A DNA stretch of 64,000 bases, from contig NSJX01000023.1 in assembly GCA_002286715.1 (NCBI GenBank), forward strand, positions 192,524 to 256,523, in the 5' to 3' direction. The stretch's first letter is position 1; each line of letters starts with the position of its first letter. The position numbers and the translations under genes are program-made. The notes below the pieces were generated by a model that had not been told where the DNA came from, did no database searches, and saw only the letters and a program-made list of their open reading frames with translations. Positions 1-64,000 of the stretch are shown here, in pieces. The stretch comes from Dentipellis sp. KUC8613 (taxonomy: Eukaryota; Basidiomycota; Agaricomycetes; Russulales; Hericiaceae).

Positions 1-503
1 CCAGCCCTTCCATAATCGAAACAAGAGCCAGACTGTTAGAAGAAGGGCCTAGTATAGAGGACCTGATTGCTCCTGTTGCTTAGCTACCTTCACGTTGCAT
101 TCCGGTGATACACAGGTGTTCTCATATTATCATTTGCCTATAATTATCAGTGAAGAAACAAGGATGCCCATCTGGGCAACGTGGACGGCCCAACGAGTGG
201 AGATGTCTGTAGGGTCAGCCAATACACCGGGGCATAGGTAACGAACGCATGAACGGCAATGAGACACAGTTCGGTGGATGTTTCGACTCTTTGAGAACAA
301 GGGGGCGTTCATAACCTCGAATATCTTGTATGGAACAAGATGTTGGTCCAGGACAGTTCGGTATGCATCGGATAGAATTCAAACGTAACATGGCAAGTAG
401 AATCAGGGTGCCATGTACACATGAACTTGGCTGAGGCGAGTGTGGTGAACGTATGAAAGCGAGTGACCTTCGTGACTGGCAGGCGTAGAACCGCGCCACA
501 GCC
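1..503. promoter_or_regulatory. A-type promoter at the left edge (gene A0 off-window)
   Basis: No gene is visible here. The stretch matches the upstream blocks of the minus-strand A genes: AACAAGG motifs at 157-163 and 296-302 have the flanking context of the second and third AACAAGG sites in other A promoters. In A8 and A9 these sites lie about 218 and 372 bp before the ATG, which would put the start of an A0 gene just left of base 1. That gene is inferred, not seen. Confidence 0.55.
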
Positions 504-536
504 AGGTCCCTGGACCTATAGACCAGCTCCGATTGG
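504..536 (+). promoter_or_regulatory. Palindromic element P1 with CCAAT box
   Basis: AGGTCCCTGGACCT at 504-517 is palindromic apart from its two central bases. A third half-site (AGACC) and an inverted CCAAT box (CGATTGG, 530-536) follow. The same arrangement recurs in the divergent promoters of the array (P2-P12). The 300 bp to its right match the upstream region of B genes, so P1 sits between an A-type half on the left and a B-type half on the right. Confidence 0.7.
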
Positions 537-1091
537 CCGGGCCTTCGCCGCGACCGACATGGCCAACTCTTTTCTTGCTCCAAGCGTGTACTCTGCAATT
601 CCTCTGTCTCGATGAGGCCTTTGCTTTCGATACTATCTCTTCTGTCATCATACGAATTCTGCGCGATATTCACCCGCTGAATGGCAAGTTCAAGACGCAG
701 TGCTCGGCTCTGGACCCACACACCCACCGTTGGATCGCCATTGTCCTCACACATCGCCCGACGGCGGGAAATTTGTCTGTTTTTCCGAGACGTAGTGGCT
801 CGAAGGAGATCGAGGAGAATTAGACAGCTGAGCTGCCCGCTCAAGCATGGCTAATAGCTCATTGGTCGGAGATGAAGCAGGAAAGGTCGCTACCGGTGTA
901 AGCACATTGTTCGCAATCTCGTCGATCTTATTTTGCTTCGTCGCCCTATGGCGACTACGCAGCCACACCAATAATTAGCCAGGACGAATGCTCGAAGGTT
1001 TACCACACGAAATCGAAGAGATCCTGCGCAACTGCGTAGCAAACAATGACGACTGCAAGCCACAATATGCATCGAACGTCAGATGGCGACC

Positions 1092-1194
1092 ATGACCGCT
1101 GCTTCAGCAAAAGGTTCATCTGTTTCTTCTACTTACGCTATTCTCTGGCATCCATCCCATTCGTCAACAACACAAGATGATAGTAGCCCTCCAG
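1092..1194 (+). pseudogene. B0: probable remnant of a B gene, exon 1 only
   Basis: A B-type upstream region (540-800) leads to an ATG followed by a Ser/Thr/Pro-rich stretch of 34 codons. It ends in phase 1 before GTCTGT, as exon 1 of the intact B genes does. No exon 2 with the GEIT..EEF repeats follows; the sequence runs straight into the 3' end of A1. I infer that exon 2 was deleted, leaving A1 without a convergent partner. The similarity of exon 1 is weak, so the call rests mainly on position, phase and promoter. Confidence 0.35.
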
Positions 1195-1312
1195 GTCTGT
1201 CTGCTATACAGTGATTTCTTGGCCACCAGTGTATGTATTCGATTAGTAGCACAAGAAATACATCTTTATTCGTAATCGAAACCCGTAGGAATATCGCCCG
1301 TCGTACATAGCT

Positions 1313-2213
1313 CTAAGCTGCAGCTATTTGAGCCCTCAATTGCCGTATCTCCCCTTGCAAATGCGTGAATAGGTTGGCTGTTTGGAAGCCTTCGTCATGG
1401 ATCCGCTGCACGTCCTCGGCTCCCGTGCCGAGAATCATATTCAATACACCATTGGTCTCGTACGCCAATCCGAGGGCGTTCTGGAGGCTCACGGCATGCT
1501 GCCGTGCCCATTCTAGATCGCTTCGCACCTCAGGGATATATTCTATAGCTACAGGAAAGGTTCAGTCACATTATCGAAGGTGCTGAAGAAATTGTAACAC
1601 GCACCCTTCCTCATGACTTCAACCAGACCCGGTCGACTCGATTGCACGCGCCAGTCCTCCGGCAGGACGTTGTTCAGCGCGACCCGGTCGTCTACATCAC
1701 GGTCGCGCTTCCTTTGCGACTTCTCGACCCTCTTTCCCCGGCGTTCTTCATCTGTCAGCGAGCGTTTCAATCTCGGGTTTGACGCCGCCTGGGCAGCCTT
1801 CTGTTCCCGAGTGGGCGCCGCAGCGTAGGTATCACCAGCTTGCCCGCCGCGTGCGGATGTTGAGGGTGCTGGAGCCGAGGACGAGGCAATCGGCATCGGC
1901 GTCGGTTGTCCATACCGTAAAAACGAGGGAGGGACCGGCGGAGGAAATTGCGGATTGTTATGCACGGAGTGTAGCCCGGGGGTTGGATATCCAGGCGGCA
2001 CACCTGACGGCACTATGCCTGATCCTGAAACATGATAACTTCAGACGTTTGCATAGCGGCAGAAAAACTGACAACGTTACCTGAGGCATGCAAAGGCCCG
2101 GCGCCGTGCGATGCGGCATCCAGCTGCGAGCGCGACAGCGAACGCGTGATGACGCGGTCCCGAACGACGCCCTGGCTCCTCTTGCGTGATATCTTGTGCG
2201 ACTTCTGGTGCAT
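1313..2213 (-). CDS. A1: bHLH-zipper-like putative transcription factor, 262 aa
   Basis: Three exons: 2213-2081, 2024-1605 and 1548-1313; both introns are 56 nt in phase 1. Exon 1 is basic (KSHKISRKRSQG). Exon 2 carries a Pro-rich linker, then KRSLTDEERRGKRVEKSQRK and helix 1 ending in ALNNVLPED. Helix 2 is assembled across intron 2 as LVEVMRK-A-IEYIPEVR, followed by a coiled coil ending IRQLRAQIAAA. The frame is open throughout. A TATAAGG box lies about 40 bp before the ATG (complement of 2250-2256). Its expected convergent B partner (B0) appears to be lost. A DNA-binding role is inferred from the fold pattern only. Confidence 0.8.
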
Positions 2214-3313
2214 CGTTCGTTACTGTCCATACCGTGCAGCCCGCTGCGACCTTATAGGATGTTGCCCTGCCATAATCGACACAAGAACAAGAACAGGGAC
2301 AAGGCGGCTCAGAAGTGGAATTCATGAGGACGTATGGCGGCCAATTTCCGTTGTGTAGCTACCTTGACGCTACATTGCAACCAGCAAGCAAGCCCTTTCG
2401 AGGAACTTTGCCGAGCAACGTCGATAGCGAGCGAGCAAGAACAAGGCGGCCCTTCTGGGCGAGTATGATAACACAGTTGGGGGAGATATCTGCAGCGTTG
2501 GCCGACGTACCGGGGCATACCTGACGAAATTGTGAGCCATAGCTTGAGAGCAAGTATAACGCCGACAGATGATTTGAGAACAAGGCGTTCGTGTCCGGAG
2601 CTGAACGTCTTGTACGGAATAAGGGGATTGATACAGACAGGGCGATGATAAATATCGGTTATAGTCCGTCCAAGGCAAGCAAGTCATGAGGTGACATGTA
2701 TCAGAGAGATGAGGGGAAGACGGTAGCTGCCAGCGGTTGGGAGGGGCGCAGGCAAGTGAGCCCCTTCGTCAGGTCCGTGGACCTATGGACCGATGCCCCC
2801 GCTAGGCCGCTCGACCAGCACCTGGCACCTGCTCCCAGCACTCGCCTTCTTCAGCTCTTCAAGGTTACTCTCCTCCTCCGCTTCTTGTGTATTATGAACT
2901 TCGTTCTGCCATGGAAAATAAGCTTTGGGACCTGATATCATTTCTTTCGACCAAAACAGCCTCACTGTCGCGCACTTTCTCGATTCGTACAATCGTAACA
3001 AGAGCGCTGACGTCCTTGTTCTCAAAACATCCGCTGACATTATTAGTCGAGTCGCCCGATAAGCCGGCTGATTCTGCAGATATACCCGCAGTTGGAGATT
3101 CGGAATTGCCACGGGTCCTTGTCCGGCCATCGTCGACATTCCCATGAAGAAAACTTCATTGCAACATAGCATCAGGGGAGCTACGTAGCATGGGTAAGCT
3201 CCCATATCTCCTCTCAAGCTCTATTTATGAATGGCCTCACCCTTGTGTCAGATATGGCAGGATTGCAGCGTATAAGGCTACGATGCACTGCATAGCATGA
3301 ACAACAGCAAGTC
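2214..3313. promoter_or_regulatory. Divergent promoter A1/A2 with palindrome P2
   Basis: P2 (AGGTCCGTGGACCT, 2771-2784) lies 558 bp from the A1 start and 530 bp from the A2 start. The third half-site ATGGACC is present, but the CCAAT box is not. Toward A1, AACAAG-type motifs occur near 2281-2300, 2427-2433 and 2577-2583. Toward A2, their reverse complements occur near 3021-3027 and 3118-3124. A TATAAGG box at 3271-3277 is 43 bp before the A2 ATG. No gene is supported. Confidence 0.65.
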
Positions 3314-4224
3314 ATGCAGCAGAAATCGCACAAAATCACACGCAATGCAAGCCAAGGTATCGTCCGAGACCGTGTCGTGACGCGTTCATATTCGAAGACG
3401 AATGCTTCATCGCCGGGTGCCGGACTCTCGCATGCCTCAGGTATGCCTGTCGATTTGCCTACTGCCACGTCAAAGACTTGATTCATGACTTCGTAGAGTC
3501 AGGCATGACAGACCCCGGCATGCCGCCCAGTTATTTGGCTCCGGGTATGCAGTCAATGCACAATGCTTCGTACTTCCCTCCCTCAACTTCTCACTCGTTT
3601 CCCCATGACGAGCAAGCAGGGCCCGTCACGTCGACTTCGGCGGCGGCGAGTCATGCAATGATACCCACACCGTCCGTGCACAGTGCGATTCTCAATGATG
3701 CCTACCTAGCGATACACGCTCGGGCAGAGAAGGCGGCGCAGGCAGCGTTGTTTATGAGGTCAAAACGCCCATCGACGGATCAGGAGCGCAGGAGGAAGAG
3801 GGCGGATAAGTCGCAGAGGAAGCGTGGCCGGGACGTGGACAACCGTGCTGCTCTGAACAATTTCCTGCCGGAAAGCAAACGAGTGATGTCGGATCCACCG
3901 GGTCTGGTAGAAGTTATAAGGAAGGGTATGTCTCTACGGCATTTCCAGTCCTTGAAGTGGACTGAAGGCCTCGCAGCTACAGAATATATTCCTGAATTAC
4001 GAGGCGACTTGCGCAAGTCACTTGAAAGCATCGATGAGCTCGAAAATGCCCTAGATTTGGCGAACAAGACCAATGAAGCGGTCCGCTTGCTTATGCGCGA
4101 TCATGAAGATGACGATTCAAACTTATTGGATCGCCGTGACAGGGGAAAAATACTTGTCCGCTTGCAGAACGAGATAGGTCGCCTGAATGACAAACTTGCT
4201 ACACGGAGACTTGCCGTTTCGTAG
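3314..4224 (+). CDS. A2: bHLH-zipper-like putative transcription factor, 267 aa
   Basis: Reference member of family A. Exons 3314-3440, 3497-3925 and 3977-4224; introns of 56 and 51 nt, both phase 1. Residues 1-42 are basic and probably nuclear-targeting. Residues 43-130 are a Pro/Ser/Ala-rich linker. Residues 140-154 (RRRKRADKSQRKRGR) are the basic region, 155-167 helix 1 ending in NNFLP, 168-178 the loop, and 179-195 helix 2 (LVEVIRKATEYIPELR). Residues 196-267 are a charged coiled coil. The helix-2 signature resembles that of Max and other bHLH-Zip proteins; helix 1 looks one residue shorter than usual. Convergent with B1, stops 48 bp apart. Nearly identical to A5. Confidence 0.85.
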
Positions 4225-4272
4225 GATCTTCGTTACCTTCGAATACATGTACACTACGTATTTTGCAGTGAA

Positions 4273-4766
4273 TCAATGCCCCCTTGAAGTCTGGTTCCGC
4301 AGAGAGCGTCCCCGGATATGCCTCGTATTTGCCACAAAGATCTCCATATTCCTCTCTATCCCCGGCCCCACCTTCTCCCAATCCTCCTCGCTGTATCCAC
4401 ACTCCCTCGAAAATTCCTCTAGACTCACTTCGCCCGCTTCCGCTCTCTCGCACAGGATTCGGCTGGCCGCCTCCCGTGCCTTCTTACGTTCAAGGCATTC
4501 ACGGGCGATTCGCATGAACTCCTGATGCGTGATCTCGCCTCTGTCCTTGCGATCCAGAGCCGCGAGACAGTCGAGTCTGATCTGACGCATGTCGGCGGCG
4601 TGTTTAGATCTGGGACGGTCGCTACCTGTAACCCGCTTGAGCTCAAACTCTCGAGAGTGAACAAGGCCGGGAACTTACTGCTCTGCGCTGGAAGAGGAGT
4701 TACTTGTGAAGGGCCTGGCTGGGGGCATCTCTGGGAAGCACCCTGCATGTTGTTGACAGAAGACAT
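4273..4766 (-). CDS. B1: small helical protein of the array, 146 aa
   Basis: Exons 4766-4679 and 4625-4273, with a 53-nt GT-AG intron in phase 1. Starts MSSVNNMQGAS, followed by a Pro/Gln-rich leader. Exon 2 has the basic patch RPRSKH, then MRQIRLDCLAALDRKDRG, the first repeat GEITHQEFMRIARECLERKK, a linker helix with LCERAEAG, the second repeat EVSLEEFSRECGYSEEDWEK, and the tail TSRGH. No known domain is recognised; the pairs of GExxxxEF motifs recall SHOCT-like helices but are not a firm match. Convergent with A2 and close in sequence to B4. A TATA-like TTTATG (4821-4826, read on the minus strand) lies about 55 bp upstream. Confidence 0.85.
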
Positions 4767-5822
4767 AGTTCCGAAAAGATAGTTGTCTGCTGCGACCGTG
4801 CTTCACCAGCACGTAGCCTCTTTATGCGCAAGATGTGTGGCTGCATGGAGTATCGTCGATACATACCTACACAATAGGTCGCCTTACAGGTGACCTACGC
4901 AATTGTCTACGCCTCGCAACGTAGTAACAAAGGGTCGCGGCTTTCGGCATCGAGATACACGAACCTCTTTTGTCCTTGAAGGAAGAGACGAATTGAGACT
5001 CCCATAGTCACCTACGAGAACGCACCGGCGTCGTTTTGTGGCTGCGACGTGCCAAAGTGCTTTTGCGAACGACAGCGATAGTGCGACACTTTGGGAGTCC
5101 AAATGAAGCTTGCGTGCGGCAACAGTCATCGGCCACAATGCCTACGCTGGTATCAGGCAGTGGTGATACTTCTTGCAGGCTGCAGGGAAGAAGATATTGG
5201 GATTCCGAGTCTGAGTCGTGCTCGAAGAGAGAAGAGTTTTGGCGGTCGCGGCGAAGGTCCGGCCAATCATGAATGGTCTACAGGTCCAGGGACCTGGCAG
5301 TGGCGCGGCTCGCTCGAAGTCTTGGTGCTGTTACCGTGACATCCATTATTTCTCTTTGCTTTGCTCTAGGGTCTCCACGTATCTCACTTCGCGGACCACG
5401 CACTTCATACCATCGCTCCTATCACTATGCATCCTGCGCACAACTCTTCATCCGCTGTATGCAAACACCAGTCAAATTTTGTCTGGATCCACTTCCCATC
5501 GCGCTATTGTTTTCGAACCCTGCCAGAAGTGTTGGCGACAAATGCAACCTGCCGTACTGTGACAACATCGATGTCTATTCTTTGAGCTGTTGCGAGTAAT
5601 TCTATGACGAAAGTCAGCGCCTCCATGCGGCCAACAGCCTCGACCTACGTAGCTATGCGGCTGCGATGTCCAGACAATAACGATGACCGAGAGCCTCCCA
5701 ATCTATTGTCTTCGTACGCACTGATGTTTCCTCACCCAGCCAAACTTGTTGCTGGAAGCGTATAAGAGACGTGCGCCGGTGAGCAACAAATGCAGGATAC
5801 GATTTTTCGACCCCTCAGACTG
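4767..5822. promoter_or_regulatory. Divergent promoter B1/B2 with palindrome P3
   Basis: P3 (AGGTCCAGGGACCT, 5282-5295) lies almost exactly midway, 516 bp from the B1 ATG and 528 bp from the B2 ATG. Its CCAAT box lies on the left (CCAATC, 5263-5268), so the element is inverted relative to P1. Toward B2 there is CTATTGT (5504-5510) and TATAAG (5761-5766). The B1-side half recurs almost unchanged upstream of B3 and, less closely, B4. No gene is supported. Confidence 0.65.
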
Positions 5823-6315
5823 ATGTCCTCTGCCTTCAACACCCAGAATTCTCCTGTGAGACACCTGCCGGGTTCATCTGTATTGGTGGCCGTCCCAGTC
5901 CCTGCGCTGAATGGCAAGTTACACAAGTTGTTCTTGTTGAAGCTTCCGACTAAAGTAGCTCGTAGATCAACCTCCTCTGTCCAAGCATGGCGCTGCAGTT
6001 CACAAGATCAAGTTGGACTGCCTTGCGGCCCTGGAGCGCCAGGACACAGGGGAGATCTCACATGAGGAGTTCATGCGCATTGCCTATGACTGCTACGATC
6101 ACATGAAAGCACAGAAGGCAGCAACCCGCCTGATGTGCGAGCGGGTGAGGAGGGGAGAAGTAACCTCGGAGGAATTTTCACGGGAATGTGGATACAGTGA
6201 TGAGGATTGGCAGAAGGTACAGCCCGAGGCTGAGCAATATGCTGAAGCTCTCGTGGCAGATGCACGACGCCGTGAAGAGCACGCTCTTCCGAACCGAAGC
6301 TCGAGGGGGCATTGA
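5823..6315 (+). CDS. B2: small helical protein with a GC-AG intron, 146 aa
   Basis: Exons 5823-5913 and 5966-6315. Exon 1 (MSSAFNTQNSPVRHLPGSS...) ends in phase 1 before GCAAGT, where the other B genes have GTAAGT or GTACGT. A GC-AG intron of 52 nt restores the frame into DQPPLSKHGAAVHKIKLDCL, so the non-canonical donor is well supported. Both repeats are present (GEISHEEFMRIAYDC and GEVTSEEFSRECGYSDEDW), and it ends NRSSRGH. It is convergent with the broken A3, stops 42 bp apart, so its partner is probably dead. Confidence 0.8.
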
Positions 6316-6357
6316 TTGACTGCAGAATATGTGCATGTATTCCAGGCTACCAGAATC

Positions 6358-7250
6358 TCACTCAGACATGTCATCCGAATCGACGGTGTTCAGGATAGCA
6401 ATTTGATCCATCAACCGATGTTTCTCGTTCCGCAGACAGGCGAGAAGGTCAGTCGCGACAACCTCCTTCCTCTGTGGTCCTTCGTTTCGAGTGCTCAAGA
6501 TCACACAGACTGCTCTATTGGTCTCGTCTGCCAGATTCAATGCATTCTCAAGATCATCGATCTATTGGTGTGCCTGCTGCAGATCCCGTCGTACTTCCGG
6601 GATGTATTCTATGGCTGCAACAGATGTTTAAAGCATCTACCAAGGATCCCGGTGAGAGACATACCTTTCCTGATAACTTCGACCTGACCGGGTGGGTTCG
6701 ACAGAGCTCGTCTGTCTTCAGGGAGGACACTGTTCAAAGCGACTCTGTCGTCGACGTCTCTGTTCCGCTTGTTCTGCGCCTTCACTGCCATCTTCCTCTT
6801 GCGTTCGTCCTCCGCCATCTGCTGCCTCGCCTTCGGTGATAAGATCGCCTCGGCAGCTTTCTGCGCACGCGAGTGCAACGCGGCGTAGTCGCTCCCAGCC
6901 AGCCTGTCACGAGCAGATATCGAGAGGGTTGTTGCAGAAGACGACGCAGTTGGTTGTCCGTACTGGGGCAAAGACGAAGGGCCCGGGGCCGTCGGACAAA
7001 AGTGCAAATGACCTTGCACCGAGTGCACATTGGACGTTGAATAGCCCCCGGCGGGTTCTGTGCTGGGTCCTACGACAGCATGATACACTCAGTCACCTCT
7101 AGGGCAGGGGAGGAAATGATGACGGTACCTGGCGCACGCGAAGGTCCAGCGTCGTGCGACGCGAGATCTGACTGCGAGTGCGAGCGCGTAACGACACGTT
7201 CTCGAGCAACACTTTGACGAGCGCGCTACCTTGTGCGACTTATGTTGCAT
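6358..7250 (-). pseudogene. A3: broken bHLH-zipper-like gene
   Basis: All three exons can be traced: about 7250-7129, 7073-6655 and 6608-6358. Exon 1 is 122 nt instead of 127 because of a 5-bp deletion after MQHKSHKVARSS, which puts exon 2 out of frame; no in-frame upstream ATG rescues it. Exon 3 also has an in-frame TAG (6564-6562) a few codons after the helix-2 signature. Exon 2 is still open and carries KAQNKRNRDVDDRVALNSV and QVEVIRK. Closest to A6. Two independent lesions make a functional full-length product unlikely. Confidence 0.8.
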
Positions 7251-7740
7251 GACTTGCTCCTGCACGTACTAGGGAGCCCACTGTGGCCTTATAGGGATGC
7301 AGTCTTGCCATATTTGACGCAAGAACAAGGCGGTTCGTAAGTAGCTCGAGAGGAGATATTGCGGCTGATGATCTTGTTGCGTAGCTACCTTCATGCTGTA
7401 TTGCAGCCAGAATCAAGGTCTTTCGACGGCCTCCGTCTGGGGACGCCGAGCCGGGAAGAACAAGGCTACCCATCTACAGTCCATTAGTCTGATGGGAGGC
7501 ATGTATGTGAAGTTACTGATTCATCAGAGAAGTAGCCACGAAGCCATGGAATGATGTTCAACAAGATTGTCGTAGCATTGGACATTTCGAGAACAAGGTT
7601 GTTCATGTCCAAATTCCCGTAGGCCGGGTCCCTGATTCAGAGCCTCCGGACCGGCCCGACTAAACCTCTACTTGACTCTACTTGCGCCTACCGGTACACT
7701 TCCTTTCTTTAGCTCGTCAAGGTCGCTCCTCCTTCCCGGC
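7251..7740. promoter_or_regulatory. Shortened divergent promoter A3/A4 with degenerate palindrome P4
   Basis: AACAAGG motifs at about 7320, 7459 and 7594 mark the A3 side, with CCTTATA (TATA box on the minus strand) at 7287-7293. A decayed copy of the palindrome (GGGTCCCTGATTCAG, then CCGGACCGG) lies near 7626-7655. To its right the A-type upstream sequence stops abruptly near 7740, where the 3' end of an A gene begins. This is a deletion junction. No intact gene. Confidence 0.5.
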
Positions 7741-7799
7741 AAGGCGAGATCACCCAGTTGATGAACAGAGTGGCTGAGCTGAGACATACTACTTCATAG
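7741..7799 (+). pseudogene. A4: 3'-terminal fragment of an A gene
   Basis: An open stretch reading GEITQLMNRVAELRHTTS and then TAG (7797-7799) corresponds to the last coiled-coil residues of A proteins (compare NEISQLKNRLAALTYAAP in A6). Everything upstream, all of exons 1 and 2 and most of exon 3, is missing, so the promoter is joined straight to the tail. It sits convergent to B3, where an intact A gene would be expected. Confidence 0.6.
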
Positions 7800-7864
7800 T
7801 GTGTATACGATCTCTGGCGTACTAGAATGCATGTACTCAAGTACGCCGCACATTCTATAACATA

Positions 7865-8357
7865 TCATTGACCTGTTGAGCTCCGAGTATGCAACGAGTG
7901 TGCACGTGCGCACTTTGTGTTCGCTACAACAGCTTCAGCACGCTTCTCAAGGCGCGGCCGAACCTTCTCCCAATCCTCATCATCATATCCAACTTCCCTT
8001 GAAAATTCCTCCAAACTCACGTCACCCCCTCTTACTCGCTCGCACATCACCCGCCACTTCGCTTGCTGGGCTTTTTTGCGATCAAGGCAATTATGAGCGA
8101 TATGCATAAACTCCTCGTGCGTGATCTCGCCACTTTTTTGACGATTATAAGCTGCGACAGTGTCGAGTCTGATCTGATGCATTGCGATCTGGTGTTTAGA
8201 ACGGGGACGGCCGTTATCTGCGATTCATTCAGATTCCTTCAAAGGCGGATGACATAGGCAACTTACTCTTCTGTGCTGGGGGAGGAATTACTTTGGTCGA
8301 AGGGCCTGGCTGAGGGATGCTCTTGAAAGCACTCTCCGCGTTGCTGACAGAAGACAT
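7865..8357 (-). CDS. B3: small helical protein, 147 aa
   Basis: Exons 8357-8267 and 8217-7865 with a 49-nt GT-AG intron in phase 1. Leader MSSVSNAESAFKSIPQPGPS; exon 2 starts NNGRPRSKHQIAMHQIRLD. Repeats are GEITHEEFMHIAHNCLDRKK and GDVSLEEFSREVGYDDEDW. The tail ends RSSTGQ rather than the usual RGH. Its convergent A partner has been deleted down to the A4 stub, yet its own reading frame is intact. The promoter is close in sequence to that of B1, so its expression could be retained. Confidence 0.8.
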
Positions 8358-8934
8358 AGTTCCGAAAAGATAGTTGCCTGCTGCGACCGTGCTTCACCGG
8401 CACGTAGCCTTTTTATGCGCAAGATGTGTGGCTGCATGGAGTATCGTCAATACATAACTACACAATAGGTCGCCTTGCAGGTGACCTATGCAATTGTCTG
8501 CACCTCGCAACGTAGTAATACAGGTTGCGACTTTCGGCATAGAAATGCATGGGCCTCTTTTATCCTTGGAGGCAGATGCAGATTGAGACTCGCATAGTCA
8601 TTTACGAGAAAGCACTGGCGTTGTTGTGTGGTTGCGACGAGCCAAAGTGTTTTTGCGAACTTCTGGCAGAGTTCGAAGACAACAGCGATAGTGCGACACT
8701 TTGGGAGTCCAGATAAAGCTTGCGTGCAGCGGGAGTCATCGGCCACAATACCTACGCTGGTATCAGGCAGTGGTGCTACTTCTTGCAGGCTGCAGGGAAG
8801 ATATTGGGGTTCCGAGTCTGGGTCGTGCTCGAAGAGACTCAGAGAAGAGTTCTGGCAGGGAAGGTCCGGCCAATCGATATCATAAATGGTCTACAGGTCC
8901 AAGGACCTGGCGATGGCGCGGCTCGCTCGAAGTC
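8358..8934 (-). promoter_or_regulatory. B3 promoter with palindrome P5
   Basis: P5 (AGGTCCAAGGACCT, 8895-8908) lies 538 bp before the B3 ATG. Its CCAAT box is on the left (CCAATC near 8870), the orientation seen in P3. The block 8358-8930 parallels 4767-5330 upstream of B1, including a GCGATAGTGCGACACTTTGG stretch. The MITE begins 30 bp beyond the palindrome. Confidence 0.6.
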
Positions 8935-9643
8935 TTAGGGGTAGTTCAGCAACCATAAACGATAGTTTCTCACGAGCGTTTCTCCTGCCAAATTTGGAGA
9001 GACGATGATAAACGATGTCGCGTCTCTCTTTCCGTTTCTTGTGTCCAAATCTTTTTGAAAAGCGAAAGCTTGTTCAATAGGGACAGCTTCTACATCGTTT
9101 CTGTGCCACTTCTGGCCAGCCGAGTCCTCTGACGGCGTGTGACGATCAGTGACTATGTGACTACCTCCGAGCCTAAGGCAGCTACCGGCGCCGTGCCTCA
9201 CGTCGGCCGCGACCACGTCGTCATCGTCGGCAACGACGACGATGAACTCCCATTTCCCCAAATGTCTCCATAACGACGTACACACACCATTTGAAAGCTA
9301 CATTCTTCAGGGTACAAATGTATATGCATTTCCTATGATCCATGCCCAGTATGGGTAGCGACCTCGTTATGATTGATTGCGCGGACGTCTTTGAAAAAGG
9401 TGGGCACGACGACTGCCACAGTGGGCGGGGTAGGCGGCAGGCATCGGGCGACGCACGGGCGGGCACGGTGACATTGCTCGAGTCGGCGGCCCGATGTATA
9501 TCCCATGCGTGACTGACGGCCAAAACCGTTCGCGGTCAGCGGAGCTTTTCGGAGCTTTTCAAGGCCGAAAGCTTTCAGTCTGAAAACGGTTTTGAGAAAC
9601 ACTCGTGAGAAGCTATCGTTTATGGTTGCTGAACTACCCCTTA
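8935..9643. mobile_element. 703-bp MITE with 47-bp inverted repeats and TTA target duplication
   Basis: The element spans 8938-9640. Terminal inverted repeats at 8938-8984 and 9594-9640 start GGGGTAGTTCAGCAACCATA and match at 45 of 47 positions. They are flanked by TTA at 8935-8937 and 9641-9643. The empty site is seen in the homologous promoter near 5318-5325, where the flanks are continuous. The 3-bp TTA duplication is typical of PIF/Harbinger-type elements (established knowledge). The interior holds no transposase ORF, so mobilisation must have been in trans. A subterminal inverted repeat (CAAAACCGTT / AACGGTTTTG) lies near the right end. Confidence 0.85.
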
Positions 9644-10061
9644 GTGTTGTTACCGTGACATATCCATTATTTCTCTTTCCTTTGCTCTTGGGTACCTGGG
9701 TCTCTACGTATCTCACTTTGCGGACCACGCACTTCGTACCATCGCTCCTCTCACTATGCATCCTGCGCACAACTCTTCATCCGCTGTATGCAATCACCAG
9801 TCAATTTTTATCTGGATCCATTTCCCATTATTGTTACAGCTGGAGATCCGAAATTGCCACGGGTACTTGTCCGGCCATCGTCGACATTCCCATGAAGAAA
9901 GCTTGATTGCAACATAGCAACAGGAGAGCTACATAGCATGGGTAAGCCCCCATATCTCCTCTCAAGCTCTATTTATGAATAGCCTTGCCCTTGTGTCAGA
10001 TATGGCAGGATTGGAACGTATAAGGCTACGATGCGCTGCATAGCATGAACAACAGCAAGTC
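9644..10061 (+). promoter_or_regulatory. Chimeric promoter of A5
   Basis: The left part (9644 to about 9830) matches the B2-side promoter (5325-5500). At about 9835 it switches to sequence matching the A2-proximal promoter (from about 3090). The switch removes the most distal AACAAGG-type site seen upstream of A2 but keeps the proximal elements and TATAAGG (10019-10025). So A5 combines a B-type distal half with an A-type core. No gene is supported. Confidence 0.55.
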
Positions 10062-10959
10062 ATGCAGCAGAAATCACACAAAATCACACGCAATGCAAGC
10101 CAAGGTATCGTCCGAGACCGTGTCGTGACGCGTTCATATTCAAAGACGAATGCTTCATCGCCGGGTGCCGGACTCTCGCATGCCTCAGGTATGCCGGTCG
10201 ATTTGCCTACTGCCACGTCAAAGGCTTGATTCACGACTTCGTAGAATCAGGCATGGCAGCCCCCAGCATGCCGCCCAGTTATTTGGCTCTGGGAATGCAG
10301 TCAATGCACAATGCTTCGTACTTCCCTCCCTCAACTTCTCAGTCGTTTCCCCATGACGAGCAAGCAGGGCCCGTTGCATCGATTTCGGCGGCGGCGGGTC
10401 ATGCGGTGGTACCCCCATCCTCCGTGCAGCGTGCCATCCTCAACGATGCCTACTTAGAGATGCACTCTCGGGCAGAGAAGGCCGCCCAGGCAGCGTTGTT
10501 GCTGAAGCTCAAACGCCCATCGATGGACCAGGAGCGCAGGAGGAAGAGGGCGGGCAAGTCGCAGAGGAAGCGTGACCGGGACGTGGACGACCGGGCTGCT
10601 CTGAACAATGTCCTGCCGGAAAGCAAACGAGTGATGTCGGATCTACCGGGTCTGGTCGAAGTTATAAGGAAAGGTATGTCTGGCATTTCCAGTCCTTGAA
10701 GCCGACTGAATATTTCGCAGTCACAGAGTATATTCCTGAAGCGCGAGGCGAATTGCGCGAGGCACTGGAAAACATTGATGATCTCGAAAATGCCTTGGAC
10801 TTGGCGCACGAAACTAATGCAGCAGTCCGTGAAATTTTCAGTAACAGCGCTAAGCAAGACGATGACGCTCTATCAGGAAAGGTTGCCCGTGAGAGGGCAC
10901 ATCTGCTTACACGCTTGCGGACGGAGATCAAACGATTGAAGGGCAAAGTCACTACGTAG
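10062..10959 (+). CDS. A5: bHLH-zipper-like putative transcription factor, 264 aa
   Basis: Exons 10062-10188, 10245-10673 and 10721-10959; phases identical to A2. Exon 1 encodes almost the same peptide as A2 (MQQKSHKITRNASQG...), and the linker and basic region are nearly identical too (RRRKRAGKSQRKRDRDVDDR). The coiled coil has diverged (ARGELREALENIDDLENALD). With B4 it forms a block duplicated from A2-B1: the A starts are 6748 bp apart and the B starts 6750 bp apart. Convergent with B4, stops 63 bp apart. Intact. Confidence 0.85.
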
Positions 10960-11022
10960 AGACATGCTCCGTAGGATCTTCAATGCCCCGAGATACACGT
11001 ACACTACACACTCTGTAGTATA

Positions 11023-11516
11023 TCAATGCCCCCTCGAACCCCGATTCCGCAGAGAACGCCTCCGAATGCGCCTTGTATTCTCCGCGAAAATCTCAGTATT
11101 CCTCTCGATCTCTGGCCCCACCTTCTCCCAATCCTCATTACTGAATCCACACTCCCTTGAAAACTCCTCCTCACTCACGTCCCCTGTGATTGCTCGCTCG
11201 CACAGGAGTCGACTTGCCGCATGGCGCGCTTTCGTACGCTCAAGACACTCATGGGCAATCCCCATGAATTCCTGGTGCGTGATCTCGCCTCTGTCCCTTC
11301 GATCCAGAGCCGCAAGACAGTCGAGTCTGATCTGACGTATGTCGGCCCAGTGTTTCGTGATGGGACGTTCGCTGCCTAAAACCCATTTTGAGATCAAATT
11401 CTCCAGAGCAAATGGGCTGACAACTTACTGCTTTGCGCTGGAAGAGGAGTTACTTCTGAAGGGCCTGGCTGGGGGCATCTCTGGGAAGCACCCTGCGCGT
11501 TGTTGACAGAAGACAT
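11023..11516 (-). CDS. B4: small helical protein, 146 aa
   Basis: Exons 11516-11429 and 11375-11023 with a 53-nt intron in phase 1. Very close to B1 in the leader (MSSVNNAQGASQRCPQPGPS) and exon 2. The internal methionine before RQIRLDCL is isoleucine (ADIRQIRLD), which excludes that methionine as a start and supports the two-exon model. The basic patch reads RPITKH. Repeats are GEITHQEFMGIAHECLERTK and GDVSEEEFSRECGFSNEDW. Confidence 0.85.
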
Positions 11517-12547
11517 AGTTCCGAAAAGATAGTTGTCTGCTGCGACCGTGCTTCACCAGCACGTAGCCTTCTTATGCGCAAGATGTGTGGCTGCATGGAG
11601 TATCGTCGATACATACCTACACAATAGATGACCTTACAGGTGACCTACGCAATTGTCTACGCCTCGCAACGTAGTAACAAGGGATTGCGGCTTTCGGCGT
11701 CAAGATACACGAACCTCTTTTGTCCTTCCGGGAAGAGCCAAATTGAAGACTCACACAGCCGGCCTTTGAGAAAGCCCCGGCATCGCTACGTTGTTACGAC
11801 GATGGGAAGTGCCTTTTGCCAACTTCCTGCGAAGTTCGAAAATAATAGCGATAGTACGGCGCTTTGTGGGCCCAGAGATTCGTGAGTTTTGCATGCAGCG
11901 GGTGTCATTGGCAGCAAGGCGTATAGTGGTATCTGAGGGCGGTGATATTGCATGCAGAGTGAAGAGAGAGAGATGCTTCGAAGAACTTGTACGCCCGGAG
12001 CAACTTGCTGAGAGATGCTACGGTGGCTCGAGCCGCGGTGCCACCGCCAGGTCCCTGGACCTGTGGACCAGTTATGATTGGCCGTGCTTTGGCCGCCGCT
12101 ACGACTCTCGGCGTCCCCACAGAAGTCCTCTCACAATACTTGCACGCGACGCCATCCTCTTAGCGTCGCAAACATCTGCTCACAAATGACCGCTATATGG
12201 CAAAGATACATTGATTTGACGGACGGACACACAAGGACATACCCAATGTATTACTTCGCTCCGTCGCGACAACCCCAGGTATTTCCCCCGGACTTGTTGA
12301 ACATTCTGAAGTTAACCGCTCGCAAGACAAAAGAGCTAGTACGAAAACACTCTGTCAAAAGCCACATTCTGCATATAAACTACGTTGCGACGCTCAGACA
12401 ATTGGGAGGTCCGCTCGTAAGCTGATCTATTGTGTTGGCACGTATCGACGATCCTCCACGCAGCCACATGCCTTGCTGCGAGTATATATGAAAGATACGT
12501 GCCAATGAAGAACGACGGCAGCAGACGATCGTCAATTCCAGCGAGCC
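11517..12547. promoter_or_regulatory. Divergent promoter B4/B5 with palindrome P6
   Basis: P6 (AGGTCCCTGGACCT, 12049-12062) is followed by GTGGACC and an inverted CCAAT box (GATTGG, 12076-12081). It is 533 bp from the B4 ATG and 486 bp from the B5 ATG. The B4-side half resembles that of B1 (the block near 11845 keeps a GCGATAGT motif). The B5 side has diverged, with a TATATATG box about 60 bp before the ATG (12483-12490). No gene is supported. Confidence 0.6.
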
Positions 12548-13044
12548 ATGTCTTCTGCCGATAACGCGAAGGGTGCTTCTAAGAGCATCCCTCAGCTAGG
12601 CCCTTCAACTTCAGAAGCGACTCCATCAGTGCAGAGAGGTAAGTTGCCAACCTTGTTCGCTCTCAAGAATTCGAGTTCAAGCGGATTGCAGAGAGCAATC
12701 GTCCCAGATCCAAACACGCCACCAACATGCGTCAGATCAGACTTGATTGTCTCGCCGCTTTGAAGCGCAAAAACACAGGAGAAATCACGCACCAGGAGTT
12801 CATGCGGATCGCTCACGAATGCCTTGAACGCAAGGAGGAACAGAAAGCGAAGTTCCGACTTATTTGCGAGCGGGCGAGAAGGGGTGATGTGAGTCCGGAG
12901 GAATTTCAAAGGGAGGTTGGACACAGTGACGAAGATTGGGAGAAAGTACGACCGGAGGCTGAGAGGCACGCTCAAATTCTGGTTGCAAATGTAAAGCGTG
13001 GTCGAGTGGGCACTCGGAAAAATCGGAGCTCGAGGGGACACTGA
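12548..13044 (+). CDS. B5: small helical protein, 147 aa
   Basis: Reference member of family B. Exons 12548-12638 and 12692-13044, with a 53-nt intron in phase 1. Residues 1-30 are a Ser/Pro/Gln-rich leader. Residues 31-43 carry the basic patch RPRSKH. Residues 44-60 are MRQIRLDCLAALKRKNT. Repeat 1 (about 61-80) is GEITHQEFMRIAHECLERKE, the middle helix contains FRLICERARR, and repeat 2 (about 92-111) is GDVSPEEFQREVGHSDEDWE. The tail is basic (SSRGH). It is highly charged, with no signal peptide or membrane segment, so cytosolic or nuclear. EF-hand calcium ligands are absent. Convergent with the broken A6. Confidence 0.85.
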
Positions 13045-13119
13045 TATGGCAGAACAAGTAGCTTGAGTGTATTCCAGACCAGCAATTTCAAGTATTGACA
13101 CATATGAATTCCATCAATT

Positions 13120-14027
13120 CTATGGAGCGGCGTACGTCAACGCAGCGAGCCTGTTCTTCAATTGACTGATCTCGTTCTGTGAGCGAGTAAGGAGGTAGGT
13201 TGTGCGAGCATCCCGCTCTTCTTGTCCATCATCGTCATCATCGTGGATACCTACAACTGTGCCGATTGCGAGATTGGTCTCGGTCGCCAACTCGAGGGCA
13301 TTTTCGAGATCGGCGATCTGTTCCTGCGCATCTCGCAAGTCATCCCGTACTTTGGGAATATAATCTATTGCTGCAGAAACCTTTAATTAGCGTACCGGAG
13401 TCGGAAGAGATACTTGTGAGACGCACCTGATCTTATGACTTCGACCAGACCGGGTGGGTTCGACACAGCTCGTCTGTCTTCCGGAAGAACACTGTTCAAA
13501 GCAACTCTGTCGTCAACGTCTCTATTCCGCTTGTTCTGCGCCTTCATTGCCATCTTCCTCTTGCGCTCGTCTTCCGCCATCTGCTGCTTCGCCCCCGGCG
13601 ACAACAATGCCTCCGCAGCTTTCTGCGCTCGAGAGTGCAATGCGACGTAGTCACTCCCAGCCAGCCTATCATGCGAAGATGTCGAGAGCGTTGTGGTGGA
13701 AGAGGACGCAACTGGCTGTCCGTACTGGCTGGGGAAAAGAGGTAGATGCCGTCGAAGGAAAGTACGAATGACCATGAGATGTGTGCAGGCCGGAAGTTGG
13801 ATAGCCGCCGGCAGACGGATCGCCCGCGGATATCGTACGGGGCCCTACGACATGATACGTTCAGTTACCTCTAAGGCAGGGGAGGAAATGACGACAGTAC
13901 CTGGCGCATGCGAAGGGCCGGCGTCGTGCGATGCGAGATCTAGCTGCGAGTGCGAGCGCGTGACGACACGTTCTCGACCGACACCTTTGCTTGACGAGCG
14001 TGCTACCTTATGCGACTTATGTTGCAT
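13120..14027 (-). pseudogene. A6: bHLH-zipper-like gene broken by a 4-bp duplication
   Basis: Exons 14027-13901, 13844-13427 and 13370-13120 have normal splice sites and phases. Within the exon-2 linker a tandem CCAGCCAG (complement of 13725-13732) replaces the single CCAG expected before YGQP. This shifts the frame and leads to a TGA before the basic region. Downstream, KAQNKRNRDVDDRVALNSV, VEVIR and a full coiled coil are still open in the correct frame. One recent lesion in an otherwise clean gene suggests young loss. Closest to A3. Confidence 0.8.
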
Positions 14028-14859
14028 GCCTTGCTATTGCACGTACTAGGGAGGTCACCGTGGCCTTATAGGGATGCAGTCTTGCCGTATCCGACACAAG
14101 AACAAGGCGGTTCGTAACTAGCTCGAGAGGGAAAATGGGGGCCGGTGATCTTTGTTGCGTAGCTGCCTTCACGCTGCATTGCAGCCAGCAAATAGGTTCT
14201 TTCGGTGACCTTCATCGGGGGACACCGAGCGAGCAAGAACAAGGCTACCCATCTAGGTGACTCCAGAGTCGGACGGTTTGATGAGAAGGTATATCTGTGA
14301 GCTCAGCCAATCCATCAGAGAAGTAATCACGACACCATGGAAGGATATTATCGCAGCACTGGACATTTTGAGAACAAGGTCGTCCATGTCCCTGCCATTC
14401 TACGGATCGAGCCCGCACGCGGGTGATGATAAGCTCAGACAGCGCTCCCGGCTGGCCTTGACATGTCCAAATAATGGCATGGCGAGCATGAGATGATTTG
14501 CATTGTGGAAAAGGACTGAAGACAAGGGGACAGTGGACGGCAAGAATAGGGCGCAGTGATTCCGCCAGCACCTTGAAGCCGCGCCACCGCCAGGTCCCTG
14601 GACCTATGGACTGGCTCCGATTGGCTGGATGGCGACCTCTGCGCCTACAGCGGCGCGGTCAGTTCCTTTTGCGACGACTCTACTAGTTCTCCACAAAGAT
14701 GTTTGATCTACTCAACGTCTCCGCAATCTGCACCAGCACTCTATCGTCATACTGTTCGCACCAGATATTTGCATGCTCGATTCATTGTGTTTATATTCAG
14801 TACTATCAGTTGCATGATGACCCAAGGTGGTCGCTTCGGAAGAGATTCTGATAACCATT
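14028..14859. promoter_or_regulatory. A6 promoter, palindrome P7 and a collapsed B locus
   Basis: On the A6 side there are AACAAGG sites near 14100, 14235 and 14375, with CCTTATA at 14064-14070. P7 (AGGTCCCTGGACCT, 14592-14605) carries ATGGACT and CGATTGG (14618-14624). To the right a B-type upstream region is expected, but within about 170 bp the sequence resembles the gap between a B stop and an A stop (compare the text near 22470-22500). The intervening B gene has evidently been deleted. Confidence 0.5.
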
Positions 14860-15480
14860 CTCCACGTACGTGCCATCTGTATGAAGGAGGATACCTACAG
14901 TCCTGTGAGCGAGAACTTCAGAATCAAGCGAGCGATCTGCTGGTGCGCACCTCACAGAGCACCTTGCATCTCATAAGTATAGTCGGTCGCTGCAGTGACT
15001 TTTCAGCGAGATTGACAACATACGTCTACCGACATGACGCACCTATCTTCAAAAGCTCGACCAAGTCCTGTGGATCCGCTGCAACTCGTATGTCTCGTCG
15101 CACGACGTTCGATGTTCAAATCCACGTCTTTATCTCGTTTTCTCAGCGCATGATTCGCCTTCTTGGTGCGTATCCCATCTGCCAATTCTCTTTTCAGCGT
15201 TGGAACCGCTTCCGCCTGGGAAGTCTCCTCCGCCAGGTCATGCATTGCATGGTAAGCGACACCAGCCATTTTGCTATGAGTGGGAGCAGGATGCGATGTC
15301 GCTGCTAGTTGAACATTTCAGTTCGTGGTATCGCGATATACCAATCGATGGTCGTCACCTGGGTTATGCAAAAGTTCAGCCCGCTGCGAGAGTGAGTGCG
15401 TGACAGTGCGCGTCCGCCCAGAGCTCTGACTTCTCTTGTGTCTTCGTGTCTGCGGATTGGGCATGATTCATTGGTGAACG
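14860..15480 (-). pseudogene. A7: decayed bHLH-zipper-like gene
   Basis: Minus-strand fragments of all three exons can be aligned to A10 and A11: exon 1 near 15476-15361, exon 2 near 15269-15050 (KRELADGIRTKKANHALRKR), and exon 3 near 14990-14870. Helix 1 is destroyed by deletions. The helix-2 text (DLVELLKI) survives only in a shifted frame, and exon 3 contains stops. It is oriented like A6, so the region reads A-P-A with no B between them. Confidence 0.6.
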
Positions 15481-16564
15481 TCCCATGTCGACCATCGCGA
15501 ACTTATATGGGCGAGTCCTCCCTCTTGAAAACAAGAACAAGGCAGATCAGAGGTAGAAAGCGAGGAAATCTGGCCTCTGCCCCTGAGCTACGTCTACGCT
15601 GGATTGCGACCGACGACGAAGCTCTCCCGTTGTCTTTTGTCTGGGAATGCCGATAGCGAGCAGACAAGGGTGCCCATCTGGGCGACTCCCATGGTTTGAC
15701 CAAAATAAGTATCTGAAAGAGTAGCCGTTTCCATTGGGGCACAGCTCACGACCGTATGCATGGCGATGATGGTTGAGCAGAGGGCAGAGTCCGAGTCGGT
15801 AGACGATTCAAGAACAATGGTTGTTCACTACGTTCGATGTCTTGTACGGGACAAGGCATTGGTCCAGACAGCATCCCAGCGCGCACTGTACTGATTTCGT
15901 GGATTGCATGGCAAGTATGAGCGAAGAGAAATGCATAGGAGATTCGATGAGAGGCGAGCAGAAGGAAAATAAACTGACCGCCAGTGCGCGACGTGCGTGG
16001 GCGTCGAGTCCGGCCGGCCGGTCCCTGGACCTATGGACCGGCTCCGATTGACCGTGACTCTCGTCCCCCTCCGAGCGCGCAATTTCTTTGCCAGCATCAC
16101 CTCTGTCTCTCCATTGCTCTCTCACTCTATCTTCGGCTAAGAAATTGCTCCTTCAGTCATCATACCGCTACTCACCAATACCTGTCCGCTGCAAGTCAAA
16201 TTTGGCCTGCTTATTTCCGGACCAAGCAGCATCACAACGTCGCTATTGTCTTCGTACTTCTCCAGAGGCTCGCGACGGATACAATTCGCCACACAGTTGT
16301 AGCGCAGGTAGTCAGCCTCTGACGTACTGGGTAAAGTGACTATCCTATGCAGCGCAAAACAAAAGAGGGTCTGCCGAGAGGCCATTCCGATCGGCGTCGA
16401 CAAGCACTCAACTTCAGGACCTACGTATCAACGCCTGGCAACACGTAGACAATTGATATGAGGGTCTTTGAGCAAGATAATTGTGTCGATACCGTCGGGT
16501 CTCTTTGCTGCAGCCACTCGAGTCTATAAAGTCTTCCAGATTATCTCTTCGTTCCTTACCTCCC
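15481..16564. promoter_or_regulatory. Divergent promoter A7/B6 with palindrome P8
   Basis: P8 (CGGTCCCTGGACCT, 16019-16032) is followed by ATGGACC and CGATTG. It lies 533 bp before the B6 ATG. The A7 side keeps AACAAGG-type motifs near 15533, 15665 and 15813. The B6 side has CTATTGT (16243-16249) and TATAAA (16525-16530), 35-40 bp before the ATG. No gene is supported. Confidence 0.6.
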
Positions 16565-17064
16565 ATGTCTTCTGCAAGCAATTCGCCCTCTTCCTCCGAT
16601 GGCCGCGCTGGGGAGTCTTCTGTCTTAGTAGTGGTGCCTGTTCAAGCGCAGAGTGGTACGTACTATATCCTTCTCGACAGTGAGATCTCCAGCTGAACCA
16701 AATTACAGCCAACAGGCTTCCGCTTTCCAAACACGACCATGCGATACACGCGATCAAGCTCGAGTGTCGTGATGCACTCCACCGCATGTGGGATGGCGAA
16801 ATCCCACACGAGGAGTTCATGCGCATAGCCAATGATTGCGTAGAGCGGGCGCAAGCACGAAGGGCCGCTACGAAACTGATGTGCGAACGCGTGCTGAGAG
16901 GCGAAGTCACCTTGGAGGAATTCGATCAGGATTGCGGGTATGACGATGAGGAATGGAACAAGGCGCAGCCGGCGGTGGAGATGTACAAGGAATCTCTCAT
17001 AGCCAACCTCAGGCGCCGTGAGTCTCGAGTTGTTCAGAAGAACCGAAGCTCTGGGGGACATTGA
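16565..17064 (+). CDS. B6: small helical protein, 148 aa
   Basis: Exons 16565-16655 and 16709-17064; 53-nt intron with a GTACGT donor, phase 1. Leader MSSASNSPSSSDGRAGESS. Exon 2 opens ANRLPLSKHDHAIHAIKLEC. Repeats are GEIPHEEFMRIANDCVERAQ and GEVTLEEFDQDCGYDDEEWN, and the tail is RSSGGH. First member of the right-hand direct repeat; the next B genes follow at intervals of 2681, 2700 and 2666 bp. Convergent with the intact A8. Confidence 0.85.
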
Positions 17065-17170
17065 CGTGGCTATGGTGCTGTACCGACTATGTTGTTGTTT
17101 TTCCTGACATTATGGAACATGGATTATGGTCTATGCATATGCTTGCTATACACAAATCTAGCTCTAAGCT

Positions 17171-18035
17171 TCACTGCTCGGCAAGTCGGGCTCTCAGCCG
17201 TTCTACCTCCTGCTCCAAGAGCAGGATAGCCCTCGCACTCGCGGCATTTCCTTCTTCTGTTTCTGCATCATGGGCCGTGAGCAATGTGGACACGACATCG
17301 CGCGTGGTAGATTGTAGTCGCGCAGCACGTCGGAGATCTTCTACTTCCTGCTGCAGCACTCGTACTTGGTTTCGTACCTCAGGAATATACTCTTCAACTG
17401 CGGGATATATTCAGCATATACACCAGAAACGCCCACGAAGAGAGCCGACATACGTCTCGTATTGAGTTCAACCTGGCCCGGCGAATTGCTGGCACACCGT
17501 CTATCCTCCGGCATGGCATTATTCAATCGAATCCGGGATTCGAGGTCTCTATCTCGCTTCCTCTGCGATTTTTCCGCCTTCCTCTGGCGTATCTCGTCCG
17601 ATAGCTGTCGCTTCAGCTTCGGCAAGGATGCAGATTGCGCGGCCTTCTCTCGTGCCCGAGTGTGTACAGCCGGAGACACATTGGAACCGGACGGCCCGGC
17701 TTCATTGTACGAGGATGAGTGCAAGGTCGTCTCACTCAATGTAGCTCGAGACGAGGTAGCTATTCCAGGATGTTCGTACGATTGGAACGAGGAGGGGCCG
17801 GGTTGAGGTGGATACGCAGGTGGTATGCCTGTAAGCACCGTCCCCGAGCCTGGGGCGAGTGTTGGTGTTAGCTACAAGTGTTTCAAACTGAATCTAGGCT
17901 AACGACAGTACCTGAGGCATTCGACGGTCCGGCCTCCCGTGCCAGAGCATCGAGCTGCGAGTGCGAACGCGTAAACGAGCGAGTACGCACAGGGCTCCGG
18001 CTTCTTCTGCGTCTTGGTTTCTGTGATCTGGACAT
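17171..18035 (-). CDS. A8: bHLH-zipper-like putative transcription factor, 248 aa
   Basis: Exons 18035-17912, 17849-17454 and 17397-17171, phase-1 introns. Exon 1 is rich in Arg/Ser (MSRSQKPRRRRSRSPVRTRS), as in A9-A11. The basic region is RQRKAEKSQRKRDRDLESRI. Intron 2 starts after TR rather than RK and the joined codon gives Leu, so helix 2 reads QVELNTR-L-EEYIPEVR. The coiled coil ends VERLRARLAEQ. Intact; tail to tail with B6, stops 106 bp apart. CCTTATA (minus-strand TATA) is at 18072-18078. Confidence 0.8.
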
Positions 18036-19245
18036 GTTCTGTTGTTGTACATACCATGCCTCCTGCTACGTCCTTATACGAACCAGGTCTGCCATATTGG
18101 AACCCGAGAACAAGACGGTTCAGAAGTAGAAAGCCAGGCGACTTACCTCTGTTGCCTAGCTACCTTGACGCTACATTGCGACCAGGACCAGAGAGGAAGT
18201 TCTCTCGTTATCCTTTGCTTGAGAACGTTGACGACGAACATCGAGCGAGCAAGAACAAGACTTCCCATGTAGGTGACCCCGATAGTCTGAAGCCGATGGC
18301 GGCAATATCTACAATGTTAGCCAGAATGTCGGGAACGAACTCACAAAACCATGCACGCCATTAGACGGAGTAAGTCGTGCCTGCGGTAACGGTGGATGAT
18401 TTGAGAACAAGGGCCGTTCATGCCCTTGAACGCCTTGTGCGGAACAAAGTCACGGTCAACAAAATGCCAACACGAATACAACTGTGCTGTGTGTTTGCTG
18501 TTGGGTCCAAGTAGATACTAGCGGAAAGATGGAGAATGTCAAGTGAAAGACGGTGCGCACAAACATCAAGCTAGGTTGACGAGCAAACGAAGTGAGTGGT
18601 CGCTGCCTAGCTATGGCAGCTATTGCTTTGCAAGTTGCAAGCGCCGTGGGTTGCCGACCTGCCGGGGTGTAGGTCCCTGGACCTATGGACCGGCTCCGAT
18701 TGGTCACCAATCGAATGTCCGCGACTCCGCCACACCCGGCGACATAGCACGACTCTCTAGTGTCAGGTAGCTCCTCCACCAATACGATCTCTATCTCTCT
18801 GACCTCTTTCTCCTCTAATCTATCCCTCCTATCATCGCACGATTTGCGCTCTACATCTACCCGCTGCGAGGCAAATTTGACGGACTCAATCCGAATTCTA
18901 GCCACATCCGGCATGATGGTGTCGCTATTGTCTGCCAACGAGTGACAACAGACACGCCTCTACACGCTGTGGAAACGCGGATGACTTCGTATCTCCAGGC
19001 TGGTTCTGGTGGCCTATACGTCTCTGCATGAAAACAATAGAAGCTCAGTTACTTCTCTGATAGCCACACCTGCAGTCCACGTCACTACAGTGGGATATTC
19101 AAACAATTGCGATGAGCAACTGGCGATAGACTTATTGTCTTGGTACGCGTCAATCTCCCTCGCAGCCACATATATTAGTGGCGACCTATAAGAATCGTGC
19201 AAGTTACGTCGAGCAACAGCAGACTGTCCACCATCCGCTATTCCC
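18036..19245. promoter_or_regulatory. Divergent promoter A8/B7 with palindrome P9
   Basis: P9 (AGGTCCCTGGACCT, 18671-18684) carries ATGGACC and CGATTGG (18698-18704), with a second CCAATCG just after. It is 636 bp from the A8 ATG and 562 bp from the B7 ATG. AACAAG sites at 18109, 18254 and 18406 lie 74, 219 and 371 bp upstream of A8. On the B side there is CTATTGT (18925-18931) and TATAAG (19187-19192). No gene is supported. Confidence 0.65.
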
Positions 19246-19756
19246 ATGTCTTCTGCTGGCGATGATCAGTCCTTTTTGCCTCATGGCCACGCTCAGCCTG
19301 AGGGCAGCCTGACCGTGATTACGGTGCCCGTCCCAGCATCGAGTAGTAAGTCATGAATCCTAACCGTTTTCCAGGTTTTCAGCTTACACATCAACCGCAG
19401 GCAACAAACGTCCGCGCTCCAAGCACGAAATCGCAATGAACAAGATCATGCTAGACTGCGACAGAGCCCTGAAAGCGAAGAGAGCAGGGGAAATCACGCA
19501 CGCAGAATTCATGCAGATCACGAACGACTGTATCAAGCGTGCACAAGCTCGGAAACAGGCTACGCAACTACTATGCGCACGCGCGCGAAGAAACGAAGTC
19601 AGTCTAGAGGAGTTCAACCGGGAGTGTGGCTACAGCGAAGAGGATTGGGAGAAGATGCAGCCGGAATTTGAAAAGGACATGGAAGCTCTTGAGGCCGACG
19701 ACCTGAGGAAACGTCGTGCTCGCCTGGGGCGGAATAAGAACTCGAGAGGGCATTGA
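19246..19756 (+). CDS. B7: small helical protein, 151 aa
   Basis: Exons 19246-19345 and 19401-19756; 55-nt intron, phase 1. Leader MSSAGDDQSFLPHGHAQPEG, nine residues more polar and longer than in the left-hand B genes. Exon 2 opens SNKRPRSKHEIAMNKIMLD. Repeats are GEITHAEFMQITNDCIKRAQ and NEVSLEEFNRECGYSEEDWE. Ends NKNSRGH. Longest intact member. Convergent with A9, stops 56 bp apart. Confidence 0.85.
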
Positions 19757-19812
19757 TACAGTGCTATTTGCTACAATTCTATCTCTCATCTCTAGTGTTC
19801 CAGACAAACCAT

Positions 19813-20751
19813 TCAACCTTGAAGATTCAGTTGAGCTCTAAGTTGACGTATCTCTTCCTGCAGTCTGAGGATGTGGGCACTCGCTTCGATCTCGTTCTTG
19901 ACTCCGTCCGTTGGGCTCCAACCCTGTGTCTGTCCCGTAAATGCACTTACGAGCACGCCAACTGCTCTATTGGTCTCCATCTCTGTCTGAAGCGCTTGTT
20001 GAAGTTCTCCGTTGTGTTGCTGCGATGCTTGCAATTGGCCTCGTACCTCTGGGATATATTCCGTCGCTGTAAAACGATTTCAGTCAATCCTCCAGAACCG
20101 GCGCGTGCACATGCACAAATATATACGACTAACCTCTCCTAACAACCTCCACCAATCCAGGTGGATTTGCAGAGCACCGTCTATCTTCCGGCAGGACATT
20201 ATTCAGATGTACTCGGTCTTCGACATCTCGATTTCGCTTCCTCTGTGCCTTGTCCGCCTTTCTCTGACGCGCCTCATCCGACAGCTGCCTTTTCCACTTC
20301 GGCAAAGACGCGGACTGCGCAGCCTTCTGCATTCGAGTTTGTATTGCCGGATACGTGGTGAGACTAGACGGCCCTGCCTCATTATGCGAGGGTGAGAGCA
20401 GAGTCAGTTCACCCATCGTTTCTGGAGACGAGACGTCCGCAGTCTGCTGTCCATACGAGAGGGAAGATGAAGGGCCTGCTTGAGGTGAAAAAGGCGCATC
20501 GTCCATGGTCTGCATTTCCAAGGTCGGATACCCAGGCAGTGCACCTGAAGGTACCATCCCCGGGCCTACTACGAGTGTTGATATTAGCTATAGGCATTTC
20601 GTGAAGGAAGAAGGCCAACGACAGTACCTGATGCATGCGAGGGACCAGCCTCCTGTGCTAGAGCATCGACCTGCGAGAACGAACGCGTCACAGCACGCTT
20701 CCGCGCAGGGCTCCGGCTCTTCTTGCGTCTCGTTTTTTGTGATCTGGACAT
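19813..20751 (-). CDS. A9: bHLH-zipper-like putative transcription factor, 270 aa
   Basis: Exons 20751-20628, 20568-20134 and 20066-19813. The second intron uses a GTTAGT donor. Basic region RQRKADKAQRKRNRDVEDRV, helix 1 ending HLNNVLPED, helix 2 joined as LVEVVRR-A-TEYIPEVR. The coiled coil has a Gln-rich start (ASQQHNGELQQAL) and ends EEIRQLRAQLNLQG. Intact. Shares exon 1 and linker closely with A10. Confidence 0.85.
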
Positions 20752-21945
20752 GTTCCGTTGTTGTACATACTATGCATCCTGCCACGGCCTTATACGAACC
20801 AGGTCTGCCGTATTGAAAACGAGAACAAGACGGCTCAGAAGTGGAAGGCCAGGCGGCTTAGTTCTGTTGCCTAGCTACCTTGACGCTACATCGCGGCTGG
20901 GACCAGAAAACAGATCCTCTCGTTATCCTATGCTTGAGAACGTCGACGGCGAACATCGAGCAAGCAAAACAAGGCTGCCCATCTGGGTGACCCCGGTAGT
21001 TTGATGGCGGCCATATCTACAACGTTAGCCAAGGCATCGGAGAAGAGCTCACGAAACGATAAGCGCCATGACACAGAGTGAGACTAGGTAAGTCGTGCCT
21101 GCGGTAACGGTGGATGATTCGAGAACAAGGACCGTTTGCGCCCTTGGACGCCTTGTGTGGAACAAAGCCACGGTCAAGAAAATGCCGGCTCAGTTTGCGT
21201 TCCGCCGTAGGTTCGCTGTCGAGTCCAGGTGGATATGCACCAGCACTAATCGAATGAAAAGACAGCGTACACAAGGGTCGAGGATTGACGAGCAAACGAA
21301 GTGAGTGGTCGTTGTCTAGCAGCAGCTATTACTTTGCAAGTTGCAAGCGCCGTAGGCTGCCGACCTGCCGGAGTGTAGGTCCCCGGACCTATGGACTGGC
21401 TCCGATTGGTCACAGAACGAATGTCCGCGACTCCGTCACGACTCTCTGGCGAACGCGCACGTCGTCCTCTGTCAATGTCTCTGTCTCACCGACCTCTCTA
21501 CATTCTGATCCATTTCTCTTATTATAGCACAGTCTGCCCTCGACATCTGCCCGCTGTAGCTACGCGTCAACTTTTACGGACGATTCGAATTCCAGCCCTA
21601 CACGGCATCGTACTGTCGCTATTGTTCTCGTACCCTGCCAACGAGGAGCGATAGACACGCCTTTGTACGCTGTGGAAAAGCAGGTGACCTCATACCTATA
21701 GGCTGGGATTAGTGGTCAATGCGTATCCACTCGGAAGACAAAAGAATGCCTTCCGCTTCTTCGCTGATAGCCATAGTTGCAGTCCACGTAGTGGCTGTCT
21801 GAACAATTGCGATGAGCAGCTGGCGATAGACTTATTGTCTTGGTACGCGTCAATCTTCCTCGCAGCCACAGATACTAGTGGCGGCCTATAAGAATCGTGC
21901 AAGTTACGTCGAGCAACAGCAGACTATCCACCATCCGTCCCTCCT
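20752..21945. promoter_or_regulatory. Divergent promoter A9/B8 with palindrome P10
   Basis: P10 (AGGTCCCCGGACCT, 21377-21390), followed by ATGGACT and an inverted CCAAT box, lies 626 bp from A9 and 556 bp from B8. AACAAG sites start at 20824, 20968 and 21124, i.e. 73, 217 and 373 bp before the A9 ATG. The B side has CTATTGT (21619-21625) and TATAAG (21887-21892). CCTTATA at 20788-20794 is the A9 TATA box. No gene is supported. Confidence 0.65.
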
Positions 21946-22453
21946 ATGACTTCGACTGGCGACAACCAAACCCCTTCGCCTGATGGCCACCCTCAGCCTG
22001 AGGGTAGCTTGACCGTGATTGCAGTGCCCGTCCTGGGGCAGGGCGGTAAGTCATGCGCACCATTCGCCGTCCAGGTTCTCAACTTACATACGGATTATAG
22101 GCAAGAAACGTCCGCTCTCCAAACACACCATCGCGATGAACAAGATCCAATGGGAGTGCGCCGTGGCGTTACAGCGCAGGCAAAAGGGAGAAATTACGAC
22201 CGACCAGTTCTTGGAGATCGCCAATGACTGCACCGGGCGGGCGCGCGCGCGTAAGGCAGCCACCAAATTGCTGTGCGAGCGTGCACAACGGGGCGAAGTC
22301 AGTCTAGAGGAGTTCAATAGGGAATGCGGTTACAGCGAGGAGGACTGGAAGAAGGTACGACCGGGGTTCGAGAAGCTCACAGAGGCCAGGGAGGCCAACT
22401 TGGCGCGTAGTCGCGACCGTGTTACCCAGAGCCGAAACTCGAGGGGCCATTGA
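21946..22453 (+). CDS. B8: small helical protein, 150 aa
   Basis: Exons 21946-22045 and 22101-22453; 55-nt intron, phase 1. Starts MTSTGDNQTPSPDGHPQPEG, the only intact B gene here not beginning MSS. Exon 2 opens GKKRPLSKHTIAMNKIQWEC. Repeats are GEITTDQFLEIANDCTGRAR, where the EEF core has become DQF, and GEVSLEEFNRECGYSEEDWK. Ends RNSRGH. Its stop is only 6 bp from the A10 stop on the other strand, the tightest pair in the array. Confidence 0.85.
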
Positions 22454-22459
22454 TATCAA

Positions 22460-23422
22460 TCAGATAGAATTGCTCTGCTCGATACTATCAGCCACATGAT
22501 GATTTCCAGGAATCTGAGCTCTCAGTTGGCGTATCTCCTCCTGCAAGTAAAGTATATGGTTGCTTGCGATAACTTTCTCGTTGAGACCCTCCGTCCCGTC
22601 CGCGTCCTGCGAATCATCCGTATGAAGTGTGCTTAAAATGATACCAACCGCTTTATTAGTGCAGACTTCGGAATCAAGCGAGCGCTCGAGCTGCTCAATT
22701 CGCTGGTGCGCCCCTTGCAGAGCGCACTGCACCTCAGGAATGTAGATTGTGGCTGTAGGAATCTCTCAGTGGGAATAACAACGTACGTCCGGACATGACG
22801 CACCTCTCTTTATAACCTCTACTAACCCCGGCGGATTTGCGTAGCACCGTCTATCCTCAGGAAGGACACTGTTCAAATTGACCCGGTCTTCAACATCCCG
22901 GTCCCGCTTTCTCTGAGCCTTCTCCGCCCTCCTCTGACGCGCCTCGTTCGACACCTGTCTTTTTAACTTCGGCAATGACGCGGACTGCGCAGCCTTCTGC
23001 GCTCGAGTTTGTATTGCCGGATACGTGGTGAGACTAGACGGCCCTGCCTCATTATGCGATGGTGAGAGCAGGGTCAGTTCACTCATCGTTGCGGGAGATG
23101 AGGCGTCCGCAGTCTGCTGTCCATACGAGAGGGACGAGGAAGGGCCTGCTTGAGGTGAAAAAGGCGCATCGTCCATGGTCTGCATTTCGAAGGTCGGATA
23201 CCCAGGCGGTGCGCCTGAAGATACCGTCCCCGAGCCTATAGCGAGTGCTGATATTAGCTATAGACATTTCCTGGAGGAAAGAATGCTGACGACAGTACCT
23301 GATGCATGCGAGGGACCAGCCTCCTGTGCTAAAGCATCGACCTGCGAGAACGAGCAAGTCACAGCACGCTTCCGCGCAGGGCTCCGACTCTTCTTGCGTC
23401 TCTGTTTCTGCGACCTGGACAT
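22460..23422 (-). CDS. A10: bHLH-zipper-like putative transcription factor, 282 aa
   Basis: Exons 23422-23299, 23235-22804 and 22752-22460. Basic region RQRRAEKAQRKRDRDVEDRV, helix 2 joined as LVEVIKR-A-TIYIPEVQ. The coiled coil is longer than in its siblings: after IRQLRAQIPG it runs on for 16 residues, so the coding region nearly reaches the B8 stop. Longest intact A protein in the window. Intact throughout. Confidence 0.85.
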
Positions 23423-24611
23423 GTTCCGTTGTTGTACATACTATGCATCCTGCTACGGCCTTATACGAACCAGGTCTGCCGTATTGAAATCGAGGACAAG
23501 ACGGTTCAAAAGTAGAAAGTCAATCTGTTGCATAGCTACCTTGACGCTGCGTTACAACCAGGACCAGAAAGCGGGTTCTCTCGCTATCCTAGGTTTGAGA
23601 ACGTTGGCAGCAAACATCGAGCAAGCAAAAACAAAGCTGCCCATCTGGGTGACCCCGGTAGTTTGATGGCGGGCATATCTACAGCGTTAGCCAAGTCGTC
23701 GGAAAAAAGCTCACGAAACGATAGACGCCATGACACAGACTGCGTGCGGTAACGGTGGATCGCCCTTCGAGAACAAGGACCGTTTGCGCCCTCAGGCTTG
23801 AACGCCTTGTGTGGAACAAAGCCACGGTCAAGAAAATGCCGGCTCAGTTTGCGTTCCGCCGTAGGTTCACTGTCGAGTCCAGATGGATATGCAACAGCAC
23901 AAATCGAACGAAAAGACAGCATTCACAGGGATCGAGGATTGACGAGCAAATGAGGTGAGTGGTCGGTGTCTAGCAGCAGCTATTCCTTTGCGAGTTGCAA
24001 GCGCCGTAGGCTGCCGACCTGCCGGAGTGTAGGTCCCCGGACCTATGGACCGGCTCCGATTGGTCACCAATCGAATGTCCGCGACTTCGCCACGTCCGCC
24101 GACCATCCGCACGGCTTTCTGGCAAACACGCAAGTCCTCTCATTACCTTTGTCTCCTCGGCGTCTCTGCGCTCTAAACCATGTCTACTATTGACATTATC
24201 GTACAATTTCTGCTCAACATCTCCCCGCTACGCGTCAAATTTGACGGAATTGATCCGAATTCTAGCCACATCCGGCATCGAGGTGTCACTATTGTCTTCG
24301 TACCCTGCCAACGAGTGGCTCTGCCCACTGTGGAAACGCAGGCGACTTGATAACTATTGGCTGGAAGAGTGGCCAACATATTCCCGCTCGGCAAACAAAA
24401 GACGGCCTACTGTCACTTTTCTAGCCCTATAGTTGCAGTCCACGTAGCGACGCTGCAATCTCCAAACAATTGTGAAGAGCAGCTGGGGATAGACTTATTG
24501 TCTTGGTACGTGTCAGTCTTCCTCGTAGCCACATGTTCCAGTGGCGACTTATAAGACTTGCATAAGGTACGCAGAGCGAGAGTGGCAGACTATCTGCCAT
24601 CCACTATTTCT
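23423..24611. promoter_or_regulatory. Divergent promoter A10/B9 with palindrome P11
   Basis: P11 (AGGTCCCCGGACCT, 24031-24044) with ATGGACC and CGATTGG, then a second CCAATCG, lies 609 bp from A10 and 568 bp from B9. AACAAG-type motifs lie near 23495, 23628 and 23775, with the middle one altered to AACAAAG. On the B side there is CTATTGT (24289-24295) and TATAAG (24550-24555). No gene is supported. Confidence 0.65.
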
Positions 24612-25119
24612 ATGTCTTCTGCTGGCAATTACCAGCCCTCTTCACCCTCTGGCCATGCTCGGCCAGAGGGTGTTTCGACTGTGATCGCAGTGCCCATCCC
24701 GGGGCAACGCGGTAAGTCATGCACACCATTTTCTGAGTAGGATTTTGATATGCATATGAACAACAGATAACGGACGTCCACTCTCCAAGCACGAAATTGC
24801 AATGAAGAGGATCATGCAAGGCTGCTCCAAGGCACTGAAAGCCAAGGAAGCGGGAGAAATCACGCATGACGAGTTCATGGTGATTGCCAATGACTGCATC
24901 GAGCGCGCCCGAGCGCTAAACAGGGCTACGGACTCGCTCAACGAGCAGGCAGAAAGAGGTGAAGTCAGTCTCGAAGATTATAACAGGGAGTGTGGTTACA
25001 CAGACGAGGACCGGGAGAAGCTACAGATAGATATTGAACGAGAGCAAGAATTTCGAGAGGTTCATACAAGGAGGAGTCACGCGAGTTTGCTCCAGAATAA
25101 GAAGTCAAGGGGGCGGTAA
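24612..25119 (+). CDS. B9: small helical protein, 150 aa
   Basis: Exons 24612-24711 and 24767-25119; 55-nt intron, phase 1. Leader MSSAGNYQPSSPSGHARPEG. Exon 2 opens DNGRPLSKHEIAMKRIMQGC. Repeat 1 is GEITHDEFMVIANDCIERAR. The middle helix is the most diverged (DSLNEQAER in place of LLCERARR), and repeat 2 has EDY instead of EEF and EDR instead of EDW. Ends KKSRGR. Intact, but the least conserved B protein, next to the shortened A11 at the array edge. Confidence 0.8.
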
Positions 25120-25254
25120 ACGTCTGCTATTTGTTACACGTCGATGCATTTGAAATGTACCATAAACTACTGCCCGGCATTGTGATCCTCAAGTCGACGG
25201 CCCGTCTGCGGCGTGGAGACTCGCGTGGGCGCTCGCTTGCCGCTGGTCCGCATC

Positions 25255-25951
25255 CTATGTCGCGCTCGAGCCCTGCGTTGGACCGGAGCCGATTCTTTCT
25301 CCAGTAGCCACGCTGAGGAGTATGTCAACTGCTGCCCGAGTTTCTGCTTCAACTGCAAGTCTGCGTTCAAGCTCTTCGTTTCGCTGTAGTGCCGCCTGTA
25401 ACGCACTTTCCACCTCAGGAATGTACTCCGCAGCTATGAACAACATTCAGCAAATGAAATAGAGCCGTCCATGAAAAGAAATCTCGTACCTCTCCTCACA
25501 ACGTCTAAGCCAGGCCTACTCCCCGTAGCTCGTCTGTCTTGCGGCAAAACATTATTCAGCTTCACTCTGTCATCCACGTCTCTGTCTCGCTTCCTCTGCG
25601 CCTTTTCCGCTTCCTTCCTCTTGCGTATCTCATTGGACAGTTCTCGCTTCAGCTTTGGCGTTGCCGCTGCCCAAGCGGCCTTCTCCGCTCGACCATGCGT
25701 CGCCGCATGAGCACTACTAGCCGTCCCGCTATGTGTAGGAGCCGATATAGGGACCGTCTCCGAGTCTGACGGACGTTCAAGTTAGCCAAAAGGAGATTCT
25801 AGTAGGTGTAAGGGCCAGCGACATTACCTAGGGCGTGCGAGGGGCCAGGATCCTGTTCCGAAGAATTGAGCTGCAAGAACGAACGTTTGACTGCGCGCTT
25901 CCGCACAGGGTTCCGGCTCTTCTTGCATCTCTGTTTCTGCGACTTGGACAT
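25255..25951 (-). CDS. A11: shortened bHLH-zipper-like protein, 192 aa
   Basis: Exons 25951-25828, 25765-25490 and 25433-25255; all phases agree. Exon 2 is about 50 codons shorter than in A9 and A10, missing the Pro-rich linker. The coiled coil stops early at a TAG (25257-25255) after IGSGPTQGSSAT. Eroded coding text resembling the usual zipper end continues beyond the stop in another frame. Basic region (RKRKEAEKAQRKRDRDVDDR), helix 1 and helix 2 are complete. It may be a working dimerisation variant or an early stage of decay. Confidence 0.7.
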
Positions 25952-27010
25952 GTTCCGTTCTTGTACATACCATGAATCCCGCTACGGCCTTATACAAGGC
26001 AGGCCTGCGATATCCAACATAAGAACAAGGCAGTGAGAGTGCAGAAGTAAAAGTTAGTACTCAACGGAAGAGGTATATGGCAGTTTAGCTCTGCACCCTG
26101 GCCGCTTTTTCTGAGTTACCTTGGGGCTACATGGAAGCGGGAAGCGAGTGGCAAGACTTTCTCGTTATCCACTGCCTGGGAACGTCGACGGGCGAGCATC
26201 GAGCGAGCAAGGACAAGGTAACCCATCTGGATGCAGACACGGAGGTTCGAACTGGCGGAGATATCTGTTCAATCAGCCACATACTCGGGATATAGCTTAA
26301 GGATATGTGGGCAACGGGTATGGAGAGCGGCAGTGATGTGTGCTCCGTAGACGGATGATTTGAGAACAAGGACCAAACACGCTACATGCTCTTGTTCCCG
26401 GGAAGCATTGTTGCCGGAAATTTAACCCAGATAGTGCTCCGACGCGTGCGAAGAGAGATTCTGTAGGCAGGGAGGACAATGTCGAATTCAGGCAGCGAGC
26501 GAGGTTCTAGTGAAGTTGCAAGATGATAAAGAAGTTCAAGGTCTGGTGGTAAGTAGCACGGCCGACGTAGTCACCATGCCGTCGGTCCCTGGACTGGGCA
26601 CGTGGACCGGCGACTCGGGGAACCGCGGCGTCGGCCGGGCGAGGTTGCATCTTCGAACCCCCATCGTGCAATTTTTCGCGGACCCTCGCAAATGGCATGG
26701 CTTGGTTCCGGAGACAGGAGAAAACAAGTTCTTGGACGGGCTCTAAATCTTTATTTTTGAAGAAGAGAGAAGAGCGTGGCGAAAGGGAAGACTAATAAGA
26801 TACAGTACTAGGTGAACAATAGGAGGTTGCAGAACATGGGAGGTGGTGGTGGAAGGTATACAGATTATAAAATATAACGATGGAGTACAACAAGCAAACG
26901 GACATCATTAAGCAGTGGTAGGATAGACGTAACATACTTTCAGAACTTCGTCATCTAACATGAAGGATCATCAAGAAGTCTGCGAATCAGACATCGTGTC
27001 GAACACGCGT
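25952..27010. other. A11 promoter and right border of the array
   Basis: CCTTATA at 25988-25994 and AACAAGG-type sites near 26023, 26213 and 26363 belong to the A11 promoter. A worn palindrome (CGGTCCCTGGACTG, 26583-26596) with GTGGACC marks the last array element. After about 26640 array similarity stops. From there to the 3' end of the next gene I see only AT-rich 3'-flank sequence and no gene. Confidence 0.5.
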
Positions 27011-27593
27011 TCACTCGACTACAAAGATGTCAGTATCAGCCGCGGCTGCACACAGACGTAGATAAGATGGACACGTACCATCGACAGCATCCAGCACGCC
27101 CAGACCCTTAAGTCCTTGGGACATGCTGCCTAGGCGCGGCAGCTCGACACGCGGTACCGGCGAGTGAATGTGCGTCTGTGGGCTATGGGTAGGCGGCAAA
27201 TTGGCCTCCTCCTCAGCTTCGTTGGGGATTGGTGGGAGGCTTTGGCCCATGGCACGCTGTGGCGATGGGGTAGACTCGATGGTGAAGCGACTGTCAACGG
27301 TGCTTGTCTACAGCGGCTCCGCGGTCAGAGTCGATCTCATTAGAGAAATGAGAAATCGGAGGGCTACGCACAGATCGGCGCCGCTCTTCTTCACGCGAGA
27401 GCGATCGTGGAGGAAGGTCAGTGAGTTGGACCTCGGGTGGCGTAGGGGTAGGTGGGGGCACCACCGGCGTGTTGAAGAGGAGTGTGATGGTAGACATCAA
27501 GGACTCCGCGAATGTTGGTGCCGGCGTTGTCACATTAGGTTTTGGAGGATATGAGACGGCTGCAGGGCGAGATGGTGATTGTGGGGAAGACAT
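27011..27593 (-). CDS. Pro-rich protein of unknown function
   Basis: First exon from ATG 27593: MSSPQSPSRPAAVSYPPKPN, then a Pro/Thr-rich run and LSREEERRRS before a GTGCGT donor. A phase-0 acceptor about 97 nt on leads to STPSPQRAMGQSLPPIPNEA and on to SMSQGLKGLGVLDAVDG, where GTACGT offers a last donor. The 3' end is ambiguous: read-through stops at 27011, while a further splice would end at 26951 (DFLMILHVR). The length is roughly 150-165 aa. No domain is recognised; low complexity suggests a disordered adaptor or regulatory protein. Confidence 0.5.
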
Positions 27594-29795
27594 GTTGGGT
27601 TATCCGAAGCTGAGTTGGTGAAGCAGAGGTAATTTACGCGGATTCCGCGTCAATACCGAGGCTGGTGTTGGGAGGGCACAGAAGTCTCGGACTCTGTAAG
27701 ACGATGAAACGATGTGAAGATGCCCCAGAGAGTAGCACTGCACTGGGTACTGTATGTGGTGGACAGGGGGTAGCAATGAGGTTGAGAGAGCCAGCCCGGG
27801 AAAGCTTGCGGTTATTAGTATGAGTAATTCGGACAATGACGTAGCTCTCTCCTGTCTTGCCCGGGCCCGACTCCAGTCTCCTCCGGAATTGGTCCATTGC
27901 ATATGTCAAATAACCAATGAGTAAAGTGGGTCTAGACGTAGAAGTCCTCGCTGGGTCCGCGGCTTCGGTCTACACATTGAGTCTGCCGGCGGTCGGTCTG
28001 CTTGGGAATGGAAAGATGCTCTCCGGTTCGACAACAACAACTGAACGAGCATATGAGTTTCGGTTTACAGTGGGGGTTAGAAAGACGGGCTATTTCGCTG
28101 AAATACGGTCAAAAGTGATGCTGAATGTAGCAATGAAGCGATAGTGCAAGACGTTGGTGGTGAAGAGGACGAAGGCAAGCTGGCGTCGGAGGGCTCCGGC
28201 CCGGCCCGAGGTCTCTCCCCAACACGTGACACGCGACTACGCAAATTTCGAAAAGCCGGCGGTAAATTCAGAGCTTTTCTTCAACGTTCAACGTTCGTTA
28301 TCAGGGCTGATGCATCTCAGGTGGTCAGAACTTCGAATTCAATAAACACTGTAGAAAGAGACCTCTGGCATCATAGATTGTACGCATATATTCTATTGAC
28401 TTAGTCGTCACTTGGACAGTGAACGGTTCGGTGAATGTTAGAGAACAGCAGCTTCAACTTCTCCATACCTGGGGTGCGTGGTCGTACTCACCTTCAGCGG
28501 GTAAGAGTACTATTCCCGGGACCGTGCTTGGACCGAACGCACGGGGAAAGAGCATAGAGAATCTTTGAATTTCGTGCGCCGGTCGGCCCTCTCTTTCTGG
28601 CATTAATTCTGGCCTTCCTCCCCATGCCATCCGCTCTATGGCCGTCTAAAAGAGGGCCTATTGTGCTTGATATATAATCTGGAAAGAATATCGTTGAGAT
28701 TCGAGGTGCCGTAGAGCCGCGACTTGGCGCTTACTTCAGGCAAGGGTGGCGGTCGCGCCGAATCTGGCGCTGCTGTAAACATCCTTGCAAACTACGTCGA
28801 CAGACGAAGAACCTCGATTATACCTCGTCCTCCGCTAGGATGTGCTGTCTCTCCTGAAACTTGCAGCCTCGTCAGCATCGATGAATGTACAGCGCCGCAT
28901 GCATGGCTGAACAGACGCTGCTGGTATGTTTTCAATCAAGCCACACCTACATGCGACACGACGAACATTTGATTTGAGATTAATTTGACCGGTAGTGTAT
29001 GAGTATCTCGAAGGGGACACACCACTGTGATTCATGCACATTGCTTTTCTTCAGCTCCAACCTTCGCAGTCTGCTGTTTTTAGCCTCCAAATTATTCGGT
29101 GTAACTTCCCCGACCCGGACGAATGGATGCTGTGCGAGTATCATGAGGCACACTCGAGCCCTTCAGCTGACCACGTAGGCATCATCATGTCCCCAGTCGT
29201 TGGAAGCGGGCAAGCTTTAGCGCTGGATTGTCAAAGGAGAGCTGGAGAGCTGAAGTAAGTTGTTCGCAAACTCTGGGATCGCAGACTTGACAAGTGGGAA
29301 TATTAGATGCAAATACTTGAGACACTGGACTGGAGGAAGTAGGTTCGGGATGCAGCGAAGAGTCCTCCATGGCCCACTCGGAGACACGGACCGGCGTCTA
29401 GCTCGCCTTGCGCACGTGCAAGATCATGAACTCATTATCGGCCGTTTTCACCGAGCCTTGCTATTTTTCGTGTCGAAGCACGCGGCGTTGTACGTTCCCC
29501 CGGCGTTCCGGCGGCTTCTCAACGAATCTCACTGGCCAGAATCTGGAGTCATATCGGCACCCTCGGATTACAGCTGTTGCCCCATATCACACGTATATCG
29601 GTCAGTCCGTGTAAGACCTTGCAATCGGATGATGTATTCGGATAAGCTGGGGGTCGCAGATCCACGCTAGGAACATGTCGTCTCGTGCACGACTGCTATA
29701 TAAATCTCACCTCCTAGGCCAATGGAAATCCCCATCCCACACGCCGGGCACTCCCTTGGGCGTCACACGACCGTCACGACCACACTCCGTGTGCC
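27594..29795. other. Intergenic, no gene supported
   Basis: Several ORFs of 60-136 codons occur on both strands, but none has a convincing start, splice pattern or protein-like composition. The 200 bp before 27594 are the likely promoter of the Pro-rich gene. TATAA-like text near 29698-29702 lies about 95 bp before the MFS start. No repeat or mobile element was recognised. Confidence 0.5.
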
Positions 29796-31910
29796 ATGGC
29801 CGCCGACAATGCAGAAGACCGGAGTACGACGCTGCCTATGAATGACGACAAACCCATGAAAACTAGCTCGGACGACGAGGAGAAAGGCGCTGTGACGGAA
29901 GTGCGTGAGGCTCCAGTAGATATCGAGCATGCTGTTGTCGCAGACGACCCACGAAAGTGGTCGCCGTTTCGCAAGGTGTGTAATACTATACGCACAATCC
30001 TTTGGAGCAACTTACGATATCTTCTTAGGCAACAGCGCTATTTATCATTGCGAGCGCGTCCATGATTGCGGGTTTGGCTGTCAATATTTATAACCGTATG
30101 TCCATATTGACTTCTCCCAGAAGCTTGACTAACGCGCGCCTGGATTCCAGCTGCCATTGGCCAGATAGAGACCCAGTTGCATGCGACAAGTGGAGAAATC
30201 AGTCTCAGCTTGTCGCTCTTCATCCTTCTTCAGGGTGGCGTACCAATCATCTGGAGCTCCGTCAGCGAAATCTTGGGCCGAAAGGTAATGCCGCGTTGAA
30301 ACTTCCCCCTCCCCGCCTCAGCTCTGACACTGCCTAGATTGTCTACATTACATCCATCACCCTGTCCGTCATTGGCTGCATTGTTGCCGCAGAGGCTCAC
30401 AGCATCGGTGTGCTAATAGGAATGAGATGTATCCAAGCAGTAGGGTGAGCTCCGGGGCCCGCGAAGACCGCCGCACTCCGCAATGGCGCCCCCGACCCTG
30501 AAACTCACATTCCCCACCTCTGTCAGATCCAGCGCAGTCATGGCTATCGGCGCCGCAACCCTCGCAGACATCTACGATCCGTCCGAGCGCGGAACTATGA
30601 TGGGAATTTACTACGCCGCGCCTCTGCTTGGTCCTAGCCTGGGTCCCATCCTCGGCGGTATACTGACGCAACTGCTCGACTGGCGCGCAACGTTCTGGTT
30701 CCTCGTGATCTTCATGGGCTGCACCGTCGTCATGTTCGTGTGCTTCTTCCGGGACACGTTCCGCCGCGAGCGCAGCCTCGTGTACCAGACGGTGCTCCGC
30801 CGGAACAGGGAGCTGCGCGAGCGCGAGATACTCGCGTCGAAGCGGTCGAGCAAGACGGCCGTTTACGAGCAATCTGAGAAGAAGACTACAAAACAGGACG
30901 TGCAGAGTGGCGTGGAGCCGGTGGATGCACCGCCAGAGAGCGTGGCTCCTCCGCTAGAGGAAGTGAAGCTGTCGCTGAAAGATGTCAATCCCTTCCCCCC
31001 GCAGCTGCTCGTTCTGCGACGGTGGAACAACGTGGCAATCCTGTTTGCTTCTGGTACGCACCTTATCCAGCTTGATGTCGTCTGGCCCATAATCTGACCT
31101 TGGTACCATGCCACAGGACTGTTCTTCGGCTTCACATACTGCATCATGTACACATGTGCGCTCACGCTCGAAAACAAGTACCATCTCAACTACCTCAAAA
31201 CCGGCCTCGTGATGCTTTCTTTCGGCGTAGGTGCGCGGATCGCTTCTAATCCTCATATATGATAGATGATAAGAAGCTGACGGCCTTATCCAACCCCCGT
31301 TAGGAAGCATGTTTGGCAGCATCCTGGGCGGACGCTGGTCGGACCGTGTCCTCCGCCGGCTGAAAGCGCTGAACGGCGGACACCATTATCCCGAGATGCG
31401 TCTGGAAAGCACGAAGCCAGCGATGCCGTTCTTCCCCCTCGCCGTCGTCGCCTATGGATGGTTAGCAGAAAAGCATGTCCACATCGCCGCGCTCTGCGTT
31501 GCGTTGTTCTTCTCCGGGTTCTTCTCTGTGTACGTTGGCATCTCCTTCCCTTGTCAACTGTGGCGCGCTCATCACGACGGGATTGTAGATGGATCTACTC
31601 GAGCACGCTCGCGTACATCGTAGACGCCAACACTGGGCGGTCGTCGTCCGCTGTTGCTACAAATAGCTGCTTCCGCGGTCTTTCAGCATTCTTGTTTGCA
31701 GAAGTTGCTGTTCCCCTTCTGGTGAGTGTCTAGCCTTTGAAGTGCGGTTATTCTTATCAATTGCTATTCCTGTAGAACTCCATCGGGGACGGCGGTTTAT
31801 ACACGCTATGGGCGGGGCTGCTAATCTTTACAGAAGGCCTGATGCTCGTTGTGCTATACAAGGGCGGGAGATGGCGCGAGAAGGCGGAGGCGCGCGAGGC
31901 CAGGAGGTAA
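29796..31910 (+). CDS. MFS drug:H+ antiporter, DHA1-type, 540 aa
   Basis: Nine exons: 29796-29975, 30029-30095, 30151-30284, 30338-30444, 30527-31053, 31117-31230, 31304-31529, 31589-31721 and 31776-31910; all phases agree. A 60-residue polar N-terminus precedes twelve expected membrane segments. Family marks include SEILGRK after TM2, the proton-antiporter stretch around GPSLGPILGGILTQLLDWRA (TM5, DHA1 motif C), and a long charged loop between TM6 and TM7 (about 110 residues). It probably exports small toxic compounds or metabolites at the plasma membrane; the substrate cannot be told. The central-loop length recalls QDR-like members. Confidence 0.85.
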
Positions 31911-32363
31911 GTGGCTGATTGGGTGGAATGGGATATGTATTATCATAGACGCCTCCAATTTTGCATAGCAGAATAGAGCTTGCATATAGAACAGTTATGT
32001 TTCGAAACTTTGACCGGGCGTTGACTGACGGTCGGTAGACGCAAGGATTGCCTACTCGTAATTGCAACGGTGTTGTACGTGCATCCATCCACACGCCTTC
32101 TTACTCACCCGAACACGCCATCAGTGAGTTCACGTCCTACTATTGTCTTGTATCTGCTACTATGGGGACGACATCTCGTATAATGCTGAGCCGTGCCAAC
32201 CACAGTAACGAACGTTTCAATTATATGTGATCCACATATAATTGGGTTAGACGGTACATAAAAGACACAGATCTCATCCCCTTCTAGACCCCCTTTCACT
32301 TCAACTTGCCCCTGACGCCCCAATATTACTCCAGTACTACAACGACTAAAGGAGCCGCCGAGC
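31911..32363. other. Intergenic, promoter of gene E
   Basis: No coding signal. ACATAAAAG (about 32256-32264) lies 100 bp before the gene E ATG and could be its TATA box. Confidence 0.4.
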
Positions 32364-32759
32364 ATGCCTGTAACCGACCATCCGTGGGATATAGAGGAAG
32401 GTCAAGTCGTACAGGCCGGAATAGATCAAGTTGCAACAACGGACGGCGGCAATATTAGGGAAGATGTTTCTCCCGAAGCATCAAATACGGTGCCAGCCCT
32501 TTCAGCAGAGGTGGTGGAGGGTACGTTTATCAGTCCTACGGCGCTGAGGATCTTTGCTAAAAAATTTTGATCCATCTCGTCTGCGACGCCGAGAGTGGTA
32601 CCTCGGGCAATTGCAGAAAGAGGAGAGATCAGACTGGCAGAAAAGCTTGAAGCATATGAAGTCGCGATGCGAGTTCTACGGGAGAGAAGGACGGAGTCAT
32701 CACCGGAGCCACGAGAAAACGCAGTCGAGACTTTCCGGGCTCTGCACAAGAAAAAGTAG
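32364..32759 (+). CDS. E: small charged protein of unknown function, 99 aa
   Basis: Two exons, 32364-32520 and 32617-32759; the 96-nt intron (GTACGT...GCAG) is in phase 1. Exon 1 is acidic (MPVTDHPWDIEEGQVVQAGI). Exon 2 is predicted helical and charged (ERGEIRLAEKLEAYEVAMRV) and ends LHKKK. No domain is recognised. It is convergent with the bHLH-like gene F, stops about 170 bp apart, and its intron phase and small size mirror the B genes. Sequence similarity to B is too weak to claim homology. The model rests on phase agreement only. Confidence 0.45.
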
Positions 32760-32927
32760 CTGGGATGAAAGTCTGCGTTATGCGTTGGAGGAGAGCTTAG
32801 AGCGTCAGACAGCTCGAGAGGAACAGGCATGAAGCCTGGATTGTCAGATATATAGTCACAATTTCTATATTCAGGTGTTGCATCGTCTGTGTCTAGCGTG
32901 AAGGTGAGCTGATTTACAGTAACTGCT

Positions 32928-33991
32928 TCATGCAGTGTATGCTAGAGGAGAGTCTGCGGCGCGGGATGGCGTCTGGCCCTGAACCGTACTTTCAGAGCCA
33001 TCTCGCGGTTCGCCCTCTTTTACCTGGCTCACGCCACGCCCTGTTCCTTGGGACATCTCGCGACGATCGCTTGGGTCTTTCGCCAGTGCCAAACAGAGTT
33101 CTTTCAGATCTTCGTGACTCCTCCGAAGCTCCTCCATCCGAGCCTGTACTTGCACAATATAATCTGCGGCTAAGATGGAGGTGAGCTCACCAAACCTTAT
33201 GGACTAACAGCGGGACTGATCTCACCTATGTGCATGAAGAAACCTTGACTTCCTGTTTTACCACACGCGTACCTCTGAAAATGCTCGTCAGGTATAGCAG
33301 CTCTCAGCCTCTTAGCACCGTCGGTCCTCTCTTTACGAATATCTCTCTGTCTAGTTCGATTGTCTCTGAGGCTATCGTCGGTAGGGTCCAAGTCGTCGTA
33401 TTTGAGCCTTTTGGGTGACACGTCCTCCTCGTCTGAGTCGATGATCAGTTCCACCTCCTCAGCTGGGCGCTTTCTGGTGTGGCGAGCGCTCGGCGCAGCC
33501 ATTCCCCTGCCTTGCTGATACCGAATCTCGTCAACAGAACTGAAATCACCTAGTGAGGCCTGGCCTCCGATGTCATCTATACCCATGCCTTGCTGAGCAC
33601 CAGGGGCGCTGGGCCGAGAAAGACGATCGAGAGGCATGTGCAGGCGACCAGAGGAATAGTGTGCAGCACGATCAAGTCGAAACATAGAAGGAGGTCCGGC
33701 GGTGGCCGCCGTTGCAAATTGCTGGCGATAGCTTATGGCACTCGTCTCGGAGGCTTTAGGTCCAACTGGAGAGGTCGTATATCCTTGTTGAAAAGCAGAA
33801 CTCGGTGCCACGGCTCCAGGCGACCAGCTTGGCGACAGATTGCCATATGGGACCCGGCTGTCCTCTTGATATTCGGTTGAGCCATCGGCACCTCGGGTTA
33901 CAGGGTGACTGAAATTATGGTGCAAAGTTGGCGATCCGGAGAGCAAGGAAGAGATGTCGAAATCGTGGCCCTCTGTAGTGTGAGACATCAT
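32928..33991 (-). CDS. F: diverged bHLH-like putative transcription factor, 335 aa
   Basis: Exons 33991-33226 and 33169-32928, with a 56-nt intron in phase 1. Residues 1-190 are Ser/Pro/Gly-rich. Around 170-205 lie RKRPAEEVELIIDSDEEDVS and PKRLKYDD, a likely bipartite nuclear signal. A basic segment (RTRQRDIRKERTDGAKRL) leads into helix 1 ending LRAAIP, then a loop and helix 2, read across the intron as GFFMHI-A-ADYIVQVQARME, then a short coiled coil. The intron splits helix 2 at the same codon and phase as in family A, which supports common ancestry. A second ATG three bases in (33988) is an alternative start. Confidence 0.7.
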
Positions 33992-34573
33992 AGTGAGACA
34001 TAGAGAACTGGGAAAATCGCGTCAGTTTATGTGAACGCCTCAGTGCATGCGCTTTATAGCAGAAGCTAACAAGGTCACAAAGTTACGTTTAGCTGGTTCT
34101 GGGCATTCGGACGTTTGCATTTGTTCTGGAACTTAATTCTGCCCTTGCTCTTTTCTATCGCCTGCGTACAGAGGACGTACTCGAAATGATAGCTGGACAG
34201 TCTGAGTCGAAGCACAACATCTCCTCTTCAACAACGAGGTAGGATTTAGTAACGTGGCCGGAATACATAACGGTGAGGACATACGTTGATAGGAGACAAA
34301 TCGCTTTGCTGCTTTTGCTGTAGGTATCTCACCTATCAAGACCTGTTATGATGGCGCTGAGGGGCGCATTGATCAGAACGTATGATTCCAAAGATGTCGA
34401 GACCTTGTAGGAGAGGGGAAGAGACAAGCCACATCGGGCGCAGTTCGGCGCTTACTTTAGTTCTTATCTTGACATTGACCATGGCACCCTTATCTACGCC
34501 GACTGCGGCATCTCTACATTCTCGTTATCTACACTCAACGTACAGCCGTGAAGATATCTGCTTTTCTTAGAAA
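33992..34573. promoter_or_regulatory. Divergent promoter of F and ureG
   Basis: 582 bp between head-to-head genes. Short ORFs on both strands look spurious. No palindrome of the AGGTCCNNGGACCT type is present, which separates this promoter from those of the array. Confidence 0.4.
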
Positions 34574-35682
34574 ATGTCTACGAACGTCCAGTTCATCAAC
34601 AATTTGTCGACGGCGGCAGTAACGAACAGTTCCAAGAATCACCACGAACACTCGCATGACGGCGGCCCTTCGCACTCGCACGATCATGGTGTCGGCGAGC
34701 ATGGACATACGCACGAGCATCTGGAGCATCCTGGTGCGCGCTGGTGGTATAGAAATAGTGGAGGTCGTACTCATGCTCCATATTACTAGGGAAATTCGCG
34801 GAGAGAGAGATGCCAGATTATTCACACCGTAATTTCGAGGAGCGAGGGTTTACGATCGGCATCGGCGGGTAAGGCTCCTCGATCTTATATTGGAATACTG
34901 GTTTCATGTTATTTGTAGTCCCGTAGGCTCCGGAAAGACGGCCCTCACGCTTGCCTTGTGCCAGCGATTCCGAAAGGAATACAACATTGGTACATCTCGC
35001 CGTCTTCCTGGCTTGGCATCGAGATTGACAAGAAGTGCAGCGACTGTGACTAACGATATTTTTACTCGTGAGGACCAAGAATTCCTGATCAAGAACCGTG
35101 CACTTCCATCGGAGCGCATCCTTGCCATCGAGACTGGTGGTTGCCCTCATGCTGCTATCCGAGAGGATATTTCAGCCAACATGGGGGCTTTGGAGACCCT
35201 TCAGGCGAAATACGGGTGTCAGATGCTCTTTGTCGAAAGTGGAGGCGACAATCTCGCGGCGAATTATTCTCGAGAGCTTGCAGACTATATCATCTATGTC
35301 ATCGACGTATCCGTAAGTGCGGCGCGCTTCGTGGCAATCCGATCGCTGACCGCGAAGGCAGGGAGGCGACAAGATTCCGAGGAAGGGCGGACCGGGCATC
35401 TCGCAGTCGGATCTACTGGTTGTGAACAAGGTAGTTCTTCATGAATCCTCGATGTGCCGATTGGACTATTCAGCGCTTGCACAGATCGACATTGCACCGT
35501 ATGTTAATGCCTCACTGGAAGTTATGGCCCGAGACTCCAAACTCATGCGGGGCGATGGACCGACTATATTCACAAGCGTGAAGGAAGGGAGCGGTGTGGA
35601 GGATGTTGCTCAATTAATTCTCGCAGCATGGAGAACAGCCGGTAGCCCGGGTAAGCCAGGGGCAGTTGGTGATGACGCGTGA
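34574..35682 (+). CDS. ureG: Urease accessory GTPase UreG, 282 aa
   Basis: Six exons: 34574-34733, 34790-34868, 34919-34989, 35041-35312, 35362-35430 and 35485-35682. The His/Asp-rich N-terminus ([17 protein letters not shown], about residues 23-50) is the metal-binding extension of eukaryotic UreG. Then come the P-loop GPVGSGKT, the switch [13 protein letters not shown], the nickel-site CPH motif in [20 protein letters not shown] and the base-specificity motif VVNK. It delivers nickel to urease with UreD and UreF homologues (established knowledge). Intron positions fall inside conserved motifs and restore them exactly, so the model is strong. Confidence 0.95.
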
Positions 35683-36012
35683 AGCACAGAGATCTTTGGT
35701 GGGGAAAGAAGTTAGCCCAAAGCTGTACTGTTTTGTACCTTTGTATCAGTGAAAGAAGCGTCGATAATAAGAATGGCCTACTAACTCGAACCTGTACTGT
35801 CGGATCGTACAGAAGGTCGAATGGTCGCGAGGGAAACCCACGAAATGATCGCGATGCACGCGACGCGACAAGATCACGTGATCAAACTTGCGTTCGACGT
35901 CTGCTTTGGCGGTCGTCTTATCCTTTGCGGCGACGACAAACGCTAGAGGTGAGCATAAGGTAGTCACAATTCAATCCTTCAGCATATTCACCACCATATA
36001 GTGTCGCTGGAA
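35683..36012. other. Intergenic, 3' of ureG
   Basis: 330 bp with no coding signal. A near-palindromic AAGATCACGTGATC (contains CACGTG, an E-box) lies at about 35869-35882, within the likely promoter of the F-box gene. Confidence 0.4.
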
Positions 36013-37506
36013 ATGAGCCTTACATCCCAGGATACATCCACGTGTTGCTACATCGACAAGTTACCATTTGAGATCCTTGCTGGGATCTTCTCCCTTATCT
36101 GCCGCCCAGCCTGCGGACCTAGTTTTCGATATCAGTTTCATACAGGGAATCCTCAGGTTGCGCTCTCCCAGGTGTCCCAACTCTGGCGCTGGACTAGCCT
36201 TCAGACAAGCTCCCTATGGTCCGTAATTCATATTACCAACCTCAAGCAGCGGTCGCTCTTGAGAGCACCCATTTTCCTTGAACGATCCAGAGATACTCCG
36301 CTTGATGTCATTATCACCTGGACACTGGACTATTCCAAGACCTCTTCCTTTGAGCGTCTTCATACCCTACGAGCCGACTTCGTATCGCTTCTGACGCAAC
36401 TTATTGCACATACGCCCCGCTGGCGTCTATTTCATCTCGTCGTCAACGATTTCGCTCTCATGCATCACTGTCTAACATCATTATCTGCCTGTGACTCTGC
36501 CCCCATTCTCAATCGCGTCGTGCTAGACCTCGTAGAGAGCGTCTACGACCGAAGCAACACGCATCAGACTCGGCCATTACTCCAGCATCTCAACCCATTC
36601 CATGGAAACGCACCGTCCCTAATGTACCTCTCACTCGGATGTATCTGGCTTCCATTCACATCATCTTTCCTCCATAATCTCAAGTCTCTGAATTGGGACC
36701 ACTCCATGCACACAGGGTCGCTCTTACAGACCAAACCCACATTCGTAGAATTCATGTCCGTCTTATCGCAATCGCCTCTCCTCGAAGAGCTCTACTTCAC
36801 CTCCGTAGCCCTAGGAGATGAGGTAGGCTGGACGGGCGGGGTCGTCGAGCTCCCCTCACTGCGCAGCCTCGCACTGAAGGGCATCTCGTCGAAATACGGA
36901 ACCGCGCTCCTGCGAAACCTGCGCCTCTCGAACCTGCGCTACCTCGAAGTCGATCTCGACGACAACGACTGCACATCATTCATCCGCGCGCTCCTGGAGC
37001 CCATTGACGCCGGGCGCACTACGCTCTCCAGCATCGAGACGCTCGTCGTCGAGAACATGGCCGACCTCACCGCGCCCAGCCCTGCGCTGTACGAGCGGAT
37101 GTTCGGCGCGCTGTCATCTCTGCGTATCCTGGTATACGACTGCTACCGCAACCCACTATACGCATTCGGCGCGGGCTGCATGTCGAATATCTTTCCGAAG
37201 CTGGACACCGTCGTCCTGCCAGGCGTCCTACCAGAGGAGCTGCGAGCATTCGTCGCACTCCGGATCGAGGCCGGCCATCCGCTTTCGTACGCCTTTGCAG
37301 ATCGAGATATCCGGATCGGGAGCGAGGACGAGTCGTGGCTACGACAGTCACTCAAGTACTTCGGATACGTGGACCAAGTGCAGAGTCTGAATGGCGTCAG
37401 AGAGTTTCTCGACTTGCTCGAAAAGCAGGAGCTTGGGGCAACCAGTGGTGGTCGACGGACTATACAGCGACTATCGAGGTCCGTTTGGCTGTTATCCTTA
37501 AATTAA
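36013..37506 (+). CDS. F-box protein with LRR-like repeats, 497 aa
   Basis: One long exon from ATG 36013. The F-box lies near residues 12-60 (IDKLPFEILAGIFSLICRP ... VSQLWRWTSLQ). The rest contains repeated hydrophobic segments such as LKSLNW, LLEELYF, LRSLALKG and LRYLEVDLD, typical of the irregular leucine-rich F-box families expanded in Agaricomycetes. The expected role is substrate recognition in an SCF ubiquitin ligase. The last 20 residues lack clear character; a GTCCGT donor near 37481 could splice to a short downstream exon and change the C-terminus. Confidence 0.8.
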   Translation: MSLTSQDTSTCCYIDKLPFEILAGIFSLICRPACGPSFRYQFHTGNPQVALSQVSQLWRWTSLQTSSLWSVIHITNLKQRSLLRAPIFLERSRDTPLDVIITWTLDYSKTSSFERLHTLRADFVSLLTQLIAHTPRWRLFHLVVNDFALMHHCLTSLSACDSAPILNRVVLDLVESVYDRSNTHQTRPLLQHLNPFHGNAPSLMYLSLGCIWLPFTSSFLHNLKSLNWDHSMHTGSLLQTKPTFVEFMSVLSQSPLLEELYFTSVALGDEVGWTGGVVELPSLRSLALKGISSKYGTALLRNLRLSNLRYLEVDLDDNDCTSFIRALLEPIDAGRTTLSSIETLVVENMADLTAPSPALYERMFGALSSLRILVYDCYRNPLYAFGAGCMSNIFPKLDTVVLPGVLPEELRAFVALRIEAGHPLSYAFADRDIRIGSEDESWLRQSLKYFGYVDQVQSLNGVREFLDLLEKQELGATSGGRRTIQRLSRSVWLLSLN

Positions 37507-37865
37507 TTGTAGAACTCACCCTGTCTTCTATATGTTTGCAGGGTATTCGATTACACCTGGCATGGTTGGGCATGGAAGCAGGGAAGAAATCGTCCCCTTA
37601 CAGGGCCTGTCGCAAGTGCTCCCTAATACAAGACTTCGTATCAAAATTTGACTGGTCATGATTCTACGATGTGTTACGATTATGTCTATAGTAGTAGTAA
37701 TATTGTAGAGTAGACTGTTGTGGAGTTGGAAACACGCAGCAACATATAACTTATGAATTGGCGTACATCGTCTGGAAGTGGCAATAGCGACTCATGACTC
37801 GCTCATAATACTATACACCTTGCTAAGTTATTGACTGCGCTATTTGAGTGGTTGCTAGCTAATGG
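37507..37865. other. Intergenic
   Basis: 359 bp of AT-rich sequence between two plus-strand genes, probably 3' UTR and promoter. No gene seen. Confidence 0.4.
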
Positions 37866-39946
37866 ATGCACAACGTCCCAGACTTTGAATCATTGGACTT
37901 GAATCAACGCCGGTTCGTATGCGAACAAAGAAAGGTAAACAAGAGTTTTGGGCGCGCCGCGCCGCGGACAAACTTGCTCATTATCATGGCAACTGGCGAA
38001 ATCCTGACTTGTATTCCTTCCGAGCGATCTTCAAGCACGATTTTTCTGCGTTTCTCAGCGTGATAAAGCGCGCAACTGTGGAAGGAAGACGGCCATGCAG
38101 GCAGCTGACAGATCCGGAAAATTAGTACCTCAGCTTGTTGAATTTCTTCAAGACCCCCTGGTCATCTCCCTGCTCTCCGTTCACCCAAATGCACTCTTTA
38201 GCCCCTCATTTACTGTTCCACCGACGTGGAATAGCTGGTGGAACTGGGTTTCATCCGCATCTGCATCTGGTTCAGGGGAAACCCCATGGGCTTCACTTCT
38301 GCAGTATTACACTGACCTTGCTCTGAGAGTAAACACTCAAGTGAGTCCCTCAATTCATTTTCAATATGTATTTGAAACAATGTGAATGGTAGAAGCTAGC
38401 GCATGTATCGTCTCACTCAGCCGAGCATGACTGTCCCGCAAGCCCAATACTACCATCCGATCTGGCCGACCTACTTCAGAAAGCAGGCAGGCTACAACTA
38501 GATCGCACCCCTCTTCAGCTGCACGCACCTGGTGACCATCTCAATGTGCGTTCATTTATTTGATCTGAGCTGTGCTTGACAAGGGTTTGAACAGGCAGCA
38601 GACGGTCGACCTCCGCAGGGCATGTCTCCGAAGAAAGCCCATGAGGTATCCCGCATGAGTGAATACATCCACCACCTCACTACCTCCGTGCCTCAGTTTC
38701 ACGATGTCAGATACATAGTTGACGTCGGTGCTGGCCAGGTGAGGCTTCAATGCATCAACTTTCGGTTCGCAGATGGACACCAACGCTGCCATGCAGGGAT
38801 ATCTTTCGCGTGCGCTATGTGACCTCGGCTTTCATGTCCTGGCGCTAGATGGAGATACAGGACAGACAGAAGGAGCAAAGCGACGCGACGACGCGAAATC
38901 GAAGGGCTCGAAGCCAAAGGCATCTCAGTCATACGCAAAGCTGCCTACCAAGGGGTCATTGACACACAAAACTCTCTATATCAATTCCACGACACTGAAA
39001 GACGCCGTCTCATCGTGGATAGACGATCCACGCGCAGCCATAGATCGGCCTGCTCCATCTGTCCTATTCGTCGCCCTCCACGCCTGCGGCTCGTTGACCC
39101 CGGACATCTACCGCGCATTCCTGGATCTGCAGAGGTCCCGGAACGGTAACACTGCAGAAAAATGGTCTCCTGCAGGAGCCGTCATTGTAGGTTGCTGCTA
39201 CAATCTCATGGACGCCGCAGGTCAGCCTCCGCTTTCTTCCTTTTCACATAACGACGTCCTTACCGATCCCGCATATGTTCCTAGTCGACTTCCCTCTCTC
39301 ACGAGAATTCGCCTCATGTCCGCGGCTCACTTCATCCCATCTTCAACTGGCCACCCAAATGCCGTCGCACTGGTTCGACACGCCGACCTCTCGCGCTTCC
39401 GCCGAGCTAGCAGTGAAGAAAGTCGTGTATCGAGCCCTGCTTGAGCCATTTTTGCAGGCATCTGCATCTGCACAAGCACCCGACAGACTCAACATCCCAC
39501 CAACACCTTCCGGCACCGAGCCAGAACCGGGACCAGAAGCACGCAAAGCTAGGATCGGACGTCTGCCCGACCGCATATACACCTCGTTCCCCAACTTCTG
39601 CTCTCACGCCTTCACAAGACTAGGACTGGAACCTTCGACACACTCCTTTGATTCCCTTCCTACCCTAAGCACGGACGAGAACGTCCCAATGCCACTCGCA
39701 GAAGCACAAAAACGCCTCGAAGTCCTGCACACCCTCCGCTGCATCCTCGGACCATGCATTGAAAGCCTCATCCTGCTCGACCGGCTGGCATGGCTGCGGG
39801 AAAATTTGTGCAGCGATTCCATGGAAGAGAAGGATGCGGAATGGGATGTCGAACTGGTTGGATTATTTGACCAGGCCCTTGGCAGCGCGCGGAGCTTTGC
39901 TCTAGTCGTCGTGCCCGGAGAAGCCAAACCAAAAACGGGCTCATAA
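37866..39946 (+). CDS. METTL25-type methyltransferase, about 540-600 aa
   Basis: Secure exons: (38112)-38340, 38393-38545, 38595-38738, 38797-39220 and 39285-39946, all in phase. Marks of the METTL25/RRNAD1 family are MSPKKAHEVSRMSEYI, the SAM-binding motif IVDVGAGQGYLSRAL (rebuilt across an intron), LHACGSLTPDI and VGCCYNLMD. The 5' end is uncertain. A 52-nt intron at 38060-38111 would join an exon from ATG 37866 (601 aa), or translation may start at ATG 38095 within that stretch (542 aa). The cytosolic methyltransferase substrate is unknown; METTL25 proteins have been tied to rRNA and ribosome modification. Confidence 0.8.
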
Positions 39947-40623
39947 TATATGCATGCAGTCTTGTGGCAATCCTAGGCCTTCCGCGGACGAGCAGTCGTA
40001 GTAAAGTGAGGGCGACTTGTGGGGACGAATAAAGTATGCTTCAACACGTATGTATTGAGAACTTGTACTGTATGCAGAAGTACGGGGGACGGAAGGTTAT
40101 AAACAGTACAGTATATGATATACCCGACTCGCGAAAATTATCGTGTATAAGGGGGCGGGTAAGGCTACAAAAATCAACGGAGAGACCATGCTCTGTAACC
40201 GGTCAAAGGAATATGACGAAGCCCAAAGAAGAGTAGACGAGTCAGGATCCCTTGACTAGGCGAAGGAGAACTACAGTTACAAGCGTACGCGTTTATGGTC
40301 TGGTGGTACGTGAGGATGAGGGTCAATATTTATGGATACAAAGGTCGGGACACGAATTTGAGACACCATACAGTAGTGAAGATATCAGTTTCGGCAGTGC
40401 GACGTGAGGACGACAGGGAAAGGAGGATATATGCAGAGTGGAAGGTGCGGGAAGAGTCAGATCGTGTAAAGTGCATGAAGGCAGACAGGTGCTGAATACT
40501 TGGGCTGCAAGGTCTAGTCCCTGTGTTGACAATGGAGGGCATGATTTAAATAAGGTGAAAAGAAAAGCATGAACGTAGGAGCGAATATGCCAGGTCGAAA
40601 AGAAAATCCACAGGCGGGGGCTG
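39947..40623. other. Intergenic between convergent genes
   Basis: 677 bp between the methyltransferase stop and the phytochrome stop, which face each other. Only short ORFs without coding character are present; probably two 3' UTRs. Confidence 0.4.
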
Positions 40624-43600
40624 TTAAGGCGCTTTGACGGTGTCAGTGCTGACATCTGCTGAGCTCGAGTTCTTACGCGACTTGGAGGGCGAGCGAGGGA
40701 GCCATCCACCAATCTCCCAATTATGCCCAGTCTGGTATTCATCTTTCCTGCGCTGTTCGAGGTCGGTGACACCGCATAGAATGGTGCCGAGCCGCTTGAA
40801 ATCAATGGGTTTGAGGATCCAACCGTCAATCCCGATGGATCGAAGTTCCTCCCGTTGACGTTCTAGAAGGGAAGCAGACACGGCGAAGATAGGTATACGG
40901 CCGTTGAGAGAGAAGGAGAGCCGTTCGGATTTGAATTCATTGCTAGCCTCGAAACTTCGAATGCGCTCGGTCGCTTCGAATCCGTTGAGAATGGGCATCC
41001 TATATCGCGGGCATCAGCGAACTGTTCTCTCATGAAAGCTGTTCCACGTACTGGACATCCATAAGGATACAGTCGAACTCCTGATCCCCCATAACCTTGT
41101 CCAAGCCCTCTTGACCATTGGTAGCACTGACGACAGTATGGCCATCGAGTGTCAAGCGCTTGGCCAAAATCATCCGGTTGATATTGTTATCCTGAAACAC
41201 GAATCAATAACGAGTTCCTCCTCATCTCGACCTAACCCAACCCACCTCAACAATCAACACGCGCAGCTTCGGCGGCTCGTCCGTCCCGGACGGTTCCCGG
41301 CTCTTAGGCACAGACTTCACAGTGACAGCTGAATCCGATGGCTCCATCACCTTCGGTCGCGTACTGACCTCAGCGTCCAGGCTATACCCATCCATCTTAA
41401 CAGGCCTAAGCACCGTACCCATCCCTGTCATCGGGAACGACCCCGGCACCTCTTCAGGTGAAGTAGACCGTCGAAGCGCAGGGCCAGGTGCGCCCAGAGT
41501 AGTAGAGATGGCGTGCACTAGATCGTCGACTTCACGGCTGCTGCCTGAGCCGCGGCTGCCCGCCCTATCGCGCGAAGACACCAAGGACGAAGTCGGTGAC
41601 GGAGAGAATAGACCGCGGTCCGTGCCATCCCACAGGGAGAAGGGGATGAGGAACGAGAAGCGGCTTCCTTCGTCCACTTTGGAGTCGACGCGAAGCTGGC
41701 CGCCGAGCTGCTCGACGATGCGGGCCACTACAGCCAGGCCAAGACCTAACATACAGGCTTTTAGTAAAGGTACATAATCTAGAGTCAAGATGTGAGACGC
41801 ACCTAAGCCAGGCGCCGTGCTGGTCTTCGGCTGCGCCGATTCAACCTGCTCGAACTCGCAGAAGATACTCTCCAATTTCGCCCTGGGGATGCCGCATCCA
41901 GTATCGCCAACAATGATCTCGACTGCGACCTGCTTCGGATTTCGGAGCCCCTGAGGCTCTTCGAACGCTCTGCAGATAACAGTAACTTCGCCCTCGCGCG
42001 TGTATTTCACTAAGAAACAATTCAGCAACCGCACGCCAGGCGTGAAGTCAAGAGGGTTTCTTACGGGCGTTGGCCGTGACATTGGCTACCACTGTCCGAA
42101 CCTTGCTCGCATCGCCGATGACCATGCCCGGGCTGTTGGTCACGTCGACGTTGAATCCGAGCCCGCGGCGCAGTGCCTCACTTTTATACAGGTTGGTCGC
42201 ATCTTCGATCGTGCTGGGAAGATCGAACGGCTCGTTGAAAGACGTCTCGTTGCCGCTTTCCAGCCGAGTAAGGTCCTGCGAATGTACGCCCCATTAGCTG
42301 AGAATACTGAAATCAGTATATAGATAAAGCCGTACGAGGAGATCGTTGATAGTAAACAGTAAGCTCTGTATATTCCGAGACCAGTCAGAACTTATGCGCC
42401 TCCTATAGGGACATGTATGCGCACCTTTGACGCCGCATGCGACTGATGGAGGTTCTCCCGTGTTTCAAAATCCAGTTTCCCATTAAGCGCAAGCTCGAGA
42501 CAGCTAATGACCGGACATCAGCTTTCCATTTACAATTGAACTTCGCGAGACACACTTTATAATATGATTCAACGGCGTGCGGACTAGAATCGAAGCGGTC
42601 AGTGACAAAGCCTTGCCAATCTTTACCCGCAATACTCTACCTTCATGGCCCGCATTCGACAGCAGGATATTCGTCAACTTGGTCGTCTGCAGCGCTGTCT
42701 CCTTCTGCCTCCACACTTCGATGAACTGCACCGCCGCCTCAGCTTGCTGTCATGTGTCCAGGGTCACAAAACGCAACACGCACCTTGCCGTAAACTAAAG
42801 ACAGCACGCCGGCCGTCTCCAACTGCTCGTCCGTCCAATTCCTACAGCGGCCCGCGACCGTCTCCGACCATATCTTGAACGACCTCCTCGGCTCCAGATT
42901 CGCCTTCTCCGCGCCGCCCTCCTTGAACGGCTTGCCAGCCCAGTGCACGCTGCGCGGCTGTCCCTTGCGCAGAAACGCGATAAAATCTCTGCCGCCACTC
43001 GACAGCGGCACGTAAAGCAAACCCGCGATGATCTCGAGCCCCGTCGACAGCTGCAAATCCGGGAAATCCTTCGTGACGGCCTGCGAGACCTGGATCATGT
43101 TGAACTGCTTGAGGCGCAGGTACTCCGCGACGATGAGCACTTCCTGGCCATGCTGATTCGGGCCGAGGATCTTCGCGCCCTCGCCGATGACGAGCACGCC
43201 GAAATCCGCATCGAACAGGCCCAGCAGGTCGTCCGCGTTGGACACGATGTAGCCGGTCGGATGCTGATCGGACGTCATGGTATTAAACTGCGAGTGGTGG
43301 TATACGGTATTGCTCAGTCCCCGGCTGTGGTCAACGACAGCTTGCAAAGTTGCGACACGTACCAACTTGCGGGTATGCAGACGCTGCGCGTAACTCAGCC
43401 GCTCGATGTTGCGCGAGACCGAGTCGCTCAGCAGACGGAGCATCTGCCGCACGGGGAACGAGACGCGGATGCCGTGCTCACCGTACGAGTGGCATGCGAT
43501 GAGACCCCAGAGTTGACCGAATGCCATAATAGACTGTTGAAGAGTTTTGAATACTGAATCATCGTAAGTAGCATAGGGGACTGGCGTACCACAGACATCG

Positions 43601-46362
43601 AAGATCGCACGCCCATGTTGCCAAGGTCTAGGAAGAAACGATCAGCGGGCCACCAACCTGAAGGCGAACCATGTATTCACATTTGAGATGTATGGGACTC
43701 ATTGCACGCAGATAGCAATGCGTCATGTTCTGCCCACAATCAGACAAAGGAAAAAGCAAGCAACGATAATGTCGACTGACCAGAGGCGTTTCTAGATCTT
43801 CCTTACTTCGCACTACAAGCCGAGCAGTCGTCTGCTGACGATCATACAGCAGACGCATCTTATCTGTTGAAGGATGAATTTCAATCCAAGATACTAGCTT
43901 GACTGACAACGCACTAATGGTATATAGATGCCGTGCCTGCAGATATGTGTCAGTGGATTACCCGCATATAATTCGTAGTAGTGTACTCACCTGCGCGGGG
44001 ATATCTGACGCCGGGAAATGCAGCCCCTTGTACAAATCATGCGACTGATTCCAATCCACAAGCTCCGCGACCGTCTGCCCATTCCAGCTCTCGTCGAACT
44101 GGTACACCAGCACGCGATGGAACTGCGTCAGGTCCTTGATCACACCCACGACCACATTCAAGAACATATCGAGGTCGTTCGCGGCGCCGAGCTGCTCGTT
44201 GATCTGCGCCATCACCGCGAAGACGTCCATCATGCCCACGCCAGGCCCATGCGCGCGCCGCCCGCCACGCCGCGAGCGCGAGGCCGGGGCGCCCGACGCG
44301 CCGAGCCCCGGCGCGAGCGGCGAGGTCAGGCGGCTCATTTTGCGGATGCGCTCGAGCGCAAGGAGCGGCTTGGCGTGGTTTGTCGTGCTGTCTAGGATGG
44401 CTTCTGCAGTCGGTACCCAGTCATCGTCGCCTTCGAGCCCGCCCAGCGATTGTATGGTCAGCGAGTTGGCGAGAGGCGGCGACGTGGTGGGTCGGTCGGA
44501 GGTCGTGGATTCGGTGAGCGTCGTAGTGGACTGCATGGGGAAGTTTGCCTCAGAGACCAAGGTCCCTGAGGTATCCGTGCTGCCAGCGCTTGAGGCGCCA
44601 TTGCTTCCGGGCGATGAGATCCCAGAAGCCACGTCTCCAATGGACATGCTCGGGTACAGCGGGTTGAACACATCCCGCTCGAGCTCGAATTCAAGGATGA
44701 TGAGGCCATCCTGAGCAGCAGAGACGGGGGCGCCAGGGGCCGCGTCGGACTTCGGCCGGTGAGCGGCGCACCAGCAGGACCACGTTCTTCGCCGAAACTG
44801 GTCAGCGCAGACCTCATCTGGCGACACGCTTCCGGGCTCGCCCCAGCCGCTGATCAGGAACACGTGCGGGCTGTCATCCTCGCCCTCCGAACTCGCGTCG
44901 CTGTCTGTGAGAAATTGGATGTTGTCCCACAGAACATCGACCTGCGAGTCCGGGAAGACCTCGGTGAAGCACGGTAGCGAGAACAGATACCTAGGACTAA
45001 GCCCCAATATCTCTGTTGAATTTTCAGAGATTTGGCGCACGATCAGCGTGTCTTCTTCAGCATTTTCTTGGACAGCGATAAGCACGCCAAAACCTTGCAC
45101 AGCACCCGGGGTACGAATAGGCTACGTGCAATTATTCGAGCAATATCCTAAGACATAACATAGATACTTACTTCGTCTTCACAGCGCGTTAGCTTCCCCT
45201 CTCTGCCAACGACGACATGATGTCCGTCAACGTCTTCCTTATGCTTGAAGCGGAATGTGACATAGTCTTCGCTAGTAGGGTTGCTACTGACGTTGGATCC
45301 CGACTCTTGATTGGACGGATTGGACGACAAAGCGGTCGAGCCGACAGCAGAGTCGCCTGAGCTCTGTATGACGGAGCCGCCTGTGTGCGCACTACGCCCG
45401 CCCGAAGACGCCGGGCCGAATGCGGGACGTTCCCTGTTAGGGTAAGAAGCCATTGAGCCATGTCGCGACGAAGCAGACGAATTCGCATGGGCGCTAGAGC
45501 GGGACCGAGAAGAAGAACCAGTGGATCGTATTAATGACCCTGCGCTGGATCGACCTTGGCTCATTGACGCGCTTGATGAATGCGATGACCCGACTGGGAG
45601 AAGATGCACGATGCCGGTGTCTGCCATGCTAACATGACTGCGCGTGTCTCCCTGTCCAGGCAGAATGTCAGCAACACGAGCCACACCAGTGAAGGCGTCC
45701 GCGGCAACCTCTGTGAAGTTAGGAGGGCGCCGAGGGTTAAAAGAAGGCGCAGAATCGTCTGAGAGATCTGCTTGGACTGGCTCTCCGGCCGGGCCGGCGT
45801 TGAGGATCGCGGACGATAGATTGACGGGAGAAGTGAAGGGCTGAGGGTTGGCGATAACGGGCTGTGACGCGGTAGAGAATCCTTTGGACATGCCATCTGC
45901 GGGAAAATCACGAAAGTTTGGCGAAGGTGGCCGTCGAATTTTGCGCTTGGAGCTCTTACCCTTGGAAGACGGTTTCGTTTTCGAAGGGTTTACCGTCTTA
46001 GTTCCTGCCTCACCCTCAGAATTGCGCGGATATTCGTCGGAACTATGCGCCCGATTCAATGGCGGGTGGAAAGGGCTCTCCGGGAGGTCGAGGGACCTGC
46101 GACGCGCCTGAAGGGATCTGAACGCGCCCGGAGTCCCCTCGAGACTCGGACCACGCGCATGAAGGCGTGGTAGAGTCACAGATGGGGTCACATATCCGCT
46201 AGGAGAAGAGGGCGATTGGGGTGAGGCAGGAGAGGCGGGTTGGATAACTCCACTCAGCAGGGAGCGGACGGGATAAACGAAGGAACCGTGAGGGCGATCG
46301 GGTGTCAACGGCGGCGACGAAGGCGGGGTTGGTTTGTGGTCGTTGTCATCGTTAGTGGGCAT
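40624..46362 (-). CDS. Phytochrome hybrid histidine kinase, 1631 aa
   Basis: Sixteen exons from ATG 46362: ends 45172, 43991, 43781, 43681, 43590, 43363, 42784, 42641, 42556, 42425, 42336, 42065, 41803, 41246, 41052 and stop 40624. A Ser/Pro-rich N-terminus of about 375 aa is followed by LTRCEDE|PIRTPGAVQGFG, whose Cys394 is the probable biliverdin attachment site, then PAS, and GAF with FPASDIPAQ and MSPIHLKYLGNMGVR. PHY has the tongue motif LEPRRSF. HisKA is LLSNAGHEVRTPLN with phosphoacceptor His about 1107, the ATPase has GDTGCGIP and GLGLAVV, and the receiver has LMDVQMP and LKPID. It is a red/far-red light sensor signalling through a phosphorelay; cytosolic. Confidence 0.93.
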
Positions 46363-46633
46363 GAAGGCGAGGGAAGGGTCGAGGGCGGGATGGTGGTCGG
46401 GAGCAAGAGGGCGGGGACGTCGAGACGAGTGGAAGCATTCGCAGCCCCGCCACCGAATCGGGCCCCGATCTGCTTGGCCCCGCCGCTTTGCCTCGTTCTT
46501 GCCATATTCGGCCACTCCATTAGGCCCAAAATCGCCGACCATCGGTGACGTATGCCGCCCGCGCCGCCGCAAGCGCCGTATTTGCCTCTTTCCTGCGCGA
46601 TTTGTGCCCCAAAGCTGCGTCGTGTCCGGATTA

Positions 46634-48166
46634 TTAGAAGATACTCATCGAAAACATGTCGCCCATCACATCCTGGACGCCCTCTAACAGCCCGACTACA
46701 TCGTGCCCGCCCCACTTAGTCTTTAGAAACACCACCGGGCTATCCGTCGCGTTCCGCCTAAAGGTTTCCATCGTCCCCAGCCCTTCTATGTCCTTCTGCA
46801 CAACGAGCTTCCCTCGCGCTTCTGTGCGCTGCTCGAGCGTTGCGTGCAGGCGTGAAAGTTCGTCAGATTGTGCCCAAGACGGGCCTGGGAGGACAGAAAG
46901 CGCCGGAAGATGCGGCTCCACAAAGGCACCGAAGAGGGTCTCCGAGTGCGCAAAAGGGATATCCCAGTCATCTTCGGCGTGCACCACTAAAATCGGGCAC
47001 TCCAATGCCTGTCAAATGTTGCCATCAGCTGAGTCGTCACTAGACTGAGATGGGAGGGCGTCGTCCTAATACAGACAACCCTCAACGACATTGCGGATAT
47101 CGCGCCGTGTCGTGAGATGGTAGATAGGGCGAATATGGCAGATGCAAATAATTCGGACGTAACTTACAGTGATCTTGGAGAGGTTGTCAAACCTGTGTAA
47201 GACAAATCGCCTTATGAAATCTGTGGCCCTCTCGGTCAGTCGATGTAATACTCCACTCAGACAGCACTCACTGATAGCGAACGGCAATGTCTTCAGCGGC
47301 GAGAGCAGCGGAAATACTCCAAAAAGATGATACGTTTCCATGAGACTGCCCGTGGAAGTGAACGGCGCCAGTAAGACCAGGCCCCGTGGCGTCTTGCCGT
47401 CCGACTTGAGCCCGCTCACTAATTGCACAGAAACGCCCGTGCCCAGGCTGTTCCCGACCACCAGAATGTCTTCCTGCCGAGCCCCGCGTGCTTCGAGCCA
47501 GTCCCATGCCGCGCGTGCATCGATCTCCAGGCCCTCTTCACTGGGCGTGCCCGTCGAATCGCCAAATCCGCGATAGTCGATTGCCAGCACATTCGCCCCC
47601 AGGCGGTTCGAATACGCCTGGTAGTACGCAATGCGGCGTTTGAGAACGCGTGTTGCCGCGTTCCCGTGAAAGAAGAGCACAGTCGGGTGCTGCTGCAGAG
47701 CGGCCGTAATGGCATCATCGGTCAGAGGGCCTGCACCCGCACGGCTCTTGTAGAACCGATCTGCCACAGTGAACCAGGCGCCGATCGTCTCATTGTCGGG
47801 GGTGTGTATGCGCACATTGCGCGCCTTGAACGCTGCAGAAGGATACCACCATCAGCCGCACCGTCGTCGCAGTATCAGGGGCTGGTCGTACACTATTGAA
47901 CAGGCAACTCACGAGCTAGGACGGATTTCTCAGGGTGTTCGTAGTCCCCAACCAGCGGGAACCTGAGGTTGTGCATGAACACCGCCCTGCATGGCGCTGT
48001 TGAATTAGACTCGAAGATGGTAAGGGGCTTCGACCACTGACTGTCGCTGCACTGCTGGCACTGTCAATAGCACGAGTAAAGCTCCATAGACAATTCCCAT
48101 GAACATAAAGACTCGATGGGCCCGTCGTATGAAGCCATGATTGGGATGTCCTGGTGGCTGAGGCAT
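46634..48166 (-). CDS. ABHD12/BEM46-like membrane serine hydrolase, 386 aa
   Basis: Exons 48166-48042, 47962-47913, 47832-47283, 47228-47168 and 47008-46634. One N-terminal membrane segment (about residues 18-38, VFMFMGIVYGALLVLLTVPA) is followed by an alpha/beta hydrolase: oxyanion region FFHGNAA, nucleophile elbow VVGNSLGTG, acid HAEDDWDIPF and His in WGGHDVVG. ATDFIRRFVLHRFDNLSKI matches the ABHD12 family. Intron 3 needs a rare GTTCGC donor; a GTGAGT at 47271 is a stronger donor but breaks the frame. Expected to hydrolyse lipids at the ER or plasma membrane. Head to head with the borate transporter. Confidence 0.85.
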
Positions 48167-48420
48167 AATTGACAACGTGCTGGTCGACGAGCAGAAGAGC
48201 AGCGCCGCGCAGTCGACGAGTTGATCACAATGCGCGTTAATGAGCGGGATCCACGGCCCGCTTGCCGAGTAGATAAGATAAGATTCCCCGTGTCTCAAAT
48301 TTACGGCAAAGTCGCGTTCCCAGGTTCACAACCGCCTGCAGGTCATCTGCGTTGGCGCCAACAACCGTCTTGCCAGATGCACACCCCACCCTTCACGACG
48401 TTCTGACGACTGGACACGCC
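48167..48420. promoter_or_regulatory. Compact divergent promoter, ABHD12-like / BOR1-like
   Basis: Only 254 bp separate the two start codons, so both genes share one regulatory region. No TATA box is obvious. Confidence 0.5.
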
Positions 48421-50857
48421 ATGTCCGACGAAAAACAGCCTAGAATTTCGTCTTCCTCTTCATCCCTGCGCGCCCGCCCCGTTAATGACAGCAATACCGG
48501 CTCGCTCACACCAGCCTCGATACCCAGTGAGCCTAGAAAACAAAACGAAGAGGAGGCAGAGCAGCATCATACCTCAACACCTTCCTCTAGCACAACGTCA
48601 AGAACCGTGCGTCGAACATGGTTGTCCTCTTTTAGAATTGGCCGCGGCATCATCCACGATATACGAGCGCGCGCCCCATGGTACATAAGCGACTGGAAAG
48701 ACGCATGGAACTACCGCGTTATCCCTGCCACAGCGCTTATATTCTTCGCAAAGTGAGTCTCATGCCTTGTCGAGCTATGAGTGTACCCTGGACGACTTCG
48801 GAGGTGACGTCTTACTTTCCTGAACAAACCTATCCTCCTTGAAATGGCGCTTACCAGTATACCATAGTGTCCTTCCCGGAATAGCATTCTCGTTAGACCT
48901 TATCGAAACTACACAACAGTATGGAGTCTCAGAAGTGCTCCTCTCGTCGTTCATGGCGGCATTCATATTTTCTGTCTTCGGCGCACAACCACTCTGCATA
49001 GCCGGAGTTACCGGTGCGTGAGCCCATTTGCCTACTCCACTGCATGCTCATCCATTCTTACAGGTCCTATCACTGTCCTCAACCAGACAATCTTCCGCAT
49101 TATTGAAGGACACCCCGACTCGCCTCCCTACTTGCACTTCATTGGTTGGGTATACCTCTGGGGCGCAATCCTTCACTGGATAACCGCTGCCCTCAACTGT
49201 CCGTACCCCTACCTTCATCTCTGCTTCTCCGACTCACGCCACGACCAGGGTGCAACTTCCTTCGCTACGTAACGCTCTTCTCCTGCGACACCTTCGGCTT
49301 CTACGTCTCCTGGGTCTACCTGCAATACGGCGTGCAAGTGGTGACCCGACAATTCCACGAGCCCGGCTCGACCACCGACGGCGCGCTCGTCTCGATCATC
49401 CTCGCGCTGCTCATGGTCGGCGCGTCCTTCGCCTTCCAGGCCCTCGCGCGCTCGACGCTCTTCCACCGCCACGTGCGCCGCTTCTGCGCGGACTACGGCA
49501 TGCCCATCTCGCTCGTCGCCGCGTCCGCCATGGCGTACTGGGGCCGCTTCAACACCGCGAACCCGATCACGCTGCCCGTCAACGGCGCGTTCCAGCCGGC
49601 GAACGGGCGCGCGTGGCTCGTGCGCTTCTGGGAGCTCGACGGCAAGTGGGTCGGCATCGCGTTCCCGTTCGGTGTCGCGCTCTGGGTGCTCTTTTTCTTC
49701 GACCACAACGTCTCGGTATGTCCTTCTACTTCTACTCGCCTGTTTTGTGCACTACGTGTCGTGTACTTTATCGTGCACGCTTGCTGACGCCGGATACAGT
49801 CACTTATGGCACAGGGCGCGGAGTTCCCGCTGCGCAAGCCGCCAGGGTTCCACTACGACTTTTTTCTGCTCGGCATCACCACCTTCATCGCGGGCCTGCT
49901 CGGCGTGCCTGCGCCCAACGGCCTCATTCCACAAGCACCCATTCACACGACGTCCCTGCTCGTCATGGGGCTTCCTGTGAAAGACGGCAGAGACGAAGAA
50001 GACTACGCCCCCCGGTCGTCAGAGAAGAAACCCCGTTCTCCGGAAGATGGAGGGGCTCATCCAGAACCGGATCCCGCTGGCACACCGTGGCGTGAAGTCC
50101 CTGTTGCCGTCGTCGAGCAGCGCGTTTCGAATCTCGCACAGGGCTCCCTCTGCCTCGTCCTGCTCACCGGACCTTTCTTGCATGTCCTCAACCTCATCCC
50201 GCGCGGAGTGCTCGCCGGGCTCTTGTAAGTCTCCCGTACTTTGTATAGGCTCTAATCTCCGAGCATTGACCCGGTTATCAATTATAGCTGGTACATGGGG
50301 CTTGACGCGCTCTCCGGGAACGGCATCACGCGCAAGCTGCTCTATTTCCTGACCGACCGTGCGTTCACGCCCGCAGACGAGCCTCTGCGCCGCGTGCGGC
50401 GCTCGCGCATCCTGCTCTTCGTGGGAGTGCAGCTCGTCGCGTTCGGCGCAACGATGGCTATAACGCAGACCATCGGTGCGTGCACATTCATTTCGCAGCG
50501 TCCTGCTCCGCGCCCCACGTGCTGCCGTCCGCGCTGCCGTTCCCGTGTCTGTCACTTATCTGCACTTCTGTGGGCGCCCGCGGGGTGCCGCGGGGAGCGT
50601 GAGCGGCGCGTTCCCAGCCGTATTCAGTACTGACGTGCTTGTGACCCGGGCGGCAGCGGCCATCGGGTTCCCAGTGATCATCCTGCTGCTCATCCCGCTG
50701 CGAACGCTGCTCGTGCCGCGGCTGCCCTTCTCCGAAGAAGAGCTCGCGGTCCTCGATGGCCCGACGGCGTCCCCGTTTGTGAGTGTGCATTGTGCGTGCG
50801 CCATGTGCTTGCTGACCGAGCGTGTAGACTATGGAGTCGGTCGGCGGAATTTCATGA
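48421..50857 (+). CDS. BOR1: BOR1-type borate/bicarbonate (SLC4-like) transporter, 614 aa
   Basis: Eight exons: 48421-48752, 48868-49013, 49064-49198, 49249-49715, 49800-50224, 50288-50475, 50657-50778 and 50828-50857. A polar Ser-rich N-terminus of 90 aa precedes the membrane domain. Family marks include VLPGIAFSLDLIETTQQYG, SSFMAAFIFSVFGAQPL, VTLFSCDTFGFYVSWVYLQY, the loop GVPAPNGLIPQAPIHTTSL and the C-terminal TMESVGGIS. Expected to export borate at the plasma membrane, as yeast Bor1 does. Intron 6 is unusually long (181 nt), GC-rich and stop-free in part; the 30-nt last exon is required for the conserved C-terminus. Confidence 0.92.
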
Positions 50858-51486
50858 GCGGACGTGCCTGGGGCGCTTGGTGTTTCGGGGAGTGACCAAG
50901 ATTGTAGATAACTTGGATGTTGGATTGGCTAGAGTCTCGATTTTGTGAGCATGACTGGTGTGGAGGACAATTGTGTTTAGAGTTGCTGTGTGTTATGTCC
51001 GCGTTCTGCCATTCTGCACGGCGCGCGTCGCGTCGAAAAGTTCGCTCAGGAGGCCAATTCAACTGCACAAAGTCGGACGAAGCCGGCGGCCGCTGTCCAA
51101 ATCTACATACTTCCGTACCGCTGATCAAAGAGGGTCTCAAAAACGCACTCCCCCTCACCGGAAGCTGACTAGCGCTGACTGTCTGAATTAGAAAGCAATC
51201 GTCCCGGCCATGGCGCACCAGGGGCTGCCAGATTGCGATTAGCCTTCGAATTCTCCCCCGCCAGTCTAAGAATGCCCGAATCCCACAGCACGTCGAACGT
51301 ACCCGGCTCGAAGACATTTGCCTCCGAGGCCATCGCGCATCAATGACCAGCACATTGGATCCAGGTTCAGAAGCATCCGCCAGGACATATATAAGTGCAC
51401 GCCTAGGGGCCATCGAACCCCGGCCCCCCGCACCCCTGGACTTGCTGATCCACCGTGACTAGGACGCCAGCCGCCGGATTGTCGAG
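50858..51486. other. Intergenic with TATA box for the phosphatase-like gene
   Basis: 629 bp between two plus-strand genes. TATATAA at about 51388-51394 lies some 95 bp before the next ATG. A minus-strand ORF (51413-50829) is judged spurious because it lacks protein character and overlaps the transporter's last exon. Confidence 0.5.
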
Positions 51487-53454
51487 ATGTCGAGTCCTTC
51501 AGATAGTACCGTGCTCGGCGTGGTCCTCCTCATCCGCCACGGAGACCGCCAGGGGTTCTACCAGGATCCTAACACCTACGATGCCTCCGCGACGGCCATT
51601 ACGCCCCTCGGGAACGTACGTCCTCTTTTCCTTCTCCGTGCGGCCCTCAAGGATCTCACAGGGTGTTTCGGGCGGATTAGCAACAAGAGGTGCAGCTCGG
51701 CGGACTCCTGCGCAGCCTGTACTTCGATCCGTCGTCATCGTCGCACATTAGCAATACGAACTTGGGCCTGTTCAATGTCAGCCAGGTGCAGATCCGCGCG
51801 GATGCGGGCGATGAGGGCGGCGTGATCTACGATTCGGCCGTGTCGCTCACCCAGGGCCTGTGGCCGCCTTCCAACGCGTACAACACAACGCTCGCGAATG
51901 GCACGACCGTCACCGGCCCGATGGGAGGATATCAGGTGGGTTTCTGTTTTGACTGCGGTCTGCTATCAGTAGCTGATATGGCATTCGTAGTACATTCCCA
52001 GTGAGTTTCTACGCGCTAGTGAGTCAAATCGCGGGATGCTGATACGATGTGAACAGTCGAGTCTGTTGAGAGCAGCAACGACGTGTCTCTGGAAGGTTTC
52101 ACGTCTTGCGGGGTGAGTGATCTACACGTATTCCTGGTCCGTCAGTATCTAACTTGAAAGGTGTCTAGACATTTAACAACGCCACCACTGAGTTCTACGC
52201 CTCTCCTGAGTTCAAACAGAAGGCTGATGAGAGCCAGACGTTCCTGAGCGAGCTGCCTCCCTACCTTGATGGACGCCCAGTCACTCTGCAGAACATGGTA
52301 CGCCTCCGTTTCTTAGCGAAAATATACCCAGCCACTGACCACTCTGCTTTATATAGTGGAACGTGAGTCCGGAAACCCGATGCGTCGAAGGAACCCACTG
52401 ACGCAGTGAACACCTGCAGATCTTCGACTACATGAACGTCAACTCGATCCACAACGCCAACTTCTCCAAGACGCTCCCGCCCACGTTCCTCGCGCAGGCG
52501 CGCGATCTGGCCAACTGGCACGAGTACAACACTTTCACCTCTCCCCAGCTGAGCGGCATTGAGAACAGTACGTTGCATTCCTAAAACAATGCAAGGTTGA
52601 CCCGAGCTCATGCTCTTTGACGTGCAGTTGCCGGCCGCACGGTGCTCCCGTCCATGATCACCGGCATCCAGCGCATCGCGAACGGCTCGGACCCGCTCGC
52701 CTTCGTGCTCGAGGCGATCTCGTACAAGCCCTTCCTCTCGCTCTTCAACATGACCGGCGCGACTGAGGCGAACCCCGATCTCGCGAACATCGGTAAACCA
52801 GCATTTATGCGCACCCACGGCCACCCCAAGCTCACGACTTGATATTTGTGCAGTCGAATACGCAGCCGCATGGGCCCTCGAGGTGCGCCAGCCCGCGTCG
52901 GGCGGCGAACCCGTCCTGCGCTTCAACTTCAAGAACGGGACGACGGACACTTTTCACACGTACGGCTTCCTCGGCTCGAGCGGCGACGTCCCCGTCTCGA
53001 CCTTCATCAACACCCTCGCCGTACGACCCCATTTCCTCACATCACACTACCGAGACAACACTGACGCATCCTGACAGCCGCCGGCAGTCAACACGACTGC
53101 ACAGTGGTGCAGCGTGTGCAGCAACACGAAGGACCGCGGATGCGGGCTGCTCGCGGCGGCCTCCGCGCAAGGCGCACAGAGCGCGTCGGCGAGCCACCAC
53201 CAGCGCATCAGCCCCGTCGGCGCTGGGTTCCTCGGGGCCGGACTGACGGTGGCCGTGTTCCTCATGGTATTCGCCGCGCTCGGGTTCTTGGGGTTCTTGA
53301 CGTTTGGCAAGCGCCGCGCCCACCGTGAGCCGAAGGCTGGCGAGAAGGGCGCGAAGGGGAGCGACCATGTGAGTGGCTCCGTTTTCTGTTACGGTTGATG
53401 TTGGGCAGCTGTTGATGTGCATTGGTGTAGGGCTCTGTTGACAGCCACGCCTGA
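51487..53454 (+). CDS. Membrane-anchored histidine-phosphatase-like protein, 456 aa
   Basis: Eleven exons: 51487-51615, 51690-51935, 51991-52000, 52057-52112, 52169-52297, 52357-52362, 52420-52567, 52628-52792, 52854-53020, 53078-53368 and 53431-53454. Two are microexons, of 10 nt (YIP) and 6 nt (WN), both needed to keep phase. The N-terminal LLIRHGDRQG is the RHGxR signature of histidine acid phosphatases. I do not find the usual C-terminal HD motif; that region reads YKPFLSLFNMTG, so catalysis may be altered or lost. N-glycosylation sites are frequent. A C-terminal membrane helix (about 405-430) is followed by a basic tail. No classic signal peptide is seen. Confidence 0.85.
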
Positions 53455-53616
53455 AAATGAGATGACTGGAACGACATTTCACTGACGCTTATGACGCTGA
53501 CGATATCCTGTTGTACACTTATTGTATTGCTTGGAAGTCTGTTCGACGATCGGAAGCATCGTCCAAACTTAGCCTCGCCCAACAAACGGCATGTCCGTCG
53601 CCCTATATAGTCACGG

Positions 53617-54613
53617 TCAGTCATAGTCGCAGGTAAGGCACACGCATAGTGGGAGGACGTACATTACATTGAGCCAGAGGACCGTCACGCTGTTCGGCAG
53701 CGCCGCTACGGACGCGATCTGCGACGCGACATGCACAACGTCGAATATCGCCTCCAGAGCTTTCTGGCCGTACGGCTGGATATGCAGGACCTTGTCGTCG
53801 TTGCCGGTATCTCCGCCTACGGACCCGCCAGTTAAAACTGACGTGTACACGTTACCTAGGAAAGTATGCATGCATTCTGCATTTGCAATTTGTAACGAGA
53901 AAAATGAAATGCCGCATACCAATGTCAACCTGGGTACAGGTAATCTCGTCTCTCCTTCCATCGAGAGCGATACTCTTTGTAAGACCAGAGATGGCGTGTT
54001 TGGATGTGGTATAAGCTATAGAATGAGGTCGTGGCGTATGCGCGGACAGGGAACCGTTGTTGATGATTCGACCTGCAGAGGAAGATTAGCACATGCTGTG
54101 TGACAAGGGAAATTTGGGCAGTCTCTGGATCAGCAGGAGCGCGACTGCTGAGGCAGCACAAATGCTAGGTTAACAAAATCGAAAATCTCACCTCCCTTGG
54201 GTTTCTGCGTTCTGAAAATCCTCATGGCCTCACGTGCGCACAGGAAAGGACCAACAACGTTAGTGTTCATAACATGGCGAAAGGTCTCCAGCTCCAAGTC
54301 TTCTGTGAGCGTAGGAGGCACTGAAACGCCTGCATTCTGACAGATCCTGTCAATCACTACAGCAGCCTGACAGAAAGATGCCAAAAACTCACGTTAAAGA
54401 GCATGTCCAAGCGACCTGAGACGACCAGCATCAAAGTTAGATTCATGAACGAGTATTTTGGAAGGGAAACCTACCGAAGTGCTTCTCTGTAGTGTCGAAT
54501 AACCCCTTGACGAACGCTTCGTCTGTTACATCGCCTACAACGACGATACCAGAGAAAGCTGCAGATGCAGTCTTGCACATCTCAAGTGTAGCCTGTAGCT
54601 CTTGCTCTCATCG
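53617..54613 (-). pseudogene. 5'-truncated short-chain dehydrogenase/reductase
   Basis: Coding pieces in order: (about 54613)-54475, 54415-54393, 54336-54192, 54072-53920 and 53855-53617. They carry [72 protein letters not shown] with [19 protein letters not shown] (the YxxxK pair), and ALPNSVTVLWLNVMY. The N-terminal third with the NAD-binding GxxxGxG loop is missing; upstream sequence has stops and no cofactor motif. Introns and frame are otherwise intact, so truncation looks recent. If translated from the internal ATG, the product could not bind cofactor normally. Confidence 0.65.
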
Positions 54614-55783
54614 GTCGGGCCGGGGTTTTGGGGTGAAGCAATATAAGTGTCTCGTTAGGGCCTGTAAGGTGTGTAAACGCTGTAAGATCACGAAGTGATT
54701 AGTGCAGCTCATAAAGTCCTATAAGGGAGCAATCTTAGGCCCATAATTCACGTCCAAGTCACAGTCTGGGCATGAAGTCAGCAACTGGCGTGAGGTTTTG
54801 GCAAGCCACAGGACGTTGATTGCATACAGAGGTGCGCCGTTGACTATGACTGTGTTGTCTGCTGGTCGGTAGGCTGAATTGCTTTCGCGTAGGCAAAATG
54901 GTTCCTGACTGTGACGACAGCAGCTCTAGGCTCTCATGCTCGACACGAAGTCGGTAATTGGCGGGAGGTTTTGGCAAGCCGGGGAAGTTGATCGCATACA
55001 GGTGTGCGCCGTTGACTATGACTGTGTTGTCTGCTGGTCGGTAGGTTGAATTGCTTTCGCATAGGCAACATGGTTCCTGACGATGACGACAGCAGCTCCA
55101 GGCTCTCGTGCTCGACGCAATGTATAGATGCATTGGAAGGAACAAGCACGCGCTCCGAGAATACACGAGCGACCAAATGCCTGGAACTCATGGAGCATTG
55201 AAATAAAAAAGACAATGTTGGGCTGATTATGCGCAGGGCATTGCCCTCGAGAGCCTGTACATATCGCGCGCAACGTTCCTGTCGTTCTTGTACATGTCAA
55301 GACCTTGCATCTGTTTGCGTAGTGTCCATATTGTGGGCAGGCAAGCACGACACTCGTGATCATATGAATACGCTACTCGCTGTTCTTATAGTCATTCATA
55401 GGATATGGGCTGTGAAATTTACATGTACTATGCAGGAGCAGTAGATTGACAGGGACATACGAACATGCATTGATCACAGCGCCTGCATGCCGGCTCTTGA
55501 TCTGTTTGCACACGATTTCCGGGTCATAGAAGAGGGGTTCGGATGAGTGAATTATGATTCAAGAGTAGATAGCTACTCCAGTAGTATATAATTGTACAGG
55601 GCTAGATCAAAAAGTATGTAGACTACTCGTTCTAAACACGTTGGCGACGGCAGCGGGCCGCAAGGCGGGCCCTCATAGTACCGGCGTGCAAACGACTACG
55701 GTGCGCGTGAGACAGGTCGCGTCTGAAGACCATTCTATACATAGCCAGGTGAGCAACTGGAGCTAAAGTTGGTGGGATTGTAC
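54614..55783. other. Intergenic around the truncated dehydrogenase
   Basis: No gene is supported. It contains the 173-bp tandem duplication listed separately; the rest (55121-55783) shows only scattered short ORFs. Confidence 0.4.
54775..55120. repeat. 173-bp direct tandem duplication, two copies
   Basis: Copy 1 (about 54775-54947) and copy 2 (about 54948-55120) share long identical runs such as GGTTTTGGCAAGCC (54794 and 54967) and GACTATGACTGTGTTGTCTG. Overall they look more than 85% identical by eye. The unit is not a multiple of 3, so an intact repeated coding domain is unlikely. It lies directly upstream of the truncated dehydrogenase and may mark the rearrangement that removed its 5' end. 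Confidence 0.7.
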
Positions 55784-57163
55784 TTACTTTGTCCACCAGT
55801 TCAGGAGGTCCTCGTTGTTCTTACGAGCGTCTTCATCAAGGTCGGCCGCCTCGAAGTGGTCCACAATGGCATTGTAGAATTCTTGATTGTCGAACTCCCC
55901 GTCCATGTTCGAGTACTCAGGCATGTCGGAGAGTGCGACACGCACCTGAAAATAGGTGCAATCAGTGTCGTGTAAGCGAGGACGGGCACAGGAAGGTTAG
56001 ATACCATAACAAAGATATAAGCCAGGGAGCGTGGGGTCACGCGGTCCAGGCCAATCAGGGATGCATTACTGCCTCGAGTAGCGCCAGCTACCTTCTTCCC
56101 GGGTCGGGTGTCGGGCTCGTGTGTGAGTAGGTTGTCGGGGAGCGCTATGGTCGCTGAGGAAGGCGATGTGAAGACATGCCTGAAGCACTGAAAAATGGAC
56201 GTCAACAGATGCAATAGAGACCGTGATTTTGGGACACACCTTAACAGCCTCATGTGTCCGAAGGAAGCCATGCAGCACGTCTTCATTGTCGATCTCGTTG
56301 TGGTGCCAGCACAGCTTTGGGAAGGTATCTGCCGAAAGAAGTATCTCGCCATCACGAATCGCTTTGCGTGTCCTGAAGAGGTGTTAGTGAGGCTAGGTAC
56401 ATAACAAGAAGAGAAACTTACTCTGCATCGTCCCAGTCATGCTCGGCAGAGCACAGGTACTCCCCAAAACCATCATGGTCGAGGCCCCTGCCTATCTTCG
56501 ACCGCCGCTCAAGGTCAGAAGTATCGCACCTGGTGTAGTCTACAATACCCTTCTTGATGGCATTCGTGTCGGCTGCACGTCCCGCATCAGCGCCAGCATC
56601 CAGCTGTCCGGCCGTAGATTCAGTGCCCTGAGAATTACAACAGGACAAGAAATAGACCTTACATCTTTCAGATACAGCGCGAAGACTTCCGAGTCAGTTT
56701 CCGGGTCCTCAAGCATCTTGTGAAGCGGAGGACATGCCGCTCGCAATGCACAGTAGCCATTCCACAATCTCCGTTGCCTGACGGAACTCATGTGATCCAG
56801 GAAGAAAGCAGAGAAAGGGGGGACGTACTCATTGGTTGGCTCGTCCGACAACTCCTCAGGATCTTGGCGACGGTCGTGTTCGCGTATAAGATCCTCGATG
56901 GGATCAAAGAGCGACACAATGCGTCGGATGGCCTTCCCGTACTCGTGCGCTGACTTCATCGGCCTGCCGAAATGCATTGAGAGGTGAGGAGAGATGTAAG
57001 GCGAATATACGAACCTTGGCTTTTTGGCCGCACGTTGAACTTGGGATGCAGCCTGCTCGGTCTCAAGCTCTCCGATGCGGCGCTTCATTGCTGCAAGTGT
57101 CGCTCGGGTTGTATCAGGCTCTGGGGAGCTAGAAGGAGATGAAAGGCGCGAGTGGGCAGGCAT
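55784..57163 (-). CDS. DUF6698-like protein, 386 aa
   Basis: Exons 57163-56663, 56603-56422, 56372-56240, 56187-56005 and 55945-55784; phases agree. A short coiled coil (LAAMKRRIGELETEQAASQV) precedes a nuclear-type KKPR. The core has YLKDLDAGADAGRAADTNAI (joined across an intron), YLCSAEHDWDDAETRKAIRDG, the FLRTHEAVK-CFRHVFTSPSS signature and the acidic end WWTK. I associate this layout with DUF6698, a family abundant in Agaricomycetes and of unknown role, often near transposons. A 51-nt in-frame segment after KKPR could be an optional intron. Confidence 0.7.
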
Positions 57164-57880
57164 GGTAAATGTGAAGTTGAGAAGGCAAGGGGCGACTTGA
57201 GGTCTTGCGTCTGGCCGCACACGTCTTTTATAACGCCTGCCTGCCTGCATTCGGCTGTTTCCTACCTTGTTGCAACCCAGTGAGGGATGCACAAAGGAAT
57301 TTCTGGAGATCTCCTTAAGCAGAAGCAGATTTAGTATTTCGGCAAGGGTGATCGAGCACAAATGCGGCTAGCAAATGAAGAGGGCCGGCATCTGCGGTTG
57401 AGTTGAGTGAAATACTAGATGAACAAATCACATGATGTGTGGGCCAAGATACTGCCCACTGGATGCACAATGCCTTGCCCCTACAACGTCCATTATCTGA
57501 GTCTTGCGATTGCAAGGTTAGAACGACGAAGCTACGGGAACCTACAGGAACTCACCGGCATTGATTGTCGAAGCCGCCATCAAAAGTTTGACCCATTCGG
57601 TGATTGTGCAGTTTGGACCGTTCAAGCCCCCTGAGTAACAAAGCAAATGTGAACACGAGGCATGAGGTCCAACCGGCGGGAGATAAGCACCGAAGAACAA
57701 TAGCATGTTGCGTTGCGTTAGTAACTACACTGAGTCCTGACATCACGATCGCTGTTCCATCACCGAGGCCTCGGAATCCTGGGCGAAGACTCGGATGACG
57801 AGGAAGGCTCCGCAAACATGAAGGAAATAACAATGTCTGGATAAGTAATGCTATTTTGCAGTATCTATATGGTAGATACA
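57164..57880. other. Intergenic
   Basis: 717 bp upstream of the DUF6698-like gene. TTTTATAA (minus strand, near 57227) about 60 bp before its ATG may be the TATA box. No other feature was recognised. Confidence 0.4.
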
Positions 57881-58688
57881 TTAGAAGCGCTTGGCACGCG
57901 GACCATGAATGAATGGCGTTGGCTCAGACAGAGGATCCGGCGTTGGAGCTATAGCATAATGCGGCAAAAGCTTGAGGCGTGGATTCTTTTGGCGGCCATC
58001 GTCACCCAGCTGGAAAGGTGGCCCAAATGACAATGGTGAAGGCGAAAGCGAGGTAGACTCGGAACGGGGTGGGCAAGACGTGCAGTGACCTGGCGATGAC
58101 TGTGACTGTAAATTTGGTGTCCGGTTCATGTCTCCAGTAATTATACGCAATCGCTGGAATACTTGTGTGAGTGACAATTCAGGCATATCATAAACTCTCG
58201 ACGTACCAGAACCAGATGACCATCGGAGACTGGCCGAAACTCAAGGTTGCACTCCCCCGGTCCATCCAGGTAGAGTAGAAGGATGCGGCCGTCTGAATCG
58301 ACTTCCGTCCCCTGATCAAGGGTACTGAGCACCTATACCCAGTAAGACGTCAACGCACAGTCCTCACAGCTGAAAAAAGTAGACAACGCACCTCACCATC
58401 CCACTCTTGTGATTTCACGACACGTCGCAACATGGCTGGAAGGGATCGTCAGTGAGAACTTACCGGAAGTTGGATGTGCGGTTGGCGAGACAGTCCTGGA
58501 ACGTGCCGAAACAGACAAAGGATACGAATATCCCATGGCAGTGACAGAATAGTTGAGGCAGCCTCGGAGATCTCGAGCAGGACGGTTGCGCAAGTGCCGT
58601 ATGTGACGTCACACGTCACAAAGTGACAGGTGACTTTCAAGTCAATCAGTGCAGAAGACGGGGGGTCACCGAATAAGAGAAAATTCAT
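57881..58688 (-). CDS. Hypothetical protein, about 210 aa
   Basis: Proposed exons 58688-58464, a possible 9-nt microexon near 58399-58391, 58332-58207 and 58153-57881. The text reads MNFLLFGDPPSSALIDLKVT, then ISEAASTILSLPWDIRILCL, LSTLDQGTEVDSDGRILLLY, LEFRPVSDGHLVLV and a Pro/Ser-rich C-terminus ending HGPRAKRF. All phases agree if the SGM microexon is accepted; otherwise the first exon may belong elsewhere. No domain is recognised. The last exon opens RLRIITGDMNRTPNLQ. Confidence 0.5.
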
Positions 58689-59334
58689 TCATATTTGAAT
58701 ACAATGATATTTTCTAAGAATTTACCAGTTATACTGGTTCAACATTTTCTAATGACGAAGGTGCAACAAGTATTTCTTGGGAATATCATCTGATGCCCAG
58801 TATGGAAGGCGCGATCGCCTTTGTATCTCGAGGCACAGTGAGGGTCCCGAGCTCTGTGGGCTGAGCGCTGCTGTCTCAACGCATGTACTTATATTATAAT
58901 TGATTTTCTTCATTTGCTTACATTTCGTTTCATTCTGGCAGTCGGGCGCTTGTTTGAACCCGGCCGCGTCCATACAAGCGCCCGGTGCCACCGCAGTGCG
59001 GCAGCTTGCGGAAATTTGCCAGTCTTCCCTCATACCTCCTCCCATTCGAGACACAATAGTATCGTCAAGGCGCTGGGCAACCAGCGTTGGTCCGAGCACA
59101 TACATCATTCATTGCTTCAGCAATGGGGTAATGTCGTTTGGACAGGGCGCAGAACCTGTAACCCGAATCGTGTTGAGGTTTTCTTCAACATCTACATGCA
59201 CTGACATTCGTGTCAATCACTCGATTTCTTGCTACGCGCATACGCACCTCCTCGCCAGCCCACAATAAGTCATGCATATGTTGAAGACACCATCACCATA
59301 AAGACCGCAAGAGAACGAGTAGCGGCGACCACAG
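58689..59334. other. Intergenic
   Basis: 646 bp without a supported gene. Plus-strand ORFs near 58900-59268 lack coding character. Confidence 0.4.
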
Positions 59335-59559
59335 GTGCGTCGTCAATGCAACACGTTCAACGTGTCGCAGCGCCCCAGTACTGATGTCTCCCCTTCTATC
59401 TACCTAGCTCCATCCTCCCAGTGCAGTCACAAAGCCGATGCAATGCTCGCGCTTGTCAACACAGGCATCGTCACGCACGCGCTGTCGTGCTTCCTCTCCT
59501 TGGGCATTGGTGATACGCTCACGAGCCCACTTACCCGCATCAGCGTCACATCTACCCTA

Positions 59560-60480
59560 CGCCCCCGTGCACGCCCTCGCTGGCCTCATCGCCTGCTGCG
59601 CCGCTCCACATGTCGCACGCTGTCCACACTTCCCTCTCTTCTGTCCCAGCCACCCTCGCTCGTGTCCCAGCCACCCTCGCTCGTGCCGCCATATTGCATC
59701 CTCCCTCGCGCCACCCTGTGTTTGCGCAGCCCTTTCCCTCGCGCCGCCTTTGCGTACCCCCGCGGCCCTCGCTCGAGCTGCCCCGCGTCACCTCCCTTGC
59801 GCCGTCTGAGCCGGTGCTGCCTTTCTTGCACGCCCTCCCCTCTCTCGCGCTGCGCCGCCCTTGCGCCACCCTCGTACACCCTCTCCTGCGCTGTCTCCGC
59901 CCCACCTCCTTGCCATCATCTCTCACAGCTGCGCCGCCTGTGCGTACCTCAGTGGCCCAAGTGGCCCACGCTCAAACTGCCCCCGCATTGCGTTGCTTGC
60001 GCCGTTCGGCACCTGTGCCGCCTCGCTTGCGCCGTCTGGCGCCCGTGCCGCCTCGCTCGCGCCGCCCTCGTGCTGTGCCTGCGCCGCTCACTCGTGCCGT
60101 CTGTGCCCGCCCCGCCCCTCTCGCACTCTACCCGCCCTCTCTTGTGTTCCACCCGCCCCCTCTCGTACTTCCCCTCCCTTGTGCGCCCTCTCGCCGCCTC
60201 TCGCGCCCCACTTGCCTTCTCTTGCTCGCGCTGCCTTCGCGCTGCGCCTATGCCGCTCATTTGCGCCGTCTGGCGCTCGCGCCGCCTCGCTCGTGTCTCG
60301 TCCGCCCTCACTCACGCCGCTCGTGCACCCTCTCACTGCCTCTCTCGCGCCCCACCCGGCCTCTCTCATTCGCGCCGCCTCGCTTGTGTTCCACCTACCC
60401 ATTTTTGTGCCGCCCTCATTCGTCCTTGCTCCCGCTCACATGCTCCATGCCTCTGCCCTCATGCGCGCCGACCGCTATCG
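59560..60480. repeat. Pyrimidine-rich degenerate minisatellite
   Basis: About 900 bp on the plus strand is almost purine-free apart from scattered G, built of loose repeats such as CTCGCGCCGCC, CTCTCGCGCC and TCGCTCGTGCC. The strong strand asymmetry removes stop codons and creates long overlapping ORFs in all three plus frames. The repeat length is irregular (roughly 10-30 nt). Confidence 0.75.
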
Positions 60481-61106
60481 CTCTCTCTCTCACTATGAAC
60501 AGACTACTGTACATGGAGCTCTGCATTGACACTTGCAGATGCCATGTCTCTTGCTCTGTATTGATGTGTCTCAATACCTGTAGATTCCTGTAGAACACGT
60601 GGGTATTGTAAATTACGATATATTTTTATTGATAGACATTGACTGCTGTCCAGGCAAATAGAATTGTGTAGATGGATATCTACTGTGAACGTACTGATTG
60701 CGGCAAGATTCCGTCTTGACTGTGTTGATGAGACTCGCTCTCAATCAAATTGCTCATAAATCGGCACAGATCATGGCTCAATGTGTGTGGGCACACGTCA
60801 GGTACATCGGAGAAATTACGGTCATCGAGGCTTTGATGAGCCCGAGCTTGCATCAGAACGGGAGGTACCGTGCAGCTCCTTTGTAGTCTGGTGAGTGATC
60901 GCGGTGGGTGGCGACTCGCTTACCCCAACTTGCCTGACTGACCATCGTCGCTGCACTCCTCCACGCTCCGCAAGTCCTTCAGCTGGTACTTGCAGGCTTG
61001 GAGAGGCATGCTCATCCACCATTTCTACCTGGTGCTTCTCTCTGGTCTCTCTGCTGTTATTACACTGTCCTGGAATGCAATATATCTTCCATCCCAGTCC
61101 TTCGAT
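60481..61106. other. Flank between minisatellite and transposase gene
   Basis: AT-rich and then mixed sequence with no gene. The 5' end of the transposon should lie here or further left, but I could not identify its terminal inverted repeat. Confidence 0.35.
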
Positions 61107-64000
61107 ATGATCAACTCACGTTTTCGTGCACCAAACAAGACGACGCTATACCACTGTGAACCACCATGCCCGCGGGCCTTTGACAAACGAAACTCTCTTA
61201 GCAATCATCAGCGCCTTTGTCGTATCTTCCAGACAAGCATGAGCGAGGCATGTGCAAAACGTAGAGAAATTCTATTGCGTCGAAAGGCAGCTAAAGAGGG
61301 TATGGCTGAGTGTGATGTAGCTTCGGTGCGTCCTCTGCCTTTGCCAAGTCCAATGAAATCCTGATTTGCAATCATACAGGATCATCCTACAGAAGTTCCG
61401 TGTCTACAGCCGGAACCAGAGGCCGGTCGAGTACAGGTTTGTGAAATGCGGTATCGACTTGGATTATATTTTGACCTGCATGTAGCCTCTACCCTCACAC
61501 CCGACAGAATCTGGGTCGATACAGGTACAACACACGTCAGAATATGAACAAATGCAGAGTATGGAGAATGTAGAAACACCAGGTGCGGAGACATGCCCAT
61601 GGTCTTGACTTCTAACTAATCATGTCATAGATCCTGTTGTTCCTCCTAGGCAGCGCAGTCATGTTCGCAAGCCGAAGACTCCCAGTGACATATATCCTGA
61701 GCCACCCGTATCTATTCTACCACCTCCCCCTCAACACGTCGTTCGCCGTGTAATTCTTTGGGTCCGCGACCGCTTTCAGACTGTTGCAAATCGGTTTGGG
61801 CTCTACCGTGAATACCCATGGCGGCGCCCTACTTATGACCCAGAATCTGCTCTTGCACTTGACGAGCTCGCAGATTATCAGCCTGATGGTCGCAAGTGTG
61901 TCGATGCGCCGCCCATACTCCCAGAACCACCCAAACCACCTCATCCGTTTGCAAACATGTCTATCTGGAGGCTCATGAATTGGGCGAATACTGGCAGCTC
62001 TACAAAGTCCAAAGAGGAGATGCAGCGACTGGCTGATATCCTTTCTGAGCCCGACTTCGATTCTGCAGCCTTCGCCGGTTTCAATATGGACACGCAGACC
62101 AAGATCCTGGACAATTCTTCAATACCATTCTTTGGAGACGACTGGATTGAGGAGTCTGTCGAGATTGAAATCCCATCCGGCAAGAAAGGCGAGGCGTCAC
62201 GCCCTTTTACAGTCCCTGGTTTACATCGCCGTTCACTTGTCTCCGTCATCCGTTCCGCCTTCACCGAAGCTTTGGGGGCACGATTTCATTTCACACCCTT
62301 TTTTCTCCGTCACATCTCGCCCGATACAGGCAAGACTGAACGCGTCTACAGTGAGCTCTACAACTCGGATGCATGGATCCAGGAGCATGAGAAGCTGCAG
62401 AAATCACCTAACAATGACGGTCTTGAAAAGGTTATCGCCGCGCTTATGCTTTGGTCCGACTCAACTTGTCTAGCGACATTCGGGACTGCGAAAGCATGGC
62501 CCTTGTACATGTCTTTTGGAAATTTGTCGAAATATGTTCGTATCCAACCATCTGCCAATGCTATCCATCATCTGGCATATATACCATCGGTATGTGCGAC
62601 CAACGGCCAGTTGAGCTTGCTGGAATATTAACTGCACTGCCGCACAGCTTCCTGATTGTATATCAGAATTTCTTCTCGATATTGCGAAGACTGTGGCAAA
62701 AAGCAGCGACAAAGTCAAGAAGATCGCAGCGCCACTCTTGACGCACTGCCGGCGTGAACTCATGCATGCAGTCCTTCGTGCTGTATTTGATACGGAGTTC
62801 ATCCATGCCTACAAGCATGGTATCGTCATTCGGTGTGCTGATGGGAAAGAGCGGCGAGTTTATCCCCGTATCTTCACTTACTCTGCTGACTATCCCGAGA
62901 AGTAAGTGTACATGTTTTATGAGATACCATTCATGTAACCTTTCCCTCAGGGTTCTTTTGGCGACAATCAGAGACAATGGCCTCTGCCCTTGTCCACGGT
63001 GCTTTGTCAAGAAAAGTAACTTTGATGAAATGGGCTGGGTTCTCGACATGCGACGCCGCGCTCTTCATGTTCGCGTTTACTTTGCCAACAAGATTGCTGC
63101 AGCTCGCCGAGCAATTTACGAGCTTGGCCGTGTCGTCAATGGCACGGCTGTTGACAGAATTCTCAAAGAATTCTCGTTGACACCAACTCAGGTACTTGCA
63201 GCCAATATTCCGTACACTGAAATTTCTGACCTCAAATCATAGAATGCATTTGTTGATTTGCTCTCGCCTCATGGCTTCAACATCTTTGACGCTCTTGTTG
63301 TCGATTTATTGCATGAATTTGAGCTTGGTGTATGGAAGGCAGTCTTTATCCATCTCATCCGCGTTCTCTTTGTACAACTTCATGGGCCAAACCTCATAGC
63401 CGAACTGAATTCCCGGTAAGCATGATTTTTTGTATCAATTCTTTACCTTTCAAGGCCTCATAGTGTCATAGATATCGTCAAGTACCACCATTCAGCAGCA
63501 CAATCCGGCGCTTCGACAATAATGCATCTGAAATGAAGAAGCTTGCTGCTCGCGACTATGAGGATCTTTTGCAGGTGCGTCAAGCGGGCTCCATCTGTCA
63601 ATATTCTCTTACATATAGCTATTTGCTAGTGCTCCATTCCCGTCTTTGACCGGCTTCTTCCAGAGCCGTTAAACACATTGGTCATGACAGTCCTCTACCG
63701 GCTTTGCGAGTGGCATGCCCTCGCAAAACTCAGGATGCATACGGACACGACCCTAGAACTTCTTACTAAGGCCACACGAACCATGGGCACAGAGCTGCGT
63801 CGCTTTCGAGATCGCACACGCAATCTTTCGACCGTGGAACTCCCGAAGGAAGTTGAGGCTCGTGTGCGCCGAGAAAATAAGACTCCTGGCGCTGGTCCTG
63901 CTTCGTCATCTGCACGGCCCCGTTTTCTGAACCTTTTGACATACAAGTTTCATGCCCTCGCAGATTATGTTCCACATATTCGACTCTTTGGGACAACAGA
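61107..64000 (+). CDS. Plavaka-type transposase, 5' part (runs off the right edge)
   Basis: ATG 61107. A C2H2-like finger (YHCEPPCPRAFDKRNSLSNH) is followed by several short introns. The body has VRDRFQTVANRFGLYREYP, IWRLMNWANTG, LVSVIRSAFTEALGARFHFT, IRDNGLCPCPRCFVKK, VVDLLHEFELGVWKAVFIHL and YKFHALADYVPHIRLFGTT at the window end. Finger, CPCPRC and DLLHEFELGVWK are hallmarks I associate with Plavaka transposases of basidiomycetes (a CACTA-like lineage). The frame stays open across all inferred introns, so the copy may be young. The C-terminus lies beyond base 64000. Confidence 0.85.

Follow-up and report, generated by a model that had tools for sequence, protein, structure and literature searches.

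The window, a stretch of 64,000 nucleotides from Dentipellis sp. KUC8613 (C88:192524-256523, in an assembly of 34.1 Mb), carries two gene families, A and B, which alternate between 1.3 and 26 kb, as the initial annotation had described (Table 1). Proteins of the window are identical to GenBank entries named Dentipellis sp. KUC8613, and the spliced models equal GenBank proteins for four of 14 A genes (A4, A6, A12 and A14) and six of 15 B genes (B7, B10, B12, B13, B14 and B15), the remaining models having no identical protein among the GenBank proteins compared. The introns are conserved, A having three exons and B two, and the nine B genes counted before are confirmed; the eleven A loci come down to ten, A6-A15, four of which are broken or shortened (A8, A10, A11 and A15). 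All eight A-B pairs of the window lie tail to tail; the stop-to-stop gap is 6 to 135 bp for seven of them, the pair of the broken A8 having 246 bp. However, to say that the genes are always paired in this way was too strong, as A6, A11 and B8b stand without a partner, and neither A8/B8b nor A10/A11 is head to head, as had been claimed for neighbouring pairs. For A6, a tblastn search for B over window positions 1-1400 gave no partner below E 0.03. Between B8b and A9 there is also a MITE-like insert of 711 bp (window 8934-9644), with 51-bp inverted ends that are 94% complementary.

Table 1. Genes and promoter motifs of the A-B array, in window coordinates.
Feature	Position	Strand	Remarks
A6	1313..2213	-	Intact; three exons 2213-2081, 2024-1605, 1548-1313; = GenBank P0025
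A7	3314..4224	+	Pairs with B7; gene model
B7	4273..4766	-	Two exons; = GenBank P0012
B8	5823..6315	+	GC-AG intron; start is the conserved ATG, 33 bases downstream of 5790
A8	6562..7250	-	Broken: exon 1 frameshifted, exon 3 with early stop; gene model
B8b	7865..8357	-	No A partner; gene model
A9	10062..10959	+	Pairs with B9; gene model
B9	11023..11516	-	Gene model
B10	12548..13044	+	= GenBank P0015
A10	13120..14027	-	Pairs with B10; exon 2 frameshifted; gene model
A11	14806..15464	-	Degenerate A copy without B; gene model
B12	16565..17064	+	= GenBank P0016
A12	17171..18035	-	Pairs with B12; = GenBank P0002
B13	19246..19756	+	= GenBank P0013
A13	19813..20751	-	Pairs with B13; gene model
B14	21946..22453	+	Stop 6 bp from A14 stop; = GenBank P0014
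A14	22460..23422	-	Protein behind the structure model; = GenBank P0001
B15	24612..25119	+	= GenBank P0017
A15	25255..25951	-	C-terminus shortened; gene model
20-bp motif	505..524	+	GGTCCCTGGACCTATRGACC, at most 2 mismatches; array only
20-bp motif	2772..2791	+	Array only
20-bp motif	5275..5294	-	Array only
20-bp motif	8888..8907	-	Array only
20-bp motif	12050..12069	+	Array only
20-bp motif	14593..14612	+	Array only
20-bp motif	16020..16039	+	Array only
20-bp motif	18672..18691	+	Array only
20-bp motif	21378..21397	+	Array only
20-bp motif	24032..24051	+	Array only
B13 promoter elements	19103..19138	+	ACAATTG (-143), TATTGT (-113)

Regarding its extent, the array does not start at the first base of the window, as had been supposed, and continues leftwards to about C88:163.9 kb with five further pairs, the orphan B3a, which joins A6, A11 and B8b as a partnerless copy, and, directly left of the window, a fragment resembling A exon 1. 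Thirteen convergent pairs (1-5, 7-10 and 12-15) thus make up the array on this contig. In single-protein genome searches the B matches span C88:163.9-217.6 kb and the A matches C88:164.6-218.3 kb, the best non-self match having E 6.4e-44 for B and 8.6e-82 for A, a family likeness far beyond chance. About 12 kb of sequence and two gaps of N (C88:177927-178866 and 191269-192118) interrupt the array, and the reading frames between these gaps (C88:178.9-191.1 kb) are presumably Ty3/gypsy-like. On the left flank lie reading frames which we take to be F-box- and P450-like. On the right, a frame at window 27.3-27.6 kb has a relative in D. fragilis annotated as a fusion with an A protein (P0007), and the frame at window 43958-45121 is presumably that of a phytochrome-like sensor.

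According to its predicted structure, A is probably a distant relative of the bHLH-zipper factors, acting as a DNA-binding dimeriser. Exon 1, of about 42 codons, is Arg/Ser-rich, exon 2 encodes a Pro/Ser linker, the basic region, helix 1 and the beginning of helix 2, and exon 3 the remainder of helix 2, the zipper and the C-terminus. The A14 model has the basic helix-loop-helix fold, with a helix at 138-164, a loop and a single helix at 179-230 (pLDDT blocks of 94-97 from 141 to 210), in which helix 2 runs on into a leucine zipper; the heptad a/d positions, picked after inspecting the sequences, are hydrophobic in 114 of 145 cases (79%), against 116 of 407 (29%) elsewhere. In the structural comparison the first four of the 37 rows listed were all bHLH, the top ones being CLOCK/BMAL1 (6.2), USF2 (6.2), MITF (5.6) and MyoD/E47 (5.3), and the best PDB profile match was Max (E 0.15), over helix 2 to the zipper, with HY5 and SREBP-1A next. 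The Pfam HLH family (PF00010) matched none of the 15 A proteins scanned; the A relative on C100 came nearest to its cut-off (HLH 6-53 of 53, E 0.0039, 17.4 against 20.7 bits). The residues by which bHLH proteins contact the E-box are H-x3-E-x3-R; A lacks the glutamate, having Ala or Ser at the aligned position of the rows read (Gln with the register shifted by one). The predicted fold and the heptads support the bHLH-zipper-like description of the initial annotation, although the family cut-off is not reached, and a nuclear location and DNA binding are what we infer for A. Its claim that divergence is concentrated in the dimerisation parts holds for the zipper, with a mean identity among A copies of 0.33, but not for the most alike parts, namely basic region and helix 1 (0.67), loop (0.61) and helix 2 (0.64); the insert behind the zipper has 0.14.

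B is a protein of about 147 amino acids with an SRGH-like C-terminus in most copies, predicted to consist of a helical hairpin at 41-96, followed by one short helix and a long one at 113-147, with a mean pLDDT of 74. It repeats a helix-G-E-[IV]-[TS]-x-x-E-F-helix motif, similar to the short helical hairpins of SHOCT (PF09851); however, the weak matches to that family in three of the five B proteins scanned stay below its cut-off (best E 0.0095, 16.1 against 27 bits), and B differs by its separate first exon and its conserved SRGH-like end. Structure comparison found no confident relative, and B belongs to no known family. Protein searches with A and B gave matches in Dentipellis only, which, together with multicopy, fast-changing pairs and decayed copies, would be expected of a selfish killer and antidote pair maintained as multiple mutually non-matching copies; such an origin is very unlikely, as the predicted fold of A is that of a transcription factor.

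The repeated promoters noticed initially are confirmed within the array of the window. Allowing up to two mismatches, the 20-bp motif GGTCCCTGGACCTATRGACC matches the genome 11 times, compared to once for its reversed control; every match is in the array, and 10 fall in the window, so that the motif is found only in the array; seven copies lie, by position, 498-580 bp upstream of a B start. Further elements are common to B promoters, their counts coming from paralogues and being hence non-independent: of 11 B genes examined, out of 15, 10 have ACAATTG upstream, seven of these with TATTGT 30 bp further on, whereas CAATTG occurs in none of the 11 A promoters examined (of 15). In the B upstream stretches of a second array, described below, TATTGT is present in 14 of 15 and CAATTG in eight of 15.

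This second array, on C114 (7-168 kb), is very diverged and has the same convergent pairs over about 160 kb, of which 42 kb was examined as sequence, with at least 13 A-like genes each facing a B-like match 116-457 bp away, and 5 of 18 B-like matches found without A. C100 has at least one convergent pair, at 70-80 kb, flanked by reading frames which we take to be like fungal FunK1-type kinases, and an extra B; on C110 an A-like gene is followed by no B over the approximately 1 kb that could be read, and C117 has an A-like exon in the 1 kb examined. The searches scored the best candidates alone, hence the counts are lower bounds. The layout of C88 is thus repeated in the C114 array and the C100 pair, and all 27 pairs found (13 on C88, 13 on C114 and one on C100) are convergent. 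The C88 and C114 families are barely alike in hhalign (B, E 5.8e-7, probability 92; A, E 8.5e-5, probability 60). In addition, the trees of A and B are correlated, with a Mantel r of 0.51 (p 0.006) for all 15 pairs, 0.79 (p 5e-5) for 13 pairs with the two most diverged left out and 0.72 (p 1e-4) for the 11 KUC8613 pairs, which, with the convergent pairs of three loci, supports the earlier description of a paired factor and small partner. Unit duplication alone predicts both convergent pairs and a Mantel correlation: in a birth-and-death history one ancestral convergent pair would have been copied as a unit, orientation, paired trees and shared promoters would be inherited, and no A-B interaction would be needed. 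Many copies are broken or have no partner (A8, A10, A11, A15, A6, B3a, B8b and 5 of the 18 B-like matches of C114), as such a history would have it; however, adjacency and orientation have been kept though the two arrays hardly find each other by sequence.

The way in which the copies diverge also bears on this question. Between units 7 and 9, identity is 0.88 in the A promoter, 0.92 in exons 1-2, 0.68 in exon 3, 0.80 in B exon 2, 0.87 in B exon 1 with the intron and 0.91 in the B promoter, and between units 13 and 14 the values are 0.88, 0.88, 0.58, 0.65, 0.70 and 0.80, respectively. Among the close pairs of C88, defined by an exons 1-2 identity of at least 0.66, a limit set afterwards, A exon 3 is the lowest of the six segments in seven of eight, 8-10 being the exception, with the B promoter lowest; over all C88 unit comparisons the core is below the arms in 18 of 36. 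For A7/A9, dS is 0.10 in exon 1, 0.22 in the linker, 0.19 in the bHLH part and 1.08 in the zipper and C-terminus; for A13/A14 it is 0.26, 0.17, 2.2 and 2.4, and here the break precedes the bHLH part, as dS jumps from linker to bHLH. On C114, identity in the six comparisons among units u56, u95, u121 and u130 peaks at 0.95-0.99 around the end of exon 2 that encodes the bHLH part. At exon 3 it is 0.51-0.55 in five comparisons and 0.77 in that of the closest units, u121/u130, which have 0.70 within B, and upstream of B it recovers to 0.78-0.99 in all six; dS is 0.10-0.19 in exon 2, 0.43-1.76 in exon 3 and 0.23-0.98 in B in the six (Fisher p 2e-5 to 2e-25). Unit u95 is unlike the other three 5' of the bHLH part (about 0.4-0.5), and the more diverged u148/u151 has arms of up to 0.79 and 0.88 with a minimum of 0.48 at exon 3.

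As judged from these comparisons, recent duplicates in both arrays are mosaics, in which the DNA-binding part of A, often with both promoters, is alike and the zipper exon and B have diverged strongly. Exchange or gene conversion between units is what we infer, because amino-acid constraint does not readily explain such a step in synonymous sites. Under birth-and-death the mosaic would reflect chance conversion tracts, which is consistent with an alike stretch that varies in extent from pair to pair and with a dN/dS below 1 in every comparison computed. Nevertheless, the steepest drop falls at A exon 3 in both arrays, and the coding exon 3 is less conserved than either promoter in the close pairs 7-9 and 13-14. 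Plain duplication of units is ranked second, as a quite possible account, and the mosaic pattern would suit matched partners.

The preferred reading, held tentatively and at somewhat less than even confidence, is that the units are co-inherited modules, each made of a bHLH-Zip-like factor and a B matched to the variable zipper of its A. A would act in the nucleus as a DNA-binding dimer, and B would bind it via the variable zipper or C-terminal part, restraining or redirecting it; A may also regulate B. The tail-to-tail layout sets the zipper exon of A beside B, so that the specificity part and its matched B would be inherited together, while recombination or gene conversion would keep the DNA-binding part alike and, in several pairs, the promoters and A 5' exons as well. 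The outcome would be factors with a common DNA-binding end and many distinct, matched dimerisation and partner codes.

The array seems to be older than the split of the two Dentipellis species, as the D. fragilis matches follow its order. EVG20_g6469 best matches B14, 6470 A12, 6471 B12, 6474 A10/A8, 6475 A6, 6476 A4, 6477 an uncertain B, 6480 A3 and 6481 B3, which is the right-to-left order of the KUC8613 array on C88, consecutive EVG20 numbers being assumed to be neighbouring genes. The identity of these D. fragilis proteins to their closest KUC8613 matches is 49-80% (47-55% in the case of the uncertain g6477), compared to 86% over 74 amino acids for one flanking gene. Such differences, and alike stretches around an old, diverged specificity core, could be read by analogy as those of a self/non-self or somatic-incompatibility locus resembling HD1-HD2, in which an individual's own A and B would be silent and foreign combinations would act. 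This is unlikely, since the array lies on other contigs than STE3 (C1) and HD/MIP (C95), the variation is seen among copies of one genome and not between individuals, and no HET- or NACHT-type domain was among the Pfam matches listed for A and B. Homeodomain genes beside MIP, as in an HD mating-type locus, were not found at the array, one Homeobox_KN match of C88 standing at 37.9 kb, 126 kb away from it; they occur together at C95:558-571 kb, with two genes for MIP-like peptidases separated by about 9 kb and three homeobox matches, a doubled region that could be either a duplicated MAT-A or two haplotypes joined in the assembly. The likeness to multi-allelic recognition loci proposed by the initial annotation thus stands in part: the divergence of zipper exon and B beside neighbouring parts that are alike, seen in two arrays, strengthens it; against it are the position off the STE3, HD and MIP contigs, the dN/dS below 1 and the C110 gene.

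Matched modules are placed first, followed by plain unit duplication, then a self/non-self locus and lastly a selfish pair. A wider and rather doubtful proposal is that of a new mushroom recognition class, arrays of convergent bHLH-Zip/partner cassettes with DNA-binding ends kept interchangeable by recombination and a hypervariable zipper-plus-partner core of matched specificities; if true, the cassettes would serve self/non-self or combinatorial control via families other than the known mating-type genes. To our knowledge, most non-sexual recognition among basidiomycetes has not been traced to genes. Somatic incompatibility in Heterobasidion has been approached by QTL mapping, a study cited in the reference list of PMC3489678. 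A constant DNA-binding part and a dimerisation part travelling with a neighbouring gene are the structure that a recognition system would need, and, even if recognition is not involved, the A genes form a transcription-factor-like family that is regularly linked to a partner of no known family and evolves as mosaics in two arrays.

Comparing with known systems, A shares with the bHLH-Zip factors Max, USF2, MITF and SREBP the basic helix, the loop and a helix 2 passing into a heptad zipper, and, of the entries re-aligned, bHLH ones gave the best fit to its predicted structure. Unlike them, it falls below the HLH cut-off, has no E-box glutamate and possesses an extra Arg/Ser-rich first exon; moreover, most A genes are paired with B, and the zipper exon diverges between copies. 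The HD1-HD2 genes, according to passages of PMC8305134, are opposed pairs, several of them paralogous in some species, in which a dimerisation part beside the DNA-binding part sets partner choice. A-B pairs belong to other protein families, are convergent instead of divergent and have their variable part at the C-terminus, B is without a recognised DNA-binding domain and the array is off the HD/MIP contig; as far as that account of the basidiomycete pairs goes, A-B are likewise opposed, multi-copy pairs with a predicted dimerisation part beside a predicted DNA-binding part.
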